Below are positions 1 through 64,000 of a DNA stretch of 64,000 bases, in pieces. Source of the DNA: Lolium rigidum (Eukaryota; Streptophyta; Magnoliopsida; Poales; Poaceae). Every line of letters begins with the position of its first letter. Position 1 is the stretch's first letter. The notes beneath the pieces are model-generated. The model saw only the letters and a program-made list of their open reading frames with translations. It was not told the DNA's origin and made no database searches. The stretch spans positions 338,813,090 to 338,877,089 of the forward strand of contig NC_061514.1 of the NCBI RefSeq assembly GCF_022539505.1, read 5' to 3'. Both the position numbers and the translations under genes were made by a program.

Positions 1-55
1 TTGTCATAAACTAGCATGGAACATAAGAAATTATAGATACGTTGGAGACGTATCA
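1..55 (-). mobile_element. Terminus of an LTR retrotransposon cut by the window edge
   Basis: Read on the minus strand, position 55 begins TGATACGTCTCC, a 5'-TG terminus I associate with a very abundant Triticeae gypsy-type LTR family. I do not assert the family name. Homology to the LINE copy at 45.9 kb starts immediately after base 55, so this is the point where an LTR element inserted into the LINE. Only 55 bases are visible, so the partner LTR and the target-site duplication cannot be checked. A fragment that I believe is from the same family lies at about 7.2-7.9 kb. Confidence 0.55.
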
Positions 56-671
56 ACCACCGATCAAGCTTCTCGAGCGTGGGAGTGGCGCATTCGTTGC
101 TCAATATGAAACGTCGTCCACACATGACCGATTCCCGTAGCTCAAGGTCATTGATCAACCGCTTGAACAAGCCCATGGACCTACGGTTAACATTGGTGTT
201 GCTCTTTTCACGGGCGTCAAGGATGAAGTTAATGTCTCCAACAATAGCCCATGGCCCCGGTAGGAGTTGCCGCAACTGCCCGAGTTCCTCAAGGAACACG
301 AGCTTGAGGGTCGCGTCGGTAGGGCCGTAGACGGTGGTAAGCCACCAGGGAGTTGCACTAGGGAGGGACAACACTACGGACACGGAGAAGCGGTCAGTCA
401 TGGTGTTGAGGACCTGGGCCTCAGACGATTGCCACGCGACGATGATACCTCCCGCGGAGCCAACAGAGGGCAAAAACTCGAACCCGCCGAAGCGAGCTCC
501 AAAGCACTCAGAAATAATAAAACGGTTTATAACTTGTATCTTGGACTCCATGACACAAATCATAGATGCGGGAGCACCGACTACCGCCGTCTTGACCGAC
601 GAACGACCCGCCGGGGCGTTGAGACCTCTGGGATTCCAAACAGCGATATTATGATTGGGAACATCCTTTGA
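56..671 (-). pseudogene. LINE ORF2 endonuclease N-terminus, copy 1
   Basis: Start of the reverse-transcriptase polyprotein, endonuclease/exonuclease/phosphatase fold. The minus-strand reading gives the typical opening WNPRGLN, then an acidic ESK position equivalent to the metal-binding glutamate of the family (usually ETK), and the string GSAGGIIVA further on. The matching reading in the 46.1-46.5 kb copy is cleaner. Several frame changes occur here, and the sequence ends at the LTR insertion at base 55, so nothing downstream of the endonuclease remains in the window. It would have nicked target DNA to prime reverse transcription. Confidence 0.75.
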
Positions 672-999
672 GAAGATCTACATGGTGACCACTGAGCTGA
701 CGGGACCATCACACACCCGCCAACGCGGCGTCTGCGCTGGGCGAGCCAACAAGCTCTGCTTCTCCAACATGGGGCAGTCAAGGTTGAAAAGCACGGCTAA
801 AGCTTGCTCTTGGCAGATGCCCGCGTACTAGTCTAGCTGCTCCATGGAAAGACGGTCTTCCTCTTGGCAGATGCCCAATTTCGTCATGAGTAGCCACTGC
901 GTGCGTTTGATCACGGAACTCAAAGACCCTTCTTGTTCGCAGCGATGCTGGAGCTGCGCCTGGTTGGTTGATGAGCCACCGAGAAGAGGCGACATCAGA

Positions 1000-2790
1000 T
1001 CACCTTAGGGTCCGGAAGCGGCAGCAGCGGGTCATCGATCTGCCGCTGGAATTGCTGTAGAAGGGCAGCAAGCTCTCCTCCATAGCCTGGGGTGCAACGG
1101 TGATCCGGCATGGTACTGCATGGAGGTGGGCTGCACCGCACATGGGGAGGCCACGAGTTCCCCAGCAGGTGATGGAGAAGCCTCCTCCGCCTCAGCATCA
1201 TCTCCGCCAGAGCGGTCATCCCTGTCCCACGAAGGCCCCGCAACAGAGCTCTCGTCGCTACGGCATTGGCGCGAGGGGTCCAAGTCGCTCCGGCGTGCCT
1301 AAGCAAGCTGCGGGCTGCAGCCACCGACGACTGCCGCACATGGTGGCGCGTGAGCGGACCCGTCCGCAGCGCCACGGGTGCCCTCCATACAACGGCCCAC
1401 AGAAGCCAAGGTAGGCCCACCCTCCGGTTCTGCCTAATGAAGTCCAATGACACCGCACCGCAGCTCATCAGCGTCAACGATCTCGGAGGCGGAGGGGTTG
1501 GGGCCCGCAGAGGGAACCACAAGAGCACGACGTCCCCGGTGCCTTATTGGAGCGCGCCGCCGCTTCCACCGGTGAGTAGGCCCATCACCGCCGCTGCCCC
1601 TCCCAGCATCGCGGTCGGAATCGCTAGACTTGCCACTGTCATTGAAGCCATCCGAGTCACCAGACTCCGGCGTGTCTCCGACGAGCCGACGGACTACGTC
1701 GAAGGTGATGCGGTAGCAGAGGATCTGAGGCGTCGAAGTACGGGAGTGGCGCTGTCCAGTGGAGACCTCGAGACGACGACCAGCACCTGGCTCCGGCATC
1801 GCCAGCCAGCAAACGTCAGGGATGGCGGTCACCTCATGGGTACAGGCCGAAAGTTTGAAACGGGAAATGTCATCCCAGCTCGCCGTGGCCAGATCGACGG
1901 CGTCGACAATGCCGCAACCCTCAAGCAGCTTGATGGCGGTACGTTCAGCCCACACATGTCCAGGAATCCCCCGAATCTCCAGGTCCGCCCAGAACGGTGT
2001 CTCGCGAAGAATGGCACCAGCTCGGCGTGTCCAAGGCTCGAGATGCAGAGTGCACCGGCTCGTGGAGATGGTATAATCCTGGACAAAGTGGTTCCGGATG
2101 TCCACGGAAGCGCATAGCACGAGGAAGTCGGCCGGTTCGAACGCTCTGATGGAGAATCAGCCTGTGTGAGGTTAAGCCACTCGTGGATGGTGGCGGCCGC
2201 CATGTCCACGGAGATGGCCGGACGCACACCGCCAATGCTGAGCACAACGACACGATCCAGGTCAGTCTCCATCTGCACCATGCCCTCGGAAGGCAGGATG
2301 TAGCAGAGGTCCAGAGCCCCTTCTGGCGCGGTCGCGGTGGCAGGCGCAACAAACACCACCGCAGAGGGGGAGGAAGGGGCGAAAGGTGCCGAGATGCTGA
2401 CCGACGAGGATCCCTGCGTGGTTCTGTCGTCTCCACCCGATGACACCACGTCCCGCCAGGTTCACACCGGATCCGTAGGATCCGCACGCGCGGCCGATGA
2501 GGACGGAGGGATGGCGGGTCCCTCGCCCGCAGCCACCAAACAAAGGGGCAGCGCCTCCATCCTTGGTCGCTTGCTATCCCACGAGGTGTGCTCCATGCCA
2601 CCACAGCGGACACACAGGGTGGTGTTGGTGCATTGGGCCGCAATGTGCCCCTCCAAGCCGCAGTTGTAGCAACAGTCATGCAGGGCGGCGGGGATTCTAC
2701 TGGCGTGGCCACCAGGTGGCCGGGCAGCGGGCAGACCAGACGCCGCGCACAACCGGGCGTTGCGGTTGCGCCTTGACTCCTGTGTCTGCT
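1000..2790 (-). pseudogene. LINE ORF1 (gag-like, zinc-knuckle protein), copy 1
   Basis: Nucleic-acid-binding ORF1 of a plant LINE. On the minus strand, about 2660-2590, a CCHC knuckle CYNCGLEGHIAAQC is followed by a second knuckle-like string CVRCGGMEHTSWDS whose last Cys has become Ser. Downstream comes the ORF1 core, with LHLEPWTRRAGA and IRGIPGHVWAERTAIKLL near 2.0 kb, then a serine/aspartate-rich and basic tail. This order is usual for plant L1 ORF1. At least three frames must be joined to follow it, so it is a pseudogene. Copy 2 has the second knuckle decayed at a different Cys, which points to independent decay after duplication. Confidence 0.75.
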
Positions 2791-3075
2791 AGGGATGAGC
2801 CGCACTCACAGCGTGAACGGCGCTAGCATGAGCGGGCCGCCCGACCGGTAGGCGCGACAGCCCTGCTCGGGCCAGCGCCGGCATCCCACCCCCTCGACCC
2901 AATCGGGGGTTAGTCGAAACGACGACCAGGGACCGTAGGGGCGGGGGGGGGGTCGGGAGGACACAGAGCCGTCACTTAGCTCGGAGTTGGACAACGCAAC
3001 CTGGCTGCCCATGGGAAGGACCTCGAGGGAGGGTGGGTGCCGCCGCCGGGGAAGGTGGCGACGGATGCGTGGAGG

Positions 3076-4690
3076 GGCGCCACACTCTCGCTCTCCAATT
3101 TAGCGATGGAATCCTACTTGAAACCCTAGATGTATTAAAATGGGGAATCCTACTTATAACCCTAGATGTATTAAAATGTGTGGTGTGTGCAATGCATGGC
3201 GACTTCTTTTATCATCACCTAGCTAGTTGGAGAATGATACAGCTGCATGATCACATTCTTTCGCTAGTTAATTAGTGGAATAATGAATCTAACTCAGCTT
3301 ATTTCTGTGTGCCTGTGTGAGTTATTTACTTGTGAAAAGTTGATGAAAGTTACAGCGAAGTGAAAGTACTGTGCATAAAAATTCACGAAACAGTATCTGC
3401 ATGAGTATTATATATACGTTTTTGCTCATTGTCACCGTGAAACATTGGAAATATTGTATGCATCGCTAAATTGGAGTCGTACATCTGCAATGAGGCAGAC
3501 AGCCGGAGACCCGTTTACTTATATCCAGCCATCAGTCGACGTGCAGGGAACGATACAGCTGCTAGCCGACGGAGAAACTCGCAACCAATACATATGCAGC
3601 TAATTGACAACCGGCAGGTGCATTACGAGATGAAGTGTTCTGCTCATACATGTGGAACTAAACCACCGGTTGTTGCATTATGATACACTTGTAATCAATC
3701 CGGGCAGCCGCACGGTTTAGCACTAACTACTTGAATACCCGTGCGTTGCTACGTACGTAGAACACATCCGAGTAAGTATTGAGTAAAAATAAAATCATAT
3801 AATTCAGTTTAAAAGGCAAGAACATAATCTTCATGCAATTCATTTCATGTAATACCGTTGCAATTTTACGTGCTCCTACAATGTTTGGTGATCTGCTTCT
3901 CCTATCCATTCATGTATCTCGCGTCTCTCTCTTATGCTGATCTCATAATTTCGATGCACTTCACGCTTCATATTTATCTGAAGCACCAAAAGGATGAACA
4001 ATTACCAAGCGAGAAAATATTAAATATTTTGCGAGTGAATTTCCAATGCATAGCACTGGGAATAAGTACTAAATCTAAGCTTATCCATATTTGGATTTGG
4101 AGTGATCGATTATCATTTAGGAATTTTAAAGGAGGGACAAACATTAGAAGATTAAAAAAATGTAAGAAAGATTAGCGAAAGAAGCATGCATGTTCAAATC
4201 CAAATAATTAGCGGTGCCCGCTCTTGTAAACTATAGATGTAGGCGCATTGAGTAAAATGTTAATATAAATCAAACCATATTTGGATACAAAACAATAATC
4301 TAGATATTCAAAAATGTTTTAAAAAGTAATTGTTGAATTGCCTAGTGCCCGACTTCTCTACTGAGACGAATATTCCTATTACGAAGAACATAATAGCGGT
4401 GACGATTTTAGCACTCACTAGCTACATTAGGTGGACAGCTCATCCGGTTGTCGCGAAAAACCTGGGAAATTATCATAAATTAAGATGAGTCCGCATGACC
4501 TCTTAATTCTCTCTGCTTTCAAACAAGTAGTAGCAGTAGATTAAAAAAACACTACGAATCCTCTCCGGTCTTAAACAGGTAGCAGCACACAAGAAAAAAC
4601 ACTCTAATCAGCTAAGAAAAATGTTGTTGAAGCTTCACTCGATCCTATCTTTTCCTCAAGCAGCAGCACACGAGGTTGCAAGCAAATAGC
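3076..4690. other. Unclassified repetitive flank, no gene seen
   Basis: About 1.6 kb shared with copy B (50.3-50.83 kb and 55.07-56.4 kb) but without a convincing ORF. A 34-bp motif ending in CCTAGATGTATTAAAATG is tandemly doubled near 3105-3178. Near 3735 the string CCCGTGCGTTGCTACG resembles ends of common grass Helitron or MITE families, but I could not define a terminus. Short ORFs such as 3858-4175 are not conserved in frame between the two copies, so I treat them as noise. Confidence 0.5.
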
Positions 4691-4698
4691 ATCTCTCA

Positions 4699-6347
4699 GG
4701 CCATCTTCAACGCGGCGACCCAGCCGCGCGTCTGGATAGGTCTCACCGAACAAAAACACGGCCTAAAGCCGTGACGCATCCCAAAAGCGAATGGCCACAG
4801 TGTCCAGGACGATTCAAACCCAGTCCAAATCTGGGTCAAGTTTGCGTGACCGCGGATGGCACGGGGCGTTCTCCCGCATCCGCCTGCTCGCTTCCCAGAC
4901 CCACCTGTCGGTGGGCGGGAGTCCTATTAAATATGGTCTGGGAGGGGGTAATGTCCCTGTCCAGTCCCCACTCCCACTCCACTCCGCACGCACGCTCGAG
5001 CTTTCGCGCCGCCATGGCCCCGAAGCGCGAGTTCGAGCCTAGCGCGAACGACCACGAGGCCGGCGAGCCACGGTGGCGCCTTTCGACATGGGGCCACCGA
5101 TGCGCGAGTGAATCTACGTCACCGTCATGGTGGCACAGATCTTCTAGGAGGCCGGCGCCCCAATGCTGTGAAGCGACGTGCACCTCCCCCACGGCTAGGA
5201 CCTGAGCCCAGATCAGGTTTCGGTGATGCCGATCCCGACCACAGGCCGCGCCTGCCTGGCGGAGATCTAGCGGCGGCTCATGTCGCTGCCGGCGGACCTC
5301 CGGGAGGAAGTCGCCTACATCTACAAGAGTCCCTACTGGGACTTGTGGTTCGAGGTGAGGGACTTGTGGTTCGAGGTGAAGCACGCTGCGCGCCGGCGCA
5401 CCTGCTTCACCTCTGTGCGGGCGAGCCCTCATGCGTAGCAGCACACGCCGGCGAGGAGGACAGGCCACCGCCCCAGCGGCCACTACAATGACGGGGCTGC
5501 GGCTACTTCGCTGCGGGCCGCGCCAGAGCCACAGGCCCAGCCTGAGGAGGATGACGACCCCGAGCTGCGGGCCGCGCTCGCGGCGTCCTACGAGGTCAAT
5601 GACCTCGAGGAGCTGGCCAAATGGCCGCACCACGCCGAGGTGCTGTGCACCTCCGCGCTGGAGGCGCAGGCCAGGAAGGCCAAGGAGGACACCGACGCGT
5701 GGGCGTTCCTCGTCATGGCGCGCCGGCAGGAGGAGGCCATGCGCCAAGCCGCGCTCCGGGAGGAGGAGCGCCTACTCCGCCTCAAGAACGAGGCGGAGCA
5801 TGAGGCCGCTGCGACGAAGCAACGACAGAAGGAGGTGGCTCGGCTGGCACGTCTGCGCAGGCCGGCGAGCCCTCCAGACCCTCATTCCGCCTAGGAAAGG
5901 GCGCAGTGGTCGCCCCGGACGGAGTCCCCGGTTCCCTCCGGCGTGTCCAGCCGGAACAACGCGTCGCTGCCTGGGGGCTTCGTCCTCATCGACAACGACG
6001 AGTACTACTGGGAGTAGGTGGCATGCCTGCTGCCACCACGTCCCAAACGCTAGCCTAGGGTTTCCACTTTTTTTGTTAGTTAAAGCCCATATAGGGCTTT
6101 CTTTTGTGTAAAATTTGCCCAAAATAGGGCTAAGTTTAATGAACTTTTGTTTAAATTTATTTGTTTCGTTCTTGTTTTTATTTTTGGGGTCTTTTAGTTT
6201 TACGTTGCGTCCGCGCGTTGGGCGCAGCGTGCGACCCAAACGGACACGCGGACGCGGGGCGTTGTCCGCCTGTCCGTGCGGCCACCCAAACGATCCTAAC
6301 CGGACGGCCCACGCGTCCAATTTGGGTCTCGGCGTTGGAGATGCCGT
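4699..6347 (+). mobile_element. Small DNA transposon (Harbinger-like ends) with internal ORF, copy A
   Basis: The left end reads ATCTTCAACGCGGCGACCCA and the right end, on the other strand, reads CATCTCCAACGCCGAGACCCA. These are imperfect inverted ends of the type common in Triticeae small DNA elements. The element encloses the degenerate ORF at 5014-5894. A partial copy occurs at 56.4-63.5 kb, split by an LTR insertion. I cannot see a clean target-site duplication, so the superfamily call is tentative. Confidence 0.5.
5014..5894 (+). pseudogene. Degenerate transposon-associated ORF with acidic coiled-coil C-terminus
   Basis: The likely start is the ATG at 5014, reading MAPKREFEPSANDHEAGEPR. 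Further on, in shifted frames, come LSPDQVSVMPIPTTGRA, RRLMSLPADLREEVAYIYKS and YWDLWFEV. These fit a repeated Triticeae protein family with the pattern LSPDRVPVPPIP..GRARxAEIxRRRxxLP, found in many transposon-borne ORFs. The last part (5640-5894) is one open frame: a charged, helical stretch rich in Ala, Arg and Glu ending at a stop at 5892. Several frame changes and an in-frame stop are needed, so it is a pseudogene. Function is unknown. Partial relatives lie at about 56745-56950 and 63266-63480. Confidence 0.5.
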
Positions 6348-7190
6348 CGGCTCTGAAATGTCTGCTATCAAACAAAAAACTACTCATACAAAGTGGCATC
6401 AACTGTAAATTTCTCCACACTCTATAACAAGGCAGATCTTCTCAATTGGCCAACACCACCTCTCTCCGTACCAAATATAGCTCAATCCCCTAAAACCTCT
6501 AATTTTTCCACTATCTCTTAGAGCAGAACAAGGCAGGGGCCAACTTGTCATGACACACAGACCTTCCTAGGGCTCAAGCAGTGCTTCGTCGCGCGGCACG
6601 TCGCCAGGAGATTCGCGAAGCCCACGAAGCACAGAAGAAGAAGGCCCAAGCCTAGAATCACCAGGTGTGCGCGGCATTGACAGAGATCTGCTTAGTACGG
6701 GAAGACAAGGGAAAGACAACAGCTTGGATCTATTCTGTATCTGAACACGCCCGAGTGGCTGTATCTCTATCCTCCCTCCTCGGATGAACTTGCAAGTTCA
6801 TCGGATTCCTTCCTGATAGCGTGACGCTAGGGCCTGTAATCTGTGAATCTCGTGGTGAATTATCTAAAATCCCCACGAAAATCTCCACAAAATGAAATCT
6901 CCACCGAAAACGGCGAGCTCACACGGTGATCCAGATTCGAGAGGGAGTTCGGTGGTGTCTGGGGCCGGCAGAAATCCGACTCGGAAGTGGATTCGTGTGC
7001 CATTGGAGGCGCTACTCGCAGGCGGCGACTGACCTTAGCCCAGGGGCGATGGTGTGGGAGCAAGCTCAAACAGTCCAGATGGAGCAAGACCTCACCGATC
7101 TGAAGGCTCAAAGTGAGCTTGTCACCGATTCCATCAAGGCCATGTCAGAAACAATCAAAGGCCTTGGCTCCTGGATGCCTAGGGTGGACA
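6348..7190 (+). mobile_element. Probable LTR-retrotransposon remnant with gag-like N-terminus
   Basis: No intact gene. Around 7055-7190 an open plus-strand frame gives a predicted helical stretch (MEQDLTDLKAQSELVTDS and onward), like the start of a gag protein of grass LTR retrotransposons. The upstream 6.4-6.9 kb resembles an untranslated leader or LTR, but I found no paired LTR. The frame ends where the next fragment joins near 7190. Low confidence. Confidence 0.35.
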
Positions 7191-7194
7191 CCCC

Positions 7195-7945
7195 TGCTTG
7201 TGACGGTAAAGCACACGTCCGTTGGGAACCCCAAGAGGAAGGTATGATGAGTACAGCAGCGAGTTTTCCCTCAGTAAGAAATCAAGGTTATCGAACCAGT
7301 AGGAGATGAAGATCACGTGAAGGTTGTTGGTGAAAGAGTGTAGTGCGGCGCAACACCAGGGATTCCGGTGCCAACGTGGAACCTGCACAACACAATCAAA
7401 CTACTTTGCCCCAACTTAACAGTGAGGTTGTCAATCTCACCGGCTTGCTGAAAACAAAGGATTAACGTATGGTGTGGAAAATGATGTTTGCTTGCAGAAA
7501 ACAAAAGAGAACAATGATTGCAGTAGGTTTTATTTCAGATGTAAAAGAATGAACCGGGGTCCACAGTTCACTAGTGGTGTCTCTCCAATAAGATAAATAA
7601 CATGTTGGGTAAACAAATTACAGTTGGGCAATTGACAAATAGAGAGGGCATAACAATGCACATACATATCATGATGACTACTATGAGATTTACTTAGGGC
7701 ATTACGACAAAGAACATAGACCGCCATCCAGCTGCATCTATGCCTAAAAAGTCCACCTTCGGGTTAGCATCCGCACCCCTTTCAGTATTAAGTTGGAAAC
7801 AACAGACAATTGCATTAAGTACTGTGCGTAATGTAAACAATACAAATATCCTTAGGCAAAGCATTGATGTTTTATCCCTAGTGGCAACAGCACATCCACA
7901 ACCTTAGAACTTTCTGTCACTGTCCCAGATTCAGTGGAGGCATGA
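7195..7945. mobile_element. Fragment of a high-copy Triticeae LTR retrotransposon
   Basis: Non-coding sequence that I recognise as part of a very abundant Triticeae LTR element, with phrases such as GGCGCAACACCAGGGATTCC and CCACAACCTTAGAACTTTC. I believe the same family supplies the terminus at bases 1-55. No end, LTR partner or target duplication is visible. The ORFs predicted across it on the minus strand are chance frames. The sequence stops abruptly near 7945, where unrelated DNA begins. Confidence 0.5.
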
Positions 7946-8224
7946 ACCCACTATCTAGCATAAATAGAATGCCAGATTTTTTTTTGGAACTCCACGTTCC
8001 TCCTCATGTCCACGTACTCAAGAATCTGGACTATATGTCTAGGATTCACACATTTGCAAGACTTCGCAAATAACCTACCAGATTCATTTACTAATCTCAA
8101 AGGTGTTATATAATCTTTTAACCCGGCTAGAAATGCACCCGGAAGAGTGGAGGTACCAATAAAAACCACTCAACTCCCTATTTGTGAAAAGAGGGGGAGT
8201 AGTACGGCCTCTAACTAGGATCTA
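7946..8224. other. Junction sequence between two retroelements
   Basis: About 280 bases joining the LTR fragment to the copia pseudogene. A minus-strand frame (about 7951-8169) is open for 72 codons, but I do not recognise it and it has no good neighbours. Nothing else seen. Confidence 0.3.
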
Positions 8225-10464
8225 GCTTCATGCAAGCAACAAGGTAAAACGAGGAGAAATCCTCTGAATCAGTAAATGCATATCAACCTAACGTTGATTG
8301 ACACCTTATGGGTAGTATACACCCAGTGGAAGGGAAACCTCCACAACCCAGCTTCAGCTTGCACACATTGGTTGGGATATCGGAACATCCAGACTCAGGC
8401 GTGTTGGGAAATCACGAAGAATCATCATGGGTGCTTGAGATTTTTCCTCCAACTATATCGATTCTGGAGAATCATATGACTAAAACCTACAAATGTCGAC
8501 AATATTTCTCTGTTATGATTGCAAACATCCTTCACAATGATTCAGATCCAAAGACCATGGCCATGAAAGAGTGTAAACCACTCGCTCAGATTGAAACAAT
8601 AAAAGATGCAATCCAAGCAGAATTAGCCTCGCTCCTCCAAATGAATTTCCTATGCCATTCAATGTGTTCTCTTCCAGAAACGGAATGGGATAACAAGGTG
8701 GCGAGGAAGCAAGGCTTGTAGCAAAAGGTCGGGTTTACGTAGAGATCTGAGACCTAATCTCCAGACGCGAGTGGAATCCTATTTCCGATACATTATATCA
8801 TTGGCAGTACAAAATCATCTATCTATGCACTTGATAGATATAGAGACCACACATCGATGTGGATCACTAGATTTGGACATGTATGGTTCTCGATGGAATC
8901 ACAATCCGAATCGAAATGGAAATGCAACATGCATTGTGTAAAATCTTTAAGTCAGAATATGACTTATTGTTGTCGGTATATTTTGGTACAACTGATGTAG
9001 TGAGTTCCTTATACACAAGGATTACTCCTACAATGATGATTACTCATGCGTTTTTGTCATACATAAGTATTTCTCTTGTAATGACGAAGCATGGGATCAT
9101 CCTAAAGACGGAATTTAAGATGAAGGATTTGGTTTAACCCAAACAGTGCTTGATACTACAAGTCGAGCTACTTCACTCAAGTATTATGGTACACCAAGTT
9201 GCCTATAATATAAATATTGGAGAAACTTAAAATGGACAAGTCATATCAATCTCCCATGCCGGTTGTTCGATCTTTAGACGTAGAGAAAGATTCACTCAAA
9301 CCACGGGATGATGTAGAAGGGATGTTGGGACTTGAGGTTCCATATCTCAGTGCCATTGGACCCACCAACACAATTGGTTGGGAATCAAGAATATCTTTCG
9401 ATATTTCCAAGGCTCCACACATTACTTGACCTATTCTGGTAATTTCAGAGAAATCTAAACTCCAATATCATCAGGATACACTGATGCCGGCTACTAGATA
9501 CCCACAATGTGTACCTACATGGTAGAAGTGTCACTCCATTGATGTCATCGAAATAGACTTCGGTGACTACACCTACTAATCATTCTGAAATACAAAGCCA
9601 CGTTAACACATGTAGCTTTACGGAATGATAAACCACATACATGAGTCATGTGGTATTGGTTCTCTTGAACCATCAATCATTATCTACACAGATAATGTTG
9701 CTTGTGTTGCATGGATGCAAACATGATATATCAAGAGCAATATCACTAAGCATATTGCCTCTAGATTGTTTTAACTCCATGAACTTCAAAAGAGTTGGGG
9801 AATAAACATCTTGCAAGTCAAATCACACGATAATGTTGTTGGTTTGTTTACGAAGTCTCTACCAACTTCAACATTCCATAAGTATTTTATGGAATTGGTA
9901 TGTGACGGCTTCCAAATTTTCAAGAATCGGGGGGAGTATCTTCCTGAATCAATCATGTTCAAAGCATCATATTACACTCTTTTCCCCTTTATGAGTTTAC
10001 TACATAGGTTCTCATCAAGGTTTTTAACGATGTAATATCAACACAAGATGATATGTCATATTTTCTGTTTTCCCCACCGGGGTTTTTAGGAAAATATATA
10101 TGACATATATTGTTCTCTGAACTCTATGGGTTTTTCCCTTTTACAAGGTTTTTCCCATGTCGAGTTAACAAAGAGATAATACCAATTATATGTTGTCTCA
10201 TTTTCTCCTTATTTTCTCACTGGGTTTGAAGGAGTTTTAACAACATATCCAACCATTATATGTTGCATTATTTTCTCCTTGTTTTTCCTCCGGGTTTAAA
10301 GGAGTTTTATCAATATATCATAGACACAACTCTCCTCATATTTTTCCCACGGGGTTTTTGGAGGAGTTATTCAAGATAATATAAGCTTGTGATCAAGACC
10401 ATTAGTCTCAAGATTATACAAGGAATACAAGACATACAAAAAGGATTTTTGTGCAAGGGGGAGT
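8225..10464 (+). pseudogene. Ty1/copia polyprotein remnant: reverse transcriptase to RNase H
   Basis: Decayed plus-strand pol gene of a copia retrotransposon. Recognisable pieces in order: the start of the reverse transcriptase around 8535-8640 (SDPKTMAMKECK and IETIKDAIQAELASLLQ); a GSLDLDMY string near 8865, equivalent to the substrate-side motif preceding the polymerase core; KTEFKMKDLV near 9110-9135; MDKSYQSPMPVVRSLDVEKD near 9232-9290 followed by EVPYLSAIG; and the RNase H tail SHDNVVGLFTKSLPTSTFHK near 9822-9880. Many stops and frameshifts separate these, and the catalytic YxDD region is not intact. A polypurine tract GGGGGAG sits just before the 3' LTR at 10465. The 5' LTR and gag are not visible. 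Confidence 0.8.
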
Positions 10465-10730
10465 GTTAGGAATAGATGGTAACCGCTATAGGCGGTTGCC
10501 TTATGCCCAAAGTCCGTATAGACACCTTGATTTTGTATAGACATCTGTTCACTAGGAACAGACACCTTTTCGTCCAACAGACGCAATGTACAAGCACTTT
10601 TCCTTGTAACCGACATCCCGAACAGTCGGGAGCCCTTGTATAAATAGTTGAGGTCTTGATCAATGAAACACAAGTTGAATCATTTGTTGCTATCTCTCGT
10701 TTCTCTCTCAATTACTTTAAAAATGATTCA
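10465..10730 (+). repeat. 3' LTR of the copia remnant
   Basis: Begins TGTTAGGAATAG directly after the polypurine tract AGGGGGAG at 10457-10464, as expected for a plus-strand copia element. A TATA-like TGTATAAATAG lies near 10637. The end is unclear: either CTCTCTCA near 10712 or GATTCA near 10730. The LTR is short, about 250-265 bp, which is normal for some grass copia families. No matching 5' LTR is present upstream. Confidence 0.65.
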
Positions 10731-10739
10731 TGAGGAGAG

Positions 10740-11195
10740 CCTTGGTTGCAACTTAATTATTTACTTATTTATTTTATTTATATTTTTTATAATGATAAAT
10801 CTCAGTGGCAATAGTTGCAATTGAGGTTGTGACTGATTATTTACCGGTTGCAAATCGGGTTGTAACTTGCACATTAGTTGTAATTGGATTGTAACTGTGA
10901 TTTTTACAGATTCAAGTGAAGTTGCAACTGAGGTTTTTTAGTTGGAAGTGAGCTTGTAACTAGCTTGCAGCTAACATTTTCTGCAGTTGGAAACAAGGTT
11001 GCAACTAAGATTTTTCGGTAAAAAATAGGTTTGTAACTAGAGTTGTAACTGAGATATTTTTTTAGTTGCAAGTGTGATTGTAACTGAGATTTTTTTCCAT
11101 TGCAAATAGTGTTGCAACTGTCATCTTTTAGTTACCAACAGGTGGCAACCGGGATTTTTTCCAATTATAACTAAGATGTAATTGATAATTTCCAC
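10740..11195. repeat. Degenerate AT-rich tandem repeat (GTTGCAACTGAG type)
   Basis: About 450 bases in which variants of the word GTTGCAACTGAG followed by a T-rich spacer recur roughly every 30-40 bp, heavily diverged. No ORF. It lies between the copia LTR and the left end of the giant MULE. Confidence 0.6.
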
Positions 11196-11395
11196 GTGCA
11201 AATCAGTTGCGGTTTAGGCCACAACTTTTTGGCTTATGAGACAGCTTATAGGTCCAGAGAAACTAAAGCCTAAAAGAACTGAAAATTTCTGGCCGGCTTC
11301 TCCCCACCGTCGGGCCTCCACGTAGTGTAAATTGGGCTGCCGGGAGAAACTAGGAAAGGGCAGCTTCCAAAGATTCTCCAAGAAAAATCGAAGCG

Positions 11396-11406
11396 GTATG
11401 TTGTAG
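11396..11406. repeat. Candidate target-site duplication, left of giant MULE
   Basis: GTATGTTGTAG, identical in all 11 bases and in the same orientation at 37802-37812. Mutator-like elements typically make 8-11 bp duplications. The bases further outside do not match, and the inverted ends begin within about 20 bases inside, so this is the expected arrangement. Confidence 0.7.
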
Positions 11407-11720
11407 GGGTGCCACTACACGAAGGCCGACCTTTGAGAAGGGAAAAACCCATCCCCCGCGCGCGCTCTCGCGACGACACGTGTCGCGCGCGGAACGTGTC
11501 CCCGGGAAAAGACGCGAATCGTTTTCCGGGTTTGGTTTTTCCCTTTACGCGCCGGTAGACCCGTTAACAATATGCGGACCCGTTAATCTTCTTTTTCCCT
11601 TTACGCGCGCAGTACGTTTTCAAAAAATTGGGCGGGACTTCCTTTTTGGCTTTTTCCCTTTGTATTTCCGGGCTGTGAGTTTTCTGGGGAATTAATGGGA
11701 GGGAGGTAGCACTTTCAAAT
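11407..11720. repeat. Left terminal inverted repeat region of giant MULE
   Basis: Pairs with 37268-37801 in inverted orientation. Conserved blocks are GGCCGACCTTTGAGAAGGG near the tip, a GC-rich block with ACACGTGTCGCGCGCG near 11478, and 11640-11715, which is nearly identical to the reverse complement of 37270-37345. The first 15 or so outermost bases are poorly conserved between the two ends, so the tip position rests mainly on the direct repeat. Confidence 0.7.
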
Positions 11721-11756
11721 TACAATTTTTTTAATTCCAACAGAGTGCTACGAGAT

Positions 11757-12200
11757 GACATATGTCGAAGCGATTGCTACGGCTCGGCTTCGCCTCGTAC
11801 CAAGGCGTCTTCGGCGCATCAAACATTAATAAACATAATGAATGGCAGACATATGTCGTTGTCCCCGTTTGTCGTTACCCCCATATGTCGAAGCGATTGC
11901 TACGGCTCGGCTTCGCCTCGTATCAAGGCGCCTTCGGCGCATCAAACATTAATAAACATAATGAATGGCAGACATATGTCGTTGTCCCCGTTTGTCGTTA
12001 CCCCCATATGTCGAAGCGATTGCTACGGCTCGGCTTCGCCTCGTATCAAGGCACCTTCGGCACATCAAACATTAATAAACATAATGAATGGCAGACATAT
12101 GTCGTTGTCCACGTTTGTCGTTACCCCCATATGTCGAAGCGATTGCTACGGCTCGGCTTCGCCTCGTATCAAGGCGCCTTCGGCGCATCAAACTGTTGTT
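11757..12200. repeat. 123-bp tandem array, about 3.6 copies
   Basis: Unit starts at 11761, 11884, 12007 and 12130, so the period is exactly 123 bp. Each unit begins TATGTCGAAGCGATTGCTAC and contains self-complementary stretches such as CGGCTCGGCTTCGCCTCG and AAGGCGCCTTCGGCGC. Because 123 is divisible by three, all copies stay in frame and long false ORFs result. Copies differ at only a few positions, so expansion is recent. The unit lacks the 23-bp GTAC ladder of the neighbouring arrays. Confidence 0.9.
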
Positions 12201-12229
12201 CTTTTTTTCTATTTTTTTCTTTTGGAAAG

Positions 12230-13795
12230 GTTTCTGTTTGATTTTCTCTTTTATTCTCTGGAAAGATTTCCGTTTTCTCTTTTATTGTCTGTAAAGATTT
12301 CCGCTTTCTCTTTTATTCTCTTGAAAGATTTCCGTTTTGGCTTTTATTCTCTTGAAAGATTTCCGTTTTCTCTTTTGATTTATCTGGAAAGATTTCCGTT
12401 TCCTCTAGCGCAGGTACATTTTCGAAGGGTTGTGAAGTACATCCTCGTCGTAGAGACAAGTACACCGTCGGAACCAAAAGGAGTACGAGGTAGTTTCTCT
12501 GTTTGTTTCTCTGGAAAGATTTCCGTTTCCTCTAGCGCAGGTACAGGTTCGAAGGGTTGTGAAGTACATCCCCGTCTTAGAGACGAGTATAGGTTATGTA
12601 GGAAGAGGAGCACGGTACTGTATTTATCTTTTGGTTTATCTGGAAAGATTTCCGTTTTCTCTAGCGCAGGTACATGTTCGAAGGGGTGTGAAGTACATCC
12701 TCGTCGTAGAGACGAGTACAGGTTATGTAGGAAGAGGAGCACAGTACTGTGTTTCTCTTTTGATTTATCTGGAAACATTTCCGTTTCCTCTAGCGCAGGT
12801 ACACGTACGAAGGGGTGTGAAGTACATTCCCGGCGTAGAGACGAGTACAGTCTAGGTAGGAAGAGGAGCACGGTACTGTGTTTCTCTTTTGATTTATCTG
12901 GAAAGATTTTCCTTTTTCTCTAGCGCAGGTACATGTTCGAATGGTGGTGAAGTACATCCCCGGCGTAGAGACGAGTACAGCCTAGGTAGGAAGAGGAGCA
13001 CGGTACTGTGTTTCTCTTTTGATTTATCTGGAAAGATTTTCCGTTTTCTCTAGCGCAGGTACATGTTCGAATGGTGGTGAAGTACATCCCCGGCGTAGAG
13101 ACGAGTACAGCCTAGGTAGGAAGAGGAGCACGGTACTGTGTTTCTCTTTTGATTTATCTGGAAAGATTTTCCGTTTTCTCTAGCGCAGGTACATGTTCGA
13201 ATGGTGGTGAAGTACATCCCCGGCGTAGAGACGAGTACAACCTAGGTAGGAAGAGGAGCACGGTACTGTGTTTCTCTTTTGATTTATCTGGAAAGATTTC
13301 CGTTTCCTCTAGCGCAGGTACATGTTCGAAGGGGTGTGAAATACGTCCCCGGCGTAGAGACGAGTACAGGTTATGTAGGAAGAGGAGCACGGTACTGTAT
13401 TTCTCTGTTTGTTTCTCTGGAAATATTTCCGTTTCCTCTAGCGCAGGTACAGGTTCGAAGGGTTGTGAAGTACATCCCCGTCTTAGAGACGAGTACAGGT
13501 TATGTAGGAAGAGGAGCACGGTACTGTATTTCTCTTTTGGTTTATCTGGAAAGATTTCCGTTTCCTCTAGCGTAGGTACAGGTTCGAAGGGGTGTGAAGT
13601 ACATCCTCGACGTAGAGAAGAGTACAGGTTATGTAGGAAGAGGAGCACGGTACTGTATTTCTCTTTTGGTTTATCTGGAAAGATTTCCGTTTCCTCTAGC
13701 GCAGGTACAGGTTCGAAGGGGTGTGAAGTACATCCCCGGCGTAGAGACGAGTACAGGTTATGTAGGAAGAGGAGCACGGTACTGTGTTTCCGGTA
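12230..13795. repeat. Array A1: about 11 copies of a 129-130 bp unit, led by 31-bp sub-repeats
   Basis: Marker CTAGCGCAGG lies at 12405, 12532, 12661, 12790, 12920, 13050, 13180, 13309, 13438, 13567 and (as CTAGCGTAGG or CTAGCGCAGG) 13696, giving periods of 127-130. Each unit carries four GTAC words spaced 23, 23 and 28 bp apart. Before the array, at 12230-12400, a shorter repeat of about 31 bp ending AAAGATTTCCGTTTT is repeated about five times and is also part of the long unit. The period is divisible by three, so false ORFs stay open on both strands. I do not call it coding. Confidence 0.92.
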
Positions 13796-13959
13796 ATAGT
13801 TTTTACCCAATCATTTTGAAGGATGTCTACTAACTGCTCGTTGTTGATTCGTCACAACTCACACCAGATAGACCGAAGAGCAAGTAGGTGCTCGAACTAA
13901 CTAAGCAAATTTAAAGCCACTGCCAAACAAGGTACTCCTACAGTTCTAAACTTCTAATG

Positions 13960-14330
13960 AAGGCTAATTCAAAACGGCGCCGGCGACACGCGCGGAGATC
14001 AAGCGACGAGCGCGGGCGCCGGATCCGGTGGTTCAGCTACGGCTTCGTGGGCTCGGAGACGGCGGCGGCGTCCATCTCGGCCAGCTCCGCCTCCAGCGCG
14101 ACGATCTCGTCCTTGGCGCTCGTCCATCTCGGCCAGCTCCGCTTTCTCCGCCTCCCTCATAGCGCGCGCCTCCTTCGTCATCGTATCCTCGGGGGCGGGC
14201 ACGAGTCCCGGACGGTAGGAGAGCGACCCTCCGGCAGCCGCCACGCCGTTTCCTCCTCCGCCGGCCGCCGGAACCGCCCGAGATTTTCCCGTGGAGACCG
14301 ACATAGTTGCTCGCTGAGTTGTGGCTGTGC
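13960..14330 (-). pseudogene. GC-rich ORF fragment, possible captured host sequence
   Basis: A sharply GC-rich island between AT-richer arrays. On the minus strand a frame opening with MSVSTGKSRAVPAAGGGG (near 14305) runs through LSYRPGLVPAPEDT to a charged helical part, REAEKAELAEMDER. The string CCATCTCGGCCAGCTCCGC is present twice (about 14071 and 14124), giving a repeated AELAEMD peptide. Reading through needs a frame change after the first repeat. I do not recognise the protein. Base composition and location inside a MULE fit gene-fragment capture, as known for Pack-MULEs, but the donor is not identified. Confidence 0.4.
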
Positions 14331-14659
14331 AGCGAGAAGAAGGTGCTGGTGGTGTGTGACTTTTGCTTTGAACATTGGCTTGAGAATTTTCAGCTCCCAC
14401 CGTGTATTTGTAGGCGCTTCCGCTTTCTTTTTCTACCAGAGTGGCCCTCAATCTTTCAGCTTTGGAGCGCATCTTAATGCACGAGAGGAATAAGTACAGC
14501 TTAGGCAGCAAGAGGAATACATGACTGCTTTTTCTGGGATTAATAAGTCTCCTCGAGCGCTCTTTGCAGCTTGGCCTCCTACAAGGCTGTCTTCGGCTCC
14601 TCATTGGCTTTGTCTCTAATCCCCCTTCGGGATCGGATTCTCCCTATGTTTTCTGCATA

Positions 14660-15500
14660 TTTTTTGTTCTCTGGGAATGGACATGAGCCAGCAGGGTCGA
14701 GTACAGCTGTGAAGGGCGCACGAGTACAGATTAGGCAGCAAGAGGAATACACATCTGTTTCACTATATTTGTCTGCATATATCGGGTTCTGCAAGAAGGT
14801 ACAGGTGTAAGGTGTGTCGAGTACAGCGGTTATGGGTGCACGAGTACAGCTTCGTTAGCAAGATAAGTACAGGAGTGTTTCCCTCTGTTCTCTGCACGTT
14901 GTTTGTTCTTTGGGAAAGGGACATGCGCCAGCAGGGTCGAGTACAGCGGTTAAAGGCACACGAGTACATCTTAGGCAGCAAGAGGAATACATGACTGTTT
15001 CTCTATATTTTTTTTGCAAATTGTGGATTCTACATGTAGGTACAGGTGCAAGGTGTGTCGAGTACAACGGTGATGGGTGCACGAGTACAGCTTCGTTAGC
15101 AAGAGGAGTACAGTATTGTTTCCCTATGTTATCTGCATGTTTTTTATTCTCTGGCAAGGGACATGTGCCAGCAAGGTCGATTACAGCGGTGAAGGGCGCA
15201 CGAGTACAGCTTCGATAGGAACTGGGGCACAGGAGTGTTTCCCTATGTTTTCTGCATGTTTTTTGTTTTCTGTGAAGAGACAGGTGCCGGCTGTTTCGAG
15301 TACAGCGGTGAAAGGCGCACAAGTACATCTTATGCAGCAAGAGGAGTACATGACTGTTTCTCTAAAAAAAAATCAAATTGTGGATTCTGTGGGAAGGTAC
15401 ATGTGCATGAAGGTACAGCATCGTTAGCAAGAGGAGTACATTTGGGAATGCTGCACGAGTACAGCTTAAGCAGCAAGAGGAATACATGACTGCTTTTTCT
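14660..15500. repeat. Array A2: diverged units of about 120 bp with GTAC ladder
   Basis: Related to A1 in the same orientation: GGTACAGGTG, then a G-rich stretch, then GCACGAGTACAG, then AGCAAGAGGAGTACA, then TGTTTCCCT. GTAC words fall 22, 23 and 23 bp apart in the best units, and 23 apart again at 15438-15475. Alternate units differ (TTGTCTGCAAATT versus TTTTCTGCATGTT), so the higher-order period is close to 240 bp. No coding sequence. Confidence 0.85.
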
Positions 15501-15753
15501 GGGAATAATAAGTACTGATACAAAAAGTACATGTCCAGCATATTCACAAGTACTAATAGATCACAATGTAGTGAAGTTTACTATCCAACGGTACTAGTAC
15601 TAAATTTACGCAAGCGCATCTGATGTACGTGCACTGTCCACCATTCACCATAGGGAATGTGCTACAAAAGACAGTAGATGAAAGTAATTAATAAATACAT
15701 TAGACAAGTCATTGTCATGTTAACATTCATTGCTGAACATGTGAACATGCTTA

Positions 15754-17593
15754 CTATGACAACATCATCCGTAAAGTGCGGAAGTTGGTTGTAACTCTTG
15801 GATTCCAGATGGCAAATTCACCCTGTTGCGCAGGGTGAATATTAAAGCGTATAGATACTCACCTTTTATGGAGTTTATCTTAGGCTGCAATGAATGGAGA
15901 CGACAGTAGTTACAACTACTGCATATCCTACAAACACTGTATCTTATTAACAAATGTGTATTTCAGTAACACTTACATGATCCTTTTCAATTGGCTCATA
16001 TCCGTCTTTTTCATCCAATAGACGAATCCCATCATATAGGTACGCACCCTTCAGAACGTAAAATGCACATTGGTTTATTCCTTGGTGTGGGCATGTGATA
16101 TATCTTGGCTTTTTTGCACAGGCAACCCAGCTCTTTGGTTGATTACTTTTATTGTATTTGTCTGTACCGTAAACATGCCTGAGTACAAGTTCCATCCTTG
16201 CCATCTGTAGGAATCAGGGAATAAATGATTGTAAAATAATGGTTGACAACAACAAATAGTATTATTTGAAAAGCATGCATCTGGAATTTTTCTCTACTTA
16301 CTATTTTCCCGCATTCCGTGTGGAATCTGCTCTTTGTATAAAGTTGGACATCACCTTTTTTCACAACATAGTTTCTAGAGTCCAATATTTCGAATTTTTG
16401 TGTATATTTGTTCATCACATACAAAATATGGTGAGAACTTTTGAAGTACGTCATCATTATCTTGTTTGGAGATTGGACATGTAAGAACAAGATGGAAATA
16501 GTAGATGGAAATAGTAGATATTGTACTGATGTTGCACCTATAGAGGCAGGGAGCTTACAAGTTTTGCATCGAGAAGGCTCTTTGTTCTGTCAACATAGTT
16601 ATGGAAAACATCCGATGCAATATCCACGTCGAAACCTTCTGTGTAGCTAGATGAATCATTCATTTTTTGAACGGATTCTTCTACTTCCTCTGGTGTCTGG
16701 GACCAAACAGTCACCCCGAGAACATGCTGCATCATACATATCAAACATGGATTATATCAGTAGTTAGTGCACAATATAATCATTGTTATAGTGCAGCATA
16801 CATTATAGACTGCAATGCGTACCATGATAAATCCTTGGCTTAACAAGACTCGTTCTCCAGTAGCGTACAAATCGGACGTATTCCTCACCTCGTCAATGAT
16901 GTAGTCCATCGTAGTACCATCCAGTAACTGATTAACACCAAATTGTGTTTTAATTTCAGCGCCCGTGTAACGGGTATCAAAGTCACGAACAGCACTGTGC
17001 ATAACTGGTGCATTGAATATCTCAATTCTGCATGAAAATCCAGAGGTTAAAAAATAACAAGTTGAAGAGATGAACATTATGCAGTGCAAGATGAAATACT
17101 TACTCATCATATTTCTTTCTTTTCAGTATGATGTCATATAAGGCGTTTGCTTTTTTCTGATGCTTGAACTTCCTTGGTTTATGGTTCGGCAAAGGCTCGC
17201 AAAACCTTTTTGCAGTAGCTCTTGGTCTCTTTGTTGTCGTGACGTTAGACGGAGTAACATTGTCCCTCTTCAGTTTGTCTACATAATTGGACTTTGAAAC
17301 CTTCGGTGGAGTCTCAAGACCTTGTGACCTAGTGAGGCTACAGTGCAAGTCTTTATCAACTTTATAACCAGGCGATGAAGAAGAGGTTCTGTTTATTGGA
17401 GTAAACAAAACTTGGTGCAATCTTGAGGGATCGTCAACTCTTGCTTCTCTAGTCCTCAAGTATTCAGTGTTGTTGTCTTCATAGTTTATGGCAACAACAG
17501 ATTTCGTTGCTTCGATTCTTGTCTTCTTCGCCGCTCTTTGTTGTTTCTTTGTCTTCTTTTCGTCCTCCGATGTTTCTTCCGCTCGCGTCTTTC
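15754..17593 (-). CDS. Ulp1/C48 SUMO-protease-like gene U1 (5' end lost in gap)
   Basis: Cysteine protease of the Ulp1 family, which processes or removes SUMO-like modifiers. Exons on the minus strand that join in phase at GT-AG sites: up to 17593-17104, 17027-16823, 16726-16559, 16460-16302 and 16204-15977, then a short 3' exon. The first exon is basic and low-complexity with a run KTKKQQRAAKKTR. The fourth exon has KSSHHILYV with the catalytic His and FEILDSRNY with the catalytic Asp. The fifth has HQGINQCAFYVLK with the Gln and nucleophile Cys (DCG of the family replaced by QCA). No stop or frameshift occurs in the visible exons. The 5' end is lost in the assembly gap and the last exon (about 15754-15880) is uncertain. 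It lies in the giant MULE, with arrays on both sides. Confidence 0.75.
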
Positions 17594-17693
17594 NNNNNNN
17601 NNNNNNNNNNNNNNNNNNNNNNNNNNNNNNNNNNNNNNNNNNNNNNNNNNNNNNNNNNNNNNNNNNNNNNNNNNNNNNNNNNNNNNNNNNNNN
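17594..17693. other. Assembly gap (100 N)
   Basis: Exactly 100 undetermined bases, the usual placeholder for a gap of unknown size. It removes the 5' end of U1 and possibly the start of the plus-strand acidic gene, so true spacing here is unknown. Confidence 0.98.
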
Positions 17694-17729
17694 CAATTGA
17701 ATCAAGCTTCGACAAGGATCAAGTACGCC

Positions 17730-18272
17730 ATGGATAAAAAGGAGGAGGTTGATAAAGATGAGGAAATCATGAGCACCCATCAAGAACACGAGGAGGTTGA
17801 ACTGATTGTCATAAGTGATGAAGAACATGAATATCATTCAGATAATGTTGTGCAAGGAGGCAATGCCGACGATGAAGACGATGATGATGGTGATGATGGT
17901 GATGATGGTTATGGTGATGAAGCAATGCTACCGAGGAACAGTGAGTCAGAATCTGATGATGATGAAAAATACGAGAGACTTTATTCACATGGAGGATCTA
18001 ATTCCGATGGACGAAGATGAGAGGAACCTCTACTATGCCAGCCTAGAGTCAACTGGACAGCCTAAAATACCCCGAGGCAACTCCTGGTGCAATACAACAG
18101 AGGAAAGATGATGTAGTGTTCACCATTGATATGTTGATGGGAGTTGCACAATCCAAGAAGCAAGCAATCAATGATAAAATCAACAGGGACAAGTGGACGT
18201 GCAAGGAAATGCATGTGTGACACGCCGGGTAAAAGCCGCAAAGAAGTGATTGTAGTTTCCGACGATGAATGA
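17730..18272 (+). pseudogene. Acidic protein fragment with SUMO-interacting-motif-like strings
   Basis: Plus-strand reading from the ATG at 17730 (MDKKEEVDKDEEIMSTHQEH). An early string VELIVISDEE is followed by a long Asp/Glu run and then DEKYERLYSH. The frame shifts near 17990 to MEDLIPMDEDERNLYYASLE, then again to VVFTIDMLMGVAQSKKQAIN, and ends KSRKEVIVVSDDE before a stop at 18270. Hydrophobic four-residue cores followed by acids (LIVISDEE, VIVVSDDE) match the general form of SUMO-interacting motifs. This would fit the neighbouring SUMO-protease-like gene, but it is an inference. At least two frame changes, unless introns are missed. I do not recognise the family. Confidence 0.45.
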
Positions 18273-18429
18273 GGAAGAATACGAAGGATGGAGCTTTATT
18301 TATAATCTGGTAGATTAAGTTATGTGCTTATTATATTTGCCGAATATGTTGGACATATTTATTTGTGTACACCGATTACCTTAAATTATACAGCTATTAT
18401 GTGTGTTTGTGTGTGCAATACAATTTTGC

Positions 18430-19550
18430 TCTCTCATCTATAGCCGACAAGAAAACCAACGAAATTATCTAGCACTCCTATTCATGATACAGATGTACTT
18501 GTATCTACTGCAAAAATGTACTCGATACACTTAGCACCAGTACCTACCCCGCAGAATCGAAATTAATAACGAAAACCACCACATATAATCTGGTACTCCT
18601 ACTCGTGCCGCAGACGTACTCGTCTCAGTAGAACCACCGTACTCCATACCATAAAGCACCTGTACTCTACGATATACAACAGAAAACCCGACAAGAAAAC
18701 CAACAGAAATTATCTAGCACTCCTATTCATGATACACATGCACTCGTCTCTGCTGCAAAAATGTACTCGATACACTTAGCACCAGCACCTACCCCGCAGA
18801 ATGGGAAATAATAACGAAAACCACCACATATAATCTGGTACTCCTACTCGTGCTACATCTGTACTCTTCTCAGTAGAACCACTGTACTCTATACCATAAA
18901 GCACCTGTACCTACGATATACAACAGAAAACCTGACAAGAAAACCAACAGAAATTATCTAACACTCCTATTCATGATACACATGCACTCGTCTCTGCTGC
19001 AAAAATGAACTCAACACTGTTAGCACCAGTACCTACCCCGCAGAATCGAAAGTATTAACGAAAACCACCACAGATAATCTGATACTCCTACTCGTGTCGC
19101 AGATGTACTCGTCTCACTAGAACCACTGTACTCTATACAATAAAGCACCTGTACCTACGTTATACAACAGAAATCCTGACAAGAAAACCAACAGAAATTA
19201 TCTGGCACTCCTATTCTTGATACACATGCACTCGTCTCTGATGCAAAAATGTACTCGACACTCCTAGCACCAGTACCTACTCCGCAGAATCGAAAGAAAC
19301 AACGAAAACCACCACATAAAATCTGGTACTCCTACTCGTGATGCAGACGTACTCGTCTCAGTAGAACAACAGTACTCCATACCATAAACCACCTGTACCT
19401 ATGATGTACAATAGAAAACCTGAAAAGAAACCAACAGAAATTATATAGCACTCCTATTCATGATACACATGCACTCGTCTCTGCTGCAAAAAAGAACTCG
19501 ACAATCTTAGCACCAGTACCTACCCCGCAGAGAAACGGAAATATAAAGAT
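18430..19550. repeat. Array A3: about 4.5 copies of a 244-bp dimeric unit, inverted relative to A1
   Basis: The marker GCACTCCTATTC recurs at about 18472, 18717, 18961, 19205 and 19448, a period near 244. Each unit is two diverged halves of about 122 bp. Read on the other strand it aligns with A1: GTACTCGTCTC, GTACTC and CTGTACCTACG of A3 correspond to the complements of GAGACGAGTAC, GAAGTAC and GCAGGTACAG of A1. GTAC or GCAC words fall 23, 23 and 23 bp apart in both halves. Non-coding. Confidence 0.9.
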
Positions 19551-19893
19551 AAAACAACACGGATGATCGAAAATATGAGCAAAAAACAACAGACTGAGTC
19601 CCCATAATAGTACGTATGTAATTGTGTAAATTCCACAGATACTAGCTAAACTGAACTATAAACCATAGATAAATACGAGGTGAGTACAACAATAAACAAA
19701 AGATAATTAAAGTCCAGTACCACGTACATGGTACATTACGTTGTACTCAACAACAGAAAGTCTTACAAGATAACCATACCGAACACGACACAATAAAGTC
19801 TTACAAGACAACCATAACCAACACGGCACAATAAAGTCTTACAAAACAACCATATCCAACACGGCACGATTTAACAATTTGCCACACACAACT

Positions 19894-20563
19894 TCAGAAG
19901 TTGGATTTGGATGCAAAAGCATCTAACACCTCTGCATAATCGGTAGGTTGAGCTTCAACATAGTAAACTTGACTGACATGGAAGGGACCAAAAACGTCAT
20001 AATTGAATATGTGGCCAGTAACTTTTTGCAGGTCACTAGGATCTTGGAACTTGACAAGAACACTTCCATGATGGTAGTTCTCCATGGCAAGGAACTTTGT
20101 GTGACCAAGAAACTTGCTCAAAGCATGAGCAACAACGAATGTGCTGGTAAAAACCTGGTTATACTAAACGTAGCTATTCCAATTGTATCGACAGGACCAA
20201 CATCAATTCCAAGCATATCCATTGTAATCCTTGGAAGTTCCGTACTTGGGCGAAAACTCTAGAAAATTGAATTACAAACAAGAGGGATCAAAGTTATTAA
20301 GTGCGTATATTCCTGTGCAAGATGACTGAAAAAATAAGAACTAAACAAATACCTTGGCAATATCTTCGAACTTACGGATTTTTGAAGCATCTCGCGACAT
20401 CAATCGCATCTTCAACCTTAGGCTTTTTTGAAGCCTCTCCGAGATCAACCGCATCCTCAACCAAGGACCTTTTTGAAGCTTCACCGAATCCATCACAAAC
20501 CGTGCTTTGTGTGTTCCAGCCTTCTACAACACCACAAGAAAGAATAATGAAAACAAAGAACAA
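19894..20563 (-). pseudogene. Hypothetical MULE-borne gene H1
   Basis: Unrecognised minus-strand gene. The last exon reads ALSKFLGHTKFLAMENYH, then GSVLVKFQDPSDLQKVTGH and FGPFHVSQVYYVEAQPTDY, to a stop at 19894. Just upstream, one frame away, lies LPRITMDMLGIDVGPVDTIG (about 20170-20240), so a frameshift separates them. A further upstream piece (about 20372-20520) contains a doubled motif VEDAVDLGEASK / VEDAIDVARCF. Putative introns are AT-rich. It sits between arrays A3 and A4. The protein-like texture and lack of simple repeats suggest a real former gene, but no function can be assigned. Confidence 0.4.
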
Positions 20564-20599
20564 ATATCATTTGGACCCATACAATCAACCGAACAAAAT

Positions 20600-21480
20600 A
20601 ATGTAAACCGCAGCTTTAGAAATAAGAAATAGATACAGATCTGGAAGAAATAGACGGAAAGGAGGTAGTTAGAAAGCGAGAGAAATAGAGGATGTCCGAG
20701 AAAAAGTCTAAGAGGAATAAAGAGGAAACAAAATAAGAACTACACCCGGAACAGAAACAATATATCTATAGGATTAGAGAATGAATTTACGAGGGAAATT
20801 AACAAACAAACAAATGAACATATTACGGAAACCCTAACCTGGAAGGGAAGATGGTGAGCAAAGAGCGGAGCGGAGACGGGAAGGGTGAGCGGAGCGAAGA
20901 CGGAAACCCTAACCAGGAAGGAACAGAATATAAAACCGGCGGAGTCGGAGCACAAACCACCAGATGCTTCTAGTACGACGACCGAACGGCGCCATTTTAC
21001 ATACCATAGAGTGGCTTCAAGTCACTAACACGCGGAACCCACTTTATGTTGGCCCACTCATCAGTGAGTAAAAGTAAAAGAAAAGTCGGGAATGCGAAAG
21101 GAAAGAATCTCACTCGCAGGACTATCCCACGCTCCACGGCACCAGCCACCAGTGCAAATTTAATGAGAAGTAAGTAGATTATTGACTAATCGTTTCCAGC
21201 TTCCCCATGCAACATGCGCATTACTCGCTCATTATTTTATTAATAAATTCAATCACCGCCACAAGCATCAAAGTGGTACCAAAGAACTGTGAATGTTCCC
21301 CGTCATACAAAAACAAGGCGTAAGTACAACGACAGAAGAGTCCCAAGTACGCCACATTTCAAGGCGTAAGTACAACGACAAAAGGCATAAGCACAGCACC
21401 TTTCAAGAATAAAGTACATTTCTATCGCGGAACAAGTACACAAAACAAGTCTTGAAAAACTATTAGCCAATAGTACTCAA
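20600..21480. other. Spacer upstream of H1 with scattered GTAC words
   Basis: No convincing gene. It may hold the promoter of H1 (minus strand) near 20.85-21.1 kb. From 21307 to 21440 several GTAC words appear, two consecutive intervals being exactly 23 bp, which makes this a decayed edge of array A4. Confidence 0.4.
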
Positions 21481-22760
21481 TACTTTCCCATGTAAAATAT
21501 CAGTCGAGTACAGAGGTGAAAGGCGCACGAGTACAGCTTAGGCAGCAAGAGGAATAAATGACTGTTTCACTAATTTTGTCTGCAAATTTTGGGTTCTGCA
21601 AGAAGATACAGGTGCAAGGTGTGTCGAGTACAGCAGTGATGGGTGCACGAGTACAGCTTAGGCAGCAAGAGGAATACATGACTGTTTCTCTATATTTTTT
21701 GCAAATTGTGGATTCTACATGTAGGTACAGGTGTAAGGTGTATCAAGTACAGCACTGGTGCGTGCACGAGTACAGCTTCGCTAGGAAGAGGGGTACAGTA
21801 TTGTTTCCCTATGTTTTCTGCATGTTTTTTGTTACTAGCGAATGGACATGTGCCAGCAGGGTCGATTACAGCGGTGAAGGGCGCACGAGTACAGGTTAGC
21901 CAGCAAGAGGAACACATGACTGTTTTTCCATATTTGTCTGCAAATTTTGGGTTATTCAAGAAAGTACAGGTGTAAGGTGTGTCGAGTACAGAGGTGAAGG
22001 GTTCACAAGTACAACTTCGTTAGCAAGAGGAGCACAGGAGTGTTTCCCTATGTTCTCCGCATGTTTTATGGTTCTTTGGAAAGGGACATGCGCCAGCAGG
22101 GTCGAGTACAGCGGTTAAAGGCGCACGAGTACATCTTAGGCAGCAAAAGCAAGACGTAACTCGTTTCTCTATATTTGTCCGCAAATTTTGTGTTCTCGCA
22201 AGAAGGTACAGTGTAAGGTGTATCGAGTACAAGCAGTTGATTGGTGCACGAGTACAACTTCGTTAGGAAGAGGGGTACAATATTGTTTCCCTATGTTTTC
22301 TGCATGTTTTTTGTTACTTGCGAATGGACATGTGCCAGTAAGGTCGATTACAGCGGTGAAGGGCGCACGAGTACAGGTTAGCCAGCAACAGGAACACATG
22401 ACTGTTTTTCTATATTTGTCTGCAAATTTTGGGTTATTCAAGAAAGTACAGGTGTAAGGTGTGTCGAGTACAGAGGTGAAGGGTGACAAAGTACAGCTTC
22501 GTTAGCAAGAGGAGCACAGGAGTGTTTCCCTATGTTCTCCGCATGTTTTATGGTTCTCTGGGAATGAACATGTGCCAGCAGGGTGGAGTACATCGGTGAA
22601 AGGTGCACGAGTACGCTTTAGGCAAGCAAGAGCAAAACATGACTGTTTCTTTATATTTGTCTGCAAATTCTAGGTTCTGATGGAAGGTACAGGTGTGTAA
22701 GGTGTGTACAGTACATCGGTGATGGGTGCATGAAGGTACAGGCGTAAGTACTACAACACA
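21480..22760. repeat. Array A4: about 10 diverged units related to A2
   Basis: Same orientation and vocabulary as A2: GTCGAGTACAG, GGTGCACGAGTACAG, TTCGTTAGCAAGAGGAG, ACAGGTGTAAGGTGTGTCGAG. Alternating half-units (TTGTCTGCAAATTTTGGG and TTTTCTGCATG) give a dimeric period near 240 bp. GTAC words are mostly 22-23 bp apart. It decays at both edges. Weak phased GTAC pairs continue to about 23000. Confidence 0.85.
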
Positions 22761-23288
22761 AAAGTTCTAGGTACATAATATACAAGAGTACAAATACAGC
22801 TAAAATATAAGCTAGAATATAAACTGCAAACACAAGTATTAACTACAGCAACAAACAAACAACAAAGTACAATTCGAATACGGGAAAATAACATCTACAT
22901 AACTTGAGGGAAACATAGCAATGAATAGTTAGTGTCTCACAGTCACAATAAAGAGGTAAGTACATCAGGAAGCAAATATCAAGTACGTAAGACATAAGAG
23001 TACAACTACAGAAAAATATATGCCAGAAAAAGGAAACCACAGATGTTCAACACAAGGTGACAGTACAAAACAGGAGATTCTTGGGTTCACTTACAAATAG
23101 TAAAAGCACAAACTAAAATATAAATAGAACCATAACGGAGAATCAATGATACTGTCGGAATACAAACACAGAAACATGTTTCTTTCCGAAATGGTTTGTA
23201 TCTCCTTATCGAGCAACATTCACCGTCTTGCATGCTTTCTCATTATATCAATGACTCGCATGCATTTTCTTTGCATTACCTTGGAAAG

Positions 23289-26200
23289 TTAGCATATAGA
23301 ACGCCACTGCTCATGCAGCTTGATAACATCATTCCGCAATTAACAAATGAAAATTATATCCAGCACCAACAATTACATATGCAAAGAAAAATATAGACAA
23401 AGACTTACTTCTCTTATCTTATGCCGGAAACCACCGCAATGTTGAAGAATTACTTTCATAGCTTGAGGTCCAGAGTCGTTCCTAAAAACAGCTTTTGAGT
23501 AAGATCAAGAAAATAAAACTATATGGATTACCACGGAACAAAACAAAGACACATAGAAACACACTCGATAAATACAATCTCTTAAAATTTTACTTACTCA
23601 TTGATGTTGTCGAAACAATTTGGGCAGGCATCACTCGAAAGTTATAAATATCATAATGCTCAGAGTAATATGCTGCTGTATAAGCCTTCTTGAAGTTATC
23701 AATAACAGTCATTGCAATATTTTCTGCTATAGTAGCATCATAATAAGGACAATATGTCTCAAATCGCAGTCGGGCGAAATTAGCGACAACCACAATCCAA
23801 AAGTGATTATCTCTAACAGGAAGAATTACCTGAAAAACAACCAAATTTTTAAAATACCTAAAAAAAATAAAACTAAAAGGACAAATTTAATTTTTAAAAT
23901 ACAAAAAATCAAACAGCTTGCACAAGAGTTGAAATAGCAAGTTGAAACCAAATTCAATTATAAAACATCAAAGGAAAACTTGTGGCATACTAGACAATGT
24001 ATATATTCAAGATACAAATATCATAAAAACAAAATACTCACAACATCAAAGTGATATATCCCGCAGGGTAAATTAGGCTCCATAATGTAATTCTTCAAAG
24101 TGCGTTCGGATCAGCACCCAATTCCTCGAATGCCCTCTAGCAGAGTAGAGAGAGAAAAAAAACACATTTTACCATTCTCGCCAAACAATTATCCATAAAA
24201 AAAGTAGAAAATATCCCTATTTAATAAAAAAAAAAGAGTAAAAACTTACTACACTCTCACTATACATTATGTACTTTAGGCACTCGGGGACGCCGTTGAT
24301 TAAATAAGACACCGTTGTCATATCGCTTCTTCCATTACAAGTGGCAGCAAATACATTCATAACGTAGTCATGAACATAACCACCAGGTTGCATTAATAAC
24401 CCAAAATTTCTGTGAGTGGCCCATCTTCCTCTTGTCTCAACAATTCTTGGGCTGCACAACGAAACAAAATCACAACATAGCAAAAAGATTATTTAAAATG
24501 ATTAAATAAAATGGAAAACCAGTGGCATAAAATAGTAGGATACCTTCTTCCAAATTGCGCTCGGTAAATACTTTCGCACCCACTCCATCATATCAATCTC
24601 AGCCTCGCGTCGAATCTCTAATTGAGAGGAAGGGGCGATGATTTCCATGATGCAAAGGTTGACTTTGTGAAAGCCCTGCTGTTGATCCTCTATTATATGT
24701 GCCTTGTGACAGACTCGTGTTAAATCGTACCTGCTGCTCACCATAATTCCTCCGGTGATACTGCGGCGTAGCACAAACACGTGGGGACCGAATCATGAAT
24801 TCCGGAAAGGGAGTAACCACATAACCAGCGTTCCCACCCACATCTTCATCGTCATGTTGGCTACTATTATACCTTCCTGCACTTTGAGAGCTCTGAAAAT
24901 TTTGCTGCCCAAGCGTGTTGTAAGAGCTGTTATGACCAGTGTTGTAAGAGCTCTGAAGAGAAGACGCTTCATAAGGAATAGATCTCTCATGTCTATAACC
25001 AGCAAACCCAGTGTTAAAACCAGACACAGATATTGTCCTTCCAGTGTGTTTATCGCTTGCAAAGAAGAATGATTTGACAGGTGCAAACCATCAATGTTAG
25101 AAATAATAGCTTGGGAGGCAGTGAGGGTCTCGCGAAATTAACAGCTCCTTCGCCCTCCATGGAATGTTCTTCCATTTCGATCACGGAGAATGCCCCGATA
25201 ACCGGATGACAATACAAAGTTGCGATGGCTGCGACATACCAGGGACTCCGTCTAGATACTGGTGTTGAGTACCGGATGGCATACAAACACTTCCAACAGT
25301 GCACCAAATGTTCAGCCATCAAGACATCTGAGGGTGATGAATATGAAAATTTCTTCATTGCAAGCGTTTTCGTCCTCTCAATCCTTTCTATTTCTTCCCG
25401 TGCGTAAGGTTCATCCAACGGGTCACATGGAACAATATAACTAGTTTGGTCTGCTCCACTTGCCATCTTTGAGCTACCCTCCTCCAAGACAGTACATCTT
25501 TTGTTTCTTCGCGACGAGTCATGCTGGAAACCGTGAGACTCAGATGAATTTCTCTTCGAAGACGGGGGTAGAAGAGAATCTTCAAGACCAGTAGCTGGAT
25601 TATTAGAAGTGGAAACCTTAGCACGCTCATCAGCAAAAGTAGTGGGATTAATTGGAGGTTCTGCACCTGTAGTGCAATAAGATTGAGTTTCAACTCGCTG
25701 ACCTTCTTGCCAATTTGTTTAACTTCAACTCGTTGGATCGTTAGAATTACCGGATGAGCCATCTTTGCAACCTACTCTATCAGCGTTAACACAAGCCAAA
25801 GAGTCGGCCTTGCAGGTTTTCGTAGTAGCACCTGAAGAACACGCAGCTGAGCCACTCCCTTTGCTAGTGGACTCAGGAAAACAAAGGACAACTTCATTTC
25901 CTACAACTGCATCAACTTGTTTAACATTGTCAAGCACCTTCAGGGGGGTCACAGAGGGCACGTTTAACCTCTCACCAACTCGCGCTCTTACCAGAGATCT
26001 AAGGCAACCAAGCAGTTGCAAGTTTCAGAAGCAAGAGGACTATTCAAAAGTCCACAACAGTTGCAAATAACTCCTTTCTGGACAAGCAAATCCAAAGCTC
26101 CTTCGGATGGGAGTATTGATGGAAGATCCTCCACAACGCGATCAAGATACGCTTCGAGATTCAAGAGATACTCCTTATACAATGCATTTGGCGTGTATTT

Positions 26201-28210
26201 GCAATTAATGGGAATGAGCTGTTGAAGCAACCTAATCTGTTTATAAACATTCCGACTAATCGGCATGATTTGCTCACGCCACATGTCATCGCACATCTCA
26301 AGCATTAGTAGCAATACCCTTATTCCCGTTCTCGCTTTCGGCAAGCCGTATGTTTGGTCATTCAATACGGAGACTTCTTGATTTGATTCAGTTCTAACGG
26401 CGGATGGGCTATCACCCGTTCCATTCGAGCGGTATATATGATCAAAATCATTGAGTATACCTGCATAATTCGCCATATTACCGAACCACGGCCTTGAACA
26501 AGAACCACCCTGTTTATCTTCGGATGCGCAAAATCTTCGTTCATTATAGTGGCTCGCAAGCCGCAAAACATTGGCAATCTTAATGTTGATGATTGGCTGA
26601 ATTGCGAAAATATTTCAAAGTACAAGCCCCGCTGAATTTCTTTCGAGTCATCGATAGCCTGTTGCAAAATCAAAAACAAAACAAAACAAAAAATTAGTAA
26701 TTGCAGACAATTACTTCAAAATATAAAACATTACACTACAGATGTCAATTAAAACAGAACATCACAATAAACGTACGAACGGACGCATCACAGGCTTCAC
26801 AAAGGAGCAAAGAAACGTCTCGAGACCGGGATGCAGATCTCCAATACGTAAAGTGGAAGACCCACTCGATGAAACGGAGTACGTCTCACATCCTTCAGCC
26901 TAATTATAACACACACAAAGAAAAATAAAAAACACAGCTTCGGGACAACACATAAACATAAAATTTTAAAACATGTATTGCTCATCATCGATAATAAAAT
27001 ACACTAACCGGTATTTCGCCATAGGTTCCATCCTCCGCTGAAACCAAGTCAAGTTTTTCAAATTCACTAACCGTGAATCGAATCCCATACGCTAATTCTT
27101 GGAACAACACTAGCAAGCTCTTTGACTTTTATATCAAGATATTCTAAGTAAGTCATCTACAAAGAACAACAAAGCAAAAAAAAATCAGGCACTCAGATAG
27201 AATTAATCAATAACATGACAACAAGAAACTGTTGAGAAACTAAAGAAGTTACTAACCGCGAGGAACTACCAAGCAACCACAGAGGGCACCCTGTAGACCA
27301 CAATCAACGAACGTTTTCATGGAAACTGAAAGTTTCTGAAACACTGCTGTAGACCAGTCATACGTGCGGATTTCCTCAGAAGGACCCTCAAGTGCTAAAA
27401 GGTAGTCAGGACTGACACACTCATACGTCGTTGGACATAGAAATGCAGTAATACAGAACATCATCCAATATATCTTGAAATCTTCCTCTTCCAAGTCAGA
27501 AGACAGCATATTCATTAGCTCATTTATAGTTGGGGTACTGCCTTCACAGCATGAACGATTCCTAACAACATCCCCGAATTGCTCACCGCACTTGATAGGG
27601 ATGCGCCGTCCTCCAATTGGTGTGCCTAATACCTTATGGACACACAAGTGCATTGAAAGCAAAGTCAAAGCCATTCTTGAACACAAACATCCTTTTTGAA
27701 GCAACATAGTTGCTGACAATCCAAGCAACAAAAGCCCTTGGTATCTCTTCAAGACGAATATCAAGGAGAGATTCTTGACCTATATCAGCAACATAACCCC
27801 TTTGTTTGGGGCTAAGGGACTTGCAAACAGAAATGAACTTTGGAAGGCTAAGTTTTGTACTAAATTCTGATGAACCATTAGGCATAGATCCAGAACCGGA
27901 AAACAGTAAAACAATAACACATAAACACATGATCATGACATGAAAATAAACCACAAGCATGAACAAACATATTTAGGAATAACAAACAATCTAAACTAAC
28001 CAAGATTTTCTCAATCAGTGCAGCTCAATTTTTTCAAGATTAGCGCATACTTTCTTCTCCATCCCGATCCTATCCCGCTCAAGCTGGTCACGCACCATGA
28101 ATTCCCGAGTCACCATCTCAGTACCATCAACGGAAAAAGACTCGCGTATCGTATAATCGAGGGGTGACCTCATCTTCACCATCACGAGGTACAGCAGCTT
28201 CGTCATCCAT
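23289..28210 (-). pseudogene. Ulp1/C48-like gene U2 with DUF1985-type N-terminus, nucleophile Cys replaced by Ser
   Basis: Large multi-exon minus-strand gene. The N-terminal part (about 27950-27252) reads FISVCKSLSPKQRGYV, LEEIPRAFVAWIVSNY and HKVLGTPIGGRRIP, the layout of plant transposon ULP-like proteins with a DUF1985-type domain. A middle region (26.6-24.6 kb) is long, polar and low-complexity. The protease part has PRIVETRGRWATHRNFG (about 24400), then VRDNHFWIVVVANF (about 23810) with the His, then the exon NDSGPQAMKVILQHC (about 23480), where the family has DCG. The nucleophile codon at 23472-23474 is therefore Ser. The last exon ends QWRSIC with a stop at 23289. A one-base frame break near 27650 splits the DUF1985-like block, so the gene is probably a pseudogene. 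Exon limits in the middle are uncertain. Confidence 0.6.
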
Positions 28211-28309
28211 TGAACAACGCAGGCTACGAGAAAACAACGAGAACTCACAAAACCAGCCGAAAAATCCACGGGGCTCTTTATTGAGAACCCGCCGCCTACA
28301 TTCAACAAT

Positions 28310-28720
28310 CGAAGAAAGAAATCAAACGATAAATAGGGTTAGGAAGCATTCCAGCACGAGAGGTTTCGAAAAACAGATCTGAGATGGGGGCGCAAACGTA
28401 CGAAGAGGCCAAGAGGGAGGAAGAAGATGGCTCACGGGATCAATGAATGACGGCAAAAATTACGGGAACGCCACAGAAGAAAAATTGGGAAAGAGAAATA
28501 GAACCAATCATCCCATCCACAGTCCCACATGTCATCCACGCAAAAGGAATCATCAGAAAAACGAGGACCCACATGTCATACTAAAACATCAACTCCCATT
28601 TTAATGACATGTGCTGGCCCACAAATACAGGTGAAGAAATATATTGGAGATAGATATCTTAACAAATCCTCCACTTCTGGTGGACAACAGGATCACGCTT
28701 TCCATCCCTTTCTCTCTCAT
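28310..28720. promoter_or_regulatory. Divergent spacer between U2 and plus-strand genes
   Basis: Some 400 bases between the 5' side of U2 (minus) and the first plus-strand candidate exons. No ORF worth keeping. The repeated CCCACATGTCAT words near 28527-28585 and 28605 are of mild interest. By position it could be a bidirectional promoter; no TATA box is clear. Confidence 0.3.
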
Positions 28721-29231
28721 CAACAGATTCAAAATTCAAATCAAGATCCAGACGAGAGGAACGACGGAGCCACCAAGGAAGACGAAGGAAGACGAACCAC
28801 CACGAACTCAAGGTAAACATCTAAATTCCAGATTCGAAGATTTGAAACGTTGTATACCGTACCCCGATTTTTCTCGTTCGACATCTGGAACCCCATCCAC
28901 GACTAACATGTATTTCGGTCAATCGCAATTTTCCATCTAACTTTTTTTCCAACGATTCAAAATTCGAACATGCAGACAACATCAACGCAAAGGAACAAAC
29001 AAGGGATGAGAGAATTAGGCAACGTGCACAAGTACATCCGATAGGAATATCCACATAGGTAAAATTCACCAGGTTTCTTTTTCATTGGTTCTGAATCTAA
29101 AGAGTCACAGACTAACCACTCAAACAAGTGGCACTAAATAAGTTCAAACACCGGGTACTCATCAAAAGTAATCGTAAATTCAAACTTGCACATTTGCTTC
29201 TGAATACTTTTCAAAAGTAGCAGTCTAACTT

Positions 29232-29546
29232 CTCAACCTTCCACGCTTGCTCTTCATACTCATGGACTTCAACACTTCATACTCGTGCAGAGCTGGAGAA
29301 GAAAAAAGAGAGACATCAGAGAAGATGGATGAAACATGGGCACAACAGAACAAGGATGAAGAACAACCAATATTGTGGTTGAACAAGCTGCCTCCTGGAG
29401 TCAAGATACCACTAACCGCAGTAACGTATGGCAAAAGTTGCAAAAATGGTAAAACTTACCGAAATCTACTCTACTTACAAGCACCTCCTCGTTATGATAT
29501 AGTGCTAAACTTTGTGGTGTCGGGAAGTACTAAATCACCATACTAA
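29232..29546 (+). pseudogene. Hypothetical plus-strand ORF in MULE
   Basis: Open frame of about 99 codons from 29247, with an acidic start (RETSEKMDETWAQQNKDEEQ) and then ILWLNKLPPGVKIPLTAVTY. It is protein-like but unrecognised. It could be an exon of the gene that leads to the transposase, because AG/GT sites and further short exons follow downstream. Low confidence. Confidence 0.3.
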
Positions 29547-29971
29547 CAAATACTAGTAACACTGCATGGAGAAAACAGACTAACGAGTGTAGCAAGTACA
29601 GAACTACCAGTCTCGTGCCTATAATGATCAGGAAAAACTAACTATTCATATCAAGAAGTACTAGTAACATTTGCAAGGAAAAACAATTTCCATGCTGTCA
29701 AACAAAAGCAACAGTATTAGGATGCCTATGTTGTTCAAAGAGTACTAACCCATAGTATTAAGAAGCATTAGAAACAGTTCCTGTGCAATAACAGATCTTC
29801 CTCATGTCGACAGTGTACACAAGTACTAGTACTATGCCTATAATATAACTTTATTGTGGTTTATTTTGTAATGTTATCATATATCTTTATTTAAAATGTA
29901 CACAACATAAACTATATTTCTTTTGTTTTTGACATGCATGTACAAAATAATTTATATTCAATTTTTTTCAG

Positions 29972-31400
29972 GCAAGAATACACACGTGGAGGAATAAAAG
30001 GGAGAAAATGCAACAAAATAAACTTAAACAAGCTGAGTCACAGTACAGAGTGCAGTGTGCTCACCTTAAACGATCTCTAATAGAAGTAAAGAAGGAAGAA
30101 GCTTCCAAACAACAGCTCGACAATGGAATTGGATAGAGAGACGAAGGAAAAAATTGCTAACCTCTCGAGAAAATCAATCAAGTATGCGCCCTCCTACGCT
30201 TGTTCAAGAGAGCATCCTTCCCTGCTTGCAAGCAACATCAAATCAAATCAATCGCAAAAGTTCACAACGAAGGTTGGTAAAATTAATTACTAGACATGGC
30301 ACCAAAAATTCACTACTAGATTTTATTGAATCAATTTAACAAATATACTTAAAATTGATTATTTTCTGAGATGGTAATATTATTGACTCGTCAATCTTCT
30401 TACAGGATGCCAATGGCACCAATTTGAGACAAAAGCATCACGAAGAAACAGGAAAGCATAATTATGTGTCAAGAACAAGTAGCCGTAGCAGCTCAACTGC
30501 ACCAACGGAAAAATACATGCAAAGAAAATCATCAAGTTATGAGGTAAGTAACAAATCTTACACAAGCAAAGTACAAAATCAAAAACATTTTTAGGATAAA
30601 TACTAACAATTATTTATCCATTTCTCAGGGTTTATTCAAAGAAATCGAGGACTATGATATGTCTGACGATCAAGCTAGTAGACAAGCACGACACCTCCCA
30701 ACAACAATCTCAACAAAACAAAGAAGACATCAAGAAGGCATGTAGATTACAGTTAATCAACAATTCTCGCAATGACCAGAAAAGTATCTGTGATTCAAAA
30801 ATTGCCTGACAAAAATAATTTATATCCAATTTACAGGAGGTCTACAAGCAACCGGACAAGAATGAAACAACATACAAGACCAAGCAAAGCAGCTATGGTA
30901 TACCGCATAAACAGAATGACAGGAAAACACACAAGCAACCAATACCAGAAAAAATTATCAAGGTACAATTCAAGAATTTATACAAGATAAATGATGATTA
31001 TGCATTATGGAGAAACATCAGTAAACCAGGAATCTAACACAAAGTTTACTTGGTTTACTTATTTGCAGGAAATGAAGTTTGCCACAGCCAACACCAACTC
31101 CAGTGATAGCACAACAAGCAATACAAAGGTAGTAACTACATGTATGTATTTATAATTACAAATTACATTTAAAATAATGCATTAAATTTTTTTTGTATAC
31201 CTTTAATTTACAGGAAACATATGAAGCATACACATGTACAGAAACATCGGGAAACAAAATCATCGATCAGCAGGTACGTACTTTTGATTTCAAAAACAGT
31301 ACACACTTTGTTATATGTGGAAATAAACATTAAAATATCTAAACATCTCGGAACACCATCTTACAAAAACTCGATGCACAATATGAATGTTATGAATTCA
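29972..31400 (+). other. Series of short candidate exons upstream of the transposase
   Basis: Between T-rich stretches ending in CAG and GTAAGT-like sites lie short open pieces rich in Lys, Gln, Ser and Thr. One near 29973-30140 is helical (KREKMQQNKLKQAESQ); others lie near 30405-30545, 30630-30740, 30836-30960, 31070-31130 and 31215-31275. They may form an N-terminal extension of the transposase gene or a separate gene. 29550-29970 has no feature apart from scattered GTAC words. Splicing cannot be confirmed by eye. Confidence 0.35.
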
Positions 31401-33848
31401 GGAATACAGAGAAATGGGAAGTACGGACGAAGAAACAAGTGCCTCAAAGGAAACAAATCAAAAAGAAGCTTATTCATCATCGCAGAAACACAGCACAGGA
31501 GAATCAAACTCGCCCTCGGAGGAACAAGCTACCAAACAAGAAACAAAAGAAGAACTGAAGGATGATGATCCAGAAATAAATCCACATCCTCCAACACAGA
31601 TGACCACCCAGCAGTTGAAGAGATTATCAGTGCAGCTATACCAAAGGAAGGTGCCCGTTTCAAAACAAGAGACGATGCATTCTATAGATACGTTCTGTAT
31701 GCAAGAAAGGAAGGATTTGCAGTGAAGAAGTTCAGCAGCAAGAGATCAGGAAAAAACGGAGAAATTTACATGCAAATGTTTGCATGTAACAAGGAAGGAT
31801 GCACAAACACAGATGCCGAACCATCGTCGCACAGAGAACAAACATACTATCGAAGACCGGCCGTAAAGCACAGTATAATTGTAAGAGAATTTGATGGATA
31901 CTCGGTACATCAAGAAGGTTCACTTAGAACACAACCACCCGCTGGAACCAACAGACTATCTCATTAGTTTGCACACTCGTCACAAAAGGATGACCGATCT
32001 CGACAGAGATTAATTCATCTACTACGGATGGGACGTTCGCCACCAAGGAAGATGATGTTAATCTTCCTGGTCGATCGCAGGGAAATTCCGTGGAATACCC
32101 TTCGATGCCGTTGATCTAAGCAACATAAAGAGTCAACAACAACAAATAGAGAAGGACCATGACATCCGTAAGTGCTCGGAACGCTTCAAGACACTCCAGA
32201 AAACAAGACTCGGCTTCTATCATGCCATGGAAATAGACAGCGAAAAAGAGTTCGGAGCCTGTTTTGGATGGACGCAATGTGCGTAATGAACTACAAGCTG
32301 TTCGGTGACTACATATCTTTCGACACAACTTTCAAGCACAAATAAGTATGGCTTACCATTTGTTCCTATAGTTGGGGTGAACAATCATGGCTCCACAAGA
32401 TCTGTTTGCCGTTGCTCGCTAAAGGATCAAACAACGGATACATTTATATGGGTACTCGGAAACATTTGTTCAGGCCATGGGTGGAAAAGAACCAAAGACA
32501 ATAACAACAGACCAGGACAAGGCAATGAAGAAAGCAATAAAAACAGTTCTAAAGTCCACAACACACAGGAACTGCTACTACCACATCGTGACCAAGATGA
32601 GCCAGAAAGAGAGCACCTTCTTTGCAAAAAACACAGGACTGTCGGAAATGCTAATGTACATTGCAAAGAACGCATTCACACCAGCTGAGTTCGAAATGGG
32701 ATGGAATAAAGTGATAGAGGATTACAATGCTAGCGGAGAAGAACACCTAAGCAAGTTATTCAGGATAAGACACAGGTGGGTACCAGCATACTTCATGGAT
32801 AAATTTTACCCATTCTCATCAAGCACAGGAAGGAGCGAGAGCACAAATAACATGTGGAAATGCTATAGCCAGCACACAGACACGATAACAATGTTCCTTG
32901 AACAATATGAGGTCATACAAGACAAGTGTTTATCTCGCTCCTGGACAAGAAGAAGCTCACATCAACACCGAAAACAGCAAAATTAGTAACAAGACATCCG
33001 TTTGAGAAGCAAGCTCTTGAACAATTCACAAATGACATATTCGAGAAGTTCCAGCATTGAGATCACAAACAACACGGCATTCAAGGTAGATGGATCACTT
33101 GAACTCTGGTCGCCACTCGCGGCTGAAAAGAATAGTGAAATGCTACAACCACATGGAATTCAAAAGGGAGTTGTTTGACGTCACATTTGACGATGAAAAA
33201 AAAACTTCATGTGTTCCCGCAAAAAGATGCAGAGGGATGGTATACATTGCTGCCATGTAATAAAAGCAATGGTTCACATGGAGATCAATGATTTGCCGAG
33301 AGAGTTTTGTGATTAAAAGATGGAGAAAAGACATAGACATGGAACTCGCAACATTAGGAAATGTCGCAGATGCTTCTTGCGGAGACGAAACACTAAAGTT
33401 TGCCGTGTGATGAGCCATATGGCAGAACTTTGCAACAAAGCGTGCCCAAATGACAAAGCATACAATGTCATGATTCAGGTGTATGCGTGATATGGAAACA
33501 AAAGTGCTGGCAGCAATAAGAGAAGATGAAGGAGCTAAAAAACTTCACGATGAAGAAACAGTATCAACGAAACATTGCGTGACCCACCAATGTCCGACGA
33601 AGAGGAACAAAAAGAGGGGACAGAATGATGCCAGGTTCGAAAAAAGACAGAAAACTAGACAAATAAAATGCGGATACCGCAAGAAATCAGGTCACAACAA
33701 AACAGGATGTGGAGAATCGAAAGCAAAAATTGCAGCAGAGGCAGCACAGGCAGCAGCACAAGCAAGCAGCAGCAGAAGCAGCAGCATCACAGGAAAGATA
33801 TACAAGCAATACAACACAGAATCAATCAAGCAACAGACACACAAATAA
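31401..33848 (+). pseudogene. FAR1/MURA-type transposase pseudogene
   Basis: Transposase of the Mutator superfamily, FAR1/FHY3-like class, needed for cutting and joining the element ends. Domains in order: an acidic Ser-rich lead; FAR1 DNA-binding domain (31600-31960, ARFKTRDDAFYRYVLYARKE, with EHNHPLEP in another frame); DDE catalytic core with GDYISFDTTF (first Asp, about 32310), GVNNHG, then EPKTITTDQDKAMKKAI (second Asp, about 32505) and EFEMGWNKVIEDYN (candidate Glu, about 32690); a SWIM-like zinc site RDGIHCCHVIKAM followed by IKRWRKDIDMEL (33180-33350); and a C-terminal knuckle CGYRKKSGHNKTGC lacking its second Cys. At least six frame breaks separate these parts, so it should be inactive. 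It is the only transposase seen in the giant MULE. Confidence 0.85.
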
Positions 33849-34219
33849 CGATAATAACACAACAGAGAGAACAACACAACCAGGAAACACTTACGGTATG
33901 TACTACCACAACGGAAGAATAAGATGCAACATGGAATATCTAGTATTTGGTACAAAAAACACATTAACAAGGTAAGTGTGCCCATGAAGTTTCTTTGTCA
34001 GTGATGAAAACCTACTGATGCAAATAATCTGCTTTTTCCTACAAATTAACATAAATTTAAAATATATTTATTTGCAGAGGTCGACGATGAACAAAGGATA
34101 TCAAAAGGAGAGCAACAAAAGTAGGAATCACTCAAGGAGGAAGCCACAGGAATTTTTAAAATATATGATACAGACAATGGAATGAATATGTAATGTTGTT
34201 ATCTACTTATTTAGTACAA

Positions 34220-36274
34220 TCAAGTTAACTCCATTGACTTCACTGGAGAAATAAGATTAACAATTACAAACCAGTACTTACTTTTGAATTCTTCGATCTT
34301 TTCACGTACGAAACTTGCCAAATATTCAGGAGAATCATAAGTGAGCATCATTCCGGTGAAGAACTGTCGAAAACTTTCGATGTCAGCCTGAAAAACACGA
34401 AACAACACAATGGTTAATCATCTTAAACGAAAAAATGCACAAAAATTCAGAATGCACAAGCCCAGAATGAAAAAGTTCACAACTACCAAACAAAAAGATG
34501 TACAAGTACTAAAAAGTACAATTGACATGTACTATTATACAGTGAACAAGTACTAAAAACCTGACTTAAATACTATTGAATAAAAGTATGTACACAACAC
34601 ATTACCTACCTTGAATACATTTGGGTAAAAATTAGCCTTGAATATCCAAATAAACCTCATTGCATAGATACCACAGTCACGCCTCGCGCTTGTCCTAATG
34701 GTCAAAAAGAAAGAAAAAACTAAATCCAAACACAGTAAACAAAATAAAATCATAGATCACATTAAGAAAAGATGATTACTCTGAACAAGAAGGGGTGCCG
34801 CAAACTTTTATCTTGAACGATGAGATATTTAATCCCTCGACACCATGAAGATGACTGTAAAGTTTCTTGAATGATTTACACTAAAAGAATAAAAAATAAA
34901 AGTTATTGTTGTCATGTGTAAATAACTATTTAATTAGCTAGATTACAACGAAAACCATACAATTCTTTCAGTAGAAGCCATCTGGGATTCTGTCAACTTC
35001 AGTGAGCTAGACACTCTAAATTTCCTGAAATGGAAGTCGACAAAGATAACCCACCAATGGCTGTAATCGCAACAAGTAATGTAGACCTATTTGAAAATAA
35101 ACAATCCCACGAGAAATAAGAAAGCATCCACGATACTTGTAGTAGAAAAAATATAATCGCCAAACAAAACATGAAAAACATGCCTCTTCCCTATCCAAAC
35201 TATAGTACTTCAGATCATGTTCAGCAAAACTTGCAGCTAGATGAATAGGGTCCGCCTCATCCACATCAAGAATATGCTGGAAAAAACAACAAGAAGATGT
35301 TTAAAAAACTAAATGCTAAAAACATTTAGTTAAAAAATAAATAAATCTAAAACATATACACATGACGTACCGCCAAAGAGCTTGGAATAAATAAGAAATC
35401 AAGACCATCATCAACGCACTTAAGAAAAACATCCATAACAGAAGGATCCATGAACCCACCACCCTTCATAGCAAGGTAGAAACTATGCCAGCTGACAGAC
35501 TTACCACCAACTTCAAGTATTTTCTCGGCACTGCAATTGTTAAAAACAACAAGAATAAACATCCGTATATACAAAAATAGATGAAAAATAGATGGAAAAT
35601 TGAATTCCAACGGTTACCCTTCAATGTAATTCATAGGAGCCTCAAGTACATCAGCAAACAACATTCTATGCAAAGCAGTTACAGGGACTTCCTCTTCCCC
35701 AGATAGCTCCTTAAGCTCAAGACAATCATCAGAATCGCCGTCTGCATAGGAATCATACTCCTGAGCCACAGAACTACCTCCAACAACATTTTCAGTTTTA
35801 GGCTCCTTTCCCTTGCGTGTACATGGCCCCGAACCCTCAAGACAACAATCATCAATACAATAATCAGAATCGGTGTCTGCATTGCCATCATCCTTCTGTC
35901 CCACAGAACTACCTCCAACAACATTTCCAGTTTCAGGCTCCTTTCTCTTGCAAGCACATGGCTGCTTCTTCAACTCAATTGACAAAAGAGAAACCATATC
36001 ACGCATCTGATCAACAAGAACATGTCCCGTTCTTATCATCGACGAAGTGAAGAAAGTCTTCCACATTTCTTTCAGCTTAGAACGTAACTGCAAATAAAAA
36101 ACACAATTAAGAATGCAATTTACAATAACACAATAATTAAATATCAAAAGACATAATAAAAAACCTTACATCATTATGAATTTCACCAGGAAACATATCT
36201 GAGATGTGACGATCGACTGCTTCACGAAGATGGTCAGGAATATCCGCACGAGAGTGAAAACCTGGATCTGCCAT
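34220..36274 (-). CDS. Ulp1/C48-like gene U3, intact nine-exon model of 422 residues
   Basis: Ulp1-family protein. Exons, minus strand: 36274-36170, 36087-35618, 35530-35371, 35276-35184, 35086-34961, 34880-34780, 34694-34610, 34387-34282 and 34242-34220. All joins keep phase; one donor is GC (35184/35183), the rest GT-AG. Start MADPGFHSRADIP, stop TGA at 34220. Residues 36-190 form an acidic linker with an internal duplication of about 38 residues around NVVGGSSVGQ / NVVGGSSVAQ. The protease core has YSHWWVIFVDF (His at 286) and RRDCGIYAMRF (Cys at 359). The usual catalytic Asp (ILDS in relatives) aligns with FRVSSS, so it may be lost. The 422-residue open model inside an element with a wrecked transposase suggests constraint or recent arrival. 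It lies at the right end, reading away from the terminus. Confidence 0.8.
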
Positions 36275-36499
36275 CTTCTCCAACCTGAACAAGCAATGGA
36301 GAACACTAAAATTAGTTCAGCTACAATGTGTGCAGCTTATCACTTTCGAAACTACACATCTAAAACGATACGCGCCTTTGGCGCAAATACATCGACAACC
36401 AAACAAACCAAAAGAAAACAACATAATTTACACGCATGCACTGGCGAAGACGTGTAACAGAGCATAACCTTTTCTGCCGCTAAACTCTACAACAAATAG

Positions 36500-36845
36500 G
36501 TGCACAAGTATAAGAGATATACGTGCACAAGTACAAGAGATATAGGTGCACAAGTACAAGAGATATACGTGCACACGTACAAGAGATATACGTGCACAAG
36601 TACAAGAGATATACGTGCACAAGTACAAGAGATATAGGTGCACAAGTACAAGAGATATACGTGCACAAGTACAAGAGATATAGGTGCACAAGTACAAGAG
36701 ATATACGTGCACAAGTACAAGAGATATACGTGCACAAGTACGATAGACTAAGCTACGCAAGTACAGAACAAATTGTCACACGAGTACCAAGGACAAACAC
36801 GAACAAGTACAAGACACAAAGGACAGCAAGTACCAGCATGGAAAC
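36500..36845. repeat. Array A5: 23-bp minisatellite with decayed 23-bp ladder
   Basis: From 36500 to about 36745 a 23-bp unit, GTGCACAAGTACAAGAGATATAC or its C/G variant at the last base, repeats about 10.6 times almost perfectly. It then decays: from 36738 to about 36834 the intervening bases are unrelated, yet GTAC still recurs at 23, 23, 23 and 23 bp. It lies upstream of U3 near the right end. The ORFs it produces in every frame are artefacts. Confidence 0.93.
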
Positions 36846-36849
36846 GGGT

Positions 36850-37267
36850 GGACATACAGAAGTACAAAACCATCTTATGAACAACCACTGGACAAACCCT
36901 AGAAATAGTTCAGGTACGATGTGTGATAAAACTAGACCAAACAATACAACAAAATACACAGATAGAAACCACAAGAACCACCAGAGTCGTCGAATCTGCA
37001 TGTCAACACGACACGGGAAACTCGGCGGCTCATCCAGAGCGGGTAAATCGACAAGAAAAAAGACCAAGAAACCCTAAATAGTGAAACTCAGCGGCTCATC
37101 CAGATGCATGTAACCACAAAATGTGGAATTATACGGCTACTCCGACAAAGGCAAACCCTAACTAGTGTTACTCAGAAAGTGTATAACCAAGAAGAGGCGG
37201 AAGAAATCGATGAAAAAAGAACGACTTTACTGAGAGAAAACGCATCTGCATCCGCCTTCCGCATATT
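36850..37267. other. Spacer between array A5 and right MULE end
   Basis: About 400 bases, no gene. A phrase of the form GGCTCATCCAGA occurs twice (about 37027 and 37091). It may include upstream sequences of U3. Confidence 0.4.
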
Positions 37268-37801
37268 TTCCATTTGAAAGTGCTACCTCCCTCCCATTAA
37301 TTCCCCATAAAACTCACAGCCCGGAAATACAAAGGGAAAATACTGATTCGATCTAATCGAATCAAAGGGAAAAAACCAAGATCTTAGAAACCCTAAGCAG
37401 GCAGAAAAACGCGACAGCGCTTACCACTGGAGCAGGAAAAACGTCCGCCGACGATGAGTTGCGAGAGGTTCTCGACAGCAACGGAGGAGAAGGGAAAATA
37501 GCAGCGCCGCCGACGAGACGACCAGCCGAAGGAACCAGAACCCACGACCAGCCCAGACGACAGAAGAAGAATAAGGGAAAAAACGGAGATAAAGGCAGAC
37601 GCGAAACGGGTCCCTATAAACCCGTTAAGTGAGAAGCGGTCACGTTACGAGAAGTGGACGGTTCGCAAAATCACCAGAAAGCAACACGTGTCGAGCGCGG
37701 AGGAAGTCCACCGGCAAATTCCGCGCCCCACGTTCAACCACGTGTCGCGCGCGGAGAAAGTCTCTTCCCTTCTCAGAGGTCGGCCTTTTTCTAGAGTTTT
37801 C
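37268..37801. repeat. Right terminal inverted repeat region of giant MULE
   Basis: Inverted partner of the left end. It is about 220 bases longer because unmatched sequence (about 37346-37600) separates the inner and outer conserved blocks. The motif ACACGTGTCG occurs twice, near 37685 and 37739 (the second as CCACGTGTCGCGCGCG), suggesting that part of the end is itself duplicated. Confidence 0.7.
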
Positions 37802-37812
37802 GTATGTTGTAG
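37802..37812. repeat. Candidate target-site duplication, right of giant MULE
   Basis: GTATGTTGTAG, the partner of 11396-11406. It directly follows the right inverted end. Confidence 0.7.
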
Positions 37813-38340
37813 CCCCTGTTCGCTCCTGATACTACCTCAAGACTGCACCGAACGCGACGAAGTGTTTTCCTTGATTCAGCCCGTGCTGGAGCAAAAACAA
37901 AATCCCACCCCAGCCTCGTATGTTTCCTTTCTTTCTGTTCGTGGTACCCTCCTCTCTCGTTTTTTTTAATGTGGTGATTAGTACGAGATGCAAACACATC
38001 ATTTGTAATAGCTGGCTGAAGAAGAAAATAGCCCCCCTTGAAAATTTTCAGCATGAAGGCACGCTATATATATCCAGTAAATCAGCCCATCAGAGGTAGC
38101 ATAGAAAATGCCCTGACATATGGTATTTTCACTTATCTAGAACATATATCATATCTAGGGCATTATGGACAATGCACAACTCGATACATCAAATTTCATA
38201 AGCCCAAAAGAAGGGGAGAACAACTTCTACGAGCTTTTTCCCCACATGAGTTTTTCCCTACCGCAAACCATAAGCTAGCTTCTCAATAAGCATAAGCCCA
38301 AAAGATGTAGGCCTTAGTCCTATCGGCTAACTATAAGCTA
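37813..38340. other. Right flank of giant MULE
   Basis: Ordinary AT-rich sequence. At 38165-38310, read on the minus strand, words such as GGCCTACATCTTTTGGGCTTATG resemble 11212-11240 (GGCCACAACTTTTTGGCTTATG) on the other side of the MULE. This could be pieces of one MITE family on both flanks. No gene seen. Confidence 0.35.
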
Positions 38341-38544
38341 ATTACTTACCTGATTTGATTGTCGACGCGGTGGGCAAGCCTGCCAGACCTGATCATCCAC
38401 CTCGTAGCTGACATGAGGCAGTCGGCCAACTGGTGACCGACCAGTCCTGTCGGTGTTCCGAAGGCAACACGGTATTATTTTTGGAAAACTGTGAATCTGC
38501 ATAATATTTTTGGATTGAAACAAAAAATGTATTATTTTAAAAAT

Positions 38545-38745
38545 ACGTGCCCACCGCTGTAGCTGTGGCGACTCATCTTTATCACTCGCAATAGCTACAT
38601 CTTCATTGTCCTCCAGATTTCTTTCGCCTTTATCGTCGGAGGAGGACCAGCCGAAGTGCTCCTCCTCGACCACAGGAGGCACCTGCTCCGCCAAGGGAGC
38701 CTCTTGGAGGCGCTTGCTCCACCACCGGTGTCTCCTATTGTACAT
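38545..38745 (-). CDS. Short hypothetical ORF
   Basis: Minus-strand frame starting MYNRRHRWWSKRLQEAPLAE, then acidic (SSDDKGERNLEDNEDVAIAS), running into AT-rich sequence that may be an intron. A second open piece at 38338-38470 could be another exon. Unrecognised, no conserved neighbour, low confidence. Confidence 0.25.
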
Positions 38746-39109
38746 GGCGGCGCTTCGCCTGCAGGTACTGCGCGAGGCAGAAAAGCCGAGCGGTCTTCTC
38801 GGTGCGAACCATGACGCAGTGAGGTGCTTGTCTATCGTAATGATGGTGGGTGCCGATACTGCAGTGGCGGGAGGCTTTGTGTAGGCCAGCCGAAGAAGCC
38901 GACTCGTCGGCGACGCGTGGCACGCGGGAGGAAGGCGAAGAGGCTACACGTCGACGGAATGGGAGGAGGCAACCTCGGGAAAGATTTAAACACAATTTTG
39001 CCACGACCAATAGTTTGTGATAGGGAGCAGAAAAGAAACGGGCCAGAATAAAAGCTTGTCGCAAAATAGTCACACAAGATTCTCCTTTCACGACCCGTTT
39101 GCGAAACAC

Positions 39110-40214
39110 TACTGTACGTTAACGGTTTTTTTTTTTTCGAATTCTTCCGTGTGCTACCGTAATCCTATTGAGTTCTTATATTTTAACTGGCCACTCGAAT
39201 TAATGTTGACCTTGTTTCCACAAAACTAGCATCTGGGTTAGTGTCGTTTTGCTGGGTGCTCCGTGTTTATTGATCGTGGTAAAGTTCCGCACAGTTAGAA
39301 GGTTTAATACAGAATACAAAGATTGTATAGATGATATAACGAAGCATAGGCTATATATCTCATGCAAGTTAGCTTGAAAATCGAATATCTTTCTTGGAGA
39401 TTTCAACTGAAGTTACGTAATTATTTCTCTTACAAGAGGAAGTTGCCTAGTGACTTTTATACTTATTGGCACGTCTAATAAACTCTGAAGAATCGTAAGC
39501 TGATGTGTCGATTCTATATGGTGTTTTAAGCATATTCTTTCATTGTAAAATGTCTCTCGTTACATGCTCCATCTAGCAAATATTAAGTTTATTATGCATG
39601 ATTACGTGTTTTCATTCATTTTTATGTGAGTTTTGAACAATTAGTAGTTTTATTAGTTCATGTTTTTTGTGTGTGTCGGTGTTTTTAATATTTATCAACA
39701 AATCACGAAGAAAGAAACCGAAAAAGGTTATATGCGGAGGAGATACAGACACCCTGACTTAGCCATTTGAAGAGTGAAAAAGTGATATTTTTCAACGGTG
39801 TTGTTGCCTTCAACCATACAAATCCAACCAGTCGAATAACACCACAATCAAAGTTCGTACGATAAAATGATGTCTGTATATTAAAAAAATAGACATGAGT
39901 TTTAGCGTCATGTGGTACAATAATCCACGACCGTACGGTTTGACTGTACCACATATTCTGGGTAAGGGAAATTGGCGTAGTTGCCAAAATTCAGTAGAGT
40001 ACAAAAAAGAAGTACAGTAGCAGTGAATTATCATATCAAATAAAAAATGAATAAAGATGATACATGAATGGCGGTATTAGGACGCGGTACAAAATAAACG
40101 AAGGTACAAAGCCTTCATTGGAAGTAAACAAGAAAAGTAAACCGAAAACCGTATACTAGGAAAACGTTACTCTCCATAAAGATGGGTTGATGATCAACGG
40201 GTGTAGATAGGGCC
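39110..40214. other. AT-rich intergenic DNA
   Basis: No gene or clear repeat. The part nearest 40.2 kb is the 3' untranslated and downstream region of the peroxidase. Minus-strand ORFs at 39.7-40.0 kb are short and unrecognised. Confidence 0.5.
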
Positions 40215-41421
40215 TTAATAGGTCTTGTCATTGACCTTCCCGCAGAATTGCCTGATCTCGCCCACGGTGCTGTTCTTCACCTCCCAGTTTCCCATCTTCA
40301 CCATGGCTTTAGCGAATGCATCGTACCAGGGGTTTCGGCCAATTGGAAGAATATCCGACAAAAAGAAAGGGTCACGGGCAAATTCATCCACCTTGGCCGT
40401 GGTCTCCGTCGACTCCAGCAGTACCGCATCGGAGGTGAAGAGCACATTGTGTTCCTGCACGTTCTTGTAGTACTGGTGGTCCAACGCGTAGGGGGTCTTG
40501 TAATCCTGCGGCACATTTACGCTGTTCGCAGTGCATGTCGTGTTCAGTTGGTCGGCGAGCGTGCGGTTCATGGCCGTGCTGGAGTTGTCAGGCAGCAAAC
40601 GGTTGGAGAAGGAGTTGGCGAAGGAGCCGCAGGCCGAGCGGCCGATGGAGTGCGCACCAGAGAGCACGAGCATGTCCGTCTGGTCGAGCCCCTTTGCAGC
40701 GAACATGTCTGTGATCAGCTTGAGGTCGCCGAAGGGTGGGGGCAGGTTCAAGAAGGTGTCGTTGGCGCGTGATACTTTCCCATCGTAGCGGCCGGCCGGC
40801 ACGTCGTAGTTTATTTTGCCGCCGCTCAGGCTGCAGCTGGCGTCGCGCCCGGCGAAGGCGACGATGTCGGCGCAGGAGACGACGCCCTTGCATTCCTCCT
40901 CAAGGGCAGCCTTTGCCTTCTCGATTATGTTGAACCCGCGCAGGCTCAGGTTCGGGATAGCCGTCATCTCCGTCTCTGGGCCGGCCAGCAGGACGGAGGC
41001 GTCGCAGCCCTGAAGAGAACCGCGCCGTCCACGCAACATTGTGAGCCAGCTACTCTAATTATCGTGCATGCACATAACTATATGAATACTAAACGAACTG
41101 ACTACTGACTAAAATTTGTGGTACCTCGACAAAGCAATCATGGAAGAAGAGGCGGATGAGCCCGGCCTTTTCGCCCGGGGTGGCTTGCTCCACGAACCTT
41201 TTCACGATCTCCTCAGCCTGGGGGCATTTCTTGGCGGCGTAGTAGTCGACCTTGAGGTCAGGGCGAGGGTTCTTGGGAGGGGAAGCCGTTGGGAGCTTAA
41301 ACGGCAGGTTGGGATTCGGTGCTGGAAAGCCGTAGCCGGCATAGATTGAGATTGAGAATTCGCAGGACACGGCACCGAGCAAAGACGCGAGCACGGCGAG
41401 AACGGCAAGCTTGGGCGCCAT
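40215..41421 (-). CDS. Class III (secretory) plant peroxidase, two exons, 363 residues
   Basis: Haem peroxidase of the secretory pathway, oxidising phenolic substrates with hydrogen peroxide in the cell wall or vacuole. Exons 41421-41125 (99 codons) and 41009-40215, joined in phase at a GT-AG intron of 115 bp placed between FFHDCFVE and GCDAS, a position usual for this family. Residues 1 to about 22 form a signal peptide ([20 protein letters not shown]). Distal haem site [10 protein letters not shown], then [17 protein letters not shown]; proximal haem ligand in [16 protein letters not shown]. The eight Cys expected for four disulfides can be placed, plus one extra (DASCSLSGG). The C-terminus [11 protein letters not shown] is typical. 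An extension of about 35 residues precedes the mature core, which is longer than average. No frame defect, so probably functional. Peroxidases are often clustered in grasses. Confidence 0.95.
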
Positions 41422-41500
41422 ATGCCTACCTGCTCGGGTCAGCTTGGTAGTGTTTGCTGGAGAGAAGATGAGATGAAGCCAACTTGCTGCTCTGCATGTG

Positions 41501-41508
41501 TATTTATA
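41501..41508 (-). promoter_or_regulatory. TATA box of the peroxidase gene
   Basis: TATAAATA on the minus strand, about 80 bases upstream of the peroxidase ATG at 41421. A short leader of roughly 50 bases is implied. An upstream in-frame ATG at 41550 exists, but it precedes the TATA box, so I start the protein at 41421, where the signal peptide begins. Confidence 0.65.
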
Positions 41509-41823
41509 GTTCCGGCACATCAGAGATGGAAGATGACTTTTGCAGCGCATGTGTGTCGGTTAGTTAATCAAACGGCCAGCCGGGAACGTGGAGAGCACAC
41601 ACAAGTTGATGTGCGTGCATCAATCGCGGTGGGACTAGCTTGATTATATTGCTCCATTATGCATACTGCCACTACTTGCATATGATCGAACTACGATCTC
41701 AACTGGGATTCCATGCATATCCCGCTAAAATCTCACTTGATAATTCATTCTACCTTTTTTTTTGCGAATGATAATTCATTCGACCTATTCTACTGTATTT
41801 TTTTTTGCCTCAAAATTTACACT
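41509..41823. other. Peroxidase upstream region
   Basis: About 300 bases, mostly AT-rich, with no repeat boundary until the LINE-linked duplication at 41824. A CATGCAT word occurs at about 41712. Any regulatory elements of the peroxidase promoter would be here, but I cannot assign them. Confidence 0.35.
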
Positions 41824-42543
41824 ACAAAATTCAAAATAAACTGTAAGTGCAACTTAAGTGAAATTGCACTTGATACCCTAGATGGAACACATCATATGAT
41901 CCAACTTGCATATGATCGAATTTAGGACAGATCCCACTTAAATCCCATTTATAATTCGTTTGACATATTCCAAGTAATTTTTTTCGAAAACCCGCAGGAG
42001 ATCTACGCGTTTTTATATTAATCTTGCGAGAAAAAAGGGTTTTGTACAAGAACACCGCATCCACCAAGACCTCCCTCGGGCTAGTCTATTGTTCTAAGAG
42101 GCCTACTCCTACAAAGGACCCAAGAAATCCACTCGCTATCGATGATCTCTAGGAGGGAGTGGGCTGGGATGATATCACCACCGAAAACCCTAGCGTTCCT
42201 CTGAAGCCAAATATACCGCATTGTTAGCAGAGCACATGAGCGGAAATCCCTGCAAAGCGGCGCGGGGAGCCGATCAGCAGCCTCGGACCACCAGTCCGGC
42301 AGCATGCTGGTGCCCGTCAGGACCGCAGATGACCACCCACGGCGCTGAAGAAGCCTGAACCAGATGGCTCTGGGGAAGAGGCACTGAGGAGCAGATGGTC
42401 TAGGGACTCGTCGTGGATGGAGCACAGAGGGCAAGCCGTGTGGGACGTTATGCCGTGCCGCCGCATACGACCGTCCGTCCACTACCTCTCAGCGCTAACC
42501 ACCCGAAGAACTTGAAGCGGAGGGGTGCAAACGTCCTCCAAGG
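41824..42543. repeat. Tandem duplication of LINE 3' end plus flank, copy 1
   Basis: Matches 42922-43622 at high identity, including about 150 bases of non-LINE flank, the poly(T) marking the LINE 3' end (about 41977-41984) and the LINE C-terminal coding sequence. Because the flank is duplicated too, this is a later duplication of DNA, not a second retrotransposition. On the minus strand 42482-42081 encodes the LINE C-terminus (CALLTMRYIWLQRNARVFGG). Confidence 0.85.
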
Positions 42544-42921
42544 AGGTAGAGGGCCTTTGTGTAACGTGTGTCGGTTAGAGCATCTCCACCGGCGGCCCCC
42601 AAATAGGCGCCGGCAGGGGCGCCAGCACTGCTGTATGGGGTCGCCGGCAGTGCATTCTCTATTTGGGGAAGCTATTCCTACACCAGCTAGCGCCCCCAAA
42701 CCGGCGACCCTATAGATGATTTGAATTAAAATCTCAAATAAAAGTATAGAAATTCGAATAAAGAAAAGAAACATTCCACAAACTAATACATAATTGGGAA
42801 CATGGTTTACACGAAGATATAATTTGGAACATGCTTTTCCACAAACTAATACATAGTTTGAACCATGGTTGACACAAATATAAAATATTGCAAAATAACG
42901 AAACCTAATTAGTGTTGACGG
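42544..42921. mobile_element. Small DNA-element remnant between the duplicated LINE ends
   Basis: About 380 bases absent at the equivalent place in copy 2. It opens near 42578 with GAGCATCTCCACCGGCGGCC, a typical end of small grass DNA transposons, followed by an AT-rich part in which a phrase with CCACAAACTAATACATA occurs twice (about 42776 and 42839). No clear right end or target duplication. No coding content. Confidence 0.45.
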
Positions 42922-43622
42922 TACAAAATTCAAAATAAACTGTAAGTGCAACTTAAGTGAAATCCCACTTGATACCCTAGGTCAAACACATCATATGATC
43001 GAACTTGCATATGATCGAACTTAGGATAGATCCCACTTAAATCCCATTTATAATTCGTTTTACATATTCTAAGTATTTTTTTCGAGAACCCGCAGGAGAT
43101 CTACGCGTTTTTATATTAAGCTTGCGAGAAAAAGGGTTTTGTACAAGACCTCCCTCGGGCTAGCATATTGTTCTAAGAGGCCTACTCCTACAAAGGACCC
43201 AAGAAATCCACTCGCTATCGATGATCTCTAGGAGGGAGTGGGCCGGGATGATATCACCACCGAAAACCCTAGCATTCCTCTCAAGCCAAATATACCGCAT
43301 TGTTAGCAGAGCACCTGAGCGGAAATCCCTGCGAAGTGGCGCGGGGAGCCGATCAGCAGCCTCGGACCACCAGTCCGACTGTATGCTGGTGCCCGTCAGG
43401 ACCGCAGATGACCACCCGCGGTGCTGAAGAAGCCTGAACCAGATGGCTCTGGAGAACGGGTACTGAGGAGCAGATGGTCTAGGGACTCGTCATGAATGGA
43501 GCACGGAGGGCAAGCCGTGTGGGTCGTCATGCCGTGCCGCCGCATACGACCGGCCGTCCACTGCCTCTCAGCGCTAACCACCCGAAGAACTTGAAGCGGA
43601 GCGGTGCAAACATCCTCCAAGG
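42922..43622. repeat. Tandem duplication of LINE 3' end plus flank, copy 2
   Basis: Partner of 41824-42543. This copy is continuous with the rest of the LINE to the right and so contains the original 3' end, poly(A) at about 43075-43082 on the minus strand. Confidence 0.85.
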
Positions 43623-46524
43623 CTGGCGCATCTTGGGGAAGGGGATAGACCCTTCCTTGAAGAATGTCCGGTAGGCGGATTTGGCCGAGAACTTGCCATC
43701 ATGCCGCCACTTCCACTTCCACATCCTGCCGATCCGTAAACTCGGCTGTCACTTGCGCCACCACCGCCCAGAGCTTGAGGTACTGGACGCTAGCGTCGAC
43801 AGTTAGCTCCCCTGAGATGCCACGGGCCCAGGCGTTTCTGAGAACTCCATCCTGCACGGTCAGGCACTTGGCGACGTGGTGGCTCACCATGGCCAGGATC
43901 ATGGGGGCAATGCAGTGCGCAGTAAGGCCGCCGATCCATGGATCTTCCCAGAAGAGGAAGGAATGTCCGGAACCAACCTGGATAGAGACGGAGGAGTTGA
44001 AGAGGTCTTGTGCAAGGTTGGAGATGTGGATTTGGAAACCACTCCATGGGTGATTGCTTTCTGCCTCCAAGCCACGCGGCAACACCTGCCTCTAGCCTCG
44101 TCCGAGCCTTCCCACAAGAAACCCCGGCGCCGCTTGTCCAAGAACTTGAAAACCCAAGGGTCAAGATCGAGCGCGAGCATATGGTAGATGAGGGAGGAGG
44201 TCATGACGACTTGGAAAAAGGAGATGCGACCATCCTTGTACATCAAATTACCCTTCCATGCCGGCAACTTATTGGAGAAGCGGTAGAGGATTGGTTGCAC
44301 GTCTTGCTTACGGAGCTTGGAGATAGATAGGGGTAGCCCGAGATATTTGCAAGGTAGAAGACCCACAGGGCAACCGAGGATGGCGGAAACCTCTTGCAGG
44401 ATGGCGTCATCGCATCGAATGGCAGCCATCGAGCTCTTGGCGAAGTTTACCCTCAAACCAGGTGCCGTCTCGAAGCATTCCAAAATGACGCGGACGGCCG
44501 AGGCGTCGCGTGGCCATGGCTTGAAGAACACAAGGATATCGTTGATGTAGCAGCCGTGGACAGATCCTCGAGGACGCCCTCCTATTCAGCCACCCGCAGC
44601 ATGCCGACAAGGACATCCATGACAAGGATGAAGAGCAGCGGCGGGATGGGTTCGCCCTGCCTCAGTCCCCGGCCATGACGGAAAGAAGGTCCCAGGAAAT
44701 CGTTGATCAAGGTCCGTGTGTTCGCCAAGCCCACGAGCAGGGCAATCCATGTGATCCACGTCGCACTGAAGCCATGTTGGCGCAACACACGGAGGAGGAA
44801 ACCCCAAGACACGTAGTCAAAAGCACGAGCGAAATCAAGTTTCAGAGCGCATACATGTGCTTTCGATGGAGGAGTCTCGCAGATTTTTGAACGAGGATGA
44901 AGTTATCCTGTATGCACCTACCCCTGATGAAAGCACTTTGATTAACATCCACCAAGTCCACCATCTTGGGAGCTAGTCGGGCACCCAAGATCTTAGCCCG
45001 GAGCTTCGCAAACGAGTGCACCAGGTTGATCAGCCGGTGGTCAGCGATGTCGGTGGCACTGTATTTTTGGGGAACAACGTGATATAGGCGCCGTTGAGAC
45101 GCCAGAAATTCTGGCCTCTGCGCAAAAACACCTCCCGAAGGGCCGCCATGACATCTTCTTTGATGATGGGCCAGCGAATAGCGGGCCATGTTTCTTCCTC
45201 AGTGAAGATGGAATCCAGCCCCGAGAGATCAACCTCGCTGAGGCCAAGCGCGTCAAGATTTAGGTCATGCTCTCTGGGTTGTGCCGAGCCAAGGAGACAT
45301 AGGAAAAAGTTGGTCGCAGGGTCCTCCATGCCTTCTTGATCAGAAGCCGTCGAGCAGCGTGCCGATGTGATTCCGACGACGACGAGTTGAGGCATGGAGG
45401 CGGATAAACAGGGCATTGGCATCACCATCGTTGAATCCAGCCACGCTGGCGCGCTGCCACGCAATGGTTCGCTCAAAGGAGGCGAGGCCGAGAACGCGGA
45501 GCTTGAGGCCTGATCTGATACTCCATTTCACCGATTAAAGACACCGCGTATCTTGGCCTGCATCGAGGCGGAGTATGAACTCATTTGCCATCAAGAGTTG
45601 ATCACAGACGCTACCCACAGCCAGCTGGCTCCAGCGCTAAACACCCCTGGACAAAAGCCTGAGCTTGCCATCAAGGTGAGCCAGTTAATCGCCATCGATG
45701 TTGGAGCCCACCCAGAGTCGCTTGACCTCGTCCATTAATCCGTCCACCTTGTTCCAGAATCGCTCAAAAAAGAAAAGCCGCTTGGAGAAGAGCTGCACCG
45801 ACGTGGATAGGAGGATGGCGATGTGGTCAGAAGCGATTAGGACTGCGCGTCCAGGGATGATTCCGGGTAGAGAGCACCCCACTCGATGCACGCAAACCAC
45901 CAATCAAGCTTCTCGAGCGTGGGAGTGGCGCGTTGTTGCTCAACATGAAACGTCGTCTACACATGACTGATTCCCGTAGCTCAAGGTCATTGATCAACCG
46001 CTTGAACAAGCCCATGGACCTACGGTTAACATTGGTGTTGCTCTTGTCACGGGGGTCAAGGATGAAGTTAATGTCTCCAACAATAGCCCATGGCCCAGCA
46101 GGAGTTACCGCAACTGCCTGAGTTCCTCAAGGAACACGGGCTTGAGGGGGAACACGGGGTTGAGGGTCGTGTCGGTAGGGCCGTAGACGGTGGTAAGCCA
46201 CCAGGGAGTTGCACCGGCGAGGGACATCATTACGTACACAGAGAAGCGGTCAGTCCTGGCGTCGAGGACATGGACCTCGGATGATTGACACGCGACGATG
46301 ATACCTCCCGCGGAGCCAACACAGGGCAAAAAATTGAACCCATTGAAGCGGCCTCCAATGCACTCAGAAATAATAAAACGGTTTATAACTTGGAGCTTGG
46401 ACTCCATGACACAGACCACAGAAGCAGGAGCGTCGACTACCACCGTCTTGACTGACGAAGGGCCCGCCGGGGCGTTGAGACCACTCGGATTCCAAACAAC
46501 GATATAATAATTGGGAACATCCAT
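43130..46524 (-). pseudogene. LINE ORF2: endonuclease, reverse transcriptase, C-terminal zf-RVT region
   Basis: Endonuclease at 46524-46000: start MDVPNYYIVVWNPSGLNAP, VVCVMESKLQVIN with the metal-binding Glu, GSAGGIIVA, and GPWAIVGDINFIL near 46085. Reverse transcriptase at about 45300-44400: NQSAFIRGRCIQDNFILV, ALKLDFARAFDYVSWGFLL, GRGLRQGEPIPPLLFILVMD. The polymerase active-site box reads CYINDILVFF, so the first catalytic Asp of YxDD is Asn (codon 44541-44543). Then ILGCPVGLLPCKYLGLPLS and, at about 43600-43130, the C-terminal FKFFGWLALRGSGRPVVCGG region. Several frames must be combined. Inactive by both frame breaks and active-site change. Confidence 0.85.
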
Positions 46525-47639
46525 TGAGAAGATCTACAGCGCGCCCACTAAGTTGACGTGATCAGCACACGCCCGCCACCACAGCGTCTGCGCTGAGAGA
46601 GCCAACAAGCTCTGCTTCTCCGACAGGGGCGCAGTCGAGGTTGAAAAGCATGGCTAATGCTTGCACCTAGGACGGTCCAAGTGGCGACACGAAGATGGCC
46701 GCGTACTCTTCTAGCTGCTTCGTGGAAATACGCTCTTCCTCTTGGCAGATGCCCAATTTCTTCATGAGTAGCCACTGCGTGTGTTTGATCACGGAACCTC
46801 AGAGACCCTTCTTGTTCGCAGCGATGCGGGAGCTGCGCCTGGTTGGTTGATGAGCCACCGAGAAGAGGCGAGATCGGATCACCTAAGGGTCCGGAAGCGG
46901 CAGCTGCAAGTCATCGATCTGCCACCGGAATTGTTGTAGAAGGGCAACAAGCTCTGGTCCATCGCCTCGGGTGCAACGGCTACCAGCTGGTGATCCTGCA
47001 TGGTGCTGCATCGGGGTGGGCTGCACCGCACATGGGGAGGCCACGGGTTCCCCAGCAGGTGACGGAGAAGCCTCCTCCGCCCCAGCATCATCTCCCGTCA
47101 ACACAGAACAGGACACCCGCGGCATGGGCGAGCTCACGGGATCAGAAACCCCCCCCCCCCCCCCGCACGTAGGCATGGGCAGCGGGGAAACGAGGCGCAC
47201 CGAGGATCTGCGCGCAGAGCTGACCGCATCTCTGCGAGCAGAGAGAAAGCTCTCAGCAGCCCGCAAAGCCACGTCATTACCCGCCAGGAAACCCGCCGAG
47301 TGCTCGACATCAGAGGGGTAGCCCCTGTTGTGGTATGGCTCGTGGTCAGAGCAGCGAGGTTGACCCGAGGAGACATTGCCGGAGTGGTCATCCCTGTCGC
47401 ACCAAGGCCCCGCAGCAGAGCACTCGTTGTTGCGGCATTGGCGCGAGGGGTCCGAGATGGACCGGCATGCCTGAGCAAGCTGCGGGTTGCAGCGCGTGAG
47501 CAGACCCGTCCGCAGCACCACGGGTGCCCTCCATACAACAACCCGCAGAAGCCGAGGTGGGCCCGCCCTCCTGTTCTGCCTAACGAAGGACAATGGCACC
47601 GCACCGCAGCTCAGTGGCGTCGATGATCTTGGAGGCGTC
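46297..47639 (-). repeat. LINE internal tandem duplication, unit 1
   Basis: The phrase GATGATACCTCCCGCGGAGC starts at 46297 and again at 47640, a 1343-base period. The junction has the short shared word GTCGATGAT on both sides (47620 and 47637), so microhomology or replication slippage is likely. The unit covers the ORF1 tail and the ORF2 start. It includes a 17-base C run near 47150, which is much shorter in the other unit. Confidence 0.9.
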
Positions 47640-48977
47640 GATGATACCTCCCGCGGAGCCAACACAGGGCAAAAAATTGAACCCGTCGAAGCGGGCTCCA
47701 AAGAACTCAGAAATAATAAAACAATTTATAACTTGGAGCTTGAACTCCATGACACAGACCACAGAAGCGGGAGTGTCGACTACCACCGTCTTGACTGACG
47801 AACGGCCCGCCGGGGCGTTGAGACCACTCGGATTCCAAACAACGATATAATGATTGGGAACATCCATTGATAAGATCTACAGGGCGACCACTAAGTTGAC
47901 GTGATCAGCACACGCCCGCCACCACAGCGTCTGCGCTGAGAGAGCCAACAAGCTCTGCTTCTCCGACAGGGGCGCAGTCGAGGTTGAAAAGCATGGCTAA
48001 AGCTTGCACCTAGGACGGTCCAAGTGGCGACACGAAGATGGCCGCGTACTCTTCTAGCTGCTTCGTGGAAATACGCTCTTCCTCTTGGCAGATGCCCAAT
48101 TTCTTCATGAGTAGCCACTGCGTGCGTTTGATCACGGAACCTCAAAGACCCTTCTTGTTCGCAGCGATGCGGGAGCTGCGCCTGGTTGGTTGATGAGCCA
48201 CCGAGAAGAGGCGAGATCGGATCACCTTAGGGTCCGGAAGCGGCAGCTGCGAGTCATCGATCTGCCACCGGAATTGTTGTAGAAGGGCAACAAGCTCTGG
48301 TCCATCGCCTCGGGTGCAACGGCTACCAGCTGGTGATCCTGCATGGTGCTGCATCGGGGTGGGCTGCACCGCACATGGGGAGGCCACGGGTTCCCCAGCA
48401 GGTGACGGAGAAGCCTCCTCCGCCCCAGCATCATCTCCCGTCAACACAGAACAGGACACCCGCGGCATGGGCGAGCTCATGGGATCAGAAACCCCCTCCC
48501 CCACACGTAGGCATGGGCAGCGGGGAAACGAGGCGCACCGAGGATCTGCGCGCATAGCTGACCGCATCTCTGCGAGCAGAGAGAAAGCTCTCTGCAGCCC
48601 GCAAAGCCGCGTCGTTACCCACCAGGAAACCCGCCGAGTGCTCAACATCAGAGGGGTAGCCCATGTTGTGGTATGGCTCGTGGTCAGAGCAGCGAGGTTG
48701 ACCTGAGGAGACATTGCCGGAGTGGTCATCCCTGTCGCACCAAGGCCCCGCAGCAGAGCTCTCGTTGTTGCGGCATTGGCGCGAGGGGTCCGAGATGGAC
48801 CGGCATGCCTGAGCAAGCTGCGGGTTGCAGCGCGTGAGCAGACCCGTCCGCAGCACCACGGGTGCCCTCCATACAACAACCCGCAGAAGCCGAGGTGGGC
48901 CCGCCCTCCTGTTCTGCCTAACGAAGGACAATGGCACCCACCGCAGCTCAGTGGCGTCGATGATCTCGGAGGCGGAG
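47640..48977 (-). repeat. LINE internal tandem duplication, unit 2
   Basis: Second unit of the 1.34 kb duplication, continuous at its right end with the rest of ORF1. The duplicated ORF2 start here (about 47867-47640) is cut off and fused back into ORF1 sequence at the junction. Identity to unit 1 is very high by eye, so the duplication is younger than the LINE itself. Confidence 0.9.
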
Positions 48978-48984
48978 GAGTTGG

Positions 48985-50304
48985 GGCCCCCAGCGGGAAC
49001 CACATGAGCAATATGTCCCCAGCGTCTTATTGGAGCGCACCTCCGCTTCCACCGGAGATTAGGGCCATCACCGCCGCTGCCCCTCCCAGCATCGCAGTCG
49101 GAATCGCTAGACTTGCCACCGTCATTGAATCCATCCAAGTCACCAGACGCTGGCGTGTCTCCGACGAGCCGACAGACTACGTCGATGGTGATGCGGTACC
49201 AGAGGATCTGAGGCGCCGAAGTACGGGGGCGGCGCTGTCTAGTGGAGACCTCGACCGATGCCCAGCAGTTGGCTCCGGCATCGCAAGCCCGCGAACGTTA
49301 GGGATGGCGGTCTCGTCATGGGTACATGCCAAAAGTTTGAAATAGGACATGTCATTCCAGCTCACCGTGGCCGAATCGACGGCGTCGACAATGCCGCAGA
49401 CCTCAAGCAGCTTGATGGCGGTACGTTCAGCCCACGCATGTCCAGGAATCCCCCGAATCTCCAGGTCCGCCCGGAACGGTGTCTCGCGAAGAATGGCACC
49501 AGCTCGGCGTGTCCAAGGCTCGAGATCCAGAGTGCACCAGCTCATGGAGATGGTCTAAGCCTGGACCAAGTGATTCCGGATGTCCACGGAAGCGCAGAGC
49601 ACGAGGAAGTCGGCCGGCTCGAACGATCTGATGGAGAAATCAGCCGGTGTGACGTTATGCCGCTCGTGAATGGTGGAGGCCGACGAGGATGGAGGGATGG
49701 CTGGCGCCTCGCCCGCAGCCACCGAACGAAGGGGCAACACCTCCAACATATGCGGTAACGAAGCAGAAGGGCTCCTTGGTCGCTTGCAGTCCCTCGAGGT
49801 GTGCTCCGTTCCACCACAGCGGACGTGCAGGGTGGCGTTGGTGCATTGGGCCGCAATGTGCCCCTCCAAGCCGCAGTTGTAGCAGCAGTCGTGCAGGGCG
49901 GCGGGGATTCTGCTGGCGTGGCCACCCGGTGACCGGGCGGCAGGTAGTGGACCAGACGCCGCGCACAACCGGGCTTTACGGTTACGCCTTGACTCCTGTG
50001 TCTGCCAACGATGAGCCCTGGATGAGCCGCCCTCACAACATGAACGACGCCAGCATGAGCGGGGCACGGTTGGCCCGCCCGGCTCGGGCCAGCACCGGCA
50101 TCCCACCCCTCGACCCAAGCCGGTGGTTTGCTGGAACGACGACCAGGGACCGTAGGGGCGGGGGGCTCGGGAGAGCACATAGTCGCCACTGAGCTCAGAG
50201 TCGGACAACGCAACCTGGCTGCCCACGGGAGGACCTCGAGGGAGGGTGGGCACCGCCGCCAGGGAGGTTGACGACGGATGCGCGGAGGGGTGCCCGCGTC
50301 TCAC
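48985..50304 (-). pseudogene. LINE ORF1 (zinc-knuckle, gag-like), copy 2
   Basis: Starts near 50304 (MRRGHPSAHPSSTSLAAVPT) with a proline- and glycine-rich lead. The knuckle CYNCGLEGHIAAQC lies at about 49890-49845 and is followed by HVRCGGTEHTSRDC, where the first Cys has become His. The core STIHERHNVTPADF, FEPADFLVLCASVDI and, in another frame, LDLEPWTRRAGAILRET and IRGIPGHAWAERTAIKLLEV follow, then FKLLACTHDETAIPNVRGLA. This is the usual plant LINE ORF1 layout, RNA-binding and part of the retrotransposition particle. At least two frame breaks. The tail is duplicated at 46.3-48.98 kb. Confidence 0.8.
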
Positions 50305-50908
50305 GCTCTCGCTCTCACGCTCTCCCTCTCCAATTCAGCGATGGAATCCTAATTGAAACCCTAGATGTATTAAAATGTGGAATCCTACTTAAAACCCTAG
50401 ATGTATTAAAATGTGTGGTGTGTGCAATGCATGGCGACTTCTTTTATCATCACCTAGCCAGTTAGAGAATGATACAGCTGCATGATCACATTCTTTCGCT
50501 AGTTAATTAGTGGAATAATGAATCTAACTCAGCTTATTTCTGTGTGCATGTGTGAGTTGTTTACTTGTGAAAAGTTGATGAAAGTTACAGCGAAGTGAAA
50601 GTACTGTGCATAAAAATTCACGAAACAGTATCTGCATGAGAATTATACCTTTTTTGATCATTGTCACCGTGAAACATTGGAAATATTGTATGCATCGCTA
50701 AATTGGAGTCGTACATCTGCAATGAGGCAGACAGCCGGAGACCCGTTTACTTATATCCAACCATCAGTCCACGTGCAGGGAACGATACAGCTGCTAGCCG
50801 ACCGAGAAACTCAGCAACCAATTCATGTGCAGCTGGGCATGTTGGTTGATAAGACTATCTTATCATAGCGTCGCCACATAATCTATCTATCTATTATATA
50901 CTAAAAGC

Positions 50909-51556
50909 AAAATACAGAGGTTTAAAATAGAGAAACCACATTAAGCCACATCACCTGAATTATTTAAACAATTAGATCTAAAATTGATGGTGGAGATTTA
51001 AAGATAACTAATGTTACGTAATGCCTGTTGTGTAAAAAAATGTCACCAGCTAACATGTACAATACAAGGTAAGTTGAAAAGATTAAAAAAAAACAAATGC
51101 AAAATACAGAGGTTTAAAATAGAGAAACCACATTAAGCCACATCACCTGAATTATCTATTATATACTAAAAGCAAAATACAGAGGTTTAAAATAGAGAAA
51201 CCACATTAAGCCACATCACCTGAATTATTTAAACAATTAGATCTAAAATTGATGGTGGAGATTTAAAGATAACTAATGTTACGTAATGCCTGTTGTGTAA
51301 AAAAATGTCACCAGCTAACATGTACAATACAAGGTAAGTTGAAAAGATTAAAAAAAACAAATGCAAAATACAGAGGTTTAAAATAGAGAAACCACATTAA
51401 GCCACATCACTTGAATTATTTAAACAATTAGATCTAAAATTGATGGTGGAGATTTAAAGATAACTAATGTTACGTAATGCCTGTTGTGTAAAAAAATGTC
51501 ACCAGCTAACATGTACAATACAAGGTAAGTTGAAAAGATTAAAAAAAAACAAATAT
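50909..51556 (+). repeat. 192-bp tandem repeat within the Helitron, about 3.4 copies
   Basis: Units begin AAAATACAGAGGTTTAAAAT at about 50909, 51101, 51173 and 51365. The second is a 72-base partial unit that ends with a second copy of the Helitron's own 5'-end sequence, CTATTATATACTAAAAGC. The units are nearly identical, so the expansion is recent. No ORF. Confidence 0.9.
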
Positions 51557-51829
51557 GAAGGCTGTCCCAAATCAGATCGCCCCAAAAGACTATGGAAAAA
51601 AAATACCTGCCAAAAGAAGTCCTATCTAGACACGGACTTCTAAGAAAAATTGATCAAATATACACCAACAATCACGATGCAAGGTTTACTTTTGAACAAA
51701 TAGCACGTATATGTACATACAAGCAAGATACTTATCCATGCATACTATCGGATCCATAGAAAATATACACCTTTGTTCCGGAAAGGATGTCTCAACATTC
51801 TAGATACACATACGCCTAGATAAAACTCG

Positions 51830-52870
51830 GGCCGGGCCGGGTTTCGAGCCAAGCCCAAAAAAAACCGAAGTTAAAATATCAAGCCTAAACCTAACGTGGC
51901 CCGACCATCGGGCCTATAAATCGAGCCCGAACCCGGCCCGAACTAGCAAAAGCCCGGGCGGTCGAAAAGCCTAGCCCGAACCTTACCTAAATAGCAAAAA
52001 ATGCAAGCCTAACCCTGGCCCGGCCCAACGTTTAGGCTCAAAATTCAGGCCCAAGCCTGGCTTGAAGTGCAAGCCCGACCCAGCCCGACACAGGATTTTC
52101 GGGCCGGGTCGGGCTGAGCTGCCGATGGCCAGCTGTAACACATATATCTAGATAAAGTTTAGTGTGTAGATACATGTGAATCTTCATAAAGTTGAGACAT
52201 CCTTTTCGCGAGGAGGTGGTACGATTTTTTTAGAAGGCTCTAAATCTAAATCATGGTAGAAACCAAAAAAAAAAATCATAGGTTTCAAGGGCGAGAGTGC
52301 CGATTTAAGATAAAAGAGCACAACTCTATTTTTATGTAAACTTTATATAATATATGAACTTAACAAACCCATTTTCATTATATAAACTCATCGATGGGAT
52401 TAAATCAAAATTTTAACCTGTGCCTAGCCCAAACCTTACCTAAATCGCAAAAAACTGCAAGCCCAACCCTGGCCTGGCCCGACGGTCAGGCTCAAAATTT
52501 AGGCCCGAGCCTGGCCCGAAGTGCAAGCCCGAGCCGGCCTGGCACGGGATTTTCGGGGCGGGTCGGGCCGAGCTTCCCATGGCCAGCTGAGTAACACATA
52601 TATCTAGATAAAGTTTAGTGTGTAGATACATGTAAATCTTGATAAAATTGAGACATCCTTTTCGAGAGGAGGTGGTATGCTTTTTTTAGAAGGCTCTAAA
52701 TCTAAATCATGGTAGAAACCAAAAAAAAATCATACATTTCAAGAGCGAGAGTGCCGATTTAAGATAAAAGAGCACAACTCTATTTTTATGTAAACTTTAT
52801 ATAATATATGAACTTTAACAAACCCATTTTCATTATATAAACTCATCGATGGGATTAAATCTAAAATTTA
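51830..52870 (+). repeat. About 453-bp tandem duplication in the Helitron, GGCCCG-rich heads
   Basis: 51985-52437 and 52438-52870 are related direct repeats. Each starts with a run of degenerate CCCGGCCC / AGCCCGA words, followed by AT-rich sequence with CATATATCTAGATAAAGTT (52141 and 52597) and GGCTCTAAATCTAAATCATGG. The GGCCCG-rich part begins at about 51830. Non-coding; the remainder of the Helitron to 54.83 kb is AT-rich without a recognisable gene. Confidence 0.8.
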
Positions 52871-55066
52871 ACCTATAATACTGAAAATCAAATAAGTTTA
52901 AACTAAGTGGCTATCATTTGATTAATTTTAAATATATGAAAACAATAAAGCACAATTTCCGCAAAAAAAATAACGAGTGACTAAGAGATCCAATTATATT
53001 ATTCTTATCGCATTCTACTTACAGGGATCTCGGTAATTACATCCGATGGTTCATTCTATTGACTTAGAGATAATTATTTCATAGTTACTCGACAGGTAGC
53101 AGGATCGAAATTTTTCGCACTGTTTTTTTCTATAAATATCACTTTTTTCGCACTCGATGGTGGAAAGTGCCGACTAATGAAAAGGAGCATATGATACAGA
53201 AATATGACTATCATTATAAATTATATGGTTTTATTTTTGCATTACAAGACTATGATCACCCACCCATTGACACTCATCGGTGTCTTTTAAACACGTCAAG
53301 GAAAATTTTCCACCAAAGTTTGATTTTGTTTCCTCCACATTTTGTCCATCCTCTTCTTTTCTAACTTAAATGAGATGTGTGCCAATATGATGCCAAAATA
53401 AAGTGAACCATTGCATTAACATAACACATGATTGAACGGTGGTAAACGTTTAGCCAAAATACCAGAAGCAACAATTCATGTCTTTCGTACACCCACTCAT
53501 GTGTGTCGCTGTTTCTATCACCATCCATTATGCTTTGAGATTCAGATAAAAATAGGAGAAAGAAAGAATATTTCCACCTACCCTTGTGGGCATGAATCTC
53601 GAGAAATAAATGGACGGTGATAGAAACACCAACACCCATGCGTGGGCGTATAAAAGTATTTCCGTGTCAATTAATCTAATAATTATGGAGTCTTTCTTCA
53701 AAAATAATCGATTGTAAAATAACGCATACATCATTAGAAATATTTTGGCAACTTCCACACCATTCGTATTGTACAACGTGATCGAATGATGCTGGTGATA
53801 GAACATAAAATTGTGTACAATACGTTATAGTGCTTAATTTTTGCATAAGAATTCCTAAAAAGAATCAGTACACATGAAAGTACAATGGAATAGGGAAAGC
53901 CAGACATAACATCCATATATTTAACACGAATTCTATAAGGATCATGATATCTTTACCCAAGTTCAATCATGTTTTACGAAATTGCACTTTTTAGCCATAC
54001 ATATCTATTTAAGTACTCATGTGAGTAATCAAAAGAAAGAACACAATATAGGAATATGTTAAAATAGAAAGTAGGTCAAGCAGTGGAATTGCACAGGTCA
54101 CCTTGCTAGAGAGTGCTGCTAGAGATTTTCAAAATTACAAAAATATGGATTTTATTTCTTATTAAATCACCAAACTTAGATGTATATAACCATTTCTAAA
54201 TAGACAATACAAATTATAACTATTTATAACAGTACCAAAATCTATATATTGATCTCACACAAAATACTTTTAGGTGTACATGTAAATTATTAGTTGGACT
54301 ATAAATGATAAGAACATGTTACCTATGGTTTAAATAAATTAGTATTCAACATATACATATGAATGCTCCAGATATATTTTTGGAAACCTATATAAAAGTA
54401 AGATAGAAAATTAATCATGCAGTATTATGATTTTTAGATGATTAGTGATATAATCAACATATAAAATTTCTTATGGGTGATAGAAGAAAAGTACATAAAA
54501 TAACCTCGAGTTACTAGAACCAGAAAGTTCAGACAGTGATGATCATTTGTTCATGAAATTACTATTTATTTATAACAAGGATGGAACACATTGTATGTGT
54601 AAGCAAGAATTCTTAATGTGAGTTACCTTTTCTTTTTGCAAGGTTTCATTTTTCATATCCTTATTAGAAACACTTAGACATATTAATAGAATATAGGGAT
54701 CAATGTTATGCCTTTAGGAGTGCATCGAGTCTAAAGCATCATGTATTTTGCAATGAAAGAGATGAATATGAGGAGAACATATTTCAATAACATAATAAAA
54801 ACATAACATCTTTGTAAATACTTATGAGATTCCCTCGCATTTGCGAGGGCCACCTTTCTAGTTTAGATATAACAACAAAACATGATGTACAATGGGTTAT
54901 TTTTTAATCTTATCTCTAGTGATCGGATTTCCTAAATTTGTGGTGAGAGAGATTGTGCTAAGAGATCATCTTTTAATTAAGAGAAAGCAAACCATTTTTT
55001 CAACATTCTCATTTCTCCACCTCAACATTTATCCTACGTGCCACTGCTAAGATATCACCATTGTAC

Positions 55067-55992
55067 AACCGGCAGGTGCGTTACGAGATGAAGTGTTCTG
55101 CCCATACATGTGGAACTAACCACCGGTTGTTGCATTAGGATACACTTGTAATCAACCCGGGCAGCTGCACGGTTTAGCACTAACTACCTGAATATCCATG
55201 CGTTGCTACGGGGAACACATCCAAACAAATATTGAGTAAAAATAAGATCATATAATTCAGTTTAAAAGGTAAGAATGTAATGTCCATGCAATTCATTTCA
55301 TGTAAAACCCTTGCAATTTTACGTGCTCCTACAATGTTTGGTAATCTGCTTCTCCTACCATTCCTGTATCTCGCCTTTCTCTCTTATGCTGATCTCACAA
55401 TTTTGGTGCGCTTCACGCTTCATATTTATCTAAAGCACCAAAAGGATGAACAATTACCAAATGAAGAAAATATTAAATATTTTTCGATAGAATTTCCAAT
55501 GCATAGCACTGGAAATAATTACCTGTCTCTAAGCTTATCCATATTTGGATTTGGAGTGATCAATTATCATTTAGGAATTTGAAGGGAGGGACAAACATTA
55601 GAAGATTAAAAAAATGTAAGAAAGATTAGGGAAAGAAGCATGCATGCATGTTTAAATCCAAATAATTAGCGGCGCCCACTCCTGTAAACTATATATGTAG
55701 GCGCATTGAATAAAATGTTAACATAAATCAAACCATATTTGGATACAAAACAATAATCTGGATAGTCAAATATATTTTAAAAAGTAATTGTTGAATTGCC
55801 TAGTACCCGACTTCTCTACTGAGACCAATATTCCGATTACGAAGAACATAATAGCGGTGACGATTTTAGCACTCACTAGCTCCAGTAGGTGGACGGCTCA
55901 TCCGGTTGTGGCGAAGAACCTGGGAAATTATCATAAATTAAGATGAGCCCGCATGACCTCTTAATTCTCTCTGCTTTCAAACAAGTAGTAGC
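55067..55992. other. Unclassified flank in copy B
   Basis: Equivalent to 3608-4540 in copy A. The ORF at 55280-55582 is not conserved in frame with its counterpart at 3858-4175, so I see no gene here. Confidence 0.5.
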
Positions 55993-56282
55993 CTTTGGGA
56001 GGCTAAACAAGTGGAAGCAAAGAAATGCCCGGGTCTTCGGAAACTTAGATAGGCAGCTTTCCACGGCGCACATCATTAATAGTGTGTTGGAGGAGTTTAG
56101 CCTTTGGGAGGCTGCGAGGGGAGGGGAGCGGAGAGTCATGTTGCGAGAGTAGGCGTCGAGTTGGGTGGTGTGTGTGGGTTGGCCAAGGGCAGATGTTCGC
56201 ATCCCCCTCTGGTTTCTTGTAATTGTTGTTGCTTTCTTCTATAAAGATATGGCACGTCGTTCGCGTGCCCGCGAAAAAAAAA
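55993..56282 (+). mobile_element. 5'-truncated LINE insertion (290 bp)
   Basis: Absent from copy A. It encodes the extreme C-terminus of a LINE ORF2 in plus orientation (NKWKQRNARVFGNLDRQLST and on to MLRE, stop at 56150), then a 3' UTR and a poly(A) of about a dozen A. Flanked by imperfect 10-bp direct repeats, AAGTAGTAGC at 55983-55992 and AAGTATTAGC at 56283-56292, the signature of target-primed reverse transcription. It is a different LINE family from the large copy at 43-50 kb. Confidence 0.85.
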
Positions 56283-56921
56283 AAGTATTAGCGGTACATT
56301 AGAAAAACACCATGAATCCTCTCCGCAACAGGTAGCAGCGCCCAAGAAAAAAACACTCTAATCAGCTAAAAGAAATGATGTTGAAGCGTCACTCTATCCA
56401 ATCTTTTCCTCAAGCAGCAGCACACGTTGCAAGCAAATAGCATCTCTCAGGCCTTCAACGCGGCGACCCAGCCGCGAGTCCGGATGGGTCTCACCAAACA
56501 AAAATGCGCCTAAAGCCGTGATGCATCCTAAAAGCGAATGGTCGCGGTTTCTGGGAAGACTCAAATCCAATTCAAATCTGGGCCAGGTTTGTGTGATCGT
56601 GGATGGCACGGGACGTTCTCCAGCATCCGCCTGCTTGCCTCCCAGGCCCACCTATCGTGGGCGGGAGTCCTATTAAATATGGTCTGGGAGGGGGGAGTAT
56701 TGTCCCTATCTAGTCCCCACTCCCACTCCATTCTGCACGCACGCTCGAGCTTCCGCGCCGCGAGTTCGAGCCTAGCGCGAACGACCACGAGGCCGGCGAG
56801 CCGCGGCAGCTCCTTTCGACATGTGCCGGCGGTGCCGATGCGCGAGCGGATCTACGTCACCGTCATGGTGGCACATATCTTCTGGGAGGCCGGCGCCCCA
56901 ATGCCGTGGGGCGACGTGCAC

Positions 56922-59900
56922 TGTGGTGACCCGGCATACCACTGCATGGTGTAGTATGCAATTCTGACATAACACCAATGAAACACCGTTTCACTATTAT
57001 TACATCGCTCAGAGTGGTACAAAAGAAACATATGACGGTCCAAGGCATGTCTATAGAATTACACACAGACTCTGTTACATAAGATCATCACATCTCCTAT
57101 TTTACATTGAGGTAAAACTACAAAATAACTCCAGAAGAACGACTCGTAGTCTAATCTTATCTCTAACTCTACTTGTAGAGGTTTTGACTAGTTATTGAGG
57201 CTATGAATAGATTCTAGCTAAGTAGGAGCTAGGTTTAGGAATCTAATTACCTTCTACTCCTAGTCTAGGTTTACTCCATGGTAGATGTGGTATTTGACTC
57301 TTCTGACAGAGTCCTGTCCCTTGAAGTAGTTGTTGACTCCTCTGCCTTCGAGTTGCACTATAGATCCTCCTTCGATGCCTCCAAATCTAAGGAGGGGATT
57401 TAAGGTTGGGATGAGTACGAGCGTACTCAACAAGTTCATTATAGGAAAGATGTGTTTAATGCACTAGCTACAGCATTAGAGCAGAAAGTCTAATACTCAT
57501 GCAGTATTTCATAACCATTTCTTCAAAAGGTTGCTTTTATTCAGAAGAACTATGTTCGTCAGCCTTCACCGGTTTACTAGAACTTCATGGAGTTCCTTTC
57601 CGGCAGCGTGCGCAGTCCCATATTGTGGAACAGGGAGTGACAGGTCACGATTGATTACACTCTGCATAGGTATGTTGCTTTACCCAAAAGAGATCTTAAC
57701 CTTGTTGCCAACCGTGCTATAGAATCCGTCCACACTTCCTTTGATGTGAGGCCAGGTATAAGGTCTTAGTCAAAATGCATTCTGCCGCGACCTCGCACAC
57801 CCACCCTTTGTTGCAACTCAGATCCTAGGTCCTCGCCGGTGAGCATACCCCTTTGGATAGCCTCCGACCCCGACGACAATTCAGGACTCTCCCTGATATT
57901 CCTTCGCCGGCGGTTGCAACCCATCATAGACCGCATTACCGTGGGGACTTTATTGGGACCCCCACCCTACCGCTTGTCCTTAACTGGATCAAGTGTCTAC
58001 GGTAAGCGCATCCGTTGATGAACGAGAGGAGAGAACACACTTGAATACTCCGTCACACTCCAGATCTTATGGTTAACACGGGTATTACGGCACAAGAATC
58101 ACTGGACGATATTTGTTGTTAATCCTAGATGGATACAAACCCATTGCAATGGAACCTCCACCATACTCATATCATGGTTCCATTGCCCACCACATAGTCA
58201 TATTCATAGTTATGAAATTAGCATTTTTTTTCATGCAAGAGTGATAAGTATAGTACTTTGCAAGTAATTAGGTAAAAATACTCAAATGACATGAGCAAGC
58301 GATGAACTTGCCTTTCTTGACTGCAAGATTACGCAGGCAAGGTCTTCGATACGCAATAGCTCCAAATTCTGAAATAGCATCATCGTCCAGTAAGGACGAT
58401 GTTTAAAAGGTTGGCAAGGATGCAATAATGCATAAGTATGAGATGCAATCGCTCTAAGCGTGACCTAACCCTGATGATTTAGGATTAGTGAGTTGCAATG
58501 ATTAGTTCAAGGTGTCTTGTACTTTTATAGATGGTTCACAACAAGGTTCTTATTAAGGGTTGATTACTTGGTATCATAAATAAGTAGTGCAATATATTAC
58601 AACAATAACATTACTAGCACACAACAATAGCATTTGGTATAATCCTAACATGTAATGAACCGTAATTGGTTTTAGTACTATATGGCATGGTTAATGATTA
58701 CTTATCATATACTTCAAAAGAATAACTTTTGAAGAACATGTTCTTTGATAAAGAACAAGTATATGATAATTACGTTTGTGGGGTTCTAGGGTTTACTATG
58801 GTTCCAATTAGTTTCTGGAGTAAGGATTAGATGGATCACAACAAGGTTGGATTCATCAGTATCTAGAGCTCCTACTTAGCTAGAATCTATACATGGTTGT
58901 TATCAAGGTTGTCATATATTACTGTTGGTAGATAGCTCTAGTTTATAGGTCCTATTAGGCAGGGTTGAGGATTACTCTTTATTTACTTCAAAAGAATAAC
59001 TTTTGAAGAACATATTACTTAAGTATTAATAAGTATTTTAATTCAGGCTTATGGTGTCTAGGGTTTTGCTATTGGATCCACTAAGTAAAGAATAGTTGGT
59101 TACTAAATAGGATGATGCATAATTCCTTAGTGCTTGTAGGGTTTAGTGGAGTATGGTATGTAAGGGTAAATACCAATCATGGTTATTATTAGGTTTGATC
59201 AATTGGTTTGATACTAAAGGTGGTGAATTAAGGATGATGGCCTTGGTGATAAAATCTAGGGTTGATCCTATTTGATCATCTGGGTTTTTATTAGGATGAG
59301 TACATGAAATACCAACTTATTACTAATATGGCTTCTACTATTTTATGAGAACAAGAATATTTATTTAGTTGCTAATTATAGATTTATGAGTGAATGTTAA
59401 GTTCATAAGATCACATTTCACAATTCCTAGGGTTTTAGAGTTTCACATAAAATGATGATGTTAGCGTTTTGTTCCTAATAGAATTAGGGTTGCATTTGGA
59501 GTTATGGAATTAGGATTTCATATTTGTCATATAAAAAATTGATGAGAAAATTGAATTCAGTAAATCTTAAGTTCAAGTTATTATTGAGTCAAGCATTTAT
59601 ACTTTTATTTATTTAAAAGAAATGATAAATAAGGAAATTACAATTTAGGGTTTTAAATAGAAGTTGAATAAGGGTATATCTTTTAATTCTTTTCTAGGTT
59701 TTGTAGTTATATGTTGGAGTAATGTTTAATTATAGTTTTCATATGATTAAACATAACCATAATGAAACAATTTTTGTATTATATGAAATTTTAATACAAA
59801 ATGATATTTACTATTTTCTTGATGGAAAACTAGAAACAAGAAAATTATATTTTTAGTATTTAGGTGTTAAGAATTTAAGATTTAAAATTTGTCTTCTGAA

Positions 59901-62900
59901 AGTTAGAGGAAAATTCATATTATTGTTATTTTAATTTTAAAGTATTTGTTGCTGTTTTTGTTTTGTTTATAATTTTCCTCTTGTTCAGAAGTTATTTTTA
60001 TTTGGCTTATTGTATCACTTTATTTATTTAAAGAATTGTTCTAAAAAAATAGCCAAATGGCTAGAGCTCAACTGGTCCAACCGGACCAAGTTGGCCTGGC
60101 TCAAATGGCCCGCTCGGCTGGTTGGGATCGAGTTAAACTCGACCCGACCCAACCCCTCTCCCTCACGCTCTCGTCGTCCTCTCATCCTCTCGTTCTCTCA
60201 TACACGCATACATTCCCGAGCTCTCCATGGCCTGGCCGCACCGCCGCTCTTTCCTGGCCGCCTCCGGCCCTCTTCGGCGCCGGCGAGATGGGGTTCTAGA
60301 TTGCCTTGACTAGCTCTACAATTCCCTCCGGTTCGATCTGATTTTCGTGGCCTAGGTCGCTCGCCCATGACCCTTGAAACCCTAGCGGTGGCCGATCGAT
60401 TTGATCGACGCTGGTCTCTTATGGCGTTGCCGTTGGTCGGAGTGGCTCCACCACTGAATTCTCCCTCAATAGTCACTGCCACAACGCCCCCTAACTCCTC
60501 CACGCGCGCGGCCACGAAACCCTCGCTGCTACCGGTGGTGGCTCTGCTCGCTGCCCGTCACTATCGGTGTTGCCGCTGCGCCTTCCTGTGGCCCTCTGCA
60601 TCAATTGCGCCCCTTCACGAGTTTGTGCTCGACAACTAGTTTGAGCCCCAGTTCAACCTCGTCGCCCTCGGCCACCCCCTGGCATCCCGATGGTGTGGTG
60701 GTGATGCTGGTGATGGTGCCCGATTGCTGCTACTACCTCCTCGACCTTTACACCGGTGGGATGGTGTCGCGGTGAAAACTTCGTCCTCGACGCCGGCAGG
60801 ATGGTGCCGTAGGCGCAACCCCGGCGTCATCTGCCTTGCCTGCCTCCTCTACATGACACCGTGAGCTAAACCTCTCCCATCTCTATTTATGATTATAGTG
60901 TTTGGGCTGCACCATTACTACTGCTCCAAACTTGTGCTACTGGTGGTATGTATTTGTATAGTGGAGCTAAATGTCTTAGTGATTTTTATGATGGTTATGG
61001 TATGATGTGATTCGTGGCTTGAGCTAGCGGCTTATATGCATCTCTAGTGGCTTTTTCTGTTGTGGAATATCTAGATCATGTACATACATATCATTGGCCT
61101 GGAAAATATTGTTGGATTGCTGTTGAGCTTGTTTGTTTACCTAATTTGAGTTGGCTGTGACTATTCCAGTGATTGTGAGGTGTGGCTTGAGCTAACCATG
61201 CTCTGATCTAATTGATCACCACCGCTCTTTTGCTATGTGTGGTGCCTCCCTTGTCCCTTCGGATCACCTGCTCATCCTTAACATGTGTGACTTGCAGTGT
61301 GGTTATACTGATGAAACAAAATATTTGTAGTTCATTACTGAAGGGATTCAGTTGTACAACTGTTTATTGTAAAAGTAGGTAATATGCAGTTATTATTGTT
61401 TGCAGCTTGTCCATGTACTTGAGGCTTGCCATATGAGCTTGTATGCTGATTCATTATTGCTTTGCTGCTAGGGTACTATTTGGTTGGCCTGGGAGCATTT
61501 CCTAGACCCCAAGCAATTCTCGGAAGCTTGTTAAATGTTAATCTAATTTATGTGTTGCTGGATAATTTACTTGATGTATTCTTGTGGGCTAGTAAGCTGA
61601 TTCAAGATGGCTTTGTTGTTGGTTCAAGATGCTCCATTGATCCACTGATCGTATTATATACTGGATGTACCATTGGTGGGTTAGAATGACATGCTTTTGT
61701 CTCCTAAAATTAATCCAGGGACAAGTTGATGTTGTTGGTTGGTATATCCTTCTATTTTTGATTGGTAATTTGATAAGAATAGATACTTGTGCTTGATTTG
61801 TTGCCTAGCCAGTGATACATAAGTTGAGGCACATATTGAAATAAGAACATATACTATGGCGCCTAAAATTCTCTATGATGAATCTTGCATAGCACCTATG
61901 TGCAGATCTGAGGGGAATCACTTCTCGTGACTTAAAATGATGATTTATAGTTTGATCTTAGCCTATTTTATTGCTTGCAAATACTGTCCATGTGCTATCT
62001 TTTAATATTTGATACTCTCTGTGGTGCCTCTTAAGAGTGTGCATAGAGATATTTCTTACTTAACAAGATTAGTGTTGTTGGTAGTTATGTAGGGATTTAT
62101 TAGACTTGGATCATAACTATGATCAGATGATGTTAAAATCATCACAAACAACTCATGTTTGACAAACTATTTGATCTGGATGATATGATGCCTTTTTGGG
62201 AATAAATCCAAGTCTAGGCTCAATGAGTTTGGTATACCTATTTCTCTATGCTAGGCATAACTTTGTTGGCTGATGGTGATCTTGTTAGGCTTCTGGATTG
62301 TTGAATCTTCACCCCCTCGACTTAAGCCTGCTCCTCCTGATCTTGATACTTGCTCTGATTTGGGATTGGTAATACTACTATTTTCCTGATTCATTTCATG
62401 ATGTTTGCTGGATGTTTGGATGGAGAACAGTTGATGTTCTTGGGCTACCCTTATCCTACATAATCAGAGTGTGGTTCATAGGCAGCTACAAGTAACATAC
62501 CTTTATACCCTGCCCCCTTGCTGTCTTTGGTCGACAGCAAGACATGCATGCAATGTGTAAGTTGTGTGCTTGCATGGTTGCTGGATATGACTGTGTGCAT
62601 CTCCCCTTATGGATCAGCTCGGCAGATGAAAATATTCACCTTCTCCATCTCTCTTTATTTTTAACATAGCCACTTGGCTTTACCAATCTGTCTATTCTTC
62701 TTTGTTCGTTTTGTAGGTGATCTCTTAAACAAGAACCGTTGAATATCACAACCTTCAAGATTTTAGTTTAGGATTTGTTTTACTTTTCTTATTCTTGTAA
62801 TTGTATTTTCTATTATTTACTTAGTTAGTATTGTAATACATATTGAATATTGTAAAGATAATGTAAATGTTTGTTTTTATTAATAAAGCTCAAGTTTTTC

Positions 62901-63265
62901 TTATTGAGATCTATTGTAATTATGTTTTAAATTATCTATCTATTTTGAATTATCAATGTGTTAATTTTTACATATTGTATTTCATATTATAGTTTGGAAT
63001 TCAAATCCAATTCAATTTCTATTTGAATTCATATTACCTATATTTGATTTGAATTCAAATTTGTTCTCCCAAATGAATTCGTAGAGGTTATGTCGATTTT
63101 TTTTTGCACTTACATCGATGACTAACTCAATTCCATCGATGCAAGAGAAACCTCGATCTCTTTAACAGTTTTAAACAAACGCGCGAAAATTCCCCGGATT
63201 TTCTATGCATGAAAGCAATGCACGGTGTTTTCTCTTTTTCTTACCTCTAAACCTGGGATATAACA
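56922..63265. mobile_element. LTR-type insertion of 6.3 kb, solo-LTR-like (Sukkula/LARD-like)
   Basis: Begins TGTGGTGACCCGGC, ends GGGATATAACA, and is flanked by the 5-bp direct repeat TGCAC (56917-56921 and 63266-63270). Copy A has a single TGCAC at the same point (about 5179), proving an insertion. The TGT...ACA ends and 5-bp duplication are LTR-retrotransposon features, but I see no internal repeat of the terminus, no gag or pol, and no primer-binding site. A very long solo LTR, as in the Sukkula-type large retrotransposon derivatives of Triticeae, is the best fit; the family name is from memory and uncertain. Confidence 0.65.
60050..60860. other. GC-rich, gene-like island in the LTR-type insertion
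   Basis: A sudden GC-rich segment with a pyrimidine-rich leader (CTCTCCCTCACGCTCTCGTC) and several short open frames, followed from 60.86 kb by T-rich sequence that looks intron-like. No frame is long or recognisable. It may be the promoter and first-exon remnant of a captured gene, or simply the normal LTR of this family. Confidence 0.35.
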
Positions 63266-63495
63266 TGCACCTCCCCCACGGCTTGCACCTGAGCCCAGAT
63301 CGGGTTTCATTGCTGCCGATCCCGACCACCGGCCGCGCCCACCTGGCAGAGATCCAGCGGCGGCTCGCGTAGCTGTCGCGGACCTCCGGGAGGAACGCGC
63401 CTACATTGACAAGAGTCCCTATTGGGACTTGTGGTTCGAGGTGAAGCACGCTGCGCGCTGGCGCACCTACTTCACCTCCGCGCCGGCGAGGCCTC

Positions 63496-64000
63496 CACTA
63501 GTAGGAAAACGCTTATAGATGGGATGCTATTCTGTGGCGCACTAGCTTTGCGTGCGCCACATAAATTATTTATGTGGCGCACGAGGGACGGCGCGCCACA
63601 GAAATAGCTTCTTTTTTGGCGCACCAGGCTAGCAAGCACCACAGAAATTTGGTGGGGCCCACGCCCTGCCAGCCCCAATCATAGGTTTCGATATTTCTGT
63701 GGCGCACCAGGGCCAGTGCGCCACAGTAATACGATATTATGTGGCGCACTTGTTCTGGTGCGCCATAGAAATAATACATTCTGTGGCGCACTAGCACCCG
63801 TGTGCCACAGAAATAGAACCTTATATCATCGCCTGTACGCCACCCCGTCTCACCCAAATTATCTCCCCTTATCCCGTACGCCTCCTCCTCCTTCCTCCGC
63901 GCCGCCACCGCCGGCCTAGATGGAGCACGCCGCCGCCGCCTCCTTCCTCCGCGGTGGCCGCATGCCTCCATCCTCCACGCATCCCTGACACCACCAGCAG
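63496..64000 (+). mobile_element. 5' end of a CACTA transposon (runs off the window)
   Basis: Terminal word CACTAGTAGGAAAAC at 63496, typical for Triticeae CACTA elements. The next 320 bases hold the expected subterminal repeats: TGTGGCGCAC and its complement GTGCGCCACA occur many times between 63532 and 63810 in both orientations. These bind the element's transposase in the studied members of the family. A proline-rich start of an ORF may follow after 63900. The rest is outside the window. Confidence 0.85.

Follow-up and report, generated by a model that had tools for sequence, protein, structure and literature searches.

A directional GTAC-containing word phased at 23 bp in a grass Mutator-like element that encodes a protein of predicted VANC fold

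In a 64,000-nucleotide stretch of Lolium rigidum DNA (the window), GTAC words recur at 23-bp intervals, which raises the question of what, if anything, reads them. A sequence-only reading of this DNA had proposed that the spacing of the words is conserved while the bases between them are unrelated, as would be expected of a multimeric protein bound to a short palindrome, and had pointed to SBP-domain and FAR1 proteins. We consider it probable, at roughly 60%, that the words serve in cis as binding targets for a VANC-like anti-silencing protein, the product of gene Y of the transposable element in which they lie.

The membership of this element (Table 1) in the Mutator-like elements (MULEs) is indicated by a MULE transposase domain (PF10551, E 1.3e-9, above cutoff) accompanied by a FAR1 domain (PF03101), and by the target-site duplication TATGTTGTAG on both of its sides, whose length falls within the 8–11 bp given for MULEs in the available text of PMC6446971. 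VANDAL elements are described as non-TIR in the available portions of PMC13317346 and PMC6446971, whereas here both terminal and subterminal inverted repeats are present. The two ends also have the word ACGTGTCGCGCGCGGA in common, which is another candidate site for the transposase. CpG retention was considered as a sign of low methylation and dropped, its values (arrays 0.80, other non-coding 0.73, coding-like 0.75, flanks 0.89 and 0.87) being uninformative.

Table 1. Features of the element and its surroundings (window coordinates)
Feature	Position	Strand	Remarks
Mutator-like element, whole	11407..37802	.	26.4 kb; target-site duplication and inverted ends equidistant from both edges
Left target-site duplication	11397..11406	.	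10 bp, TATGTTGTAG; right copy 37803-37812
Left terminal inverted repeat	11415..11444	+	30 bp; 87% to 37765-37794
Subterminal inverted repeat	11652..11720	+	69 bp; 99% to 37272-37340
Array A1	12403..13800	+	11 units of ~129 bp, last incomplete; words 23/23/28, first unit 23/23/23
Array A2	14480..15480	+	~120-bp half-units, words 22/23/23
Isolated word pair	15527..15553	+	23 bp apart
Array A3	18440..19535	-	shares the ancestral unit of A1/A2/A4, inverted; words on minus strand
Three words ahead of A4	21324..21373	+	23/23
Array A4	21500..22745	+	~120-bp half-units, close to A2
Isolated word pair past A4	22960..22986	+	23 bp apart
Gene Y, candidate 3' part	23376..24792	-	Ulp1-like by eye only
Gene Y, N-terminal part	26513..28143	-	predicted VANC fold (DUF1985-like); several exon-like stretches; tblastn with P0001, P0007
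Stretch between gene Y and transposase	28339..31568	.	dispersed AGTACA, 5 forward, 0 reverse
FAR1 DNA-binding domain of transposase	31569..31967	+	PF03101, E 4.9e-9, above cutoff
MULE transposase domain	32338..32986	+	PF10551; split across two frames in this copy
Candidate third gene	34223..36165	-	weak Peptidase_C48 match, E 0.017, below cutoff
Array A5	36496..36741	+	10.7 copies of a 23-bp unit, one word each
A5 tail	36738..36833	+	four more exact 23-bp steps, spacers mostly diverged
Right terminal inverted repeat	37765..37794	-	87% to 11415-11444

The 225 GTAC words within the element (11.4–37.8 kb; 8.5/kb) form 70 pairs at 23 bp, 38 at 46, 18 at 69 and 11 at 92, bearing out the predicted peaks at 23 and 46, and not one 23-bp pair is found among the 86 words in the rest of the window (22 to the left, 64 to the right). 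When all 4-mers at distances of 10–129 were ranked by observed over expected pairs, with the expected count floored at 0.5, GTAC at 23 bp came out on top in the element (70 against 1.9). Outside the tandem arrays, where 99 GTAC words give 9 pairs at 23 bp against about 1 expected, it was still first of 30,720 word-distance combinations; in the full ranking AGTA at 23 bp was second and AAGT at 23 bp lower, seventh by Poisson tail, the latter rising to third when only combinations with at least 6 pairs were ranked. In a jitter test of these non-array words, none of 5000 sets had as many as 9 pairs at 23 bp and a fraction of 0.0002 had as many at any distance of 10–129; with the A5 tail also removed, the remaining 94 words retained 6 pairs at 23 bp (P 0.0006 at 23; 0.014 at any distance). 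The non-array instances noted by eye (21324/21347/21370, 22960/22983 and 15527/15550) and the four further steps past A5 (36738-36830) are indeed present, as are the intervals counted for A1, A2 and A5, some of the counted words lying about 10–20 bases from where they had been placed. In A3, which had been read as 23, 23, 23 in both halves with some words GCAC, one half has these intervals and the other 22/23/23, with two words in the latter reading GTGC.

Judged by their sequences, A1, A2, A3 (inverted) and A4 are diverged copies of one ancestral unit of about 120–129 bp, comprising four words at 22–23/23/23 bp followed by a T-rich linker, and this common unit rules out a separate origin for each of these four arrays. 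The description of the other bases as unrelated thus applies to successive spacers within a unit and fails between arrays. We collapsed the spacers by single-linkage merging: at 60% identity 13 spacer groups remained at 23 bp, compared with a mean of 1.9 and a maximum of 5 at distances off the multiples of 23, and at 70% there were 20 groups, with an off-multiple maximum of 6. At 50%, however, 68 of the 70 pairs were chained together, leaving 3 groups and no 23-bp excess, and hence the survival of the peak depends on the cut-off. Within the array cassettes the words are better conserved than the spacers, in a comparison of 20 chosen cassettes (3 of 11 A1 units, 8 of 16 A2/A4 half-units and 9 from A3) that were found partly via GTAC-containing patterns, which favours word conservation. 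A coding constraint behind the phase was excluded, since neither the 23-bp steps nor the 244-bp units are divisible by 3. The pair counts, the collapse, the non-array phase and the word-spacer comparison support the proposal that the spacing and a short word are under constraint while the spacer bases change freely.

The site itself is a directional word of about 8 bases, CAAGTACA, with the core RGTACA, which faces one way in each block; word columns were oriented from positions -1 and +4, and these two columns are therefore inflated. Over nine blocks, chosen by us, AGTACA and TGTACT number 83 and 0; the counts are 0 and 9 in A3, 7 and 6 in the remaining element, and 90 and 15 in the element as a whole. 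This uniformity within arrays and blocks rules out the palindromic site that had been envisaged, though some DNA-binding protein would still be the most sensible reader of phased words. AGTACA is enriched in the non-coding DNA of the element and sparse in its coding-like stretches, the latter being delimited by eye from open frames. Among non-array hexamers AAGTAC ranked first (24 against 5.0) and AGTACA second (22 against 5.0) under an order-1 Markov model; under an order-2 model CGCGCG was first and AAGTAC sixth. The element thus bears a short directional motif that is dense in the tandem repeats of its non-coding DNA, as in VANC systems. In viral contigs we found 17 stretches with three phased AGTACA, one of them also with five phased GTAC, and no match to one A2/A4 stretch.

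Gene Y lies on the minus strand, running downward from about 28.1 kb, and its frame is broken near 27648, either in this copy or through an assembly error. The predicted fold of its protein family matches VANC21, the aligned part spanning VANC21 289-557. P0007, one of the tblastn queries in Table 1, is a deposited Festuca model and a candidate intact relative. By sequence, DUF1985 was matched by 1 of 30 family members (E 0.017, under the curated cutoff), and a sequence profile searched against the PDB did not find VANC21. The candidate 3' part has three metagenome relatives (23593-23886); a Pfam search with the gene Y pieces, this part included, gave no match, and thus no Peptidase_C48. Neither viral contigs nor plasmids yielded relatives of gene Y. 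Words that fill the element, together with a gene in it whose product has a VANC-like predicted fold, suggest that the words are probably landing sites of such a protein.

An alternative that we rate unlikely is that the element has recruited a host SBP-box factor, with an SPL7-type copper-response regulator as the foremost candidate, and that the words are its sites, acting as enhancer arrays. The GTAC core, which SBP proteins require according to the available parts of PMC9516184 and PMC3520712, is present here, and AGTACA, which as AGTACA/TGTACT had the highest in-vitro SPL7 affinity among several variants tested (PMC9516184, in part), is an enriched hexamer in the element; the same text, as far as available, mentions neither a 23-bp phase nor transposon arrays for these copper-response sites. 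The general SBP consensus NNGTACR, with N often C (PMC3520712, in part), seems a poorer match: within the element CGTAC/GTACG reaches about 1.8 times its outside density (37 in 26.4 kb, 30 in 37.6 kb), against about 5.5 times for AGTAC/GTACT (181 and 47), and none of 31 groups has C ahead of GTAC, although 5 have G behind it (CGTAC on the other strand). A host activator alone would also leave the 23-bp step, the block-wide direction and the gene of predicted VANC fold unexplained. The SBP reader named by the sequence-only reading yields to the element's own VANC-like protein, whose predicted fold makes it the likeliest reader. We hold it quite improbable that the words serve the FAR1-type transposase as subterminal sites, as in other cut-and-paste transposons. 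A1/A2 and A5 are indeed close to the two ends, and the element encodes a FAR1-type transposase with its DNA-binding domain, but the outer element is almost without words, with one GTAC in its first 350 bp, no AGTACA in 11408-11758 and no GTAC in its last ~880 bp (36918-37802), and this near-absence disfavours end sites. Moreover, the interior is rich in words, A3 and A4 being about 7–11 kb from the nearer end, A1/A2 and A5 face the same direction rather than being mirrored, and ACGTGTCGCGCGCGGA offers the transposase an alternative.

An explanation free of any protein, in which GTAC was left by chance or mutation bias as ancient tandem repeats of 23 and 120 bp decayed, seems very improbable, despite the facts that all five arrays are tandem repeats, that array copying yields part of the peak, that the peak is lost at the 50% cut-off and that one unit of the A5 tail is still similar to the A5 unit (13/19). 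The words outlast the spacers, the phase persists beyond the arrays, direction is uniform per block and AGTACA is scarce in coding-like stretches; furthermore, among the matches listed for microbial or viral control loci with five phased GTAC, 117 of 119 have a spacer identity above 0.5 (median 0.83), against 0.40–0.47 among the four-word cassettes of the window. Further minus-strand open stretches, one with the weak C48 match, could supply a different reader, Ulp1-like or otherwise, leaving gene Y another role; this we find scarcely credible, as a fold linked to motif binding is predicted for the gene Y family, the one family modelled.

Under the preferred reading, with gene Y as the source of the reader, its protein would recognise the directional 8-mer, and neighbouring molecules facing the same way at the fixed 23-bp step would bind co-operatively. 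By densely occupying the non-coding DNA they would then strip silent marks and render the element's genes expressible. Selection would hold the word, its direction and the step while the letters between remain free, and arrays could expand or be replaced via tandem duplication of the four-word cassette (A1–A4) or of the single 23-bp unit (A5).

VANC systems have reportedly been traced to eudicots, and motif sequence, density and helical periodicity are said to matter in them; if this is right, phasing is a known theme, and only the strictness of the 23-bp step and the grass host would be new. Tentatively, and with slightly more doubt than belief, we suggest that VANC-type anti-silencing extends beyond eudicots to grass TIR-bearing MULEs with a FAR1 transposase, in which same-facing proteins read a directional 8-mer every 23 bp and the spacing forms part of the target code. 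If true, the VANC system would be older than the monocot-eudicot split or would have spread between MULE lineages, and a VANC-like reader would offer a means of lifting silencing in a targeted, sequence-specific way. With many different spacers, one word and one fixed step, the element is a natural panel of sites in which the step is directly testable. Even with a host SPL7-type reader, it would be unexpected for a transposon to have dozens of copper-regulator sites all facing one way.

The available text of PMC5735166 regards it as "enigmatic" how a protein encoded by a transposon can distinguish that transposon's copies from the remainder of a plant genome by means of very short words. VANDAL21 (Hiun) of Arabidopsis, as described there, is likewise a MULE, encodes VANC21, whose fold is predicted here for gene Y, and has short directional motifs dense in non-coding tandem repeats and poor in coding DNA. 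The present element differs in its grass host, 26-kb length, terminal inverted repeats and FAR1-domain transposase, in its motif (CAAGTACA against YAGTATTAY), in a DUF1985 assignment made by predicted fold only, and in its strict 23-bp step, the available text giving no step for VANC21. KIU, the Ulp1-carrying VANC genes of non-TIR MULEs (PMC13317346, in part), resemble it in pairing a MULE with a VANC-type gene and possibly Ulp1-like sequence, although the element here is TIR-bearing and its Ulp1 likeness was seen by eye or below cutoff. VANDAL6 has the tandem-repeated short VANC6 motifs AGTTGTCC and AGTTGTAC, one variant containing GTAC (PMC5735166, in part); the VANC6 motif is rare here, with 0 forward and 4 reverse occurrences in the element and 1 and 2 outside it.

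All phased GTAC words lie within a single Mutator-like element (MULE; 11407-37802), and the 225 GTAC words of any spacing counted in 11.4-37.8 kb (8.5 per kb) bear out the sequence-only reading, which had claimed that GTAC recurs at 23-bp steps from 12.2 to 36.8 kb despite differing letters between. The intervals listed there are present at slightly offset coordinates, and the distance distribution has the anticipated peaks at 23 and 46 (70 and 38 pairs), followed by 18 pairs at 69 and 11 at 92. No pair at 23 was found outside 11.4-37.8 kb (22 words on the left and 64 on the right). Among all 256 four-letter words at distances 10-129, GTAC at 23 gave the top observed/expected ratio (70 vs 1.9). 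The excess survived the collapse of similar spacers, the bases between successive words, at 60% and 70% identity (13 and 20 spacer groups, whereas distances off the multiples of 23 average about 2 groups and reach 5-6 at most), but was lost at 50%, where the groups chain. Outside the five tandem arrays (A1-A5) we noted 9 pairs at 23 among 99 words, with about 1 expected; none of 5000 jittered sets equalled this at 23, and a fraction of 0.0002 did so at any distance. With other short tandem repeats masked too (98 words), GTAC and AGTA at 23 ranked first and second of 30,720 word-distance combinations, and with the five arrays and the A5 tail removed 6 pairs at 23 persisted among 94 words (P 0.0006; 0.014 for any distance).

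When the 105 phased sites were reduced to 31 context groups, information was limited to CAAGTACA, every other position holding at most 0.25 bit; its columns are, in order, C (18/31), A (19/31, with G in 9/31), A (26/31), GTAC and A (20/31). The word had been described as a palindrome, but it proved directional, with a uniform AGTACA/TGTACT split in each array (A1 20/0, A2 17/0, A3 0/9, A4 20/0, A5 8/0) and a split of 18/0 across five dispersed blocks. The element's other 13 words, mostly in coding-like stretches, are direction-neutral (7/6). The density of AGTACA falls from 14.7 per kb in the arrays to 2.4 in the remaining non-coding parts and 0.68 in coding-like stretches, and is lowest outside the element (0.27).

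Judged by their sequences, A1, A2, A3 (inverted) and A4 all descend, with divergence, from one ancestral four-word cassette. Its words stand at steps of 22-23, 23 and 23 bp and are followed by about 47-57 bp of T-rich linker, which makes a unit of about 119-130 bp. The notion that the letters around the words are unrelated thus stands for the spacers within a cassette, which share 0.40-0.47 identity, but not for the arrays as wholes. To provide a control, a microbial genome collection was scanned for runs of five GTAC spaced by 23 bp, which gave at least 118 stretches; among the matches listed (119 loci, including one viral), the spacers are mostly copies, with a median identity of 0.83 and values below 0.5 in only 2/119. 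These matches include minisatellites of mostly similar units in at least several Bacteroidales, Treponema and Streptomyces assemblies. Across cassette families, identity is 83% in word columns and 54% in spacers (158 pairs, 20 cassettes), a comparison favouring the word columns as the cassettes were partly picked by GTAC-containing patterns. GTAC-column agreement is 0.938 vs 0.808 in 16 half-units of A2/A4 (P 0.017) and 0.966 vs 0.907 in 11 units of A1. Some cassette words are mutated to GCAC, GTGC or ATAC; the 28-bp interval in A1 arises because the fourth word reads GCAC, with GTAC 5 bp further, in 10/11 units. A5 is a simple 23-bp tandem whose final four steps hold 23 bp while the spacers drift (9, 9, 13 and 8 matches of 19 to the A5 unit, only 13 being clearly above shuffles). 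Adjoining A1, a 123-bp tandem repeat (11759-12193; 3.5 copies, 97%) contains one GTAC only, and therefore not all arrays of the element bear the word.

A 10-bp target-site duplication brackets the element, whose ends carry inverted repeats of 30 bp, with a further, subterminal inverted repeat of 69 bp. Two transposase domains are encoded on its plus strand, FAR1 and MULE, the latter divided between two frames in this copy. The subterminal repeat (11652-11720/37272-37340) is 99% identical, the outermost ends only 87%, as if it had been recently homogenised. Both ends share ACGTGTCGCGCGCGGA in the same direction (11478-11493, 37740-37755; near copy 37686-37701), a candidate binding site of the FAR1-domain transposase separate from the GTAC words. 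A GC-rich block with long open frames (14000-14300; 67-74% GC, against about 40% in the rest of the element) is possibly a captured host gene fragment.

Gene Y, which has a predicted VANC21-like fold, starts at about 28.1 kb on the minus strand and runs downward, its frame being broken near 27.65 kb in the window copy. Of its 35 relatives in the protein collection two are named, from the Poeae grasses Festuca glaucescens (86% identity to P0001, a family protein used as tblastn query) and Puccinellia chinampoensis; the remaining 33 are probably plant DNA in metagenomes. The two named hosts make Poeae, or a lineage close to it, the most likely source of the window. The gene Y model also matches BFVD A0A890CAY5, an 805-aa protein of a viral structure library (E 4.5e-5), possibly mislabelled plant DNA. 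A 100-N assembly gap (17594-17693) falls within the second minus-strand gene candidate. Rice MULEs carrying Ulp1 are mentioned in PMC13317346.

Minus-strand loci in and beside the element
Feature	Position	Strand	Basis
Ulp1-type protease remnant, by eye	15950-17840	-	appearance only
Ulp1-type protease remnant, by eye	23376-24792	-	appearance only
Ulp1-type protease remnant, by eye	34223-36165	-	weak hit to Pfam C48 (E 0.017, under the cutoff)
Class III peroxidase-type gene, directly right of element	40215-41054	-	Pfam peroxidase E 3.1e-61

We infer that the gene Y product is the reader of the words and would bind CAAGTACA. That the step is fixed at 23 bp and the direction uniform suggests that neighbouring proteins touch head to tail along an array. 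Since B-DNA completes about 2.2 turns in 23 bp, each protein would be turned by about 70 degrees relative to the next, off a single face, which would favour protein-protein geometry or altered twist over simple same-face placement. By analogy with VANC, the anti-silencing proteins of Arabidopsis VANDAL transposons, occupied arrays might hold the element's regulatory DNA clear of silencing marks. The element itself is not a VANDAL, because it has inverted ends. A key 2022 study of VANC evolution (Sasaki) reportedly treated the helical periodicity of VANC motifs and put their origin in eudicots. In the portions of the literature covered by our searches we found neither a description of a monocot VANC-type system nor a report of a 23-bp-phased GTAC array.

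The strongest rival to gene Y as reader is a host protein of the SPL7 type, an SBP-box copper-response factor, since AGTACA/TGTACT had the highest in-vitro SPL7 affinity of the variants tested, according to PMC9516184. Such a reader would account for the letters of the word, but leaves the 23-bp step, the direction and the VANC-fold gene unexplained; a C preceding GTAC, frequent in SBP sites, is not the main form in the element. Binding sites for the transposase at the element's ends, or neutral decay yielding the phased words, fit less well.

A near-identical 36-bp tandem repeat flanks the element (3108-3178 and 50342-50415) with similar-looking long open frames close by, and the two loci are perhaps copies of one retroelement.
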